From: Candidatus Aadella gelida | GTDB taxonomy: Bacteria > Omnitrophota > Gorgyraeia > Tantalellales > Tantalellaceae | NCBI GenBank assembly: GCA_030765205.1 | Contig: JAVCDB010000099.1 | Span: 1 to 48,022, forward strand | Direction: 5' to 3' | DNA length: 48,022 bases | Part shown: positions 1-48,022 of the stretch, piece by piece | Layout: each line of letters opens with the position of its first letter | Numbering within the stretch: position 1 is the first letter of the stretch | The notes under the pieces: generated by a model | The model's input: the letters and a program-made list of their open reading frames with translations, nothing else | Told to the model about the DNA's origin: nothing | The model's database searches: none | Position numbers and translations under genes: made by a program

Positions 1-31
1 GATTTTTGTGGGTCGTTTAGCTCAGATCAGG

Positions 32-123
32 TGGGGACAAGTTGCCGGAATTAGTGGGGACGAGTTACCGGAATTGCTGGGGACAAGATGCCGGAATAGG
101 TGGGGACGAGTGTCCGGAATACG
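32..123. repeat. 23-bp tandem repeat, four copies
   Basis: Four contiguous 23-bp units begin at 32, 55, 78 and 101. Each starts TGGGGAC(A/G)AG and contains CCGGAAT near its end, and the copies differ at a few positions. There are no unique spacers, so this is not a CRISPR array. The unit core is the same GGGGAC motif seen singly in the other intergenic regions of this window, so the array looks like a local amplification of that element. Confidence 0.9.
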
Positions 124-376
124 CACTTGTCGAGTAATCCTTTTCTTTTAAAAAGTAGTCTCCTATAAACACAAGAAAGTTGACTAGATCAGCTTTATAC
201 CTGAATATCTGTTTAAAATTTTCGGTTCCTTCTCTCATCATTTCTTGCTGAAATGAACTTTCTGCAGAAAGGCTACCCAAGTTCTGGCAAATTGCCACTG
301 TTGGCAAAAGATTAATAGTGCTAACTACTACTATTAACAACATTGATAAGATCGTTTTAAATGTAATTTTTTTCAT
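65..376 (-). CDS. Small secreted protein, probably truncated by the repeat array
   Basis: This 103-codon ORF starts at ATG 376 and stops at 65-67. Residues 1-30 form a clear Sec signal peptide: Lys-Lys at the start, then a long hydrophobic core, ending near PTVAIC. The Cys is not in a proper lipobox because Ile precedes it. The mature part (about residues 31-80) is short and unrecognised. The last 18 or so residues are encoded by the 23-bp tandem repeat, and the stop codon lies inside repeat unit 2. The natural C-terminus has therefore probably been replaced and the ORF may be a gene remnant. No good Shine-Dalgarno sequence is visible. It lies downstream of the giant gene on the same strand but beyond that gene's terminator. 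Confidence 0.45.
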   Translation of the reverse strand: MKKITFKTILSMLLIVVVSTINLLPTVAICQNLGSLSAESSFQQEMMREGTENFKQIFRYKADLVNFLVFIGDYFLKEKDYSTSAYSGHSSPPIPASCPQQFR

Positions 377-814
377 ATTTTATTGCTCTTTTTGTATTCC
401 TATCCCGTAAAGTGAAAGTTACTTTTTATTATATTCACTTTTATCTCCTTTTATTTTCTTGTTTGATTAATATTCATATTTTTAATAATTTTATACAAAA
501 TTTTATACTGCTCTACTCTATTTTCCCATGAAACAGTAGTAGTGTCAAAAGTATTTAAACTGTCTTTTTGTTTGTTAACGCTAAGGGTAGTCCCCTGTTT
601 TTGAGAGAAAAAATTAGTTTTTGACCCATTAAACCGTCAAAAAAAACAATGCCCCCGCCTCCCGAACCATTAATAAAATCCGAAAAGCAGGGGCATCTAA
701 AAGAAGCGCAGGAAGGTTGCGGAAAAAACGCCTCTTTTGTATATTTCTAGATCTTTCGGTACAAGTTTTTCGTCCCTCATCCCTCGTCTTTCTTCCTTCT
801 AACTTCTACCCTCT
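377..814. other. Intergenic region between the small secreted ORF and the giant gene
   Basis: There is no credible gene here. It holds an 8-bp perfect AT-rich inverted repeat (409-416 with 434-441) just upstream of the small ORF, a rho-independent terminator for the giant gene (639-696), and a heptamer array that runs into the giant gene's stop codon (771-819). The remainder is AT-rich and featureless. Confidence 0.7.
639..696 (-). terminator. Rho-independent terminator of the giant gene
   Basis: Read on the minus strand, ATGCCCCTGC (696-687) pairs over ten positions, one of them G-U, with GCGGGGGCAT (658-649). The loop is about 28 nt. The stem is followed by a T-rich tail with eight consecutive Ts (646-639). 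It lies about 120 bp past the giant gene's stop codon. The long loop is the only weak point. Confidence 0.7.
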
Positions 815-819
815 CTATG
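771..819. repeat. Heptamer array at the stop codon of the giant gene
   Basis: On the plus strand, units of seven bases beginning with C (CGTCCCT, CATCCCT, CGTCTTT, CTTCCTT, CTAACTT, CTACCCT) run without a break. The next unit contains the TAG stop of the giant gene (815-817). The units are degenerate but keep the 7-bp phase. Confidence 0.75.
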
Positions 820-2068
820 CTCTTACAAGCACTTCGTTCACATAACGTTCATATGCCTCTATCTCTGCCTTGAAGTCTATTGCTTTGGTGTTCGGCATGA
901 ACATGTACAGGTTGCCCAGATTTCTCACGGTACCCAGGTTAAAACCTATGTTCTTAACGTTACCAGAGATTATCTCTATCATCACCATAAGGAGCTGTGA
1001 TGTCAGCCCTTCGCTTTCCATCCAGACATATATAGGCGCGTCTTCGCCTTGGAGCATCTTCATGACACTCGCGTCTTGAGACCTATAGTCTTTAGTGTCG
1101 CCAATAGCTATAGAGCTGTTAGGTGTATCGGATCCGAACGTATCCCTTACCGAATCCAAAGCACTCTGAAATGTCATATTCTCCTCAACCATCATGACCA
1201 CATTCTCCGAACTCAAGTATTCTCCTAGTCCCGTTATCTTGAGATACTGTTCCTTGTCCTGATCGGTAACAAAATTCTCACCGATCAACCTAACATGTAT
1301 AAACGCCGAGGCTTCTTCTTTGGTAAGACCCATCTTCCTTATATCATTCGCCAGGAACCTACCGTCGGCGACATTTCTAGCTGGAACGCTGACGATCTTG
1401 TGTTCTGTCTCACCAAATCCGCTTTTTATCGCTTCTTTTGCCTTCTTGCTGATCTCTGCGCCCCCAAGTATATCCCGACGCACATTATCTATACGCATTT
1501 CATATATGCTCTTACTAGCTATATCCAATGCCGCTATTTCAGGGAGCAGTCTGACATATATCTTCATTATGCGTTCAAACTCAGATATATCATTAATCGC
1601 TTTTATACTCTCCTCGGAAAGAAGCGCTATTTCGGGATTTGCCAGTTCCAGAATATCTCTTACCGCTTTCGTTTTGAGTTCCGCCAAAGTGTCCCTAAGA
1701 TCAAAAAGTTTCATCTGATTGTCCACGTCTATTATAGCGGCTACCGTCTTTTTACCGGCGGTCTTTGCGCTAAGTTCCTCTACCATCTCTTCCCTTGTTA
1801 CTCCCGAGAGAGAGATAACTTTAACGCCTGTCTCTTCTTCAAGTATCTTTATCGCCCCGGGCGTGAATATGTTCAGCATATCTTCCCTCATTCCTACAAC
1901 CACATCAATATCCTCTATAGTCCTGTCTTTAGAATCTTTTCTTTGTCTTATTGCATCCTCAAGCATTACTGTTATCTCCCCTAGATCCTCAGCTCCGCTC
2001 CGGCTTTTTTCCAGCCTGCTCAAAGCGGCCGGATCTAATTCGGCTCCGGAATGATCCACAACTATTAC
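815..2068 (-). other. C-terminal domain of the giant protein (residues about 9075-9491)
   Basis: A soluble alpha/beta-looking domain follows the last membrane segments. It contains DVVVGMRED, AAIIDVDNQ and SSIAIGDTKDY, and ends in a segment with phased Gly/Asn. I do not recognise the family. Because it follows a membrane hairpin, it may lie in the cytoplasm or the periplasm; the topology is unresolved. Confidence 0.5.
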
Positions 2069-5000
2069 CATATCTGCTTTACCTAGAAGTACAGCTCCCA
2101 AGCCTTTCAAAAAACTGAATATCGGAACTATATATCGCCCTATAGCTATCAGTACAAAGGTCCCAGTCACCATCAATCCAAAAAATACAGGGTCCTGTGC
2201 GGCAAAATCCATCACCTTTTGTGTCGCTCCTGTCATATACGCTATTATAACACCTATCGCGCCCGATGTTCTGAGAGTTGACGCGCTTCCCTTCAGTCCG
2301 GTAGCAGATGTCTTTTTCGGAGTTACATCTCGACGGACTAACCTTACGCTTTTTATCATTTTTATGAAGACTGCCGGTTTTGTACCCCATACTTTAGCTC
2401 CTACCGCATATATATCTCTAAAATTATTAAATTGATCAACTTGACGTCTGTTAGAAGAAGGATCAAATTTTATTACGCCTTTGCGGTCCGGTGACGAAAG
2501 GTAGGAATAAACATTTTTCCATTCACTGTTTTTGAAAAAAAGCTGTATCATATCACGTTTCCCGCTGAAGAGTTCTATCTCCAAGGCATAGTTTGTAAGG
2601 TCCACTCCTTTCGGATAACTTCTGCCACTTACCGATCCCTTTCTAAGATCAATAAAAATTTCATTTTCTTGCACTATAAAGTGTTTAGATGATAGCTTGA
2701 TCACATCCTCAAGTTCCTGTGAATACACAATATTCGTGATGAATTGCGGAACAGCGCGTTCCGGTAAAATGCTGACAACGAATAATGCAACAAACACTAG
2801 TAATCCTGCGAATATCCTTGATAAAAAATTCCTTCTCTCACTTGAAAACACCCGTCCGGAACCTTCCGGGCTTCCTATACCCATCATGGTCATAAGTATC
2901 CCAAACGTTCCCAAAGCGGACCATTTCAATGCAAGAAGAGGCGCTTCGGTGATATTTAAGGTCTTCTTTGCCGACGCATATTTCGCATTTAGTCCAGCAA
3001 GTACTTTTTCCGTAAGTCCCTGTTCTCGAGAACCTTCGGGATCGTTTTCTAATCTGTTTCCGAGTTCGTTAAGCGCATTTTCATTGAAATCCATATCCCG
3101 CACGGCATCATCCGTATTACCTTCGGCTAAATCTTTAGTAATATCATTGAAGTTTTCTTCGACTTCACCTATTAGACTCTCGGTAGAAAATTCCACAGGT
3201 GTCTTCGCTGTAAAATCTAGCGGGAGAGGACCGTCATCTCTCACTTTTTCCTGAGAAAGAATATCTTCCTCGGATCCCGCCCCTGCCGCAACCGGAGTTA
3301 TACTGATATTTTCGACATTCACACCGTCCGAGTTTCCTTCGAACTGTACTCCTACTGTTCTGACCTTTTTCGGATCAAATCCTGTATGTGTATCATATCC
3401 TTCTCCTCCCTGACCCGGGAGGACCTTTATAATATTGATGCCGGGGGTAAGTGTCATCACGGGACCCAGCTGCGTGGGATGATAATTCTTACCGCCATCA
3501 TATGACTGCATGACAGGCCTAACAGTAAGCGCTCCCGAAATAGGGACATTCTCTTCAGGTATGTTTATTTGAATCAAAAACCCTTTACCTTTCATAACAT
3601 CCGATTCATTTTCGTCATCGAGTCTCCATCCGAACACTTCACGAAGATCAAGTAGTACCGTCCCCGGTATGGCATCCCCAGCCAATTTCTCGCTACTGAT
3701 CTTCCATCCCGTTTCGTTTCCTTCTATACCACCAACCATACTGCGTGATCCGTCAAGAACGCGTGAGGTAAGAAGACGTGTCCATTCTTCTACGCGGTAT
3801 CTACCTTTATCCTTGAACTCGAAAAACGCTCCGTTCCTGGCTTCTTTTCCTATATATTCATCTTGGAAAATTTCCCATCGTTTTGTTCCTTCTTTTTCTC
3901 CAAACTCATCCAAAAGGAACTTAGAGTACATCTCCCGAGCCGTATCAAGTATCCTGCTGAGTCTCGCAGCTTCATAATTTTTACCTTTAGACTTAAGATC
4001 ATAAGAATAGTCCAGCATACCGTAGATCCATCCGCTGGCTCGTTTATTCCTGGCTATTGGCCTAACCATATCCGGTATCGCTTTTTCCGGTGTTTTCCCA
4101 TCCGTAATGTAAGCACTGACTGCGGGGCCCGCGACATAACTGCGCACAAGTTCTCTATTGAAGTTCTGAGCCTTATCTATCGCAGGAAGTGCTAGCATTC
4201 CTATCCATGTTACCCAGAAGAAAAATGTCGCTATTATAGCCTTGTTATATACCCAATCCTTCAATTTATCTCTTTTTTCCTGTCTGGTAAATTCCCTGCC
4301 CAAAGCTTTTTTTATCGCATCTTGACGTCCCCTCGTCCAATATCCTTCACTGACATATCCAGGGAAAAGGTTTCTTCCGGCATTGAAATACGCGGAAACT
4401 ATCATATGAGTATAATATATGAGCATAGTAGGCGATTTAAGACCATATTTAAGAGTATGGTACGGAAGTCTACCCACTGCCAGCATCGGTTTTTTGGATA
4501 TCCGTCTATAAATAGAATCAATACTCCATGTTCCGGCAAGTATTGAACCGAATGCCAGTATAGCTAAAATGCCCCATAACGGGAAGATGGAACCGGCCCA
4601 GAACGCCGCGCCGATAGCAACTGTCACAAAGCCTATAGCGCCGGCCTTCCAGTCTATTGTTATTTCACCTTTTATTTCACGCTCTATCTGCTCTACTTCC
4701 TGCATTATCTCTTCCAGGGCAAGTATTACGGCAATATCCAGATCCTCTTTTCCTTTGTCAATATTCTTGCTGACTGCACTCTCAAGCATCCCGTAGAATT
4801 TAAAATCTTTAATGACAACATTGCCCTGTTTGTCTTTCAAACTTGCCGAGATCACACGACCTTTTTTATTGGTTGTAACATCTACCATAGTTTTATCAGC
4901 TTTTAGAAAACGTTTATATTCATCAAGCACGTGTAATATCTTTTCATCGCTTTTAAAGTCATCTTTTTCAAGCTTGGGTATTATCGTCCTCTTTTCGCCC

Positions 5001-8000
5001 GTTACGGGATCCTTGTACTCGGTCTTCATTAAATGATCCAGACCTTCCATTACAGTGAACCCGTGTTTCATGACCCTTACTCGGAAAGCTTCACTCGTTG
5101 ATTCGTCATCTTTTGAAGCATATATCCAGACCACCATCATTGACATAACTGTCAGAATGAACGGAGGATAGAAAAATACCGCTATACCTGACATTGTTGT
5201 CGGGAGCCATCCTATCATTTCTTTTATTATGTATTCGACCGACAAGGCATATTCCTGTATCAAAAGCCCAATTCCGCCTAGTTTATATAGAGGAAAGAAT
5301 GTATAAGCTACTCTTGAAACAACGTAAAGATTAGTGATTATTATTGTTACCAATGTCGCCAAAGCCGCCAAAGTAGACGATGAAAGATGTGCCATATGCT
5401 GAAATATGATCACCCCGCGTATCCATCCGCGCAAACTTCTATCTCCCATCCCATCCATTGGGGATACATGCCACTGTTCATTAAGTTCCGTGCCCGAACG
5501 GGTCATAGTTTTAAACAGGACATAACCCAGTCCATAGAAGAGGAGTCCGCCTGCAAAGAATCCTAAAGGCGCTCCTATAAGAAGACCTGCCGCTATATTG
5601 AGCTTTGAGCCTACTAAGGCCCATCCCAGGCCCGCTCCAAGATATTGTCCCCAGAACATGAAGAAAACGGGTTTATAAGAAAGTATCGCCCAGAATGTCT
5701 GGAGCGTTATCCATCGTGACCTCTGAAGCCACCATCTGAATCCTAGAGGAGGAAGTTCGTCCTCAAGTACCTGTATATATTTACCTTCGAGCCTTATCGC
5801 TTTAAGTTTATAGAGAGCAAGCCTTGAACCCAGCTCCGCGTCTTCTATCTGATTGTATGAATCCCATACCCCGGACTGTCTGTATACGTTAAGATATTTT
5901 CTGAAAAGTTCGGATGGTTTGCCTATAGCTTCGACAGGTTTTCTGAGAAGTTTTATTCTTTCGATCCTTTTCTTGATGAACCCGAGTTTCTCTGTCTTAT
6001 AATACTGATCGGTTTCGTCCTGTGATATACGTTCCCTTAAAGGTCTCATCAGCTGGCCAAGATGTATCCTCGCATGTAAAGGCACTTCCTCAATCTCGCC
6101 GGTCTCTTTGTCTATTAATATCCTCACGCCGCTTAACATTTCCCACAAGAAACCATTACCCGTACCGCCAAGAAACAAAAATCCTGATTTTGTCTGGCCT
6201 ATCTGTATACTGTTATGCCACACCAAATAGTCAAGCCATGACCTGTGACTCCAATCCGTATCTTTTTTAATAGGCACCAGACGAAGTTCTGTCTGCATTA
6301 CGGTTGGTATATTCCTTATCCTGAATTCTGATCTAAGGAATGTATCCTCATCAGGATATACCTGTAGGAATGCCCATAGCATATATTTGGCTCTCGATGC
6401 TCCACTAGAACCTTCACTTATCCATTTTTCAGCATCCTTTTTCGATACTCTTTTTACCTCTTCAGGACCGACGCCTGCCTGTTTCGCAAGGCCCGCTACC
6501 GCGTCCCTGTATTCTTTTATTATTTTTTCGCCATCTTCATCTATAGATATTTTCCATCTTTTGCCTTCTGAATCCGCATTATTCTGTTCCTCAAGAGTAA
6601 GATCCCTTCCTTCCTGATATGTTTCCCTTGCGTCAAGATGACGTCTTACCGTATTCTCTCTGCTTTCCCAGACACAAAGTTTCATCCTAAAAAGAAGCGG
6701 CTGAAGCCGGTCTTCCTCGTCCACGAGTTCGACAAAATAAGGTACATCTTCACCCAATTTTTCATAAAATTTACTTATCTCATCTTTTACAGCCTTTTCG
6801 TTCTCTACGGTATTGAGATCCACTACCGGAGGTTTGGTTCTGCCCGTAACAGCATAGAAAAAATTCATTACAACGCTTTCTTCGGCATTAAGAGGCGGTT
6901 TCATCCTTATCTTCTGCTGATGCTTACCCAAGTTTATCCCGTGCTGAGGGCCCGCTACAACCCGTATACGATCCCTGTACTTGTATAGCCTTCCCGCCCA
7001 TGGTTTGTCGGGATCAGTTGTCGGTTCAATACCTCTGTCCTCACCCGCTTCGTTACCGTATATGGCGAGATTCATATCCCTAATACCGCCTTCGTCGACA
7101 TCGTCGGTTACCGGAAACACATCTACTCCTCCGGGATATTTTTCTATAGCGCTTTCAACTATTTCTACAAGTTTTTCTCCTGCTCCGCCTCCGAACGTTG
7201 TCTCCATAAGCGCAACACGCGGGAAAAGTTCGCTGCCGTATTCCTCGCGGAGATATTTTATGTCTTCAAGATCAAGTTTCTCCAGTATATCTTTATTACT
7301 GAACCTGTCCGTTCTGGTCATAAGCATAGCTGGATCCACTTTCCCGATGAACCTCGCATCACCTGATATAACTTCAATAAATTTATCCCTTTTCGCGGTC
7401 TTCTCCAGGAATACCATCTCGAGTACCGGATAGTTGAGGAGCATTGCATATGAAGGCCACTTGGACGGTGTTATGCCCCTTCTTTTTAAGTCCCTTTGAC
7501 GCCACCATCCGGAGATATCCCTGGAATCCATGTCCATCTCATGTATTATTCCGGAAAGATTTTCCTCATTTATGTCCGCCTCCATATATTTAGGGAGATC
7601 CTCATTATCCGTCTTATTCTTTATATCATTGAGAATTTCTATCAGCATATGACTCGGTACGCTTTTTTCCACATCCATAGGTGTTATACTTGCCGGTTTT
7701 CCGGTAAAACGCGCGGCAAATAACATGACCTTTTCAACCATAATATTTACCATATATGCTGATACCGACGCGAAAACTGTCGTGACGGCGAAGAACCAGA
7801 AAGTCATATCTTTTATTACCGGTATAATGCCCTGTACCTGCAGATACTCACTGCGGATCAGATAGCCCGCGCCGATAAGTAATGCCGATACTACACCTGC
7901 CTGGACAATATTAGTGCCATGCCGCTTTATTCCGTGCCAGTAACTGCTTCTTGTGACATCCGGTCCGCCGAAACCCTGCTGAAACCATGACATTTTGCTT

Positions 8001-11000
8001 GACCTGTACCGTCTTTCTTCGGTCTCCCAGGCTATAGCTTCATCTGTTGTCATTTTCCCTTCATATACTTTCTCCTGCACTCTTCTGACTCTATATTGCA
8101 AAGCACCTAAATACTTCCCTATATTGTTACTCGGGATAGCGTGTATGGACGATCCCCATTCCGCGGGTCCGTTATACGTCCTTTTCCCCTTACCGTCCTT
8201 AACGGGCGCCTTTTTATAAGTGTTTTCCGTACCATTTATTTTTATGCTTCCGTCTTGTTCTATCTCTCCCGGCACGAGATTAATAAACCCTTTTTTATCC
8301 TGTGCCTGGACAAAATTCCTTCCATGCACATAAAGAGTCGGAGAGTAAAACTGCGGATCGTTCCACGGGAAATGTCCTCTTGCATACAGAACGAATTCTT
8401 CGGGATCGGATCTTAGTTTTTTAAGCCAGTCAATAGAATACTCAATATAATCGTACATATTGATATCAATGACATCTTTTGGCTGAAAAAGTTTAGGCTC
8501 GGCAAAAGGCGCCGCTACCGGCATCTTCATTATTTGGGCCCATTGTTCTCTTGAAAATTCAGGATTTTTCTGCTCAATTTCCTGAAGACTGGCTTTTATT
8601 TTCTCGATGTTGCCAATAAGCTCATCTATTACGTCTATCTGCATCTTATCGGTGACGCCTCTTCTGGCCTTTCTTATAAAACGGAAATTCAGTATAGTCT
8701 CAAACAGATATTCCCTGATTGAAAATATGCCCCCGAATATCAAGATTGCGCTTGTAATAAAAACACTTGGAGTTGCGAATATCGGATTTGAGTACGCTGC
8801 CACAAGAGATGCTAACCCTAATATGGTACCCACAAGAAGCACAAGGCTTCCAAACTCTGATACAGGCCTGCTGGGACTTCCTATATTTTTCGAAGATAAA
8901 GGATATCTTCTGGGCGCATACTTTGTAGCTAATATACCCTCCTTATCAGGGGTGGAAAAGTTCTCTCCTAATCCTTGAAGTATAGCTTTGTAATACCTAT
9001 TGGTGGAATATTCAACAAAATGATCAAAACCCAACTCTTTCTTTTCGGGTTTTCCCTTTACGTCCTTTACATCTTGATTCGTCTTAATATCTACAATCGA
9101 TGTCAGATTGGTCCCGAGTCTATCCCCGATACTTTTCAGTGCACCGATAAGATTGGCAGAAGTAACCGTATCTGTTCCGGGGGTATCTTTAGCGGAATCT
9201 ACGTCCTTTAACCCGTTCAGGATATTTATCAATACAGTTTCAAAATCTTTATCTCCTGTGGATCTCTCCAATGATGCGATAATATCATTAGTTTCTTTGC
9301 CGGCTATCCCGTTTTTATATTTTTCGATCCTTTTGTATATATCTCTAACTACTATATTCTTTCTTGAACCATCAGGGAATATTGCCTTCATATCCTTTGA
9401 TCTATCCCATATCTCCCTAAAACCGCTTTCGAGACCCTTCTCTTTTATGTTTTTTTCTAATAACGAAATGATACTGTCGGCTTCTTTTTCACTTTTCTTG
9501 CCTTTGTATTTACCTATTTTTTTACGGATATCCTCAGCTGATATCTTCTTACTCGTACCCTCCGTAAAGATGGCCTGCAGGTCCTTTGATTGGTCCCATG
9601 TTTCTTTAAATATTTTCTCCAAACGGCTATCTCTATCCTTCTTGACTTTATCAATGATCTTCCCGATATTTATGATCCCCACGAACTTATATCTTGCTGG
9701 GCTTATCCTGCGTGAAGCTTCCCATTCGGCGCCACCCATGATTTTAGATTGCTTAATTATGCTTCCCAGTATCCCAAGATCTATGGGCTTTTTATCTGAT
9801 TCCGCTTTTTCTGCCTTTTTTCCTAAGACATCCTTCTTTTCCGCAATGCGGCCGCTCTCATCAGGGAATATCTCTTTTCTCGGCTTGATCCCGGGTGAGG
9901 CTACTCGCCTGTAATTTCTTCTTACCCATATACCTATTCCCCCGAAAACAGCCATTACCGCGGCAAGTGCCGCACTGGCCATCGCACCAAAACCTATGAA
10001 CTTATCCCACCATATACCTCTTTTGACCATTTCTTCTACTTCAGTATATGAAGTACCTTTAAGTATCTCGGTCTGACCCTTTATTACATGTCTTATCTCT
10101 GCACCGGAATATCCATTACGCAGCATATGCTGGGCGAATGATGCAACACGTTCTATGTATATCTTGATCCGTTCTTCTTTTGTTAACTGATCATAATCTT
10201 TCTCAAATACCCTTAAGTATTCCTGCACTTCGTCGTTATATTCCGTAACTTCCATGAATTTCTTATAAAATCCTCCAAAATCGAATCCTTTTTCATTATA
10301 TGAAGCCCAGTATACGAGAACTCCTATAAGTTGACTTTTCTCTTCGCTTGTTAAATTAAAATGATCTATAAGACTTGGGTTTTCGATGTTCAGAACGTTC
10401 CGCACGGATTCAAGCCCCAGATTCTCACATCCCCTGAGGTTCTTATTGAACCGCTTAAAATCTTCCGCTGACGTAAGAGGTATTGCCCCGGTATCCTCGT
10501 CTTCAATAAGCGTAAGTTTTACTGTCCAGTACAGTATCCCGCTTACAACCGATGGTGTTATTTTTTCCCCGTTTATAAAACTTGAGAGACTAGTCCGCAT
10601 CCTTGAAGCATCCCTTAGAAGTATAGCAAGTTTAGCGGGTGAAGTTATTCCGTTAAATCGCGCCATCGTATATATGGTGTTCAAGATATCAGTCTCGGCA
10701 TTTTCATTGAACATCGTATCTGTTTTAAGTCCGGCTTTTTCACGAACTGAGTTGAGTGTTCTAAGCGCTCCCATCACCAGTTCCCTGGCCCCAGAATTCG
10801 TTCCCATCTCAAGCATATAGGGCCTTTTATGCGGGGTATTATCCTCATTGAACATGGATACAAGCACTATACCTTCGTCTTTTTCCGTGAAGGTGATAAC
10901 TCTTCCGTCAGGAAGGTCTATCTTGGTTCCCGAATCATCTGCGGTAAGTTCTTTTTTAGACCAATGCATAAGTTCTGTAGCTTGTAGATTTATGATATCC

Positions 11001-14000
11001 TTTTCAAATTCCTGAGGCAGAAGCCCCTTGAGAATACCTATCTGATTGAATACAAGTCTTGCCTCGTCAGATTGCCTGAGTTCCTTAGATCCGGATACAG
11101 CACCTTCCGGATGATACTTGAATTTCCATCCTTTGGTGAGATCTATGCCTTCGGCGCTGAACGGATTCGCGTATATGTCCCCTCCTATATTACCGTCCGC
11201 AACAGAAACGTTAAACAAATATACCTGTTCGTCGTTCCCTGTACGGCCCGTGTAATAAAGGTTTTCAAGTTCTCCTATCCCGGCCAAAGGATGTTTCCCA
11301 AAATCCAGCTGTGCTGTACCGGGTATCGTGTATCCTATGAGACGTTCCCACGCCCGGCTCATCTCCTCGCCGTCTCTGGTCTTTAAACGAAATTTTCCGA
11401 CAACTATGCCCGTATTTTTATGATCTACTTTGACCTTTTTTTGAAAATAGAACATCCCCTGCCCGTAGCCTTCTTCTCCCTTTCCGGGTAATATAATCTT
11501 CTGCGATCCGTCTAATGCATCATAAAGGAATGCGTTCTTATATGCTTTATAACCCGTATTTTGAGTCTTCCTAAACTCGAACAAGACATCCTCGTCAACA
11601 CCTATTATCATACCGGTCTCAGGATTTATATCTGCAGTACCTTCAAACATCTCATAAAATTCCGTTACGCGTCTATTACTCAATCCGTAACGTTCGTAAC
11701 CTTTTTTCCCGAGAAATATATTCTCTGCGGAATAACCGCCTTTTTCTCCTTCAAGAGGCACCGTAAGATACCATCCTTCGGGAAGGTTATTATTGGTCTG
11801 TCGAATAATTTTCAAAGTACCGTTTTCCCAATCTATAAATATCTGTCCGTCTTTTATACCCAGCGCAACTTCCCACTGTTCGGTCTCGAACTCTCTTTCG
11901 GCGGGTTTGAATGTCCTGTACACGACCAGACGTTCGCCTCTTTCGGCTAATGTCTTCAGAAGAGCTTTGGTATCTTTTATATCCCTAAGCTTCGGTTCTA
12001 TCCCGGTCATATCTATGATAGCCCTTTCTTCTATTCCATAATCATATACGAACACGGCAACATCGCTTACCTCTCCTTCTTCGTATACTGTACTTCCGTC
12101 TTTCGCTTGTTTACGCAAAAGATATCTTATCTCACTTCTTATCGGAAGTTTTCCGGTATCCTTATCCACGGCATACCTCGCTTCATCATACCAATACCGT
12201 GTTACATAATTCGTCATCAAGTTCTTCTCTTCAGCTATTCTGTAAAAATCCCCTTTTATCGGATCGCGGTAACGCGTGATATGCGATATCTGTTCAAACA
12301 CTTGTTTGCCATTATGATCATAGGTCTTCTCTGTAACAAGGTTCTTCAGATTATCATATATCACCGTTCTAGTAAGATACGCATCCTCATCGCCTACTAC
12401 TTTCTCTCTTATATGCTGATACCATGGTTTACCGTTAACATCATATACTCCGTAAGATTCCGTGACCGGTTTGTCCATGCCTGGTATCCATTCGACTTTA
12501 TGTCCCCATTTAGCGCTTTCCGGGACATCTGTTATGCGGACCTTTTTTTGCCCTACGTATGCAACGATACTGTTTGTATCTTTGTCAATCTCAGCTATCA
12601 CCCGTCCCTCATCGTCTGTTTTTATGCCGGATGTCAAAGTCTCCAATTCAAATTTCTCAGGTATAAAATTTATGCCTTTATAAACTCCTGAAGATTCAAC
12701 GGTAATCGTCACACCAAAAGAATTCTTGAGGATCTTCTTCTCTATTACCATACCGTTCTTATAGGTTGTACGTTCATTATATGTAAGCGTCCCGTCGGGA
12801 TTCTCCGCTATAGCTACGCTCTTATGTCCTTCAACATCTTTGAGCACTCCGGTTTCCGGATCATATCTTCTTTTTTCAGTGACAATGTCTTTCTCCGAGC
12901 CAAGGAAGATAAATCTGCCCATTCGATAAGAGAAAAACGATCTTTCTTTCATTTCTCCTGCAGTATACCCTCCGCCTTCTCTTTCATATTCTTTAACCTC
13001 TTTGGTCATTATATCTTCGGTTCGCTGGTTATTAAAAGCTTGGCGATATGTTTCCATAACGATCTTTGTTTTAGAATCTATCCCAATCCGGTCATAATCG
13101 TATAAAAGTACCGTTTTAAGAAGCATTTTACCCGTCCGGTCCATATAGGTATCAATGCGGCCTATTTCTCTTACTGCTCCATCCCTGTACCCTTTTTCGA
13201 TCGTACGAACATGAAAAAAAGCACGCTCTTCGGTAACTGTCTCGAATATGGGCTCTCCATTATCATTGATCCCTACACCTATCTTCGCTTTCCCGTCGGT
13301 AACATCCACAAAATCCTGCTTAACGCTCTCAAAATATGGTCTTTCATCTTCCGATGTTTCTCCCGGTTTATAGTATGACCGCACCAAATCTTCGAACACT
13401 ATTTTTTCTATATTTTCGCCCCACGCCCTTTCTCCCACTAAAGCACGTCGATCGAATACTCTGTCATTCTTATCTTTCCCCTTCTCGATAACTTCTTTAG
13501 GAACAACATACTTGGTCAATCCCGGATATTTCTCGCTCACATCGGTAGTTTTAATATCCTTTAAGGTGTGTTCTCCCGTGGCTAGATTGCCATAATTAAG
13601 CCTCGCCCATTCTTCGGTCTTTCTGCCCAGCTGATCTTTTACGGTGCTATACAGAAAAGTCTCTATTTCGGTAGCCCTCACACCGCGCCTGGAAAGTCTA
13701 TCAGCAAATTGGTTGAGCGTCATCGCACCTTTTTCCTTCGTATAATCAGAAAGGCTCTTGCCCGGTTCAGCGATGAAAACTTGTTTCTTTATGTACTTTT
13801 TATCGTCAGTCCTCTCCAGCAGCACGATAAACCCGTGTGATTCTGTTTCTTCTCTCGTGAGAGTAATCGAAAAATTCAATCCACCATCTTTACTGTTTTG
13901 CGTTATTTCTTCGAACGTTACGTCGCGGGTAAATATATCCAGTTTTATTTTCTCAACTTCTGTCTCCCCATCCTTATTTTCACTGACTTTGAGTTTCTCA

Positions 14001-17000
14001 ATCATCAGAGGTTCGGAAAATTGTCCGGTATCCTCTAGCCCTCTTACTCTAACAACAGATCCATCATTTTCCTTCTCGGTTTTCCCTAAATACCTTATTA
14101 CAGTACCTTCATCATCATGATATTTCACCTGTACTTGCTGTATTGTTCTCAAACCGGACTCAAACGGCAGAAGCGGAAATTCCACAATACTTACACGTCT
14201 TTTTTCGGGAGTATAAAAATATGAACTGACGATCTCGCCGGGAGTCGTCGGTTTCTCTTTAGAGAACTTGCGTACCACGGTAAGACTGCTGCCCCTTGGA
14301 AACTTAACACCTTCTTTTACACCAGGCAGGAATAATGTTACATCCTTTTTTTCCAAAACTTTATATTCATACTGTTCCGACATATATCCGGTAACATAGG
14401 GTATATTCTCTTTAGACAACCGCAGTTGTCCGGTATATCTAGCGTCAGACTTATCGGAACCGCCTATGGTCACATATACATTATCTGATCCGTATTCCTG
14501 TGAATACGCTGCTATTTGTCTGCGGTTTCCGTCAAGAAGTATATATGATACGCCTTTTTCTACACCGAATTCATATTTCAGCAAACGTTTCACACTACGT
14601 ACTGCGCTTATATCTATATCCTCGCTGAGTATTTGTGGTATCACTTTCCTCGCGTCTTTCCATCCAAGCCGTTTTTCTTTTGTCGGAGCCGACATCAAAC
14701 CAGTAGTCACCACAGATTTTCTCTGTGCGGGTTTTTTCTTTATCTCTTTATCTTTTCTGCCGGTCACCTGTTGATCCAAAGCCTCAACTGCAGTCCCTAC
14801 TATTTCCTGCACGGCATCCCCACCCGGTACCGTTGCCTTTACAGCACTTTTCAGGGTATTCCTGACCGCTTGAGATACGGATCCTTTCTTCTCCATAAAA
14901 CTAACTAGATCCTTAAATATCTCAAGAACAGCTTTAATATGCGTCTTGGGACTATATGGATATTGCTCATCTGTCCAGTACAAGACCCCTTTATATCCTT
15001 TGTCTGTCAGTATTTTTATATCGCGTTTTATTTCTTTCTGATCTTTCTCTCTTTTCCCGCCCGAAGCTGTCTTTACCGTAGGATCAAGTTCCGTGACAAC
15101 AAATTTTACTTTATCCCGCGCCCAATCGGGCACATTAAACTGACCCACTGATGGGTAACTTTCCGTGATCTCCTCGTAACTATGAGTTGTCATAACTATC
15201 TCTATATCTCCGGATAGTATCCTGTCCTTATACCTATCCAGAAGATAGAACCAGTTAGCAAATTCATCGTAACTTCTCGTACCCACCGTGACACTTATGC
15301 CTTTTGTTCCGGTTCTTAGTATCTCGTCTATAACCTCGTTCACGAATGCCTGACGTTCTCCGGGTGAAAGAGCCACTGCTCCTACAGGTTCATTCATTAT
15401 GTCCCAGCATACCTTTACACCTTTTTTCGTGGCATCTTTTTCCACTGTCTTAACGAATCCCGCCAGTGTCTTGGCAAGTTCTTTACGTCTTTCCGGATTT
15501 TTCAGGGCTTCTGGGAACTCAACACCATCGTTACTATTGGAATTCGCCATATGAAAATCCAATAATGTGACATAAAGGTTATTAACCCCTTTCTCCCTTA
15601 TATTGCTTAAATATTTTTTAGCGTCGCTTACGGCCTTCTGCTCTATTCTGGAACCTGTCGATGTAACGTGTAATCCGTTATCTTTCTGTTTCCCGCTGAA
15701 TGCCGGCATAACCCTCAATGTGTTTATCCCGGGTGTTACATATTTATCCACCTGCGGCAGACCCTGAGCATTACCGAATATGCCGTACCTGTTATAATAT
15801 CCACTGCTACCCGCCTGCACCTCATCTCCTTTAACAACATCGGTCTTCCCTGGTACTTTTGCGTACAACTCACGTTTTTCCGTGGCTACCGCACCTACAC
15901 CCTTATCTGCCTGCACCGTAATGCTGGTAATTATTACTTCTCCGTCAAATCCGCATGTTGCCGAACTGCCTAACGCAAACTTGAGTCCCAATTGTCTTAC
16001 TTTATTGATATTGCCGCCGTGACTTTTCCAATGATGAGGTTTGACGATAATTGTTTTTTCACCGCTACTGAGTTCGCCCAGTTCCCACGCGCTATCACTG
16101 TACCCCCAGCTGGTATCCTTGGCAACTACCTGCACATGAACCGCATCAACACCGCGTCTGGGATTTTTCATCTTGATCTTGATCACAATGTTTTTATCGC
16201 TAATGTCTTTGATATCGGGAAGATCGAGCCATGCGAAAGATTTAGCGTCTCTTTTGGGTAAATTTATTTTAAGATGCAATCCGTCGTCCTGTTTTGACAC
16301 TTTTATATCATCTTTCTCGGGTTTCCAATTATCATTCTGCGCGAAATCAAAATCCCCTTTTTCTCCCGCTATAAGAGGCCCCACCCAAAACTCAGAAACT
16401 ATACGCACTGCGTTCCCGACAAAATCAGATTTTCGCGTCATAGCGGCTTCTGCAGCGTTTGTAAAAACTTCTTGTTGGGTGCTTACTTCAATAGATTTTA
16501 CAGGCTCTTCACCAGCGGGCATGTCCGGAAGACTTGCCTGTATAGACCGTCTTACCTTCTCCCTAAGTTCCGATACCGATCCCTCTCCGGTCTCCATGGG
16601 TACTTGGCCGGTATCATACGTATCGTCTGATAGAATATCCGGAGTTAACAACACTTCCCATTCGGTCTCTATCGTTGAATGTATTAAAGCTTTAGTTATC
16701 CTGTCTCCGTCAAAAAATCCCGTTGTTTCCTTATCAAGATCGATACCTAACTCTTTACTTATAATTTTCCTTACACCCGGATTCTCTAATCTTTCCATTA
16801 CACTCGTAATCGCTTCAATTCGGTCATTAGGAGTCATATCGCGTATGATCCCTTTTATGACCTGATAATTATATCCGAGGAGTGAGACGATCTCATCTTC
16901 TGTCATAAGACCCTTCATTTCTCTTTTTATCTTACCTAAATACATCTCTTTTGCAGCGACATATTCCATTGTGGAATTATATACATACAATGTTTTAAAA

Positions 17001-20000
17001 AGACGAGATATCTTGATAAGTTCCTCGTTTACCTGATCCCGCATAGCACTCGTTTGCAAAGCTTGGCTAGTTCTTCCGCCTTTTTCAGCCTGCATGATCA
17101 TCTCATCTATTTTGTCCAAAATACCAAATTCCGGATACATCGCAATATCTTCGGGTGTTATATGGTCATACACCTGGTCTGTAAGCGGTTTGATTGCTTT
17201 TATCTCCCGGAAAATCTTTTCCATATCCTTAAATGTCAGACCTTGCTGCATCATATAAGCGTATATAGCCTGAAACAGCGCATTATCACGACTACTACTG
17301 ACTGAAATAACCACATCACGCCCATAATAATCGGATAGTATCGCTCTTATCTTTTCCTTATCAGCGGAAGCTATATCCACAGATACATTAGCTTCCCATC
17401 TTTCAAAAAGATCCCTTACCTTTTTCTCCCATCGCGCGGCATCTTGCCCATCATCTTTTTTTGCGCCGGATATCCGCTCGAACATAGCTATATCCTCTTC
17501 TATCCTTACCTCCAGAGGAACGATCTCCCCGCGTTCGAAATATTCATTATCCGCATTCGTAGCTTCAGGAATGATAAAATTGTCTCCTCTGCCGGTCTTT
17601 TCGTTATATGCTACAAATTCGGTCAGAAAGTTCACATATCCTATTTTGGCGAATATATCCGGCATTATCCCGCTCTCTTCGTCATCGATATTATATTTTG
17701 TTATCATGAGTATCCCGGGCCACGGGGTAAAATATGATCCTAACCAGTCTGGTATATCCTTACCCTCAAATCTCTCCAGAAGAGAGTTCTTCTCAATAAG
17801 TCCTATAAACCTGTTAAGATGTTTTTCCGCAGAAACGTTATTAAAAAGGTATCTTCCTGATGTATCTTTTCTTGAGAAATATGAGGTCCATAATGCTACC
17901 CATTCATCTTTAGTAAAATATTTTTGACTGACGATAGACCCGCTATTATCCATCGCATCAATCGCCTTTAGAAACCTTATGATATTGTTCCTAATCGTTC
18001 CATCAAGCGCATTTATATCTATTTTTTCATATACCGGCACCGGTGTACTTACCATAGCCTTAGGTCTCTGTGCCTTTTTATGCAGATAATCGCGTAAGTT
18101 TTCTATCCATCCTTTTTTCTTAGAGACTTCTTCAACAACAGATGCGGGAACTGTCTCCTCTGTAAGTTCGGATGTAGCGCGCCACAGAAGTTCGGACTGC
18201 AGCTTAAATTCATCTACATCTTTTATATATTCGTTAACTGCTTCAAGGTACCCTATCTTAGCGTCTCTCGCATCAAGCACGGCTTTGGCATATGTCCAGT
18301 AATCATAATCACTAGTAGCCGATTCATACCTTCCCCGTGCATCCTCTGCAAACTCCATTGACGCGATAACTCTTTCATAAAAACCTTTAACCCTGCTGTA
18401 ACCCATCTCTACGGACTCGCCCAACTGTTCAAGTCTTCTCACATGATCTCTCTGGGCTTTTTCTATTTGAAGAGACGTCACCGCTTTTTTAGCCTTATTG
18501 ACTTCCTGTTTAGCCTTGCTCCTGCCGAAATCCCACAGGTGGAACACCGCCGCCAATGTCACCGAACTATATCGACCATCATCTGTAATAAAGCTCGAAC
18601 TTGGAGAAACATCTATCTCGGGATTCCATCTTTCTTTTTTTGCAAGATCGTCGTTAATAAGATCTTTTACAAGTTGCTGATGAAAAAATTCGATTTCAGG
18701 ATCTCTGTGCGCAATATCTCCCGAGTAAAATGACGGGATGATCGATGCAAATTCACGTACTTTCTCAGCTCCCCCGTCTGTCTTTCTGAAATATTCGACT
18801 ATACTCGAGAATGTATAAAACTCCGTTGTGCTTTTAGCTATATCGGTTATCCCTATTACCCAGTTATCTTCTGACGTTTCACGAGTACCTGAAGTTATGC
18901 CTAAAAGCTGAGCCAACTCATCTTTTTTGTCCTTAAGTTCATATTCTAGTTTCTTTATCGCTAATTCCGCGGCGTTGATATGTTCACCGGTTTCGTCGCG
19001 TTCTCGCATACCGGCTTCAATCCTAATTTTTTCGATCTCTTTACTTTGCCTGAATGTATCACTCACTTTCTTCATCACATCTATCTTTGATTCTATTAAC
19101 CTAATATCCGACGTGATAACGGCAAGGTCATGATAATCTTCCCTGGCTTGCCGGTCAGATAATGTCATTTTCTGCTGATCTGTAAGATCAGCCATTCTGT
19201 TCAGTCTGCTATCATAAATGTTGTATATATTCCATGTCACTCCCGCACTCATAATACCTTTGTTAGGTCCGACAGTTTTTCTTAACTTACCAATATTCGG
19301 ATTGACTTTAACTATTCCGGGCGGAGTATTAACAGAAGGGGAGATAAACGCGGTAAATCTTGGGGGTATATTTGCCCTAAAATCAAGAACTGCATTATCC
19401 AAGTCCTTGAGATATTTCTGCTCGACCCTGGCTTCAGATCGAGCCCGTATCCTTTCCTGCGGTATTACAGTTGAATCCGCTTCCATGGACTGTTCTTGTT
19501 CTGTCCCGGATATTTTGGACGTTTTATCTTCCAATATATTCGCAGCAATAAGATCCTTTTTAGATTCTATTAGGTCCTTTTCGGCCTGTCTAAGCCGTGT
19601 CACGGCTTCCCTTATCTTCTCGGGACGGGTCATAGGAGTACTAACAATCTTTTTGTAATTCCTTTTAGCTTCGGCTACATTAACTTGGTTCGACATAACC
19701 GAACGCTCCGCAAGTTCTACCTGCCCCTTACCCTGCGACCCCAGACTTGCAAGATCATCATTCTCCTGCTGCACAGCTTTTTCAATATTTTTCAGACGGC
19801 TCTCTATATACTTTCTCATCTTCTCTTTATCCTTGAGAAACGGAAACCCTTCGCCTACCATCATGCGGCTGGTATAATATCCATTTTCATCAATGATTCC
19901 TAAAGATATCAGCACCTTACCAAGCTTTTTCGTTCCCATATCTTCCACAAGCTGCATAAGTACAATATATTCTTCCCTTTGTTTTTCAAGTGTCCATAAC

Positions 20001-23000
20001 CTCATCCGCGGATCCATACCCCCCATGAACTCGGAAGCTAGATAAGCGCGAATAACTTCAGGCGTAACATCTCCAGATGCACCCAGTTCGGCATCTTCGG
20101 CACTCTCATATCCCAGAAGTCTTCTTAATCTCAACGCGGCTACATCTCTTTCAGTCTCAGCTTTAATACGACGAAGGTTAGCTTTTCCAAACTCGGCATC
20201 AAAAACTTCTTTTCCTTCACTGCTGATCATTAACTGCTTTCTTTCTTCCCATATACGACGTTCTTCCTCCAACGCACGTGCACTTTCCTCTCCAGCCAGC
20301 ATATATGCTAAACGTGCAATTGCTGTTTTCTCTAAAAGTTCAGCATTTTCACGACCATGCATAAACCTGGCAGCTTCCCCTCTGACCTGAATGAGAAGTT
20401 TAATTTTTTCTTTGTGACCTTTCCATGGATTGAACCAACCAAATCCTTCGGAAGCTTTTTCTTCAGCGAACTTTTCCGAAGCTTTCCAATATTCTTGGGT
20501 CTTTTGTGCATTGTAAAGCGCTCCTCCCTGAACGGACTGCCTTGTCCTGGCATTAGCGTTTTCTTCGGCATAGAATTCAGGATTTATTCCGCGGATATTC
20601 AGATTATTTCCTGCTGAGATTTTTGTTAGGTATCCTTCTTTTGCAAGTTCTTTTATTTTAAGATCAACCTCTCTGTACATACTGTTAACATCGGCCAACA
20701 TCTTCTCTGTTTGCCTAAGTTCTTCGAGTACTGTAGCCAGAGTATAAAAATTACCCATTTGAAGAGCAAGCTCGCCGCGTTTAACCGCTTTTTCAAGAGT
20801 AATGATCAGAGGCTTTATTTTATCGCGCATCTCACCATAATAATCTTTGAGACGCAGTAGTCCCCGCATAAGATCTTCATTATCCGTCCTACCGGATATT
20901 TCCTCGGATCTTATGATTTCCCTGGTTATATCATATAACTCGTTACTAACATCCGGCCCTTTGGATATTCTTATTATCGGACCTATCCCCAGACTTGTAT
21001 TCGTTAGGGAAAATCCTATTCTCATACCTAATTTCACACCTATCTTACTCTCGGCAAGTTGTTTAGCTTCTTTCTCGTTAGATATACCTATCTCGAGTCT
21101 TTTGATGGGCCCGTAATAATCTCTCCAGAAATCTCCGGGGTCTATACCCTTTCCTTCCAGTACCGAGTTTATGAGTTCAAAAGAAATATTTTTAAACCCG
21201 ACTATTTCTATACCCTGTTGTGCTCCTATAAGTTTCTCTATCTCTGCCCGTATCTTGACCTTATTCTGACGCGCATTCATCAATCTAGTCTTGACTTTTT
21301 CAGTCTCGTTCCGCGCCTTTAAAAGTTCAGCTGCATCGCGTTTTTTAGCGTTATACTCTTTTTCTATAACACGATAATATACTTCAGCAGATTTTAGTTC
21401 GTTCTTTATACGATTCTCATGTTCCTCGGCATTATACAGATCATTAAGACGAAGTATTACCCTATACACCAGGTTCTTCATAAAATCTTTGTTCTCTATA
21501 TTCTTTTTAAGGTACTCAAGAGCGGCATGTCTATCCGCTGCTTCAAAACTTTTGTTATCGGTACCAAAAAATATAAAGTCAATACTGCTACCAAAACTGA
21601 TATCGGCCTCTTCTATAGAGAAAAACGCCCCTATAGACGCTTTGATGGGATCCAGGTAATTCTTGCGCACACTTTCGCCCTCGGCGAACTTTGCCCTATC
21701 TTCCATATCTTTTACTCTAGCATCAAGAGAACTCAGCGCGGCTCTTATAATACCTTCAGTAGACGTCATCGCCCCACGTGGCAGAACATCCCCTATCCTG
21801 TATATCTTGATTATCTTCCCGTTATCCTGTTCAACACCAATAACGTCTCCGAAAAACCCATATGATATTCCGTCACTACCGATTGCCTTCCGCGGGTAGG
21901 ATCCTCTTACGGGATCCGCTTTTATGTCCGCAAGCTGTACCCGATTCTTCCCTGATGGATCTTCAGTAAAATATGTAACATTTTTCTGGGGAAGCTCTTC
22001 AGGTGTCCCTTCTGAATACTTGACCTCTTTCACTTCTCCATTACTACCTGCCCTGTAAAGCACTCCGTAAGGTCTTAAAAGTTTATACTCTCTCTTATCG
22101 TCTTGCTCTCCCACTACAAATGTATCAGCTTTGTCTAGAGCTTCTCTGACCCTCTGTTCCGCTCCGGGCCCCTGCGCATATATATCTTCCACACTTACTT
22201 TTCTGTCCCCGCTTACGAGGACTGAATTCATAGGTATATCCTCAATATCTCTTATCAATACCTCGTCACGTGATATTCCGGACCAGAACAAAAATCGGTA
22301 TTTCTCATGCTTTACACCTAATGCGATCGGCTGGGTGACTTTCCAGACCTTACCGTTATCCGTCTGTGCAAAATTAATTATATGTTTGGGTTCACCGTTA
22401 CGATCAGTAATTTCATCGGCATAGTTTTTCAATCTATATTTTTCGACATCGGCTTCTATTATTTCACCATTTGCGTCCATAACAAACCTAGGTAAAGTCA
22501 ATACGTCTTCAATTCTCTTGGCACCTTCAGGACTTACAACCTCTTCGGGCTCTATATAGGTCACCGTTGACTCTGCAGGGCGTTCAAGCTTTTCGCCAGA
22601 CGGTTCCACGGTTATCTCTATTTTTTCAGGACTTTCTGCTAATACAATATCTTTTTTGATATCGGCTTCTGTGATAGTTTCTTTTACGAGCGGTTCTTCT
22701 TTTTTCGTAGGGGGGGTAGAGACTCTTTCTTTGTCAAATATTATAGTTTCTTTTATTAGTCTTACGTCGTCTTCGTCAAGCGCCTCCCGGAGCTCCTCTT
22801 TATTTTCACTCTGTGCTCTTTCTTCAAAAAGATCCCTTGTCACCACTTTTTCAACCGGAGTCATTTCTGCCCTATAATGAGACGCAAAGGAAACAATTAT
22901 TTTGTAGAGGTTATGTAACGCTTCTTGAACTTCAGGATTTCCCCGTTTCAGGGCTTTACTCAAAGCTGCCGCGCTTATCTTACCTATCTTCCCATCATCC

Positions 23001-26000
23001 CTGAGACTTAAAATACGCTGTAATGTTTTTACGCGTGATTGTATATTCCACTTGGTCACCATGGGTAAGCCTTCACCTGATGCGTCATACCTTAAAGACT
23101 TAAGCGTGGTTATAAGCGCTTCTTCGGTTCCGGGATTTTGATCCACTTTATAATTAGTAAAAGCTGTTTCTGCGTTATTCAACAGCTGATATATATTCAA
23201 TCCCTCCGGAGAAATAACAGACGGTATCTCTATCTCTTCTTCTCTATCCTCTCTTCCTATCTGTTCTTCCTTTTCTCTTACAACTGTTCTTTCCGAGGTA
23301 ATATCCCGCTCCAATCTCTCTTCCTCGGAAACTCCTTCTAATGTAACAGGCTGTTCCTGTTTCGTTTTCTCTATGAGTTCATGTATCATGGCGCCTAGCG
23401 TTATCGGACCAACTTTTCCGTCATCTTTTATGCCCTTATCTGTCTGGAACGCCCTAGTGGCAGCGCGGCTTAATTTCCCATAATCCTCATCCACTTCAAG
23501 ATCATACCCTAAACTCTTCAACGCACTCTGCCATTCTCCGGCTTCTGAGCTGTTATAATGGTTGGCAATAAGCAGTCCGCCATTGTTTATAAAAACATTA
23601 AGATCATGGATGTCTTCTATAGCAGGCTTATACTCGAGGTTTGCCTGGATAAATTTTAGAGCTTCTACATGAGTGGCAAATCCTTCAGGTATCTCCGTAA
23701 CGGGTACCGTTACTGTTTTCATTACCTTTGTTGCCTCAGTCTCCGCCAGTTCTTTCTCGGCCTGATCTGCGGCTAGCTGTTCCTTCTTAAGGTTCTCTGC
23801 GGCTATCTTGTCTTTCTCGGCCTCATCTGCGGCTAGCTGTTCCTTCTTAAGATTCTCTGCGGCTATCTTGTCTTTCTCGGCCTGATCTGCGGCTAGCTGT
23901 TCCTTAGCCTTTAAAGATTCATCTACTAACAATTCGTCCGTTATATCTTGCTCTGCTGACTGTTTTTTTGCCCATTTCTTTACCGCATCTGACTTCATAA
24001 AAGATGCCATTCGTTTCTCGATCTTGTCGAAAGCCTTTATAGCTGCGGCATCTTCCGCTGACAATTCTTGCCCATCAGCCTGTTTAGCGAGTATTTGAAT
24101 TAGCTGGTCAAGGGCATAAGCGTCCATGTAGTTTGTAACATTGAGTCCCCCTCCGTAGATGATCTCATTAAAATCACGTATTACCCTCTCTATTGGTGTA
24201 TTAACCGCCAGGTGCCGCTCATTACCTGGCCTGAAAGGTTTGAACGCATCAAGAAGGGCATCACGATATTGTTCGGGATCCGACTTGAACGCCGAGAGTA
24301 CATCCTTCGCACCTACAAAATCACTTATGAACTTGTTGCTGGCGCTAAGCGGAAAGGGTAAACTTATTCCTCCGGCAGACTGGTCTGCGAGTTGTGCCAC
24401 CCGTATTTGATCTCTTACGTCATCGGGCACTATAAAGTCGGGGATTATTTGAGTGTCAATATCCTGGACAGCTGTAAATATTCCACTGCCAACATCTATA
24501 TCTGCACCTATATCTGTTCCTATATTCTGATCAAGACCTCCTGTCCCAGGAGAAGCAATTGCCGTAGAAAAACTAGCACATATCATGGGCACTATCAGGA
24601 CGCCTACTATGCTAGCAACTACAACGCCGCACGTATATCTAAAGGCCGGTGACTTTCCTATATATGGCACTTTAGATAAAACCGATGTCAATGGTACGCT
24701 AAACTTGCTAAGTATATTTAAGATCTTGTCAAAAACAGATTCAGAAACAATATATGAATTTGAATTCGCTTCCGGAAAGATCATTTTAAACGCTTCCGAT
24801 AAATTCTTAAATTCTCCCATCTGACCGCTTTTCTCTAAGAAATATCTCGTTCTCGCTACAACATTTTTACCGGATTCTTTTATTTCGTTGAGTTCCTGCC
24901 AATGAGATTCGATCTCTAGTAAGGATTCTTCCGCGATCATATTTGCATACTGACCTATAAGAGCTTCCTTATCCTTGTTATTTTGATCAATAAGTTTCTT
25001 TTGATCACCAGACATCTCCCCTATTAGAGCTTCATTCTCAATAATTTTATTTAATTGTTTCCCAAGCCAGCTTTTATCTCTTTGCACAGTTTTGCTGACC
25101 GCCCAATGTATTTTTTCTATATCGGTAAGTTTTTCTTCTGTGGGATCGATACTATAACTGATTATTGCCAGCAAGTTATTTCCGATCTCCCGAATAGCTT
25201 GCCGCTTATCGTACGAGGTTAAATGTTGGCTCACAAATTCATCATGTCTAGTTTGAAATGCTCTTTCCCTGTCCCATCTCAAACCTAAACTATCTTCTCC
25301 GTTTATCCATTCCTGGTCTTTTAACTTAGAAATATTTTCTTCCGTGGGATCTTCAACATATTCCCATACTGTTTCCAAAACCTCTTTATAACCTTTTTTG
25401 TCCTCACTATATATTATCTTTACCCTCTCAACGGCCTGGCGTATCTTTTCTTTTGAAACATTAGACAGGTCATCCGATCCTATAACATTCTCTACAATAT
25501 CTTTACCTTCAGAACTTCCTTCTCTAATCTTATAAAGATATTCGGCTGCTTGGGCATTTTCCTCATCACCTATCAAGAAGTTTTGTATAAGTTTGTTTAA
25601 GGTTTCCTGTTCCCGCTCATCCAGAGCGTCAAAGGGGAGCATCTCTTTCTCTATTTTCTTTCCTGTTATACTTTCCAATAGAATCCCGTTTAAGATCATG
25701 GGCTGATTCGATACTGCATACTTATAGTAAAAATCATCTATGTGATTTCTTGCGTCAGATCGTTCCGCAGGTGTCAGTTCATTAAACCCTTTGATCAAAT
25801 CAACGATATACAAGATCTGGCCCTTCAGACCACCATCGGGAAAAAATTCTGCGATCATATCAACCGAATCTTCTTCTGAGGGGACAATCTTCTCCAAAAG
25901 GCTTATAAGCTTCTCACTGTTTTCTCCGCTTATCCCGTCACTACTATCCGTAATGGTCTGAGCATGCATTTCCGAGGCTGTTGAAAAGATTTCCTCTTCA

Positions 26001-29000
26001 GTAACCCGAATTGTAGTATCATTTGGTTTGAAACCGGATATTTGATGTGCCCTTATTCTTCTTTTTATTTTTCCAAGACCATAAAGAAGTACTTCCGGTT
26101 TAATTGTGAGCTCATAGGCTCTTAATAAATCTATCTTGTCCTTAAGAAGTTCGGCATCCATTGTTAGCAGTTTATTACCGTAATATTTAGGATTAACAAA
26201 TTTCCGGATAAATTTTACATCCATCCCGGCTTTTTTAAGAGCCAGTATCCTTCGAAGGTTATTTTGATATCCTATTACATCGTTTTCGGAGAGTTTTAGA
26301 AGGGATTCTTGAATATCTTCCGATATGCTTTCGTCTTTAATTGTTTCTGTCAAAAGTCGCTCAAGTTGGGTTGTACGGTTTGGTATTATTTTTTCCTTTA
26401 AGAAACTTTTGACCCTCTCTATCAAAGGCGGTGCTTTATTTGAGATCAGTGAAAATACGGCCTTTCTCATTATAAAATATGTGCCTATAGCGGCAAAACC
26501 GGAAAGAACCGGAATCATGAACGCGTATCCGGCTGGAAGGGCCAGGGCCAATAATGTGCCCATACCTATGGTTGCGATACCCGCCAGAATTAAGACCTCG
26601 GCATTACCATCTTCCTTCTTCAATACATCTGTGGGTTTAGTTATAGCAGGTTCTTTCTCTCCGCCCTCTACCCTTTCTTCTTCTGCCATTTTCACGGTAG
26701 GTTCAGTAGGCACCACATCCGCATCAACGACTTTCTCGGGACCGGATGTTAGCTTTTGATCTTCCCGCACACCGCTAAATACGGGCGTTCCCGGCTCGAC
26801 TTCATACGCCCCTTCATAATTCACCCGTTCACCGGTCATCATCTCTATCCCGAAAGACATAAATTCTGCGGCTGAAACTATAATATCCAGCTGTTTCATA
26901 ACTTCGGGACTTTCTTTCCAATTTTTAGGCATTCTGTATCCGAGAGTCCTTAAGGTCCTTACCACTTCTTCCTGATCTATCTCTCGACCGGCTTCATAGA
27001 TCTTTTCCGCGATTCTTTCTCTAAGCGCTTTGTCTTCTGCTATAGCTTTTATTTTGTCGAGCCCCTCTTCCCGGCTAACTCTCTCCCCTAATTCCTTGGC
27101 AATGGTCGAAAGTTCATCTTTAAGCGATTCGGCCTTCTTAACTTCTTGCTTAAGCTCCGTCAGCACCGTCCTAAACTCGCCTTCTTCGCCTCTCCTGGCC
27201 AAAAACCTGGTTCTTTCTTCTTTGGAAGCGGGGTTAAAATCATAATATACCGCGCCCGAAGTGTCTTTCTTGCGAACTATACTTATGAAAACGCCGCCTT
27301 CGGCATCTTGTGTCATATCTTCAATAACGGCGCTTCCGTTATTTACTTTTCTGACATTTATTTTTTCAAGATATGACGAGAACTCTTCAGGAGCAGGAGG
27401 AGCAAAATCCATCGCAATACGATGTTCTTCCGATAAATTTTCATATGCCTCTTTATACCTGGAAGCCCATTCTCTTTTGATCTTTTCCACGTCGCGTCCG
27501 TCGATCATAGCTTCGCCCAAAGCGTGAAATACCATAGATTTTATGCCTGCAAGGTCACCTTTATAATCATACAAATATGCGGCAACCGCCAGTTTATACC
27601 TGCCGCTTTCTAGAAGCTTCTCATAAGGCTTCTTTTTATTGGTAAGCACCGCTATGTAAGGTCTTTCTTTCCCGTCCTGGTATTTCGGAATTATGACCAG
27701 GTAAGAAAGCCCCTGTTCTTTCATGATGCCGGTGAGTCCTTCGGTATGATAACCCCCCGTTATAAGGGCGGCTGTCTTTTTCCCTTCCCGTCTCATCTTC
27801 ATTACGGTATTTTCTAGTATGGCGTTATCTCTCGCTTTCGCGTCATAGTAGAACTGTAGCGCCCCGTCTATACCGTCTTCTATCTCGCCCAGATCATACC
27901 CGCCTGTTATTTCCACTCCGTATTTCTTACAATTTTCTTTAATGAATTTCGCGTATTCTTCAGCCGAGAAACTCTTTTTACTCTTCATCAGCTGTTCGCT
28001 TTCGGAGTTATTCAGCTCCATAGCATAAAGCTGTTTTAACAAAGTGGAAAGCTGTATCATTTCAAAAAGTTCGCGTTCTGCGGGCTCTTCATAAAGTTTT
28101 TCCCTGATAGCCCCTTCTAAAGCATCTATCTCATTGTAAAGCCCCATAAGTTCTACGGATTCGTATATGCTTACATATTTGGTAAAAAGTATCATGTTCC
28201 CATAAGCATCGGCAGAAATACCTTCGCTCTTGGCAAGATCAACTAGATAATTATGATAATCAGCTTGTGATATTTTGTTCTGTTTGAACGCGAGGGATTG
28301 CAAGACCAAAACTTCCAGTACGCCTTTTTCTTTGTCCCGGCTAAGCTCATCTATAAGCTGCCCTCTTTCTGTATTGGCCTTCTTAAAATCTATCTCTTTC
28401 TCGAGTTCCATCGATTTTATTAGCTTGGATATTTCGGGATAAGAGGCGATATCTATATTGTTCTTTTCGGCCAGATCTTTTATTGACGCCCAATAACCGT
28501 CAAAACTTAGCTTCTTTTCTCTGTGATCGCTTGATACATCATTGAACTTTTTAAGGTCTTTATTCCAGCTCTTCTCGGCTAGCGCGTCAAACTGCCCCAG
28601 AAGAGAGATTATATTTCCGGTTTTCCCGGCACGTTCGATAGCCAGATGTTTAAAACTTTCAATATTTTCTCTGTAAAGCTTCTCATCTTCTATCCCGTAA
28701 AGACTGATATTTTTCGCATCCGTAGTTATGGCGAAAAATTCCCCGGCGCTCATGCGCCCTTCTTTCATAAGAAAAGAAGCCGTATCCTTACGTATACTTT
28801 CGTCCGGAAATGTACTTAAAAGAGACGTGTCTATATACCCTGAAGCGCCTTCAAGTGCGATGAATTCAAGGTCATAATCCGTAACCAGAGTCTCTAGAAG
28901 ACCTGCTATCGAATACTGCGCAGACAAGGATGAATGAGCGTCCTGTATGTTAAAAATGACCTCGTCTCCGCCGTTCAGAGCGATTTCCTGCATCTTACCC

Positions 29001-29290
29001 AGATCATAGGGGACTTTATATTTGTTTGGATATAAGCTTTGCTGCTGGGCGAACTCAACCGGTTTGGCCTGTGCCCATACGGGTTTTCCGACCTGGGCCC
29101 AACCGGCCTGTTGATCGAAAAAGATTACTGAAAGAAGAAGGCTTACAATGCGTATAAACTGCCTGTTTTTCCTCTTCCAATACATGATATTATACTGTGA
29201 AAGACCCTGGTCATGGGCCTCAGAACCCTCATTACGGAGACTCTCTTTATAATAAGGGGGTTTATAGTTTCCTTCTCGCAAATATGTCAT
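815..29290 (-). CDS. Giant multidomain membrane protein with glycosyltransferase, glycoside hydrolase and TolC-like domains (9,491 aa)
   Basis: One uninterrupted frame of 9,491 codons. ATG 29290 is chosen because AGGAAGG sits 5 nt upstream; ATG 29185, just before the signal peptide, lacks such a site. Domains in approximate residue order: signal peptide 36-66; possible TraB/ChaN-like domain 100-560; two hydrophobic segments 894-941; helical region; hydrophobic segment 1553-1580; charged 20-residue repeats 1796-1847; peptidoglycan-binding-like motifs near 1905-1975 and 2055-2125; two OEP/TolC-like regions 2512-3075 and 3290-3705; beta-sandwich 4285-4462; clan-A glycoside hydrolase-like barrel 4495-4797; beta-rich YD-like region 4850-6180; membrane segment near 6440; a 63-residue tandem duplication 6555-6680; membrane segments near 6810-6870 and 7110-7185; family-2 glycosyltransferase 7370-8060; beta-sandwiches 8510-8670 and 8865-8990; membrane segments 9012-9075; unrecognised C-terminal domain. 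Proteins this long are known from Omnitrophota. A role in building, trimming and exporting a surface glycan is inferred from the domain mix and the pump genes upstream. The gene has its own promoter and terminator. Confidence 0.9.
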   Translation of the reverse strand: MTYLREGNYKPPYYKESLRNEGSEAHDQGLSQYNIMYWKRKNRQFIRIVSLLLSVIFFDQQAGWAQVGKPVWAQAKPVEFAQQQSLYPNKYKVPYDLGKMQEIALNGGDEVIFNIQDAHSSLSAQYSIAGLLETLVTDYDLEFIALEGASGYIDTSLLSTFPDESIRKDTASFLMKEGRMSAGEFFAITTDAKNISLYGIEDEKLYRENIESFKHLAIERAGKTGNIISLLGQFDALAEKSWNKDLKKFNDVSSDHREKKLSFDGYWASIKDLAEKNNIDIASYPEISKLIKSMELEKEIDFKKANTERGQLIDELSRDKEKGVLEVLVLQSLAFKQNKISQADYHNYLVDLAKSEGISADAYGNMILFTKYVSIYESVELMGLYNEIDALEGAIREKLYEEPAERELFEMIQLSTLLKQLYAMELNNSESEQLMKSKKSFSAEEYAKFIKENCKKYGVEITGGYDLGEIEDGIDGALQFYYDAKARDNAILENTVMKMRREGKKTAALITGGYHTEGLTGIMKEQGLSYLVIIPKYQDGKERPYIAVLTNKKKPYEKLLESGRYKLAVAAYLYDYKGDLAGIKSMVFHALGEAMIDGRDVEKIKREWASRYKEAYENLSEEHRIAMDFAPPAPEEFSSYLEKINVRKVNNGSAVIEDMTQDAEGGVFISIVRKKDTSGAVYYDFNPASKEERTRFLARRGEEGEFRTVLTELKQEVKKAESLKDELSTIAKELGERVSREEGLDKIKAIAEDKALRERIAEKIYEAGREIDQEEVVRTLRTLGYRMPKNWKESPEVMKQLDIIVSAAEFMSFGIEMMTGERVNYEGAYEVEPGTPVFSGVREDQKLTSGPEKVVDADVVPTEPTVKMAEEERVEGGEKEPAITKPTDVLKKEDGNAEVLILAGIATIGMGTLLALALPAGYAFMIPVLSGFAAIGTYFIMRKAVFSLISNKAPPLIERVKSFLKEKIIPNRTTQLERLLTETIKDESISEDIQESLLKLSENDVIGYQNNLRRILALKKAGMDVKFIRKFVNPKYYGNKLLTMDAELLKDKIDLLRAYELTIKPEVLLYGLGKIKRRIRAHQISGFKPNDTTIRVTEEEIFSTASEMHAQTITDSSDGISGENSEKLISLLEKIVPSEEDSVDMIAEFFPDGGLKGQILYIVDLIKGFNELTPAERSDARNHIDDFYYKYAVSNQPMILNGILLESITGKKIEKEMLPFDALDEREQETLNKLIQNFLIGDEENAQAAEYLYKIREGSSEGKDIVENVIGSDDLSNVSKEKIRQAVERVKIIYSEDKKGYKEVLETVWEYVEDPTEENISKLKDQEWINGEDSLGLRWDRERAFQTRHDEFVSQHLTSYDKRQAIREIGNNLLAIISYSIDPTEEKLTDIEKIHWAVSKTVQRDKSWLGKQLNKIIENEALIGEMSGDQKKLIDQNNKDKEALIGQYANMIAEESLLEIESHWQELNEIKESGKNVVARTRYFLEKSGQMGEFKNLSEAFKMIFPEANSNSYIVSESVFDKILNILSKFSVPLTSVLSKVPYIGKSPAFRYTCGVVVASIVGVLIVPMICASFSTAIASPGTGGLDQNIGTDIGADIDVGSGIFTAVQDIDTQIIPDFIVPDDVRDQIRVAQLADQSAGGISLPFPLSASNKFISDFVGAKDVLSAFKSDPEQYRDALLDAFKPFRPGNERHLAVNTPIERVIRDFNEIIYGGGLNVTNYMDAYALDQLIQILAKQADGQELSAEDAAAIKAFDKIEKRMASFMKSDAVKKWAKKQSAEQDITDELLVDESLKAKEQLAADQAEKDKIAAENLKKEQLAADEAEKDKIAAENLKKEQLAADQAEKELAETEATKVMKTVTVPVTEIPEGFATHVEALKFIQANLEYKPAIEDIHDLNVFINNGGLLIANHYNSSEAGEWQSALKSLGYDLEVDEDYGKLSRAATRAFQTDKGIKDDGKVGPITLGAMIHELIEKTKQEQPVTLEGVSEEERLERDITSERTVVREKEEQIGREDREEEIEIPSVISPEGLNIYQLLNNAETAFTNYKVDQNPGTEEALITTLKSLRYDASGEGLPMVTKWNIQSRVKTLQRILSLRDDGKIGKISAAALSKALKRGNPEVQEALHNLYKIIVSFASHYRAEMTPVEKVVTRDLFEERAQSENKEELREALDEDDVRLIKETIIFDKERVSTPPTKKEEPLVKETITEADIKKDIVLAESPEKIEITVEPSGEKLERPAESTVTYIEPEEVVSPEGAKRIEDVLTLPRFVMDANGEIIEADVEKYRLKNYADEITDRNGEPKHIINFAQTDNGKVWKVTQPIALGVKHEKYRFLFWSGISRDEVLIRDIEDIPMNSVLVSGDRKVSVEDIYAQGPGAEQRVREALDKADTFVVGEQDDKREYKLLRPYGVLYRAGSNGEVKEVKYSEGTPEELPQKNVTYFTEDPSGKNRVQLADIKADPVRGSYPRKAIGSDGISYGFFGDVIGVEQDNGKIIKIYRIGDVLPRGAMTSTEGIIRAALSSLDARVKDMEDRAKFAEGESVRKNYLDPIKASIGAFFSIEEADISFGSSIDFIFFGTDNKSFEAADRHAALEYLKKNIENKDFMKNLVYRVILRLNDLYNAEEHENRIKNELKSAEVYYRVIEKEYNAKKRDAAELLKARNETEKVKTRLMNARQNKVKIRAEIEKLIGAQQGIEIVGFKNISFELINSVLEGKGIDPGDFWRDYYGPIKRLEIGISNEKEAKQLAESKIGVKLGMRIGFSLTNTSLGIGPIIRISKGPDVSNELYDITREIIRSEEISGRTDNEDLMRGLLRLKDYYGEMRDKIKPLIITLEKAVKRGELALQMGNFYTLATVLEELRQTEKMLADVNSMYREVDLKIKELAKEGYLTKISAGNNLNIRGINPEFYAEENANARTRQSVQGGALYNAQKTQEYWKASEKFAEEKASEGFGWFNPWKGHKEKIKLLIQVRGEAARFMHGRENAELLEKTAIARLAYMLAGEESARALEEERRIWEERKQLMISSEGKEVFDAEFGKANLRRIKAETERDVAALRLRRLLGYESAEDAELGASGDVTPEVIRAYLASEFMGGMDPRMRLWTLEKQREEYIVLMQLVEDMGTKKLGKVLISLGIIDENGYYTSRMMVGEGFPFLKDKEKMRKYIESRLKNIEKAVQQENDDLASLGSQGKGQVELAERSVMSNQVNVAEAKRNYKKIVSTPMTRPEKIREAVTRLRQAEKDLIESKKDLIAANILEDKTSKISGTEQEQSMEADSTVIPQERIRARSEARVEQKYLKDLDNAVLDFRANIPPRFTAFISPSVNTPPGIVKVNPNIGKLRKTVGPNKGIMSAGVTWNIYNIYDSRLNRMADLTDQQKMTLSDRQAREDYHDLAVITSDIRLIESKIDVMKKVSDTFRQSKEIEKIRIEAGMRERDETGEHINAAELAIKKLEYELKDKKDELAQLLGITSGTRETSEDNWVIGITDIAKSTTEFYTFSSIVEYFRKTDGGAEKVREFASIIPSFYSGDIAHRDPEIEFFHQQLVKDLINDDLAKKERWNPEIDVSPSSSFITDDGRYSSVTLAAVFHLWDFGRSKAKQEVNKAKKAVTSLQIEKAQRDHVRRLEQLGESVEMGYSRVKGFYERVIASMEFAEDARGRYESATSDYDYWTYAKAVLDARDAKIGYLEAVNEYIKDVDEFKLQSELLWRATSELTEETVPASVVEEVSKKKGWIENLRDYLHKKAQRPKAMVSTPVPVYEKIDINALDGTIRNNIIRFLKAIDAMDNSGSIVSQKYFTKDEWVALWTSYFSRKDTSGRYLFNNVSAEKHLNRFIGLIEKNSLLERFEGKDIPDWLGSYFTPWPGILMITKYNIDDEESGIMPDIFAKIGYVNFLTEFVAYNEKTGRGDNFIIPEATNADNEYFERGEIVPLEVRIEEDIAMFERISGAKKDDGQDAARWEKKVRDLFERWEANVSVDIASADKEKIRAILSDYYGRDVVISVSSSRDNALFQAIYAYMMQQGLTFKDMEKIFREIKAIKPLTDQVYDHITPEDIAMYPEFGILDKIDEMIMQAEKGGRTSQALQTSAMRDQVNEELIKISRLFKTLYVYNSTMEYVAAKEMYLGKIKREMKGLMTEDEIVSLLGYNYQVIKGIIRDMTPNDRIEAITSVMERLENPGVRKIISKELGIDLDKETTGFFDGDRITKALIHSTIETEWEVLLTPDILSDDTYDTGQVPMETGEGSVSELREKVRRSIQASLPDMPAGEEPVKSIEVSTQQEVFTNAAEAAMTRKSDFVGNAVRIVSEFWVGPLIAGEKGDFDFAQNDNWKPEKDDIKVSKQDDGLHLKINLPKRDAKSFAWLDLPDIKDISDKNIVIKIKMKNPRRGVDAVHVQVVAKDTSWGYSDSAWELGELSSGEKTIIVKPHHWKSHGGNINKVRQLGLKFALGSSATCGFDGEVIITSITVQADKGVGAVATEKRELYAKVPGKTDVVKGDEVQAGSSGYYNRYGIFGNAQGLPQVDKYVTPGINTLRVMPAFSGKQKDNGLHVTSTGSRIEQKAVSDAKKYLSNIREKGVNNLYVTLLDFHMANSNSNDGVEFPEALKNPERRKELAKTLAGFVKTVEKDATKKGVKVCWDIMNEPVGAVALSPGERQAFVNEVIDEILRTGTKGISVTVGTRSYDEFANWFYLLDRYKDRILSGDIEIVMTTHSYEEITESYPSVGQFNVPDWARDKVKFVVTELDPTVKTASGGKREKDQKEIKRDIKILTDKGYKGVLYWTDEQYPYSPKTHIKAVLEIFKDLVSFMEKKGSVSQAVRNTLKSAVKATVPGGDAVQEIVGTAVEALDQQVTGRKDKEIKKKPAQRKSVVTTGLMSAPTKEKRLGWKDARKVIPQILSEDIDISAVRSVKRLLKYEFGVEKGVSYILLDGNRRQIAAYSQEYGSDNVYVTIGGSDKSDARYTGQLRLSKENIPYVTGYMSEQYEYKVLEKKDVTLFLPGVKEGVKFPRGSSLTVVRKFSKEKPTTPGEIVSSYFYTPEKRRVSIVEFPLLPFESGLRTIQQVQVKYHDDEGTVIRYLGKTEKENDGSVVRVRGLEDTGQFSEPLMIEKLKVSENKDGETEVEKIKLDIFTRDVTFEEITQNSKDGGLNFSITLTREETESHGFIVLLERTDDKKYIKKQVFIAEPGKSLSDYTKEKGAMTLNQFADRLSRRGVRATEIETFLYSTVKDQLGRKTEEWARLNYGNLATGEHTLKDIKTTDVSEKYPGLTKYVVPKEVIEKGKDKNDRVFDRRALVGERAWGENIEKIVFEDLVRSYYKPGETSEDERPYFESVKQDFVDVTDGKAKIGVGINDNGEPIFETVTEERAFFHVRTIEKGYRDGAVREIGRIDTYMDRTGKMLLKTVLLYDYDRIGIDSKTKIVMETYRQAFNNQRTEDIMTKEVKEYEREGGGYTAGEMKERSFFSYRMGRFIFLGSEKDIVTEKRRYDPETGVLKDVEGHKSVAIAENPDGTLTYNERTTYKNGMVIEKKILKNSFGVTITVESSGVYKGINFIPEKFELETLTSGIKTDDEGRVIAEIDKDTNSIVAYVGQKKVRITDVPESAKWGHKVEWIPGMDKPVTESYGVYDVNGKPWYQHIREKVVGDEDAYLTRTVIYDNLKNLVTEKTYDHNGKQVFEQISHITRYRDPIKGDFYRIAEEKNLMTNYVTRYWYDEARYAVDKDTGKLPIRSEIRYLLRKQAKDGSTVYEEGEVSDVAVFVYDYGIEERAIIDMTGIEPKLRDIKDTKALLKTLAERGERLVVYRTFKPAEREFETEQWEVALGIKDGQIFIDWENGTLKIIRQTNNNLPEGWYLTVPLEGEKGGYSAENIFLGKKGYERYGLSNRRVTEFYEMFEGTADINPETGMIIGVDEDVLFEFRKTQNTGYKAYKNAFLYDALDGSQKIILPGKGEEGYGQGMFYFQKKVKVDHKNTGIVVGKFRLKTRDGEEMSRAWERLIGYTIPGTAQLDFGKHPLAGIGELENLYYTGRTGNDEQVYLFNVSVADGNIGGDIYANPFSAEGIDLTKGWKFKYHPEGAVSGSKELRQSDEARLVFNQIGILKGLLPQEFEKDIINLQATELMHWSKKELTADDSGTKIDLPDGRVITFTEKDEGIVLVSMFNEDNTPHKRPYMLEMGTNSGARELVMGALRTLNSVREKAGLKTDTMFNENAETDILNTIYTMARFNGITSPAKLAILLRDASRMRTSLSSFINGEKITPSVVSGILYWTVKLTLIEDEDTGAIPLTSAEDFKRFNKNLRGCENLGLESVRNVLNIENPSLIDHFNLTSEEKSQLIGVLVYWASYNEKGFDFGGFYKKFMEVTEYNDEVQEYLRVFEKDYDQLTKEERIKIYIERVASFAQHMLRNGYSGAEIRHVIKGQTEILKGTSYTEVEEMVKRGIWWDKFIGFGAMASAALAAVMAVFGGIGIWVRRNYRRVASPGIKPRKEIFPDESGRIAEKKDVLGKKAEKAESDKKPIDLGILGSIIKQSKIMGGAEWEASRRISPARYKFVGIINIGKIIDKVKKDRDSRLEKIFKETWDQSKDLQAIFTEGTSKKISAEDIRKKIGKYKGKKSEKEADSIISLLEKNIKEKGLESGFREIWDRSKDMKAIFPDGSRKNIVVRDIYKRIEKYKNGIAGKETNDIIASLERSTGDKDFETVLINILNGLKDVDSAKDTPGTDTVTSANLIGALKSIGDRLGTNLTSIVDIKTNQDVKDVKGKPEKKELGFDHFVEYSTNRYYKAILQGLGENFSTPDKEGILATKYAPRRYPLSSKNIGSPSRPVSEFGSLVLLVGTILGLASLVAAYSNPIFATPSVFITSAILIFGGIFSIREYLFETILNFRFIRKARRGVTDKMQIDVIDELIGNIEKIKASLQEIEQKNPEFSREQWAQIMKMPVAAPFAEPKLFQPKDVIDINMYDYIEYSIDWLKKLRSDPEEFVLYARGHFPWNDPQFYSPTLYVHGRNFVQAQDKKGFINLVPGEIEQDGSIKINGTENTYKKAPVKDGKGKRTYNGPAEWGSSIHAIPSNNIGKYLGALQYRVRRVQEKVYEGKMTTDEAIAWETEERRYRSSKMSWFQQGFGGPDVTRSSYWHGIKRHGTNIVQAGVVSALLIGAGYLIRSEYLQVQGIIPVIKDMTFWFFAVTTVFASVSAYMVNIMVEKVMLFAARFTGKPASITPMDVEKSVPSHMLIEILNDIKNKTDNEDLPKYMEADINEENLSGIIHEMDMDSRDISGWWRQRDLKRRGITPSKWPSYAMLLNYPVLEMVFLEKTAKRDKFIEVISGDARFIGKVDPAMLMTRTDRFSNKDILEKLDLEDIKYLREEYGSELFPRVALMETTFGGGAGEKLVEIVESAIEKYPGGVDVFPVTDDVDEGGIRDMNLAIYGNEAGEDRGIEPTTDPDKPWAGRLYKYRDRIRVVAGPQHGINLGKHQQKIRMKPPLNAEESVVMNFFYAVTGRTKPPVVDLNTVENEKAVKDEISKFYEKLGEDVPYFVELVDEEDRLQPLLFRMKLCVWESRENTVRRHLDARETYQEGRDLTLEEQNNADSEGKRWKISIDEDGEKIIKEYRDAVAGLAKQAGVGPEEVKRVSKKDAEKWISEGSSGASRAKYMLWAFLQVYPDEDTFLRSEFRIRNIPTVMQTELRLVPIKKDTDWSHRSWLDYLVWHNSIQIGQTKSGFLFLGGTGNGFLWEMLSGVRILIDKETGEIEEVPLHARIHLGQLMRPLRERISQDETDQYYKTEKLGFIKKRIERIKLLRKPVEAIGKPSELFRKYLNVYRQSGVWDSYNQIEDAELGSRLALYKLKAIRLEGKYIQVLEDELPPLGFRWWLQRSRWITLQTFWAILSYKPVFFMFWGQYLGAGLGWALVGSKLNIAAGLLIGAPLGFFAGGLLFYGLGYVLFKTMTRSGTELNEQWHVSPMDGMGDRSLRGWIRGVIIFQHMAHLSSSTLAALATLVTIIITNLYVVSRVAYTFFPLYKLGGIGLLIQEYALSVEYIIKEMIGWLPTTMSGIAVFFYPPFILTVMSMMVVWIYASKDDESTSEAFRVRVMKHGFTVMEGLDHLMKTEYKDPVTGEKRTIIPKLEKDDFKSDEKILHVLDEYKRFLKADKTMVDVTTNKKGRVISASLKDKQGNVVIKDFKFYGMLESAVSKNIDKGKEDLDIAVILALEEIMQEVEQIEREIKGEITIDWKAGAIGFVTVAIGAAFWAGSIFPLWGILAILAFGSILAGTWSIDSIYRRISKKPMLAVGRLPYHTLKYGLKSPTMLIYYTHMIVSAYFNAGRNLFPGYVSEGYWTRGRQDAIKKALGREFTRQEKRDKLKDWVYNKAIIATFFFWVTWIGMLALPAIDKAQNFNRELVRSYVAGPAVSAYITDGKTPEKAIPDMVRPIARNKRASGWIYGMLDYSYDLKSKGKNYEAARLSRILDTAREMYSKFLLDEFGEKEGTKRWEIFQDEYIGKEARNGAFFEFKDKGRYRVEEWTRLLTSRVLDGSRSMVGGIEGNETGWKISSEKLAGDAIPGTVLLDLREVFGWRLDDENESDVMKGKGFLIQINIPEENVPISGALTVRPVMQSYDGGKNYHPTQLGPVMTLTPGINIIKVLPGQGGEGYDTHTGFDPKKVRTVGVQFEGNSDGVNVENISITPVAAGAGSEEDILSQEKVRDDGPLPLDFTAKTPVEFSTESLIGEVEENFNDITKDLAEGNTDDAVRDMDFNENALNELGNRLENDPEGSREQGLTEKVLAGLNAKYASAKKTLNITEAPLLALKWSALGTFGILMTMMGIGSPEGSGRVFSSERRNFLSRIFAGLLVFVALFVVSILPERAVPQFITNIVYSQELEDVIKLSSKHFIVQENEIFIDLRKGSVSGRSYPKGVDLTNYALEIELFSGKRDMIQLFFKNSEWKNVYSYLSSPDRKGVIKFDPSSNRRQVDQFNNFRDIYAVGAKVWGTKPAVFIKMIKSVRLVRRDVTPKKTSATGLKGSASTLRTSGAIGVIIAYMTGATQKVMDFAAQDPVFFGLMVTGTFVLIAIGRYIVPIFSFLKGLGAVLLGKADMVIVVDHSGAELDPAALSRLEKSRSGAEDLGEITVMLEDAIRQRKDSKDRTIEDIDVVVGMREDMLNIFTPGAIKILEEETGVKVISLSGVTREEMVEELSAKTAGKKTVAAIIDVDNQMKLFDLRDTLAELKTKAVRDILELANPEIALLSEESIKAINDISEFERIMKIYVRLLPEIAALDIASKSIYEMRIDNVRRDILGGAEISKKAKEAIKSGFGETEHKIVSVPARNVADGRFLANDIRKMGLTKEEASAFIHVRLIGENFVTDQDKEQYLKITGLGEYLSSENVVMMVEENMTFQSALDSVRDTFGSDTPNSSIAIGDTKDYRSQDASVMKMLQGEDAPIYVWMESEGLTSQLLMVMIEIISGNVKNIGFNLGTVRNLGNLYMFMPNTKAIDFKAEIEAYERYVNEVLVRA
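2321..2698 (-). other. Third beta-sandwich (CBM-like) domain of the giant protein
   Basis: Residues about 8865-8990 have the strand pattern of carbohydrate-binding-like jelly rolls. An early strand reads IFIDLRKGSV, a middle strand reads YALEIELFSG, and the closing strands are IYAVGAKVWG and IKSVRLVRR. The pattern resembles the two earlier sandwich domains of the same protein. Carbohydrate binding itself is not shown. Confidence 0.4.
3281..3763 (-). other. Second beta-sandwich (CBM-like) domain of the giant protein
   Basis: Residues about 8510-8670 follow the glycosyltransferase membrane part. Strands FLIQINIPEEN, INIIKVLPGQGG and VRTVGVQFEGN, then VENISITPV, give the usual closing pattern of small carbohydrate-binding sandwiches (Val-x-x-Gly-x-x-Phe, then Ile-x-x-Ile-x-Val). 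Confidence 0.45.
5111..7183 (-). other. Membrane family-2 glycosyltransferase domain of the giant protein
   Basis: Residues about 7370-8060. The known GT2 processive-synthase series is visible in order: VYPDEDTF (DED at 7647-7649, the position of the usual YDAED block), a Q-x-x-L strand (MQTELRL), LGGTGNGF (usually LGGTSNHF), GVWDSYNQIEDAELG (usually GWD-x-[FY]-N-x-TEDADLG; Glu7816-Asp7817), then QRSRW at 7856-7860, matching the Q-(Q/R)-x-R-W acceptor motif of cellulose-synthase-like enzymes. Several membrane segments follow, as in the family. About 105 residues are inserted between LGGTGNGF and GVWD, where relatives have only a few. The N-terminal nucleotide-binding part is strongly diverged and its first catalytic Asp is not obvious. 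The product sugar cannot be told from sequence. Confidence 0.75.
9249..9626 (-). repeat. Tandem duplication of 63 codons inside the giant gene
   Basis: Two adjacent segments align over their length: one with ETWDQSKDLQAIF and KIGKYKGK, the next with EIWDRSKDMKAIF and RIEKYKNG. The period is about 189 bp. The copies have diverged in DNA as well as in protein, so the duplication is old. Confidence 0.75.
10750..14740 (-). other. Long beta-rich, YD-repeat-like region of the giant protein
   Basis: Residues about 4850-6180 consist mostly of short strands and turns with recurring Tyr-Asp and Asp-Gly turns (for example RRYDPETGVL, VIYDNLKNLV, TYDHNGKQVF, VYDVNGKPWY). These recall Rhs/YD shells, but the spacing is irregular and no Rhs core motif is seen. 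The function is unknown; a surface scaffold is one possibility. Confidence 0.4.
14895..15810 (-). other. Clan-A glycoside hydrolase-like TIM barrel of the giant protein
   Basis: Residues about 4495-4797. The domain begins with YGIFGNAQG and INTLRVMPAF, as in GH5-like barrels. WDIMNEP carries the predicted acid/base Glu4634 in the classical N-E-P motif. FVVTELDPT carries the predicted nucleophile Glu4734, 100 residues later, which is a normal spacing for the clan. VLYWTDEQY fits the last strand with its Trp. A beta-sandwich precedes it directly, as in many secreted glycanases. Both catalytic glutamates are present, so it may be active. The substrate is unknown. Confidence 0.7.
15905..16420 (-). 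other. First beta-sandwich (CBM-like) domain of the giant protein
   Basis: Residues about 4285-4462 lie immediately before the glycoside hydrolase barrel. Strands such as NIVIKIKMKNP, HVQVVAKDT and VRQLGLKFALG, ending in VIITSITVQA, match the pattern of carbohydrate-binding-like sandwiches. The order sandwich-then-barrel supports a glycan-binding role for it. Confidence 0.5.
18176..19423 (-). other. Second TolC-like (OEP) region of the giant protein
   Basis: Residues about 3290-3705 hold two long helical hairpins, each preceded by an amphipathic strand: MSAGVTWNIYNIYDSR, and VTLAAVFHLWDFGRSKAK. The second resembles the family pattern V-x-L-x-x-x-x-L-F-D-x-G-R. A long helix ends in YWTYAKAVLDARDAKIGY, like the L-D-V-L-x-A-x-x-x-L turn of OEP proteins. 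Whether it forms a barrel within such a chain is unknown. Confidence 0.55.
20066..21757 (-). other. First TolC-like (OEP) region of the giant protein
   Basis: Residues about 2512-3075 form long charged helices with a strand pair near MRIGFSLTNTSLGIG and a hairpin ending RGELALQMGNFYTLATV, the usual place of the OEP turn (Y-x-x-G-x-x-x-x-L-x-V-L). A second hairpin ends in LRRLLGYES, like the L-x-x-L-x-G that closes OEP repeats. The match is weaker than in region two. Confidence 0.45.
22916..23578 (-). other. Two peptidoglycan-binding-like motifs of the giant protein
   Basis: Residues 1905-1975 read LKSLGYDLEV, then ATRAFQTDKGI and DDGKVGPIT, which is the PG_binding_1 signature (LGY, AFQ, DG-x-GP-x-T). 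Residues 2055-2125 are a weaker copy with LKSLRYD, VKTLQRIL and DDGKIGKIS. Members of this family hold enzymes on the cell wall, so this part of the chain is expected to be periplasmic. Confidence 0.6.
23751..23906 (-). repeat. 60-bp tandem repeat within the giant gene
   Basis: Two complete 60-bp units (23751-23810, 23811-23870) and a 36-bp partial third (23871-23906) differ at only two positions. They encode a 20-residue Lys/Glu/Ala helix unit containing KDKIAAENLKKEQLAADQ. The near identity shows recent expansion, and the copy number may vary between strains or be collapsed in an assembly. Confidence 0.9.
27611..28993 (-). other. N-terminal extracytoplasmic domain of the giant protein, possibly TraB/ChaN-like
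   Basis: Residues about 100-560 follow the signal peptide. Three spots stand out: FNIQDAHSS with His119, FIALEGASG, and ALITGGYHTEGL with His515 (GGYHTEGL at 512-519). The arrangement of an early His, an EG pair and a late G-x-x-H-x-x-G-L recalls the TraB/ChaN/Tiki superfamily, but the sequence is remote and the assignment tentative. Long helices fill the middle. Confidence 0.35.
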
Positions 29291-29295
29291 AACAA

Positions 29296-29302
29296 CCTTC
29301 CT
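29296..29302 (-). promoter_or_regulatory. Ribosome binding site of the giant gene
   Basis: AGGAAGG on the minus strand, 5 nt before ATG 29290. It decides the start in favour of this codon over the in-frame ATG at 29185. Confidence 0.75.
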
Positions 29303-29354
29303 ATTGTTATTGTTTTGCAGGCTTTTAAATTTCTTAACCTATAAATGTATCTAT

Positions 29355-29382
29355 AGTATAGCATAAAGAGTATAGGTAACAA
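29355..29382 (-). promoter_or_regulatory. Sigma70-like promoter of the giant gene
   Basis: On the minus strand, TTGTTA (29382-29377), a 16-bp spacer and TATACT (29360-29355) are followed by about 65 nt of leader to the ATG. The surroundings are AT-rich. This would let the giant gene be transcribed apart from the pump operon. Confidence 0.55.
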
Positions 29383-29486
29383 AGGTTTTTTTCTATCTTT
29401 TTGTTTTCTAACAAATTGGGGACGGACCCCGGTTAATGAGAGAATTAAAAGAGAGAAGTTGGGGGTGGTCTAGAGGCGCCGAGGAC

Positions 29487-29542
29487 GCCTGCCGGCAGGC
29501 AGGTAATGTCCGAGGTGTGCCGAAACCTCCGCGTTTCGGCGC
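29487..29542. other. GC-rich block with two hairpins
   Basis: GCCTGCCGGCAGGC is a perfect 14-bp palindrome at 29487-29500. A 10-bp stem (29517-29526 with 29533-29542, one G-U) encloses a 6-nt loop. No T-tract follows on either strand, so it is not an intrinsic terminator. The base composition is much richer in GC than the flanks. Confidence 0.6.
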
Positions 29543-29563
29543 AGTTTAGATTGACTGATACTC

Positions 29564-29602
29564 GGGGACGTCCCATTTGGGGACACCCTACAAGAGTAAA
29601 AG
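29564..29602. repeat. GGGGAC element, copy 1 of a 39-bp repeat
   Basis: It begins GGGGACGTCCC and ends with CCCTACAAGAGTAAAAG. A slightly diverged copy in inverted orientation lies at 36659-36696. The shared sequence extends well past the GGGGAC core, so the two are copies of one element. Confidence 0.8.
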
Positions 29603-29626
29603 AGAAGAAAAAATCACCAGATCACC

Positions 29627-29668
29627 GGGGACTTGGCAGCTGGCTACTGGAAACTAGGTATTGGATAT
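29627..29668. repeat. Heptamer array in the spacer upstream of the giant gene
   Basis: Units GGGGACT, TGGCAGC, TGGCTAC, TGGAAAC, TAGGTAT and TGGATAT follow one another in exact 7-bp phase. Confidence 0.7.
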
Positions 29669-29727
29669 AGAAATTCTAGCTTTGTATTTTCTCATTAATA
29701 GGGGTACGTCCCCAATTAACCCCAATT

Positions 29728-29754
29728 AAAAAAGGACGGGTTTAAACCCGTCCT
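29728..29754 (-). terminator. Terminator-like palindrome after RND pump 1
   Basis: On the minus strand a 22-bp perfect palindrome with core ACGGGTTTAAACCCGT is followed directly by a run of Ts (29733-29728). It lies about 140 bp past the pump's stop codon. It is also a member of the GGGTTTAAACCC palindrome family of this window, the only one followed by a T-run. A self-complementary stem without loop folds less well than a normal hairpin. Confidence 0.6.
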
Positions 29755-29849
29755 ACAATTTTCGTATCGGTTATTCTCAATGATCAATTGTCAAATAGCG
29801 CCCTTTTTAATTCGTGCATCAGTCCTTCTCTGCCTACAGTCCAGTCTTC

Positions 29850-29898
29850 CTGACCTCTACCGACTATCAACTGACTTCTATCCTCTAACTTCTCTTAC
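29850..29898. repeat. Heptamer array at the stop codon of RND pump 1
   Basis: On the plus strand, units CTGACCT, CTACCGA, CTATCAA, CTGACTT, CTATCCT and CTAACTT lead to a last unit, CTCTTAC, that contains the TAA stop (29895-29897). Confidence 0.8.
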
Positions 29899-32800
29899 TC
29901 CCCAAACTCGCTTTTACCTTTCATTAATAAGTTTGTTATTCCTTTGCTCAAATACGTCTTAATATTTTTAAAACTAAGGTCCATTTTTCCAATTTGTTCA
30001 AAAATTGAATATATTGCCGGTACTAGTACAAGAGTTAGCGGCGTAGCAAATGAAAGACCACCGATAACAGTTATAGCTAGCGGGTTCCACAAGTTTGCTC
30101 CTTCACTTTTATCTAAAGCCATCGGAAGAAGACCGAAAATGGTAGTAGCCGTTGTCATAAGCACCGGCCTAAGTCTACCTCTGGCCGCTTCCATAAGTAT
30201 GCGGAATAGGTTTGTTCTCACCCTTTTCAGCTCGTTGGTATGCTCGACAAGTATTATCCCATTATTGACAACTATTCCCGCTAGCATCATCATCCCTATA
30301 AGAGCTCCCATTCCTATAGCGGTTTTTGTCACAAAAAGTGAGACTATTGCACCTATAGTGGCCAAGACTACAGTTACCATGATTATAAAGGGCTGCTTAT
30401 AGGATTCAAAGATCGAGGCCAGTACCAGATATATGAGCACTATTATTATGAGTATGGTGAGTACAAATTCCTGTTGGGATTTAAGCAGGGTTTGATAATC
30501 TCCGCCGATCTCATAAAAATAATCTTCCGGCAAATTCAGGTCCTCTAGCTCTTTATTTAATAGTTCCGCAGCCCGACCCAAGGGCAGCTCACCTATATTG
30601 GCGCTCACCTGTATCATCCTAGACCGGTTCTTCCTCCAAACCTCACTGGGACCCAGTCCATATTTAAAATCTACTACTTGGTCCAGTACTATTCGGTCAG
30701 TTCCCACCCTCGACACCGTAAGACCATGTATATCCTTGACGGTACGACGGTCCTTCTCCTGCATACGCACTATTGTCTCTACTTCAGAGGCTTTTGTATG
30801 GAACATTGTAGCCCTAACTCCCCGAACTTTAGCATGTACCATATCCGCTATTTCTTTCGTAGAATACCCTAAATGCGCGCTTTTCCCTTTATCTACAACA
30901 AGATCAAGTTCCGGACGACCTTCTCTCATACGTATCTTTGTATCCGTAAAATACGGTATTCGCCCCATGCGCGTAGTCAGCGCTATAGCTATTTCTCTGA
31001 GTATTTCGTAATCATACCCGAAAATGTTCAGTATGATCTCTTTAGTTCCAACTTCTTGTTCCTCTTCAAAATATACAAATGCCGGCTGAAGGCGTTCTAC
31101 CTTAGGCCTCAAACTGTCCATAACATTACTTACTGACCTTCTTCTTTCTTTCAGTCCTACCAGATCAACATATATCTTACTTGACCACCCCTCCACCCGG
31201 GCTGTGAAATTCTTTACTTCAGGTACCTCTTTAAGCATGTCTTCTATCATACGTACAGTTTCGTCACTTGAATCAAGTCTCACTCCGGTAGGCATTTCGA
31301 TAAATATGGTGAACCTATTCTGCTCGGTTGTCCCCATATATTCTTTACCCATTGTCCCGTAGAGATATATCGCACCGGCAAAAAGCATGGCCGCTATAGA
31401 CAACATTAAAAATCTTCGTCTGAAAACAAAAAGAAGAGCTCTTCCCTGCGCCTTGTAAAAAGGTTTAAGAAACCCTGCTTTTACCTTCTCTGACTCTCCC
31501 TCTTTAGAAGTAAGTTCTATCTGTGAGCTCATAAGCGGAACGACCATAAGTGCCACAAAAAGTGATATACATAAAGAAAAGGTAACTGTCCATGCGACCC
31601 CTCCATACATTATGCTCATGGATTCACTAACAAATAGCATCGGCAGGAAAACTATTATGGTTGTCAGCGTGGACGCGAAAATAACGACATTCATTTCCGT
31701 GCTTCCTTCTATTGCCGCTTTCACGTGATCAAGACCCTGCTCTGTCTTGGTCACTATATTCTCGAATACCACGATAGAATTATCGACCAGCATACCCACT
31801 CCGAGCGCCAACCCGAAAAGCGTAATAAAGTTAATGGTAAGATCCATTATCGCCGGCGCGAACATGTTTGACAGGTCCATAAATCCAAACGTGATTATTA
31901 ATGACACAGGTATGGAGATAGCTACAATAAGTATTGACCTGTATTTTTTGAAAACTAAAAGAAAAATAACCAGCCCTACCAACAAAAGATATAGAAAGAT
32001 TCCCGGCAAGAACATGGCGGCGATTAATCCCAGAGGAATGATATACGCCGCTTTCCTACCCAGCTTCCCCATAAACAGCATAAGTATAAAAATTATCATC
32101 GCGGCTCCGCGAAACAATGAATCCCTTAAATTCATAATGGATGTCTTGATAAACTTAGCCTGGTTTTTGGTTATGACAAGATCTACATCTTTGGGCATTA
32201 TTCCCTTAAGAGCATTTATTTCTTTAATTATTGTTTCCGAAACTTTAATAGTATTTGCTTTGGATTCTTTCTGGACATAGACAGAGACTATAGGTTTGAC
32301 GTTCATTCTGGCATAGCTCTTTGGATCCAGAAAGGAATCCCTAACATTAGCCAGGTCTTTCACTCTAACAGCCGACCCACTAGGTTGCACTAACACAATT
32401 GTATTTTGGACATCATCCATGTTCTCAAACTGACCAATAGCCCGCAGAAGTATTTTATTAGAGTTTTCCGTAAGTTCCCCTGTCAAAATATTCAGGTTAT
32501 TCGCACCCAAAGACGCTATAACCCTGTTGAGAGATATTGCATACCGGTGAAGAGCTTTTTTATCTACTTCAACTAAGATCTTGCGTTCCCTGCCTCCTCC
32601 TACTTCAACGTTTGCCACTCCCGATACTCTTTTTATACGTTCCTTGATCTGTTCGTCGACTATTTTCCTTAATTCTTCCGTAGTCCTCTTTCGGCTGGTT
32701 ACCGCAAATATGACGATGGGTACATCTGTTTGTGAAAATTGCGCAATAATAGGTTTTTCCGCCTCTTTCGGAAGGTTTTCTTTTACCCTGGCGAATTTCT

Positions 32801-33131
32801 CTCTTACTTCCATCGCAACCAGCTGCATATCAATTCCGCGCTTAAAACTAAGTACGACCGTGGATTCGCCTTCTTTAGATATTGACATCATACTTTCCAG
32901 GTGAGATACCGTACTAACAGCTTCTTCTATGGGTTTAGTCACCATAGATTCCACTTCGGTCGGAGGCACACCGCCGCGAATATATACAATTATGCTGACC
33001 TGTCCAAAAGAAATATCGGGATAGAGTTCCACGGCAAGGCGAGTTAATGCTATGATCCCTACGAGAGATAAGGCCGCAAAGATCATTATCGTAGAAATAG
33101 GTTTTGTTATAGAAAATCGAGACAGGCTCAT
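29895..33131 (-). CDS. RND efflux pump, HAE1/AcrB family (pump 1)
   Basis: 1,078 residues, the usual size for an inner-membrane RND exporter driven by proton influx. It opens with the family start (SLSRFSITKPISTIMIF), followed by the VELYPDISFGQV block and the first periplasmic porter domain. Membrane segment 4 carries GVGMLVDNSIVVFENI with Asp450; the second Asp of AcrB is Asn here, as in many HAE1 relatives. The second half repeats the plan and ends with the GGLSFATPLTLVLVPAIY segment. About 40 residues (355-394) between the second and third membrane segments form an extra hydrophobic hairpin absent from pump 2. No Shine-Dalgarno is visible before ATG 33131. It is the last gene of the pump cluster, 252 bp after pump 2, and with it probably forms one tripartite or hetero-RND system served by the adaptor and TolC-like genes upstream. 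Confidence 0.92.
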   Translation of the reverse strand: MSLSRFSITKPISTIMIFAALSLVGIIALTRLAVELYPDISFGQVSIIVYIRGGVPPTEVESMVTKPIEEAVSTVSHLESMMSISKEGESTVVLSFKRGIDMQLVAMEVREKFARVKENLPKEAEKPIIAQFSQTDVPIVIFAVTSRKRTTEELRKIVDEQIKERIKRVSGVANVEVGGGRERKILVEVDKKALHRYAISLNRVIASLGANNLNILTGELTENSNKILLRAIGQFENMDDVQNTIVLVQPSGSAVRVKDLANVRDSFLDPKSYARMNVKPIVSVYVQKESKANTIKVSETIIKEINALKGIMPKDVDLVITKNQAKFIKTSIMNLRDSLFRGAAMIIFILMLFMGKLGRKAAYIIPLGLIAAMFLPGIFLYLLLVGLVIFLLVFKKYRSILIVAISIPVSLIITFGFMDLSNMFAPAIMDLTINFITLFGLALGVGMLVDNSIVVFENIVTKTEQGLDHVKAAIEGSTEMNVVIFASTLTTIIVFLPMLFVSESMSIMYGGVAWTVTFSLCISLFVALMVVPLMSSQIELTSKEGESEKVKAGFLKPFYKAQGRALLFVFRRRFLMLSIAAMLFAGAIYLYGTMGKEYMGTTEQNRFTIFIEMPTGVRLDSSDETVRMIEDMLKEVPEVKNFTARVEGWSSKIYVDLVGLKERRRSVSNVMDSLRPKVERLQPAFVYFEEEQEVGTKEIILNIFGYDYEILREIAIALTTRMGRIPYFTDTKIRMREGRPELDLVVDKGKSAHLGYSTKEIADMVHAKVRGVRATMFHTKASEVETIVRMQEKDRRTVKDIHGLTVSRVGTDRIVLDQVVDFKYGLGPSEVWRKNRSRMIQVSANIGELPLGRAAELLNKELEDLNLPEDYFYEIGGDYQTLLKSQQEFVLTILIIIVLIYLVLASIFESYKQPFIIMVTVVLATIGAIVSLFVTKTAIGMGALIGMMMLAGIVVNNGIILVEHTNELKRVRTNLFRILMEAARGRLRPVLMTTATTIFGLLPMALDKSEGANLWNPLAITVIGGLSFATPLTLVLVPAIYSIFEQIGKMDLSFKNIKTYLSKGITNLLMKGKSEFGE

Positions 33132-33150
33132 ATTTTGTGTAGTTTAGTTT

Positions 33151-33178
33151 GTGATTCGTGATTCGTAAAAAGTGTTAA
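33151..33178. repeat. Heptamer array (GTGATTC type)
   Basis: Two identical units GTGATTC are followed by GTAAAAA and GTGTTAA in the same 7-bp phase. It begins 19 bp upstream of the start codon of pump 1. Confidence 0.65.
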
Positions 33179-33180
33179 TA

Positions 33181-33215
33181 GACCATTGACCATGGACAAT
33201 GGACAATTGACTATT
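33181..33215. repeat. Heptamer array (GACCATT type)
   Basis: Five units, GACCATT, GACCATG, GACAATG, GACAATT and GACTATT, lie in strict 7-bp phase. Adjacent units differ by one or two bases, as expected from slippage followed by mutation. Confidence 0.85.
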
Positions 33216-33299
33216 GTCCTTTTTAATCCGGGTATCAGCCCTTCTCTGTCTATAGTCTATAGTTACTACTACTCTTCTCTCTTTAACATAAACCGAAAT

Positions 33300-33327
33300 A
33301 GTAGCTGGGGTTTAAACCCCAGCTACT
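33300..33327. repeat. 28-bp perfect palindrome of the GGGTTTAAACCC family
   Basis: Perfectly self-complementary, centre GGGGTTTAAACCCC, outer arms AGTAGCT. Related palindromes lie at 29733-29754 and 36597-36622. This copy has no adjacent T-run. It is followed by a block, CGCATCGGTCATTCT, that recurs in diverged form after the 29733 copy. Confidence 0.85.
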
Positions 33328-33348
33328 GCTATTTGCGCATCGGTCATT

Positions 33349-33390
33349 CTATAGTCAATTGTCTATAGTCTAGCTTCTGACTTCTAACTC
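33349..33390. repeat. Heptamer array at the stop codon of RND pump 2
   Basis: On the plus strand, units CTATAGT, CAATTGT, CTATAGT, CTAGCTT and CTGACTT are followed by CTAACTC, whose first three bases are the complement of the TAG stop (33384-33386). Confidence 0.85.
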
Positions 33391-36300
33391 CCCTTCCTAA
33401 CTATCCGGACCAGCATACTCCTTATATCATTCTCCAGCATAAAAATAGAGGGAATAACAACAAGGGTTAAAAAAGTCGATACAATAAGCCCTCCCATAAC
33501 ACTTATAGCCATAGGAGCGCGGAGCTCCGAACCCCTTCCGACAGCAAGGGCCATAGGAGCTAGCCCTAGAACTGTTGTTAAGGCCGTCATTATTATGGGC
33601 CTTAACCTGGCCAGAGATGATTCCACAACAGCATCCAGAGCGCTTTTCCCGTTAGCTATCAAAATATTAGTATAATCAACGAGCACAATACCATTATTAA
33701 CAACTATCCCTCCCAGCATTATTATTCCGAGAATAGCTACTACGCTTACTGAAGTGTCAGTGGCATAAAGAGCCAAAAGAACACCTATTAATGATAAGGG
33801 TACCGTAAAAAGTATGATCAAAGGCTGTGTTATAGACTCGAACTGTGATGCCATTATCATATAAACCATGACGATAGATAGTATCAGCGCAAAACGCAGG
33901 CTATTAAAAGATGTTTTCATCTCTTCGGATTCCCCGGCAAGTTTTGCGGTGTATCCGGGTTCCTGTTTTTGAGACTTCATTATTTTTTCAACATCAGCGA
34001 TAACTTCCGCGCTTTTCCGTCCGACAACATCTGCATATACGGTTATAGTCCTTTCCTGCCCTATGCGTTTTATTTCACTGGGTCCTTTACCTTTTTCGAA
34101 AGAAGCTACGGTCCCCAAAGAAACCAGTCTTTTGTCTTCCGCGCTGATGCGTATCCGGTAGAGTTTATCGTAACTGTCTCTGTCAGACTCTCTGAGCCTG
34201 ACTCTTATATCTATTTCCTGACCTTTTTCCTTGAATCGTGATGAGACGGCCCCCTTAAGTGACATTTGAGCTATCTTGGCTATACCTACTACTGAAAGAT
34301 TATTTAATGAGGCCTTATCTTTGTCGATCACTATTCTTATCTCAGGTGACGGCTCCGGGATATTGTTTTCTACGCCGAATATTCCCGGAATCATCTTTAT
34401 CTCATTTTCTATCGAATGCGCTATCTCTTCCATCTTGTCCAGATCCTCACCCTTGATCTCTATGGTTACGGATTTACCTCCGCCTCCAAAAGCTCCCGAC
34501 AAAACGCCCTGCTGCAGGGAGAACTCTATTTTTGCATGTTTAAGAGGCGTTATAACGCTAAGCTGTTTTTGCAATATCTGAACGAAATCAACTGTCTTGA
34601 TCTTTCTCTTTTCTTTAAGATCGACTATTACCCTTCCTTGATTGGACCCCATACTCTTGACAATATCTTTAGCATCCTTTCCGCTTGTCGCCCCGACAAC
34701 TGTATTAACAGACTTCACGAAGGAATACTCCAGTATCTTCTCCTCTATCATCGTCACAATACTATTGGTCCCGTCTAACTTAGTCCCTACCGGCATATCA
34801 ACATTAACAAAAAACTGTCCTTGATCGGTCTTGGGCATAAGCTCTTTTTCCAGAAAAGTAAATATTAAGAGGCTCGATAAAAATATAATAAAGACCACTA
34901 AAAGACCGATCCCTTTATGCCTAAGAAACCCTCTTAAGATTCCCTCATACTTTTTAAGAAATATTTTCCATAATTTCCCGCCGGCAAACGCTCTATTCCC
35001 TTCTTCCACCTCCTTTTTACTGGCACCTATTTTGCAGCTTAGTAGCGGTATAAGAGTAAGTGCTACCCAAAGTGATCCTATAAGTGAAAAGGTAACCGTA
35101 AAAGCCAACTCCTTAAATAGCTGTCCGGCTATACCCACAACAAATATCATGGGCAGGAAAACCGCTATTGTCGTAAGCGTAGATGCCACAATAGCATTAG
35201 ACACTTCTTCTGACCCTTTTGTGGCGGCGATCTCCGGCGCCTCTCCCAATTCTTTATGTCTAAATATGTTCTCGATAACGACTATGGCATTATCCACAAG
35301 CATTCCCACTCCTAGCGCCAGACCTCCCAGCGACATCATATTGATGGAAAGCCCCCCGAAATGCATGAAAGTGAACACTATCATAATTGATATAGGAATG
35401 GTCAATGTAACTATAGCAGAAGACCTAACGCTGCGTAAAAATATAAGGAGCACTATGAAAGCCAACACTCCTCCCTGAAGAGCCGCGTCCCTCACGCCGT
35501 TAATAGCATCTCTGATAAAAACCGATTGATCGTAAACCACTTCTATTTTGACATCTTTAGGAAGCATCTTTCTTAACCTCGGAAAAACTTTCATGATCTT
35601 ATCCACAACCTGCATAGTATTAGCCTGGGCTTGCTTCTGGACAGATACCGATATATTGTCGCTCCCGTTATAACGGGAATAACTGCTTCGCTCTTTATGA
35701 ATATCCTTAACAGCAGCTATGTCTTTAATGGTCACCATCTGAACTCCAGGACTTATGCTGCGCTCTTTGAGCTCCATGTCGAACGACATGGTTCCCGCTT
35801 TCTCATCCTTTGCGTTCTTTATTACAACATCTTCTATCTCGCGAACATTTTTGAATTCCCCGAGCGTACGTATAAGATATTCATAAAAACTTTCCTTAAT
35901 CGTGCCGGCCGGATAATTCAAGTTAGCATCCGTTATGGCGTCAGCTGCATCTTCAATGGATACTTCATGAATATTAAGTTTGTGCTGACTCACTTCTACA
36001 AGTATTTCTCTTTCTAGCCCCCCCTCGACGGATGCCGAGGCCACCCCATCGATCTTCTCCAGCTCTTCCTTAATAGTATCCATAGCTATCTGTCTCAGCA
36101 GCGCTTCACTTCTTTCGCCCGTAACACTTATTGTCATTATGGGCGTCTCAAAAGGATTAAATGCCACTACTAAAGGTTCCGAGGCATCCCTGGGGAGTCT
36201 TGCCTTAATAAGATCCACTTTTTCGCGTGTTCTCAAAGATGCGAAATCCATATCCTGATCCCAATCAAATTCAGCCATCACAAGAGAGATGCCTTCTTTC

Positions 36301-36551
36301 GATACAGAACTAATAGATTTTATACCGCTAACCGTACCGACAGCCTCTTCAACCGGTTTAGTCAAAAGTGTCTCTATCTCTTCGGGAGCAGCATTAGCAT
36401 ACCCTGTGACAACGGTAAGCTGCGGGTATGTTATGGGCGGAAAAAGTTCTTGAGGAAGCTTCATTAGAGATATCACGCCGAAAAGCATGACACCTATGAA
36501 TATCATCACTGTTGTAACAGGTCTTTTTGTCGAAAATTCTGGTAATCCCAT
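33384..36551 (-). CDS. RND efflux pump, HAE1/AcrB family (pump 2)
   Basis: 1,055 residues with the standard two-fold RND plan. It starts with the family block FSTKRPVTTVMIFIGV and KLPQELFPPITYPQL. Membrane segment 4 carries GVGMLVDNAIVVIENIF with Asp420 followed by Asn, and later come the porter domains and PIIMTALTTVLGLAPMA near the C-terminus, as in AcrB. A flexible Gly-rich loop (GAFGGGGKS) lies in the second porter domain. ATG 36551 matches the normal family start, though no Shine-Dalgarno precedes it. Two RND genes with a single adaptor gene resemble the MdtABC arrangement, where two different RND subunits share one pump. A heteromeric pump is therefore possible but not shown. The substrate is unknown. 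Confidence 0.93.
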   Translation of the reverse strand: MGLPEFSTKRPVTTVMIFIGVMLFGVISLMKLPQELFPPITYPQLTVVTGYANAAPEEIETLLTKPVEEAVGTVSGIKSISSVSKEGISLVMAEFDWDQDMDFASLRTREKVDLIKARLPRDASEPLVVAFNPFETPIMTISVTGERSEALLRQIAMDTIKEELEKIDGVASASVEGGLEREILVEVSQHKLNIHEVSIEDAADAITDANLNYPAGTIKESFYEYLIRTLGEFKNVREIEDVVIKNAKDEKAGTMSFDMELKERSISPGVQMVTIKDIAAVKDIHKERSSYSRYNGSDNISVSVQKQAQANTMQVVDKIMKVFPRLRKMLPKDVKIEVVYDQSVFIRDAINGVRDAALQGGVLAFIVLLIFLRSVRSSAIVTLTIPISIMIVFTFMHFGGLSINMMSLGGLALGVGMLVDNAIVVIENIFRHKELGEAPEIAATKGSEEVSNAIVASTLTTIAVFLPMIFVVGIAGQLFKELAFTVTFSLIGSLWVALTLIPLLSCKIGASKKEVEEGNRAFAGGKLWKIFLKKYEGILRGFLRHKGIGLLVVFIIFLSSLLIFTFLEKELMPKTDQGQFFVNVDMPVGTKLDGTNSIVTMIEEKILEYSFVKSVNTVVGATSGKDAKDIVKSMGSNQGRVIVDLKEKRKIKTVDFVQILQKQLSVITPLKHAKIEFSLQQGVLSGAFGGGGKSVTIEIKGEDLDKMEEIAHSIENEIKMIPGIFGVENNIPEPSPEIRIVIDKDKASLNNLSVVGIAKIAQMSLKGAVSSRFKEKGQEIDIRVRLRESDRDSYDKLYRIRISAEDKRLVSLGTVASFEKGKGPSEIKRIGQERTITVYADVVGRKSAEVIADVEKIMKSQKQEPGYTAKLAGESEEMKTSFNSLRFALILSIVMVYMIMASQFESITQPLIILFTVPLSLIGVLLALYATDTSVSVVAILGIIMLGGIVVNNGIVLVDYTNILIANGKSALDAVVESSLARLRPIIMTALTTVLGLAPMALAVGRGSELRAPMAISVMGGLIVSTFLTLVVIPSIFMLENDIRSMLVRIVRKGS

Positions 36552-36596
36552 AATTAATTAGATAGTACTTGGTAGTTCTCAGACTAACCTCTAGCA

Positions 36597-36622
36597 GTAG
36601 CCGGGGTTTAAACCCCGGCTAC
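36597..36622. repeat. 26-bp perfect palindrome of the GGGTTTAAACCC family
   Basis: Perfectly self-complementary, with the same GGGGTTTAAACCCC centre and arms beginning GTAGCC. It lies in the 190-bp spacer between the adaptor and pump 2 genes, between the adaptor's stop and the start of pump 2. Confidence 0.85.
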
Positions 36623-36627
36623 CAATT

Positions 36628-36655
36628 AGTCTGCAGTCTGTTGTCTCAAGTCTGT
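36628..36655. repeat. Heptamer array (AGTCTGT type)
   Basis: Units AGTCTGC, AGTCTGT, TGTCTCA and AGTCTGT follow one another in 7-bp phase just beyond the palindrome. Confidence 0.7.
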
Positions 36656-36658
36656 GCC

Positions 36659-36696
36659 CTTTTACTCTTGTAGGGTGTCCACAAAAGGGACGTCCT
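36659..36696. repeat. GGGGAC element, inverted copy 2 of the 39-bp repeat
   Basis: It begins CTTTTACTCTTGTAGGG and ends GGGACGTCCTC. It is the reverse complement of 29564-29602 with a few differences. Confidence 0.8.
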
Positions 36697-36710
36697 CAAG
36701 TCAGCTTTCG

Positions 36711-36745
36711 GGTCACGGGTCACGAGTCCCGGGACACGGTACTAA
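36711..36745. repeat. Heptamer array (GGTCACG type) at the stop codon of the adaptor gene
   Basis: Units GGTCACG, GGTCACG, AGTCCCG and GGACACG are followed in phase by GTACTAA, which contains the complement of the TAG stop (36742-36744). Confidence 0.8.
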
Positions 36746-38037
36746 AATATCGTCTCCTGCACCTCGGTTATCTCTACCCTATCGTTATTCTTATATTCCC
36801 GGTGAAGCTCACGTATTATAAGTTCTCCTTCTTCCACGCCTTTTCTGATCTCGGCTATGTCATGTGTGAGATATTCTATAGAGATCTCCCTTTTTTCCAC
36901 CAGCCCCATCTCTTCTTCTGTTTCATCTTCCTCTGTTATTGCCGCTTCTTGAAGTAAGCCCTCGATATCACTGTCATATCCTTCAAGCTGCTCTATCTCC
37001 TCTTTTTCAGGATGCACGACATACACATAGTATTTATTCTCTTCTTTCCTAAAAGAAGAAGACGGTATTACCAGAGCATCTTTACTTTCATAGGTATTTA
37101 TTATGGCCCTAGCGAACATCCCGGGTTTAAGTTCGTCTTCTTTATTCTCTAATTCTATCTTTATTTTTTGAGTCCTTGTGCGCCCCTCGATCATTGGAGC
37201 TACCGTGTCCACAGTACCGTTGTAGTTTGTCCCGGGATACGCATCCAGGAATATCTCCACATTCTGCCCTAGCTCTATTTTAGGTGAATCCTCTTCAATA
37301 ACGTCAAAAACAGCATACACTTCACTAAAATCAACAAATATACCTACTTTGTCTTGAGACATCACAAAAGTACCGGCTCCCCTTTCTTTGCTTCCCAGAT
37401 ATCCGTCACTCGGAGCATAAATATTAGTTTTCTCAAGCTCCCGCTTTGATGATTCATATTCGAGCTTCTTTTGATCCACAGCCATCTTGTCCACACCGCC
37501 AAGATCGAACAATTTCTTATTCTTTTCCAGCTCAAGCGCGGCATATTTAAGTTTCAGCAAAGCATCCTGCTGATCAAGGCTGGCTATAATATCACCTTCT
37601 AAAATGCGCTCGCCCTCCTCAAAATTAAAACTTTCCATAATACCTTTATTATCAAACCTAAGTTCTATTTCCTTGAATCCTTCTATCTTTCCCATGGCAG
37701 GCAAAGTATCCTGGAAATCCATGCGTTTTATTTTATACACCTTAACAGGAGTAGACTCCTGAAATACTTGGCCCGCTTCTTTCACTTCTTCTTCCGGCTT
37801 CATCAAGATCTGCTTAATAGTTCCAACAGATCGCGCCAAGACAACAGCTATAACCAGTATTCCGAGAAGCATCCATATATAGTTCTTCTTTATTCTCCCG
37901 ATGCCTTCCTTTACTTTCTTCCCCATGCCGTCGGGCTTTTCATTTTCCTCACCGATTTCTTCCACCAGATCGTTCTCCGTGAAATCGTTATCTTCAAAAT
38001 CTTTGTCTTCGTCATTTCTTATGTTTTCTTCGGACAT
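36742..38037 (-). CDS. Periplasmic adaptor of an RND pump (HlyD/AcrA family)
   Basis: 431 residues. An acidic cytoplasmic N-terminus of about 50 residues precedes one membrane anchor (53-69). A biotinyl-lipoyl-like half motif (GFKEIELRFDNKGI, then EGDIIASLDQQD) encloses a short coiled-coil hairpin and ends at IYAPSDGYLG. The beta-barrel part contains LGQNVEIFLDAYPG and LKPGMFARAIIN, both typical of the family. The C-terminal membrane-proximal domain holds an unusual acidic insert of about 40 residues (around SDIEGLLQEAAITEEDETEE). GGAGG lies 6 nt before ATG 38037. The gene follows the TolC-like gene by 52 bp and precedes two RND pumps, so it should bridge them. Confidence 0.92.
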   Translation of the reverse strand: MSEENIRNDEDKDFEDNDFTENDLVEEIGEENEKPDGMGKKVKEGIGRIKKNYIWMLLGILVIAVVLARSVGTIKQILMKPEEEVKEAGQVFQESTPVKVYKIKRMDFQDTLPAMGKIEGFKEIELRFDNKGIMESFNFEEGERILEGDIIASLDQQDALLKLKYAALELEKNKKLFDLGGVDKMAVDQKKLEYESSKRELEKTNIYAPSDGYLGSKERGAGTFVMSQDKVGIFVDFSEVYAVFDVIEEDSPKIELGQNVEIFLDAYPGTNYNGTVDTVAPMIEGRTRTQKIKIELENKEDELKPGMFARAIINTYESKDALVIPSSSFRKEENKYYVYVVHPEKEEIEQLEGYDSDIEGLLQEAAITEEDETEEEMGLVEKREISIEYLTHDIAEIRKGVEEGELIIRELHREYKNNDRVEITEVQETIF

Positions 38038-38089
38038 AATTCTCCTCCCGGATACACCTATAACTTTTTTATGTACCTATCTTGTCTAC

Positions 38090-41000
38090 TCAAATACTTT
38101 CCTGCAGAGCCTTTTCATCCTCAATGATCTTGATCCTATCAAGAAGTTCTTTGGCTTCTTCGTTATCTTTATCTATCTCTAAAATTCTGTTTATATAGCT
38201 GTTAGCTCTCTCTGTCCTTCCTCTTTCTATTTGAGAATTCGCACTTGCGAGATAAGACTCAATTTTCTTATTCATAGCCTTTTCTTTGCGTTCACGTATT
38301 TTTCGCTCTTTTTCTCTCGATATAACTATCTCCTGCTCTTTTTTGTGCATCTCTTCTGTTCTGTCTATTTCGATCATAAGAGCCGCAGCCTCACTATTAT
38401 CTTCATCTATTTTAAGAACGTCCCTAACGTGCGCTCTTGCTTTAGCAAATCTTTTACCCTCTAATCTCTCTTTAGCACTAGAGAGGTCTTCTGTTATCTT
38501 CTTATCCTTAATGGCTTTGGCTTCCTGTTCCCGGATACGTTTTTCTTCTTCCAAACGAATCCGCTTTTGCTCGCTTTCATATTCAGTTTCGGTCCGATCT
38601 ATCTCATCCATAAGTTCTAAGGCTTCACGGCTGGATTCATCTATCCCCAGAGCTTTGCTGGCATTCTCTCTGGCTTGCGCAAAATCCTTTCCTTCCAGCG
38701 CTTTCTGAGCTGCCTCTAAATACATCCGCATTTCTTTATTCCGTTCTTTTTTCCTTAAAGTCTTCTCCTCTTTTCTTCTGGCGATCTCTTCTTCCCTTTT
38801 GCGTTCAGTTTCTTCAAGCTCGAGCCGCCTTTGTTCTCTTTTATAATCTACTTGTTCTTTTTTGATGTTCCGCAACATCTCCTTTACCTTATTGTTACCC
38901 GGATCAACCTCATCTGCTTTTTCTGCATACTCTTTAGCTATATCAAATTCTTTTCCCTCCAGTCCCTGTTCAGATGCTGCTAAATATTCAGTTACCTGCT
39001 CTTTTATTCTTCTCTCTTTCTCTTCGGCTTTTATTCTTAAGGCTTCTTTCTCAGCTGCGCGACGTTCAGTCTCTTCTTTTTGTAATCGTTCAAATTCATC
39101 TTGATGCTGTATCTCTTCCCTGTTTATCATCGCAAGCATTGCAGATACTGCCGGACTATCTCCATCAGCCCTAGCTGCTTTATCAGCATACCCTCTGGCC
39201 TTTCCAAACTTTCGTTTGCTAAGTGCGTCCTTAGCAAGGGTCAAATACTTTTCAACCTTTTCATTTTTCACTTGTCCGCTTATGGTCTCTTTTTGAAGTT
39301 TAAGTCTCTTTTTTTCGTCTATCTTTCTTGATGCTTCAGCTACGAGCTTAAGACGCTTCTGCTCGCTTTTGTAGGCAAGTTCGGATCTCTTAATACTTGC
39401 CATCATTCTTACAGCATCTTCATTATTCTCATCTATCTCTAATGCTTTTTTTGCGTATGACCGCGCTACATCAAACTTATCTTCCCTGAGTTCGCGTTCT
39501 GATTTATCCAGGTTTACTTTTACTTCTTTTGCTATTTTTGCCAGTCTTGCTTCTTCCTCTTTACGTTTCGCCTCAGCTTCATCTGCTAATTTTTTGAGCC
39601 TAGCTGCTTCCTCTTTCTTGGCCTTCTCTTCGGCTAGTTTTTTAAGTCTCGCTTCTTCCGCTAGTCTCGCATTCTCTTCCGCTATACGTTTCTCTTCCGC
39701 AAGCCTCGCCTGTTCCTCTATATATAAACTCTCTTCTTCGTTTATGTTTTTGAGCGCCAGCAGAGCGTCTTCGTTTCCTCCATCCGCCTCTAACGCTCTT
39801 CTAGCATACTCACGCGCTCTATCAAATCGTTCTTTACTTAACGCGCGTTCGGCCCTGTCTAGATACCTTGTGACCTCTTTCTCTATCTTCTCAAGCCTGG
39901 CTTCTTCGACTCGTCGCATTGCTTCCTCTTCTTCGGCCCTTTTCTTAAGTCTGGCTTCTTCTTCAAGTCTCGCCTCTTCCTCTATATATGATCTCTCGGA
40001 CTCATTTATATCTTTAAGCATCGAGATGGCATCTGCGTTCTCTTCGTCGACTTCTAATGCTTTCTTCGCATATACACGGGCTTCATCGAATTTTTCTTTC
40101 CTTAGTTCACGTTCTGCTTTATTCAGATATCCTTTAACCTCTTTCTGGGTCCTCTCAAGTCTAGCTTTTTCCCGCCTGCGTTTCGCTTCGGATTCTTCCG
40201 CCAGTTTCTTCAGACGGGCTTCTTCTTCTGATCGCGCTTCTTCTTTTAATTGCACTTCTTCCTCGGCCAGTTTCTTGAGCTTTTCTTCTTTTTCGAATAT
40301 TCTTTTGCTCTTTTCTTCTGATTCTATTCTTTCTCGTTCAGACGCTTTTTTCTTTCTTTCTTCATCATTTATCTTTTTCAACAAACTGATCACACTGCTG
40401 CCTTCAGGATCTATCTCAAGCGCTTTCTTAGCGTTTTCCCTGGCTCTCTTAAATCTGCCATTATTTAGCGCTTCTTCAGCTCTTCCTAAATATTTTTCTT
40501 TTTTTGCTTTTTTTATGCGCTCTTCTTCCTTTAATTGTTTTTCTCTTTTTATTTTTCCCTCATATTCCTTTCTCTCTTTATCAATATTCTTGATAAGTTC
40601 TCGCGCTTCTCTCTTATCTAAAGACAATTTTAGACCCTTTTTAGCTAGATCCCGGGCACTATCATACCGTTTATCGTCAAGCTGTTTCCGGGCCTTACCA
40701 AGAAAAGAATTGGCCTTTTCGATCTGTTTTTGCTGCTCTTCTTCCTCTTTCGCCTTTTTTTGTGTGGCCTTTCTTTCTTTCTCTCTTCGCGCCTCTTCTT
40801 TTCTTTTTTCTTTTAGCTCATCTTTTTTGGATTTTTTCTTTCTCTCAGAACGCTCTTTCTTCTTACTTTCCTCTTTTTCTTCTGTTTTTATTTGTTTCAG
40901 AACCTCTGAAGGGGCGTCTTCCAGAAGAACTTCATCGCTCCGCATTTCATATACCTGATCTATCGCCCCTTGATCTTCTTTCGCGCCTTTTTTCCATTCC

Positions 41001-44000
41001 GCATATTCTTTAGTCTCATATCCATCCTTAAAATATTCCGGGATGCCCACTGCTTTATTTAGCTCAGCAAGAGATATAAAATAATCAGCATCGCCCTGAA
41101 TAAGAGCATATTCATGTTCTGCAAACTTTTCATACTCTTCTATCACGCGTGAGGCTTCCATCTCTCCCAGTAGCCTTCTTTCTTCCAACACCTTCACAAA
41201 CATTGTTTGATGTTCCACCTGCGCTTCGGCAACTTCCATCTGAAGTAATGCTTTTTTGTATTTAAAATATGCTTCCTTTACTTCAATAGCCATATCCTCT
41301 TTGGCTTTCAGATACTCTTCCTTAGCATTTTCAAAACCGACTCTAGCTTCATTCAGATTAGTAAAATAGGCCAGATCATCCAGCACCTTTAAGGACAAGT
41401 AGCTTGTCGCGGTCTCTGTCCCCCGGAAAGATGATACCGTGGGAGACCATTGTTCTTTGACATAATTATACTCAAGAGTGTTCCCCCATATCGGAACGCT
41501 CCCCTTTATACCGGCATACCATTCCGGACCAAGGTCTCTAGGATCATCGTCGTCGTCCCTAAGCGGCTGATATTCTTCGACGGCCTGCCCAACTGACCCC
41601 TGTATCTCGATCTTCGGCCACCCTTTGGCTTTAGCTATCTTTCTTTCAAAGTCATAATATTCTATAGTTTTTGTTTTAATCCTAAAATCAGATCTATTGG
41701 CTATCGCCAAGGTATAACAATTTTCAAGACCTATAGCTATTTTTTCTTTAGGTCTTCCCACAGGATTAATAGTTATAGCCTCATCCAACTCAACATTAAT
41801 TTCCTGGAATAGTACCATTTTTGCCAGATTAATATCCTCAAGCGTAGAATCATACTGAAAATCGGTTTGCATATTTTGACCCTTGATCTTCAGGTATTCG
41901 ACTCTTGGTATCAATCCTTCGTCATTCGCCCCCTTGGCTGTTTTTTGAAGCTTATTCACTTTTGCTTTGAGATCTTTTTGTATCGCAGCAGCCTTGATAG
42001 TTTTGTCGAGATTATAATAAGCCCTTTTAACGCTTTCCACGACTTCATCTTTGACTTTTTCTCTTTCAAGAACAATTATTTCAAGGTTGGTCTGTGCCTG
42101 TCTCAGGGCATACCAATTCCCCATTCCGTTAAAAACATTATGTTTGAAATCCACGCTATATTTTTCTCCCTGGTAGTGTCTTGACTCCTCAGCTCCGACA
42201 CCTATTTTCCCGAAGGATCTTTCTATCCTGCCGGTAACTTCCGGCAAAAGATCACGTCTTGACTCCCACACCCTCATTTCGGCCAATTTGATCTGCTTGC
42301 CAGCCACTATTAACCTCTGGCTCCTAGCGAGAGCCAGGTGAGTACATTCATCTATTGTGTACACTCGTCCGCTCTGAACATCTCCAAGCGGAGCGGTTTC
42401 TTCCTTAAAAATACCCGATATATGATCTATCCAGCTCTTACCTTCATCGTGATCCTTAAAAGGATTGCCCTTTTCTTCGGACTCTTTGAGAGCTTTTTGT
42501 ATAGTCTCCTCCCTCTTTGCTTCATCCTTTTCTTGTATCCCGAACATCTCTTCTTTATCAATAGCCGTTATTACATCCGCTACGAAACTATCTTCGGGGG
42601 ATATTTCCCGGGCCTTATACGCGCTCTGCCGGGCTTTCCCATACTCTTTATCAAGTAAATATTCCCATGCTTTTTTTACGTATTTCTTAACTTTTTTTTT
42701 CTCTCTTGACTCTTTTTTATCGCTAACTGTCCGCTTTTTAGTAGCGTCTTTGACTTTCTCGCTTCTTACCTCTTCGTTTTTAATAATCTCTTCAGCTCGG
42801 TCTATCTCGTCCAAAAGAGCATGCGCTTCCTTATTCCCTTCTTCCTCTTCCAATACTTTCCACGCATAAAACCGAGCTTTCTCCATATTATTATTCTTGA
42901 AATATTTTCTGGCTTGTCCTAAATAATTTTGTCCTTTTTCTTTCCTTCTAGCCATAGCCGCTTCTTGTTTAACCGCACGCTTCGCCTCTATTTCGGCTTG
43001 TTTCCTGGCAAGCTCTTCCTCTTCCTGCTTCTTCAGGATTTCTTTTATCCTTTTTCTTTCCTCTTTCTCTTTTTCAGTCAGTATCTTTTGTTTTTCTTCC
43101 TCAGTTCTATTTTTTTCCTGCTCTTCTCTATAAGCTTCTTTTTCACTTGGCAGCTGTTCAAGAATATACTTGGCGGATTCGTTCTCCATATCTATAGCCA
43201 ACACTTTCCTGGCATAATTTTCTGCTTTGTTAAAATCTTTCCTCTCAAGCCCTTTGAGCGCCTTCTTTAAATAACTATCGCTCTTTTCTTTCCTTTTTCT
43301 TTCATTTTTCTCTTCCTCTTCTTTTTCTTTCTTTTCCCGAATAGCTTTTTTCTCGGCTTCCTCTTTCTCTTCTATTTCCAGCGCCAGCGCTTGAGCTTTC
43401 TTGTTGTCTTTATTTATTTTTAAAACTTTTTTTGTATAGGACCTTGCTCTTCTAAAATCCTTACTTTCAAGTTTTTCTATTGCTTTGACAAAATATTTTT
43501 CCTCTTCTGAAACTTTTTGTTTTTTATCTCTGTTTTCACTTTCTTTGCCTTTCTCAGATAGTTCCTCATCTTTTTCTCTCCAGAAATCCTGCGCATTTTT
43601 CTTTATAAGCATAGCCTTCTTAGCATATTTCCGCGCTTCATCAAACTCGTTATTGTTAAGTGCTTTCTGGGCCTTTCCTATATACATAGCTATCTCTTCA
43701 GCCTGCTTGCGCATCACTTTTTCTCTTTTGGCCCTCTTTTCTCTTTCTTTCTTTCTTTTTTCCGCTTTAGCTTTTTCTTCTTTGATGCGTTCCTGTTCCT
43801 TCTCGTAATCTTTTTCTTCTATGTCTATACTATCCAGAAGATTCAAGACTTCTCTATTCTTTTCTTCTAGGTCAATCCCTTCTCTGCTCTGAGGTCCCTC
43901 TTTTTCTATCCTCTCGGCAATGCGTTCTGCTTCTTCAGAATAATCCGACGGTTTTTTATGCTTCCCTTCCTCTTCATAGCTGGCTTTACTGGCTGCATAC

Positions 44001-44470
44001 CTTTCTGCCATGCTCCTTACTTTTTCTTCGATGATCCTACGTCCGGCCTCTTTCATCCTAAGAGATTTTTCGACATATTTCCGCGCATCCTCGAATCTTT
44101 TTTGAGCTAAAGCTTCTTCAGACATAAGCAGATATTCAGAGATTTTTGACTGTATCTCTCTTTCAATAACTTTAAGCTGATCCGCTATCATGTCTGCCCG
44201 TTTTTCAAGATTCTCTTTTTCAGATCTCCGCTGCGCAGCCTTTTCTCTTTGCACGGCCATATCGATCTTATTCAAGAGCTTTTCCGGCACAAGTTCTGTC
44301 GGAGCGCTTTTTACTGCCCCTCCTGTGGCTACTCCTCTCTTTTCAGATAACCTTATCGCACTTTCCGCCATAACAAGACTATCGGAAGACAAGAATATGA
44401 ATATAAGAGCCCACAGACAAGCCGCCCTTAAACGTTTCATAAATATGTGTTTTGTATTACGGTGAACCAA
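38090..44470 (-). CDS. TolC-like outer-membrane channel flanked by 16 TPR-like repeats
   Basis: 2,126 residues, about four times a normal TolC. TTG 44470 is taken as the start because AAAGGA lies 6 nt upstream; ATG 44440 has no such site but would also leave an intact signal peptide (LWALIFIFLSSDSLVMA). Residues about 695-1145 are a complete OEP domain: the opening YTIDECTHLALARSQRL, two helical hairpins, strand KGSVPIWGNTLEY, and closing helices ending in LAELNKAVGIPEYF. Before it lie six, and after it ten, copies of a 34-residue TPR-like unit (consensus YL-x-x-A-x-x-A-L-x-x-x-x-F-x-x-AR-x-YA-x-KAL-x-ID). They are joined by long Lys/Glu/Arg coiled-coil linkers. No OEP protein I know has such arms on both sides. 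Placed beside the adaptor and pumps, it is the outer-membrane exit; the arms may span the periplasm or bind partners. Confidence 0.85.
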   Translation of the reverse strand: MVHRNTKHIFMKRLRAACLWALIFIFLSSDSLVMAESAIRLSEKRGVATGGAVKSAPTELVPEKLLNKIDMAVQREKAAQRRSEKENLEKRADMIADQLKVIEREIQSKISEYLLMSEEALAQKRFEDARKYVEKSLRMKEAGRRIIEEKVRSMAERYAASKASYEEEGKHKKPSDYSEEAERIAERIEKEGPQSREGIDLEEKNREVLNLLDSIDIEEKDYEKEQERIKEEKAKAEKRKKEREKRAKREKVMRKQAEEIAMYIGKAQKALNNNEFDEARKYAKKAMLIKKNAQDFWREKDEELSEKGKESENRDKKQKVSEEEKYFVKAIEKLESKDFRRARSYTKKVLKINKDNKKAQALALEIEEKEEAEKKAIREKKEKEEEEKNERKRKEKSDSYLKKALKGLERKDFNKAENYARKVLAIDMENESAKYILEQLPSEKEAYREEQEKNRTEEEKQKILTEKEKEERKRIKEILKKQEEEELARKQAEIEAKRAVKQEAAMARRKEKGQNYLGQARKYFKNNNMEKARFYAWKVLEEEEGNKEAHALLDEIDRAEEIIKNEEVRSEKVKDATKKRTVSDKKESREKKKVKKYVKKAWEYLLDKEYGKARQSAYKAREISPEDSFVADVITAIDKEEMFGIQEKDEAKREETIQKALKESEEKGNPFKDHDEGKSWIDHISGIFKEETAPLGDVQSGRVYTIDECTHLALARSQRLIVAGKQIKLAEMRVWESRRDLLPEVTGRIERSFGKIGVGAEESRHYQGEKYSVDFKHNVFNGMGNWYALRQAQTNLEIIVLEREKVKDEVVESVKRAYYNLDKTIKAAAIQKDLKAKVNKLQKTAKGANDEGLIPRVEYLKIKGQNMQTDFQYDSTLEDINLAKMVLFQEINVELDEAITINPVGRPKEKIAIGLENCYTLAIANRSDFRIKTKTIEYYDFERKIAKAKGWPKIEIQGSVGQAVEEYQPLRDDDDDPRDLGPEWYAGIKGSVPIWGNTLEYNYVKEQWSPTVSSFRGTETATSYLSLKVLDDLAYFTNLNEARVGFENAKEEYLKAKEDMAIEVKEAYFKYKKALLQMEVAEAQVEHQTMFVKVLEERRLLGEMEASRVIEEYEKFAEHEYALIQGDADYFISLAELNKAVGIPEYFKDGYETKEYAEWKKGAKEDQGAIDQVYEMRSDEVLLEDAPSEVLKQIKTEEKEESKKKERSERKKKSKKDELKEKRKEEARREKERKATQKKAKEEEEQQKQIEKANSFLGKARKQLDDKRYDSARDLAKKGLKLSLDKREARELIKNIDKERKEYEGKIKREKQLKEEERIKKAKKEKYLGRAEEALNNGRFKRARENAKKALEIDPEGSSVISLLKKINDEERKKKASERERIESEEKSKRIFEKEEKLKKLAEEEVQLKEEARSEEEARLKKLAEESEAKRRREKARLERTQKEVKGYLNKAERELRKEKFDEARVYAKKALEVDEENADAISMLKDINESERSYIEEEARLEEEARLKKRAEEEEAMRRVEEARLEKIEKEVTRYLDRAERALSKERFDRAREYARRALEADGGNEDALLALKNINEEESLYIEEQARLAEEKRIAEENARLAEEARLKKLAEEKAKKEEAARLKKLADEAEAKRKEEEARLAKIAKEVKVNLDKSERELREDKFDVARSYAKKALEIDENNEDAVRMMASIKRSELAYKSEQKRLKLVAEASRKIDEKKRLKLQKETISGQVKNEKVEKYLTLAKDALSKRKFGKARGYADKAARADGDSPAVSAMLAMINREEIQHQDEFERLQKEETERRAAEKEALRIKAEEKERRIKEQVTEYLAASEQGLEGKEFDIAKEYAEKADEVDPGNNKVKEMLRNIKKEQVDYKREQRRLELEETERKREEEIARRKEEKTLRKKERNKEMRMYLEAAQKALEGKDFAQARENASKALGIDESSREALELMDEIDRTETEYESEQKRIRLEEEKRIREQEAKAIKDKKITEDLSSAKERLEGKRFAKARAHVRDVLKIDEDNSEAAALMIEIDRTEEMHKKEQEIVISREKERKIRERKEKAMNKKIESYLASANSQIERGRTERANSYINRILEIDKDNEEAKELLDRIKIIEDEKALQESI
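38111..40708 (-). repeat. Ten C-terminal TPR-like repeats with coiled-coil linkers
   Basis: Residues about 1255-2120. Each unit reads like YLGRAEEALNNGRFKRAREN followed by AKKALEIDPE and a helix ending in INDEER. Units are separated by 20-70 residues of charged helix with sub-repeats such as EEARLKKLAEE. The copies are diverged in DNA, so the expansion is not recent. Confidence 0.85.
42545..44149 (-). repeat. Six N-terminal TPR-like repeats
   Basis: Residues about 108-642 hold six units of the same kind as those after the OEP domain, for example YIGKAQKALNNNEFDEARKY and YLKKALKGLERKDFNKAENY, with charged coiled-coil linkers between them. Confidence 0.8.
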
Positions 44471-44502
44471 TTTTTTTCCTTTGGGATCATGCCCGGGTTA
44501 TA

Positions 44503-44871
44503 CTAATCAATATCTTTTTGAGAAGCTTCCTGATCCTTCTTTTTCTTCTGCCTATACTGCTTCATATAATCCCTCATATATTCCCGATGCCTTTCCTTAT
44601 TGGCTTCCCTATAGAGCTGCAGATATTCCTTATGCTTGCGTCTCCAGTCCAAAGACCTTTCCCTGCAAGCCTGTTTCCAGGATTTATCCTGCGACTCCTT
44701 GTACTTGAAATAATTCGGATTGGCGTCCCGCCATGCCTTCATGTTTTCAAGTTGTCTTTTATACTGACATTCAAGACTCGAACATACCTGCTGATTCGGT
44801 CTATATTTGTTAGCGATAAAAGACTTCCCGCACACCTCACAAAGCTTTTCCACACGTCCATTTTTTTCCAT
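44503..44871 (-). CDS. Small Cys4 zinc-ribbon protein
   Basis: 122 residues from ATG 44871. That start is preferred over the upstream ATG 44904, which overlaps the regulator, because GGAGGT sits 6 nt before it. The Shine-Dalgarno lies within the last codons of the regulator gene, whose stop is 2 bp upstream, so the two are translationally coupled. Near the N-terminus CEVCGKSF and, 15 residues further, CSSLEC give C-x2-C...C-x4-C, a likely zinc site. The rest is basic and aromatic with repeating Trp/Tyr-Arg units (KAWRDANPNYFKYKE, DWRRKHKEYLQLYRE), as in phage and mobile-element zinc-finger proteins. It has no HNH nuclease core. A nucleic-acid-binding accessory to the regulator is possible. 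It is followed after 32 bp by the TolC-like gene. Confidence 0.75.
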   Translation of the reverse strand: MEKNGRVEKLCEVCGKSFIANKYRPNQQVCSSLECQYKRQLENMKAWRDANPNYFKYKESQDKSWKQACRERSLDWRRKHKEYLQLYREANKERHREYMRDYMKQYRQKKKKDQEASQKDID

Positions 44872-44873
44872 GA

Positions 44874-45992
44874 TTAGACCTCCATAAATATTTCCCGGCG
44901 GCATAGCGACGCCGCCCCCAACGAAGAAACATCCTTTCTTTTTTCTCCGGAGACTATCTCCGGAGCCACTGCTTGTCCCTTAACATAAAACTTATTAACG
45001 CTTTCTTCCGTTAACCGTGAAAAATTACTTCTCTCCCCTTCGATCCCTCCTCCTAAAACTACCATTTCCGGTTTAAACATATTCACTAGATACGCTATCC
45101 TCACTCCTAGCGCTAGACTGGCTCTTTTAACCAAGTCTTCCGCAAGCTCATCTTTGCGTCCCGCTGCTTCAAGCACTATCTCGAGAGTTATATTATCTAC
45201 ACTCCCGCCTGCCATAGCAACCATATCAGTCCCTAATCCTTTGCTTACAAGTTCTTTGGCATTAGCGACCACGCTGAACTGTTCCCATGGTTTAAGATAT
45301 TTCCGGCCCTCGTCTTCTTTTGTACTGGCCTCAAATATCTCTTCCCCCTTGAAGACCACTCCCGCACCTCTGTCAGAATGTATGTACAAGATATCTCTTT
45401 CCTTTGGGCCTGTAACCAGATCTTTTTGTATATATCCCGACGGAGTTGGTTCTCTGCCGGTACAAACAGCGCATTTAAAAATGTTTTTTATTCCTTCTGA
45501 AAGTACCGCAGAACTTTTCTCGGAAACATTCTCAGGCAAAGTAATGCCGGTTAAACATATATTGGGATATTCTCCTTTTTTCCCGGATTCCAGTTTTTCA
45601 AGCATGGCACTGATATCCTTGCTTTTAGCGGTAGACCAAGGAACCTGCCCTATTTCGATCTCTTCCGTCCCCAACACTTCTCCTTTAAGGCTTAAAAGAT
45701 TTAGATAACATTTCTCTCTCTGGAAACCCACCCCTAGTACGTTTTTATGCTCCCCATTAAATTCAACAAGACCTCCGTTATGTTCCCCGGATATTTTCAT
45801 GAGATCTTCTTTTACGCAAGAGTTGATATAAGAGGCGACTTTCTCTTCAGGAACCCCGGTTTTGTGGCTTATTTCATTTACCGACACATTTTTTTCTTTT
45901 TTCAATACCCCGAATACCTTCAGATTATATCGCATCTCATCATTGCTGGGAGACACCCTGAAAGGCCGAACATCCCTATTCATCTTGCCCAT
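44874..45992 (-). CDS. ROK-family transcriptional regulator (NagC/Mlc-like)
   Basis: 372 residues from ATG 45992, with AGGAGG 8 nt upstream. Residues 20-65 form a winged helix-turn-helix (VFGVLKKEKNVSVNEISHKTGVPEEKV). The rest is an actin-like ROK fold: a first lobe with VLGVGFQREKCYLNLLSL, a lobe strand DILYIHSDRGAGVVFKGEEIFEAS, and the C-terminal NMFKPEMVVLGGGIE and SSLGAASL motifs. The ROK zinc site (C-x-C-G-x-x-G-C-x-E) is absent, as are the Asp-Asn residues of sugar kinases. It should therefore sense rather than phosphorylate a ligand, perhaps a sugar. As first gene of the pump cluster behind a good promoter, it probably controls its own operon. Confidence 0.85.
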   Translation of the reverse strand: MGKMNRDVRPFRVSPSNDEMRYNLKVFGVLKKEKNVSVNEISHKTGVPEEKVASYINSCVKEDLMKISGEHNGGLVEFNGEHKNVLGVGFQREKCYLNLLSLKGEVLGTEEIEIGQVPWSTAKSKDISAMLEKLESGKKGEYPNICLTGITLPENVSEKSSAVLSEGIKNIFKCAVCTGREPTPSGYIQKDLVTGPKERDILYIHSDRGAGVVFKGEEIFEASTKEDEGRKYLKPWEQFSVVANAKELVSKGLGTDMVAMAGGSVDNITLEIVLEAAGRKDELAEDLVKRASLALGVRIAYLVNMFKPEMVVLGGGIEGERSNFSRLTEESVNKFYVKGQAVAPEIVSGEKRKDVSSLGAASLCRREIFMEV

Positions 45993-46030
45993 GTCCCGTT
46001 CCTCCTGTTTCCTCTTACCGTGTAAACTAC

Positions 46031-46043
46031 AAAACTTAGTTTT
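46031..46043. promoter_or_regulatory. Possible operator in the regulator's leader
   Basis: AAAAC-TTA-GTTTT is a perfect 5-bp inverted repeat between the promoter and the start codon of the ROK gene. ROK regulators bind AT-rich inverted repeats, so this may be an autoregulatory site, but such short repeats also arise by chance in AT-rich DNA. Confidence 0.25.
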
Positions 46044-46088
46044 TATAAAAGCTATTCATTATCTAACTTTTTAATTTCAATCCCTTTT

Positions 46089-46117
46089 AATATACCTAAC
46101 AGCATTAAGAAAGTCAA
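46089..46117 (-). promoter_or_regulatory. Sigma70 promoter of the regulator-pump operon
   Basis: On the minus strand, TTGACT (46117-46112), a 17-bp spacer and TATATT (46094-46089). Both boxes are close to consensus. The expected start of transcription is about 90 nt before the ROK start codon. Confidence 0.7.
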
Positions 46118-46312
46118 ATCTAACTTTTAAAAAAACATATATATGTTGTAGATATTAATATTACCCCCACTCAATATTGGGGGAGTTGTTACTCCTAACA
46201 CGAGTACTAACTCACACAGCTATTATCCTATTACTCCTAACACTGCCAAAAACCCCATAAATCCCCATCATAAATAGCCCCTCAAAAAAATCCCTAACAA
46301 ACAGAGTGAAGA

Positions 46313-46417
46313 AACTAGCAGGTAGAGATTAGAGACATGGCATCTAGAAGTTAGAAGCTAGAAAAGTCATCAATTACCAGTTACCAGGTCCCCAACGACT
46401 AGAAAACTAGTAAATAG
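46313..46417. repeat. Heptamer array of 15 units
   Basis: The longest array in the window. Units such as GATTAGA, CATCTAG, AAGTTAG, AAGCTAG, ACCAGTT, ACCAGGT, GACTAGA and TAAATAG keep the 7-bp phase for 105 bp. TAG recurs at the 7-bp interval in many units. A GTCCCC element is embedded in phase near 46389. Confidence 0.8.
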
Positions 46418-46440
46418 AAAACCCGACACTTTTGTACCGT

Positions 46441-46524
46441 TTGCTAATTTGTGAGGACAAGTGTCCCCTTTTTTGTGTTTAAAGGTGTCCCCCCAGTGTC
46501 TTTTATATGCAGGTTAATTGGGGA
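46441..46524. repeat. Cluster of GGGGAC/GTCCCC elements
   Basis: GAGGACAAGTGTCCCC followed by T6 (46453-46474), GGTGTCCCCCC (near 46484) and ATTGGGGAC (near 46517) lie within 85 bp. They share the core of the 23-bp repeat at the left end of the window, and the first resembles a short terminator-like hairpin, though its loop is too small for confidence. Confidence 0.6.
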
Positions 46525-46531
46525 CTACCCT

Positions 46532-46559
46532 CTACTAACTGACTTCTAGACTCTAAATG
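46532..46559. repeat. Heptamer array of four units
   Basis: CTACTAA, CTGACTT, CTAGACT and CTAAATG follow in 7-bp phase. The units match those next to the stop codons of pump 1, pump 2 and the giant gene. Confidence 0.7.
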
Positions 46560-46712
46560 GGAAAATATCGTACTTTTCTAGATATTTTAACTTTATCACT
46601 CCACTTAATACAATTTGTTTGGCAAAACTTGGGATAGCGTCATCTTTCTTTTTGTTTTCTTATTCACTATTTTGATTAGAATTTGAGGTTTATCCTGTAT
46701 ATTGCGCTTAAC

Positions 46713-46752
46713 TTGCCCAAATAAAGAAAGACTCCTTTATTTGTGTGGGCAA
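46713..46752 (+). promoter_or_regulatory. Hairpin in the leader of the YchF-like gene
   Basis: TTGCCCAAATAAAG (46713-46726) pairs with CTTTATTT (46735-46742) and, after a 4-nt bulge, GGGCAA (46747-46752), giving 14 pairs. A second inverted repeat, GTTGCAG (46759-46765) with CTGCAAC (46808-46814), follows. No T-run is present, so neither is a terminator. They may control translation or mark a processed leader. Confidence 0.45.
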
Positions 46753-46841
46753 ATACACGTTGCAGCTATCCTTCCTTCATGATATTATTATCACTGATCT
46801 ATTTATCCTGCAACACATCGTTACAGACTAGAAAGGACGTT

Positions 46842-47897
46842 ATGAAACTGGGCATAATAGGATTAGAACAATCCGGAAAAACTACGGTATTTAATGCATT
46901 AACTGGCGCTGATAAGGAGGTTGGCAGCTTCGGTAAGATCGAAGCTAACTTATCAGTTGTAAATGTTCCGGATCCTAGGATAGATTGGTTAAGCCAGCTG
47001 TATGCTCCAAACAAAACTGTATATGCCAATATAGAATTCGTGGATATCCCCGGGAGCATTAACGATTCTGCTGACGCTAAAATAGTTGCTGTCGCCCGTG
47101 AAGTTGAAGCATTTGTTTTTGTCATAAGATCCTTCACAAACCCTCATGTTCCGCACCCTTTAGGAGACAACGGCCCCATTAGGGATTTCGAAAGCATAAG
47201 AACAGGACTAATAATATCTGATATATCCGTAGCAGAAAAAAGAATGGAACGCTTGGAAAAAATTGTTAGTAACGGTGTCGGAACGCCTGACGATAAGCTG
47301 GAGCTATCTTCTCTAAAGAAAATAATGTCTGTCCTGGAAAAGGAACTTCCCGCATCGTCTGCGGGTCTTACTCTTCAGGAAGAAAGATCTGTCCGCTCCT
47401 TTCAGTTTCTTACATTAAAGCCGTTCCTTACCCTGCTTAACACTTCCGAGGATAATCTTAAGTCTGAAGAGACTCTCGAACTTTTAAAAAACCTGCCTAA
47501 CAGCATGGCAATGTGCGCCAATATAGAGACCGAGATCCGGCGCCTGGAAGAGTCTGAAAGAAAAGAATTCCTTGATGACCTAGGCATAGAAGAGCTTTCC
47601 TTAACTCCCTTCATATTGAACGCGTATAAAACATTGGGTCTTATTTCCTTTTTTACCGTAGGAAAGGATGAAGTCAGAGCCTGGACGATCCAAAAAGAAG
47701 CTCCCGCAGTCAAAGCTGCCGGAAAGATACATTCTGACCTAGAAAGAGGCTTCATACGCGCCGAGGTATTCTCCTTTGACAATATAAAGGAAAAAGGCTC
47801 GGAACGTGAAATAAAAAATGCCGGTCTTTTCAGGCTGGAAGGTAAAGACTACCCGGTACAAGACGGCGATATCCTTTCTATAAAATTCAGCGTATAG
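46842..47897 (+). CDS. YchF/Obg-like P-loop NTPase, divergent
   Basis: 351 residues from ATG 46842, which follows AAAGGA at 5 nt; the frame is open upstream but that part is not protein-like. The P-loop GLEQSGKTT (residues 7-15) replaces the usual GLPNVGKST. VDIPG (67-71) is the Walker B/G3 motif, but the Gly-Ala-rich stretch normally after it is replaced by SINDSADAK. NTSE stands where GTPases have NKxD; YchF proteins, which prefer ATP, have NxxE here. The C-terminal TGS-like/DUF933 part is complete (FFTVGKDEVRAWTI, then GFIRAEV and VQDGDILSIKF). The family binds ribosomes and takes part in stress responses. The changes in G1 and G3 suggest a side branch rather than the housekeeping copy. 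Confidence 0.85.
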   Translation: MKLGIIGLEQSGKTTVFNALTGADKEVGSFGKIEANLSVVNVPDPRIDWLSQLYAPNKTVYANIEFVDIPGSINDSADAKIVAVAREVEAFVFVIRSFTNPHVPHPLGDNGPIRDFESIRTGLIISDISVAEKRMERLEKIVSNGVGTPDDKLELSSLKKIMSVLEKELPASSAGLTLQEERSVRSFQFLTLKPFLTLLNTSEDNLKSEETLELLKNLPNSMAMCANIETEIRRLEESERKEFLDDLGIEELSLTPFILNAYKTLGLISFFTVGKDEVRAWTIQKEAPAVKAAGKIHSDLERGFIRAEVFSFDNIKEKGSEREIKNAGLFRLEGKDYPVQDGDILSIKFSV

Positions 47898-48022
47898 CTT
47901 TCTTCTTGGAGCTTTTGCGTTAAAAAAGCACGACTAATCAATTACTCTTTACGGATTGGAACAATTATCTTAACCCAATAGCCATTGATATATCGTCACA
48001 ACTTTTATAACCTTCTTATCAA
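47898..48022. other. Right end of the window, no feature seen
   Basis: 125 bp after the YchF-like gene. A weak hairpin, GCTTTT with AAAAGC, lies near 47915-47935, but no T-run follows on the plus strand. No ORF is supported. Confidence 0.5.

Follow-up and report, generated by a model that had tools for sequence, protein, structure and literature searches.

A single gene of 28.5 kb encodes a protein of 9,491 residues, in which a likely sugar-polymer synthase of the GT2 type and a GH5-like hydrolase lie between two end modules common to many giant genes. The gene occupies positions 815..29290 on the minus strand of the window, which is the whole analysed stretch of 48,022 nucleotides from Candidatus Aadella gelida (draft genome of 1.59 Mb, about 92% complete). 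Omnitrophota giant ORFs have been published (PMC10066038; PMC11573180; PMC12057145), and predation, adhesion or coats were proposed as their roles. Giant ORFs above 20 kb with multiple transmembrane segments are present in 20 of 23 Omnitrophia genomes, and the giant of V. archaeovorus LiM has 39,678 residues (PMC10066038). Thus, the size of the present gene, a single open frame within the published class of >20 kb, is unsurprising in itself. The novelty lies in the anatomy, not in the length. In the published account, the Omnitrophota giants show poor conservation and few recognised domains, and their function is left as a question (PMC10066038). The protein shares with them the phylum, the size class, the transmembrane helices and the scarcity of domains recognised by Pfam. 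Many of them were reported as poorly conserved, whereas a probable TIKI-type N-module and a C-module are shared here, and a GT2-type synthase recurs with a GH5-like hydrolase. A limited literature search turned up no account of the TIKI-type leader, of the C-module or of the pairing of synthase and hydrolase. Overlap with the preprint of West-Roberts et al. 2023 (cited in PMC12057145) is possible. An earlier sequence-only reading had named the product a surface-glycan-like fusion. This name is loose, and the shared end modules, which comprise the N-terminal 550 and the C-terminal 370 residues, had been missed.

The frame begins with ATG and has no internal stop in 9,491 codons. At the base composition of the window, the chance of such a run is about 10^-197, and the codon-position GC is fairly even from end to end. 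A Shine-Dalgarno sequence, AGGAAGG (29296..29302, minus strand), is located 5 nt 5' of the ATG. About 120 nt 3' of the stop codon, there is an intrinsic terminator-like hairpin, with a stem of 20 pairs and a T run after it (649..696, minus strand). The gene had been credited with its own Shine-Dalgarno sequence, terminator and promoter. The first is read directly from the DNA, and a terminator-like hairpin is present. As for the promoter, an extended -10 site is present (TTGTTA-16-TATACT; 29355..29382, minus strand), yet the frequency of the motif is not above chance (one found against 1.5 expected), and a promoter belonging to the gene is plausible.

Complete relatives were found in the genomes G018, G017 and G016, which are independent assemblies from other genera of the same family as the source genome. 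The N-module, the synthase match and the C-module are located on one frame in the giants of G018 (10,585 aa), G017:C3 (10,554 aa) and G016 (10,442 aa). The complete frame of G017:C32 (10,539 aa) likewise has the N-module first, the synthase match inside and the C-module last. The identities between the same-family relatives and the window giant are 44-50% for the N-module, 28-39% for the synthase and about 30% for the C-module. Comparison with other Omnitrophota giant genes had been suggested as a check, and both ends and the synthase match are indeed shared. The frame might instead result from misassembly or from reading through several genes, as the homologous locus of Ca. Omnitrophus magneticus SKK-01, the nearest homologue, is divided into three overlapping frames. 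However, SKK-01 is a draft assembly. One of its frame breaks lies within the GT catalytic domain and the homology runs on across the break, so that the likely cause is either a frameshift error or decay of the copy. The even codon-position composition and the complete frames with the same ends in independent assemblies also argue against an artefact, which is hardly credible. The uninterrupted frame of the earlier reading is thus retained.

The residues from about 40 to 66 (RIVSLLLSVIFF..QQAGWAQ; 29093..29173, minus strand) are read as a signal peptide or signal anchor, in agreement with the signal peptide reported earlier. A hydrophobic leader is also present in the other N-module loci examined. 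The N-module itself corresponds to residues 38-590 (27521..29179, minus strand) and was recognised by motifs and an AlphaFold2 model; no usable match was obtained by Pfam or PDB sequence search. A match to troponin C (E 0.004) was discarded as a short helical stretch. The four residues Asp117, His119, Glu147 and His515, which form a quartet of D-x-H, E and GG[YF]H, do not vary in any of the 40 sequences compared. The spacing between His and Glu is 28 residues, equal to that in EreC (H50/E78; PMC7979712), BcR135 (H85/E113) and RRSP (H3902/E3930; PMC6254334), and the acid two residues ahead of the first His matches Glu3900 of RRSP. The model has a pLDDT of 80, and the top PDB matches by Foldseek include BcR135, EreC and HopBA1, with weak E-values of 0.1-0.2 and low TM-scores. 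Because the motifs and the fold ranking agree, we place the N-module in the TIKI/Ere superfamily, with a confidence that is good but short of complete. The features shared with this superfamily (EreC, BcR135, RRSP, HopBA1, ChaN) are the 28-residue His-Glu spacing, the acid two residues before the first His and the second His in a GxxH motif; some of its members are also among the top fold matches, at the weak scores given above. On the other hand, the N-module has a large helical insertion, has no Pfam match and stands at the head of giant proteins that are predicted to be exported, although standalone forms of about 530-550 aa exist too.

The N-module was found in all 19 genomes of the order and in 145 of the 285 Omnitrophota genomes sampled, some of which carry candidate copies by the dozen. 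At each of the loci examined, no more than about 80 residues separate the start of the match from the in-frame stop before it, and a hydrophobic leader comes first. The N-module frames reach 35,113 aa among the matches listed, with the frame start seen in locus L126. Secreted-looking proteins of about 528-550 aa, which consist of the N-module alone, were observed in the loci L137, L138, L144 and L145.

The membrane GT2-type synthase is located at residues ~7120-8100 (4991..7933, minus strand). The processive GT2 motif set (D, DxD-like, (T/I)ED and QxxRW) is present and conserved. The motifs are placed in the order DD (7396-7397), KPxxN (7464-7468), DxxD (7524/7527), GGTGN (7708-7712), ED (7816-7817) and QRSRW (7856-7860), and ED, QxxRW and GGTGN are invariant across the aligned modules of the relatives. 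The AlphaFold2 model (pLDDT 75, pTM 0.76) shows a GT-A fold with membrane helices. According to Foldseek, the best matches of the model are BcsA (4p00), SpsA (probability 1.00), hyaluronan synthase, CesA and chitin synthase. Glycosyltransferases account for 48 of the 50 matches listed, with E-values of 0.06 or worse. Neither the window synthase nor nine aligned relatives gave a direct match to a curated GT2 family in Pfam, and the direct PDB sequence search did not recognise a glycosyltransferase. PF13632 was detected weakly (E 2e-5 to 2e-4) on the giants of G007 and G005, on the same stretches that are matched by the window synthase. Comparison with free-standing GT2 enzymes by hhalign gave a weak match (E 0.009, 4%) in the correct register. 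Judging from the motifs and the model, the region is likely a GT2-type sugar-polymer synthase, and the membrane glycosyltransferase noted earlier is confirmed at this level.

The module shares with the processive GT2 synthases (BcsA, hyaluronan synthase, chitin synthase) the modelled GT-A fold, the DD, DxxD, ED and QxxRW motifs, and the membrane helices around the catalytic domain. It differs from them in lying beyond the reach of Pfam and PDB sequence searches, in large insertions, and in being embedded in a chain of 9,491 residues. Neither a PilZ domain nor a known exopolysaccharide partner was found for the giant. In the genomes searched, the synthase module occurs mostly within frames of thousands of residues. 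In a record labelled Planctomycetota (L168:2759-15808), it is located in a 4,350-aa frame with neither the N-module nor the C-module; either the label is correct, or sequences of different origin were binned together.

A CBM-like beta-sandwich and a GH5-like (clan GH-A) hydrolase were assigned to residues 4345-4800 (14891..16258, minus strand) by PF00150 and by comparison. The Pfam cellulase profile covers residues 4515-4709 (E 7.4e-6; 26.1 bits against a cut-off of 23.5). The acid/base Glu4634, the nucleophile Glu4734, an H-x-Y motif and a Trp are kept in five relatives, and so is the preceding CBM-like sandwich. The profile score and the two catalytic Glu residues are both marks of GH5 and clan GH-A, and the glycoside hydrolase of the earlier reading is thus supported with its catalytic residues intact. 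Several beta-sandwich domains had also been claimed. The CBM-like one has comparative support and the others do not; the three beta-sandwich-like segments showed no similarity to one another. The hydrolase and the synthase are located on one frame in G000, G007:C59, G059:C95, G135:C8 and G160:C76, which represent five genera. In the G007 giant, the order of OEP, GH, GT and C-module is the same as that in the window giant. The region matching the hydrolase is absent from the SKK-01 alignment, and Pfam does not find a hydrolase in the giants of G018, G017:C32 and G010, which keep the synthase. Thus, the hydrolase looks like a variable part of the giants.

Among the remaining exported-type parts, one PG_binding_1 domain (residues 1918-1968; 23387..23539, minus strand; PF01471, E 2.3e-11) bears out the wall-binding-like motifs of the earlier reading. 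The OEP profile is above the cut-off for two TolC/OEP-type units. Unit 1 corresponds to residues 2480-2870 (20681..21853, minus strand; PF02321, E 3.7e-7; hhalign 73.9%, E 2.8e-5), and unit 2 corresponds to residues 3360-3760 (18011..19213, minus strand; PF02321, E 9.7e-8; hhalign 73.7%, E 2.9e-5). The TolC-like channels claimed earlier therefore stand as two units and not as a full channel on one chain. A single-chain TolC trimer was considered and rejected, as the middle segment 2850-3370 is not OEP-like (1%). Since just two of the three segments resemble OEP, at least two chains would have to combine to form a complete TolC channel. BLAST gave no self-similarity that would point to internal duplication, whether in the OEP region or in the beta-rich middle. 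OEP units are present in the giants of G010, G007 and G014. A single-protein search with the OEP region in the class gave a marginal match in G001 and nothing further. The TolC units are undetected in several relatives that retain the synthase, as is the hydrolase, and both thus seem to be optional additions and not constant parts of the giants. A beta-rich region (residues 4960-6410; 10061..14413, minus strand) follows the hydrolase and is found in other giants too.

The C-module (residues 9122-9491; 818..1927, minus strand) is present in 18 of the 19 genomes and, in those complete giants that were looked at, runs up to the stop codon. No known family was matched by Pfam or PDB sequence search. 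PPDK_N is located between the synthase and the C-module, immediately ahead of the latter, in the giants of G010, G018, G017, G016 and G001, and HPr is also located there in the giants of G010 and G018 (L024:6177-20000, L028:2-4795). Neither was detected by Pfam in the window giant. PPDK_N and HPr are cytosolic kinds of domain, which fits a cytosolic C-terminal part of the giants.

For the working of the protein, we propose a model to which about even credence is given. The protein would be one envelope-spanning polypeptide of the Omnitrophota giant-protein family. The signal sequence would export the chain, and the first 550 residues would be a hydrolase of TIKI/erythromycin-esterase type outside the inner membrane. 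The PG-binding domain, the TolC-type units, the CBM/GH5-like hydrolase and the beta-rich stretch would also be located outside. The chain would then return to the inner membrane, where it would form a processive GT2-type synthase with its catalytic face in the cytosol, and the conserved module would come last. A polysaccharide made at the inner membrane would be handed outward along the same chain, edited or released by the hydrolase, and used to build or remodel a cell coat or an attachment structure. A positive-inside reading can put the PG-binding, OEP and GH parts outside and the GT inside. We inferred this topology from hydropathy and charge, and an odd number of crossings at 895-943 is an assumption.

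The sequence-only reading had presented the protein as a single-chain machine that makes, trims and exports a polymer. Its list of parts is largely right. Because the synthase and the hydrolase recur together on one frame in five giants from five genera, a protein that makes and trims a polymer is a reasonable hypothesis. The full machine on a single chain is plausible, but its trimming and export parts vary between relatives, and the single-chain TolC trimer is unsupported. A wider proposal is more tentative, and we regard it as possible but rather unlikely as a whole. It holds that a full line of polysaccharide synthesis, trimming and export is placed on one polypeptide, built on a giant family with a TIKI-type leader, often a common C-module, and a middle swapped between tandem-array copies.

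Alternatively, the giant may serve predation or symbiosis, as a weapon on the cell surface or as a means of attachment. The PG-binding, GH5-like and TIKI-type domains would then be directed at a second cell, and the membrane part would mostly hold the protein in place. This is the published interpretation of the Omnitrophota giants (PMC10066038; PMC12057145), and in V. archaeovorus, attachment of the cells went with a 3-fold rise in the peptides of a giant ORF (PMC10066038). The PG-binding domain and the GH5-like domain with intact catalytic residues would also suit such a role. However, the motifs and the fold of the GT2 module are conserved across the giants, which would be needless for a mere anchor. 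PG_binding_1 is the sole wall-directed domain found, and no peptidoglycan hydrolase or adhesin family was above the cut-off in Pfam and NCBIfam. We therefore consider the weapon or attachment role doubtful.

Genes for two RND (AcrB-type) pumps (29895..33131, PF00873, E 3.4e-210; 33384..36551, PF00873, E 1.3e-243), an HlyD/CusB membrane-fusion protein (36742..38037, PF16576, E 1.9e-27) and an OEP (TolC) protein with TPR families (38090..44470, 2,126 aa; PF02321, E 1.8e-26) are located directly upstream, all on the minus strand. The giant might be an outsized partner of this efflux operon, whose two pumps and membrane-fusion protein would be served by the TolC units, with the rest accessory. However, the operon has an OEP protein of its own, and a terminator-like hairpin (9-pair stem, then a T run; 29733..29754, minus strand) is located in the gap between the operon and the giant. 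The genes next to the relatives in G018 and G016 are other giants or large N-module genes, not RND genes. A role as an RND partner is thus quite improbable. At the head of the operon, a ROK-family protein with a TrmB/HTH-like N-terminus was observed (window 44877-45992).

In the Bcs, Alg, Pel and Pga systems, an inner-membrane synthase, a glycoside hydrolase and an outer-membrane duct are present as functional classes. By analogy with such synthase-dependent exopolysaccharide systems (PMC9734138), the giant has the same functional classes on one polypeptide, and these may act jointly. It differs in that the systems have barrels of the AlgE/BcsC type, whereas the duct parts of the giant are of the TolC type, and no regulator was recognised. 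Should the synthase prove active, a single chain would extend from the cytosol through the inner membrane and the wall into the outer membrane. If true, this would bear on the export of very large bacterial proteins and on why the parts are kept on one chain. The common leader with its invariant catalytic-type residues, seen in roughly half of the genomes sampled, the shared C-module and the recurring synthase-hydrolase core provide a way to find, classify and test Omnitrophota giants. The shared leader domain offers a common feature and a plausible chemistry for giants of mysterious function.

Tandem arrangement of the giant genes was also observed. At G018:C17:4000-111673, three complete giant genes of 11,228, 10,585 and 12,923 aa are arranged back to back on one strand, together with the start of a fourth, and an N-module heads each giant.
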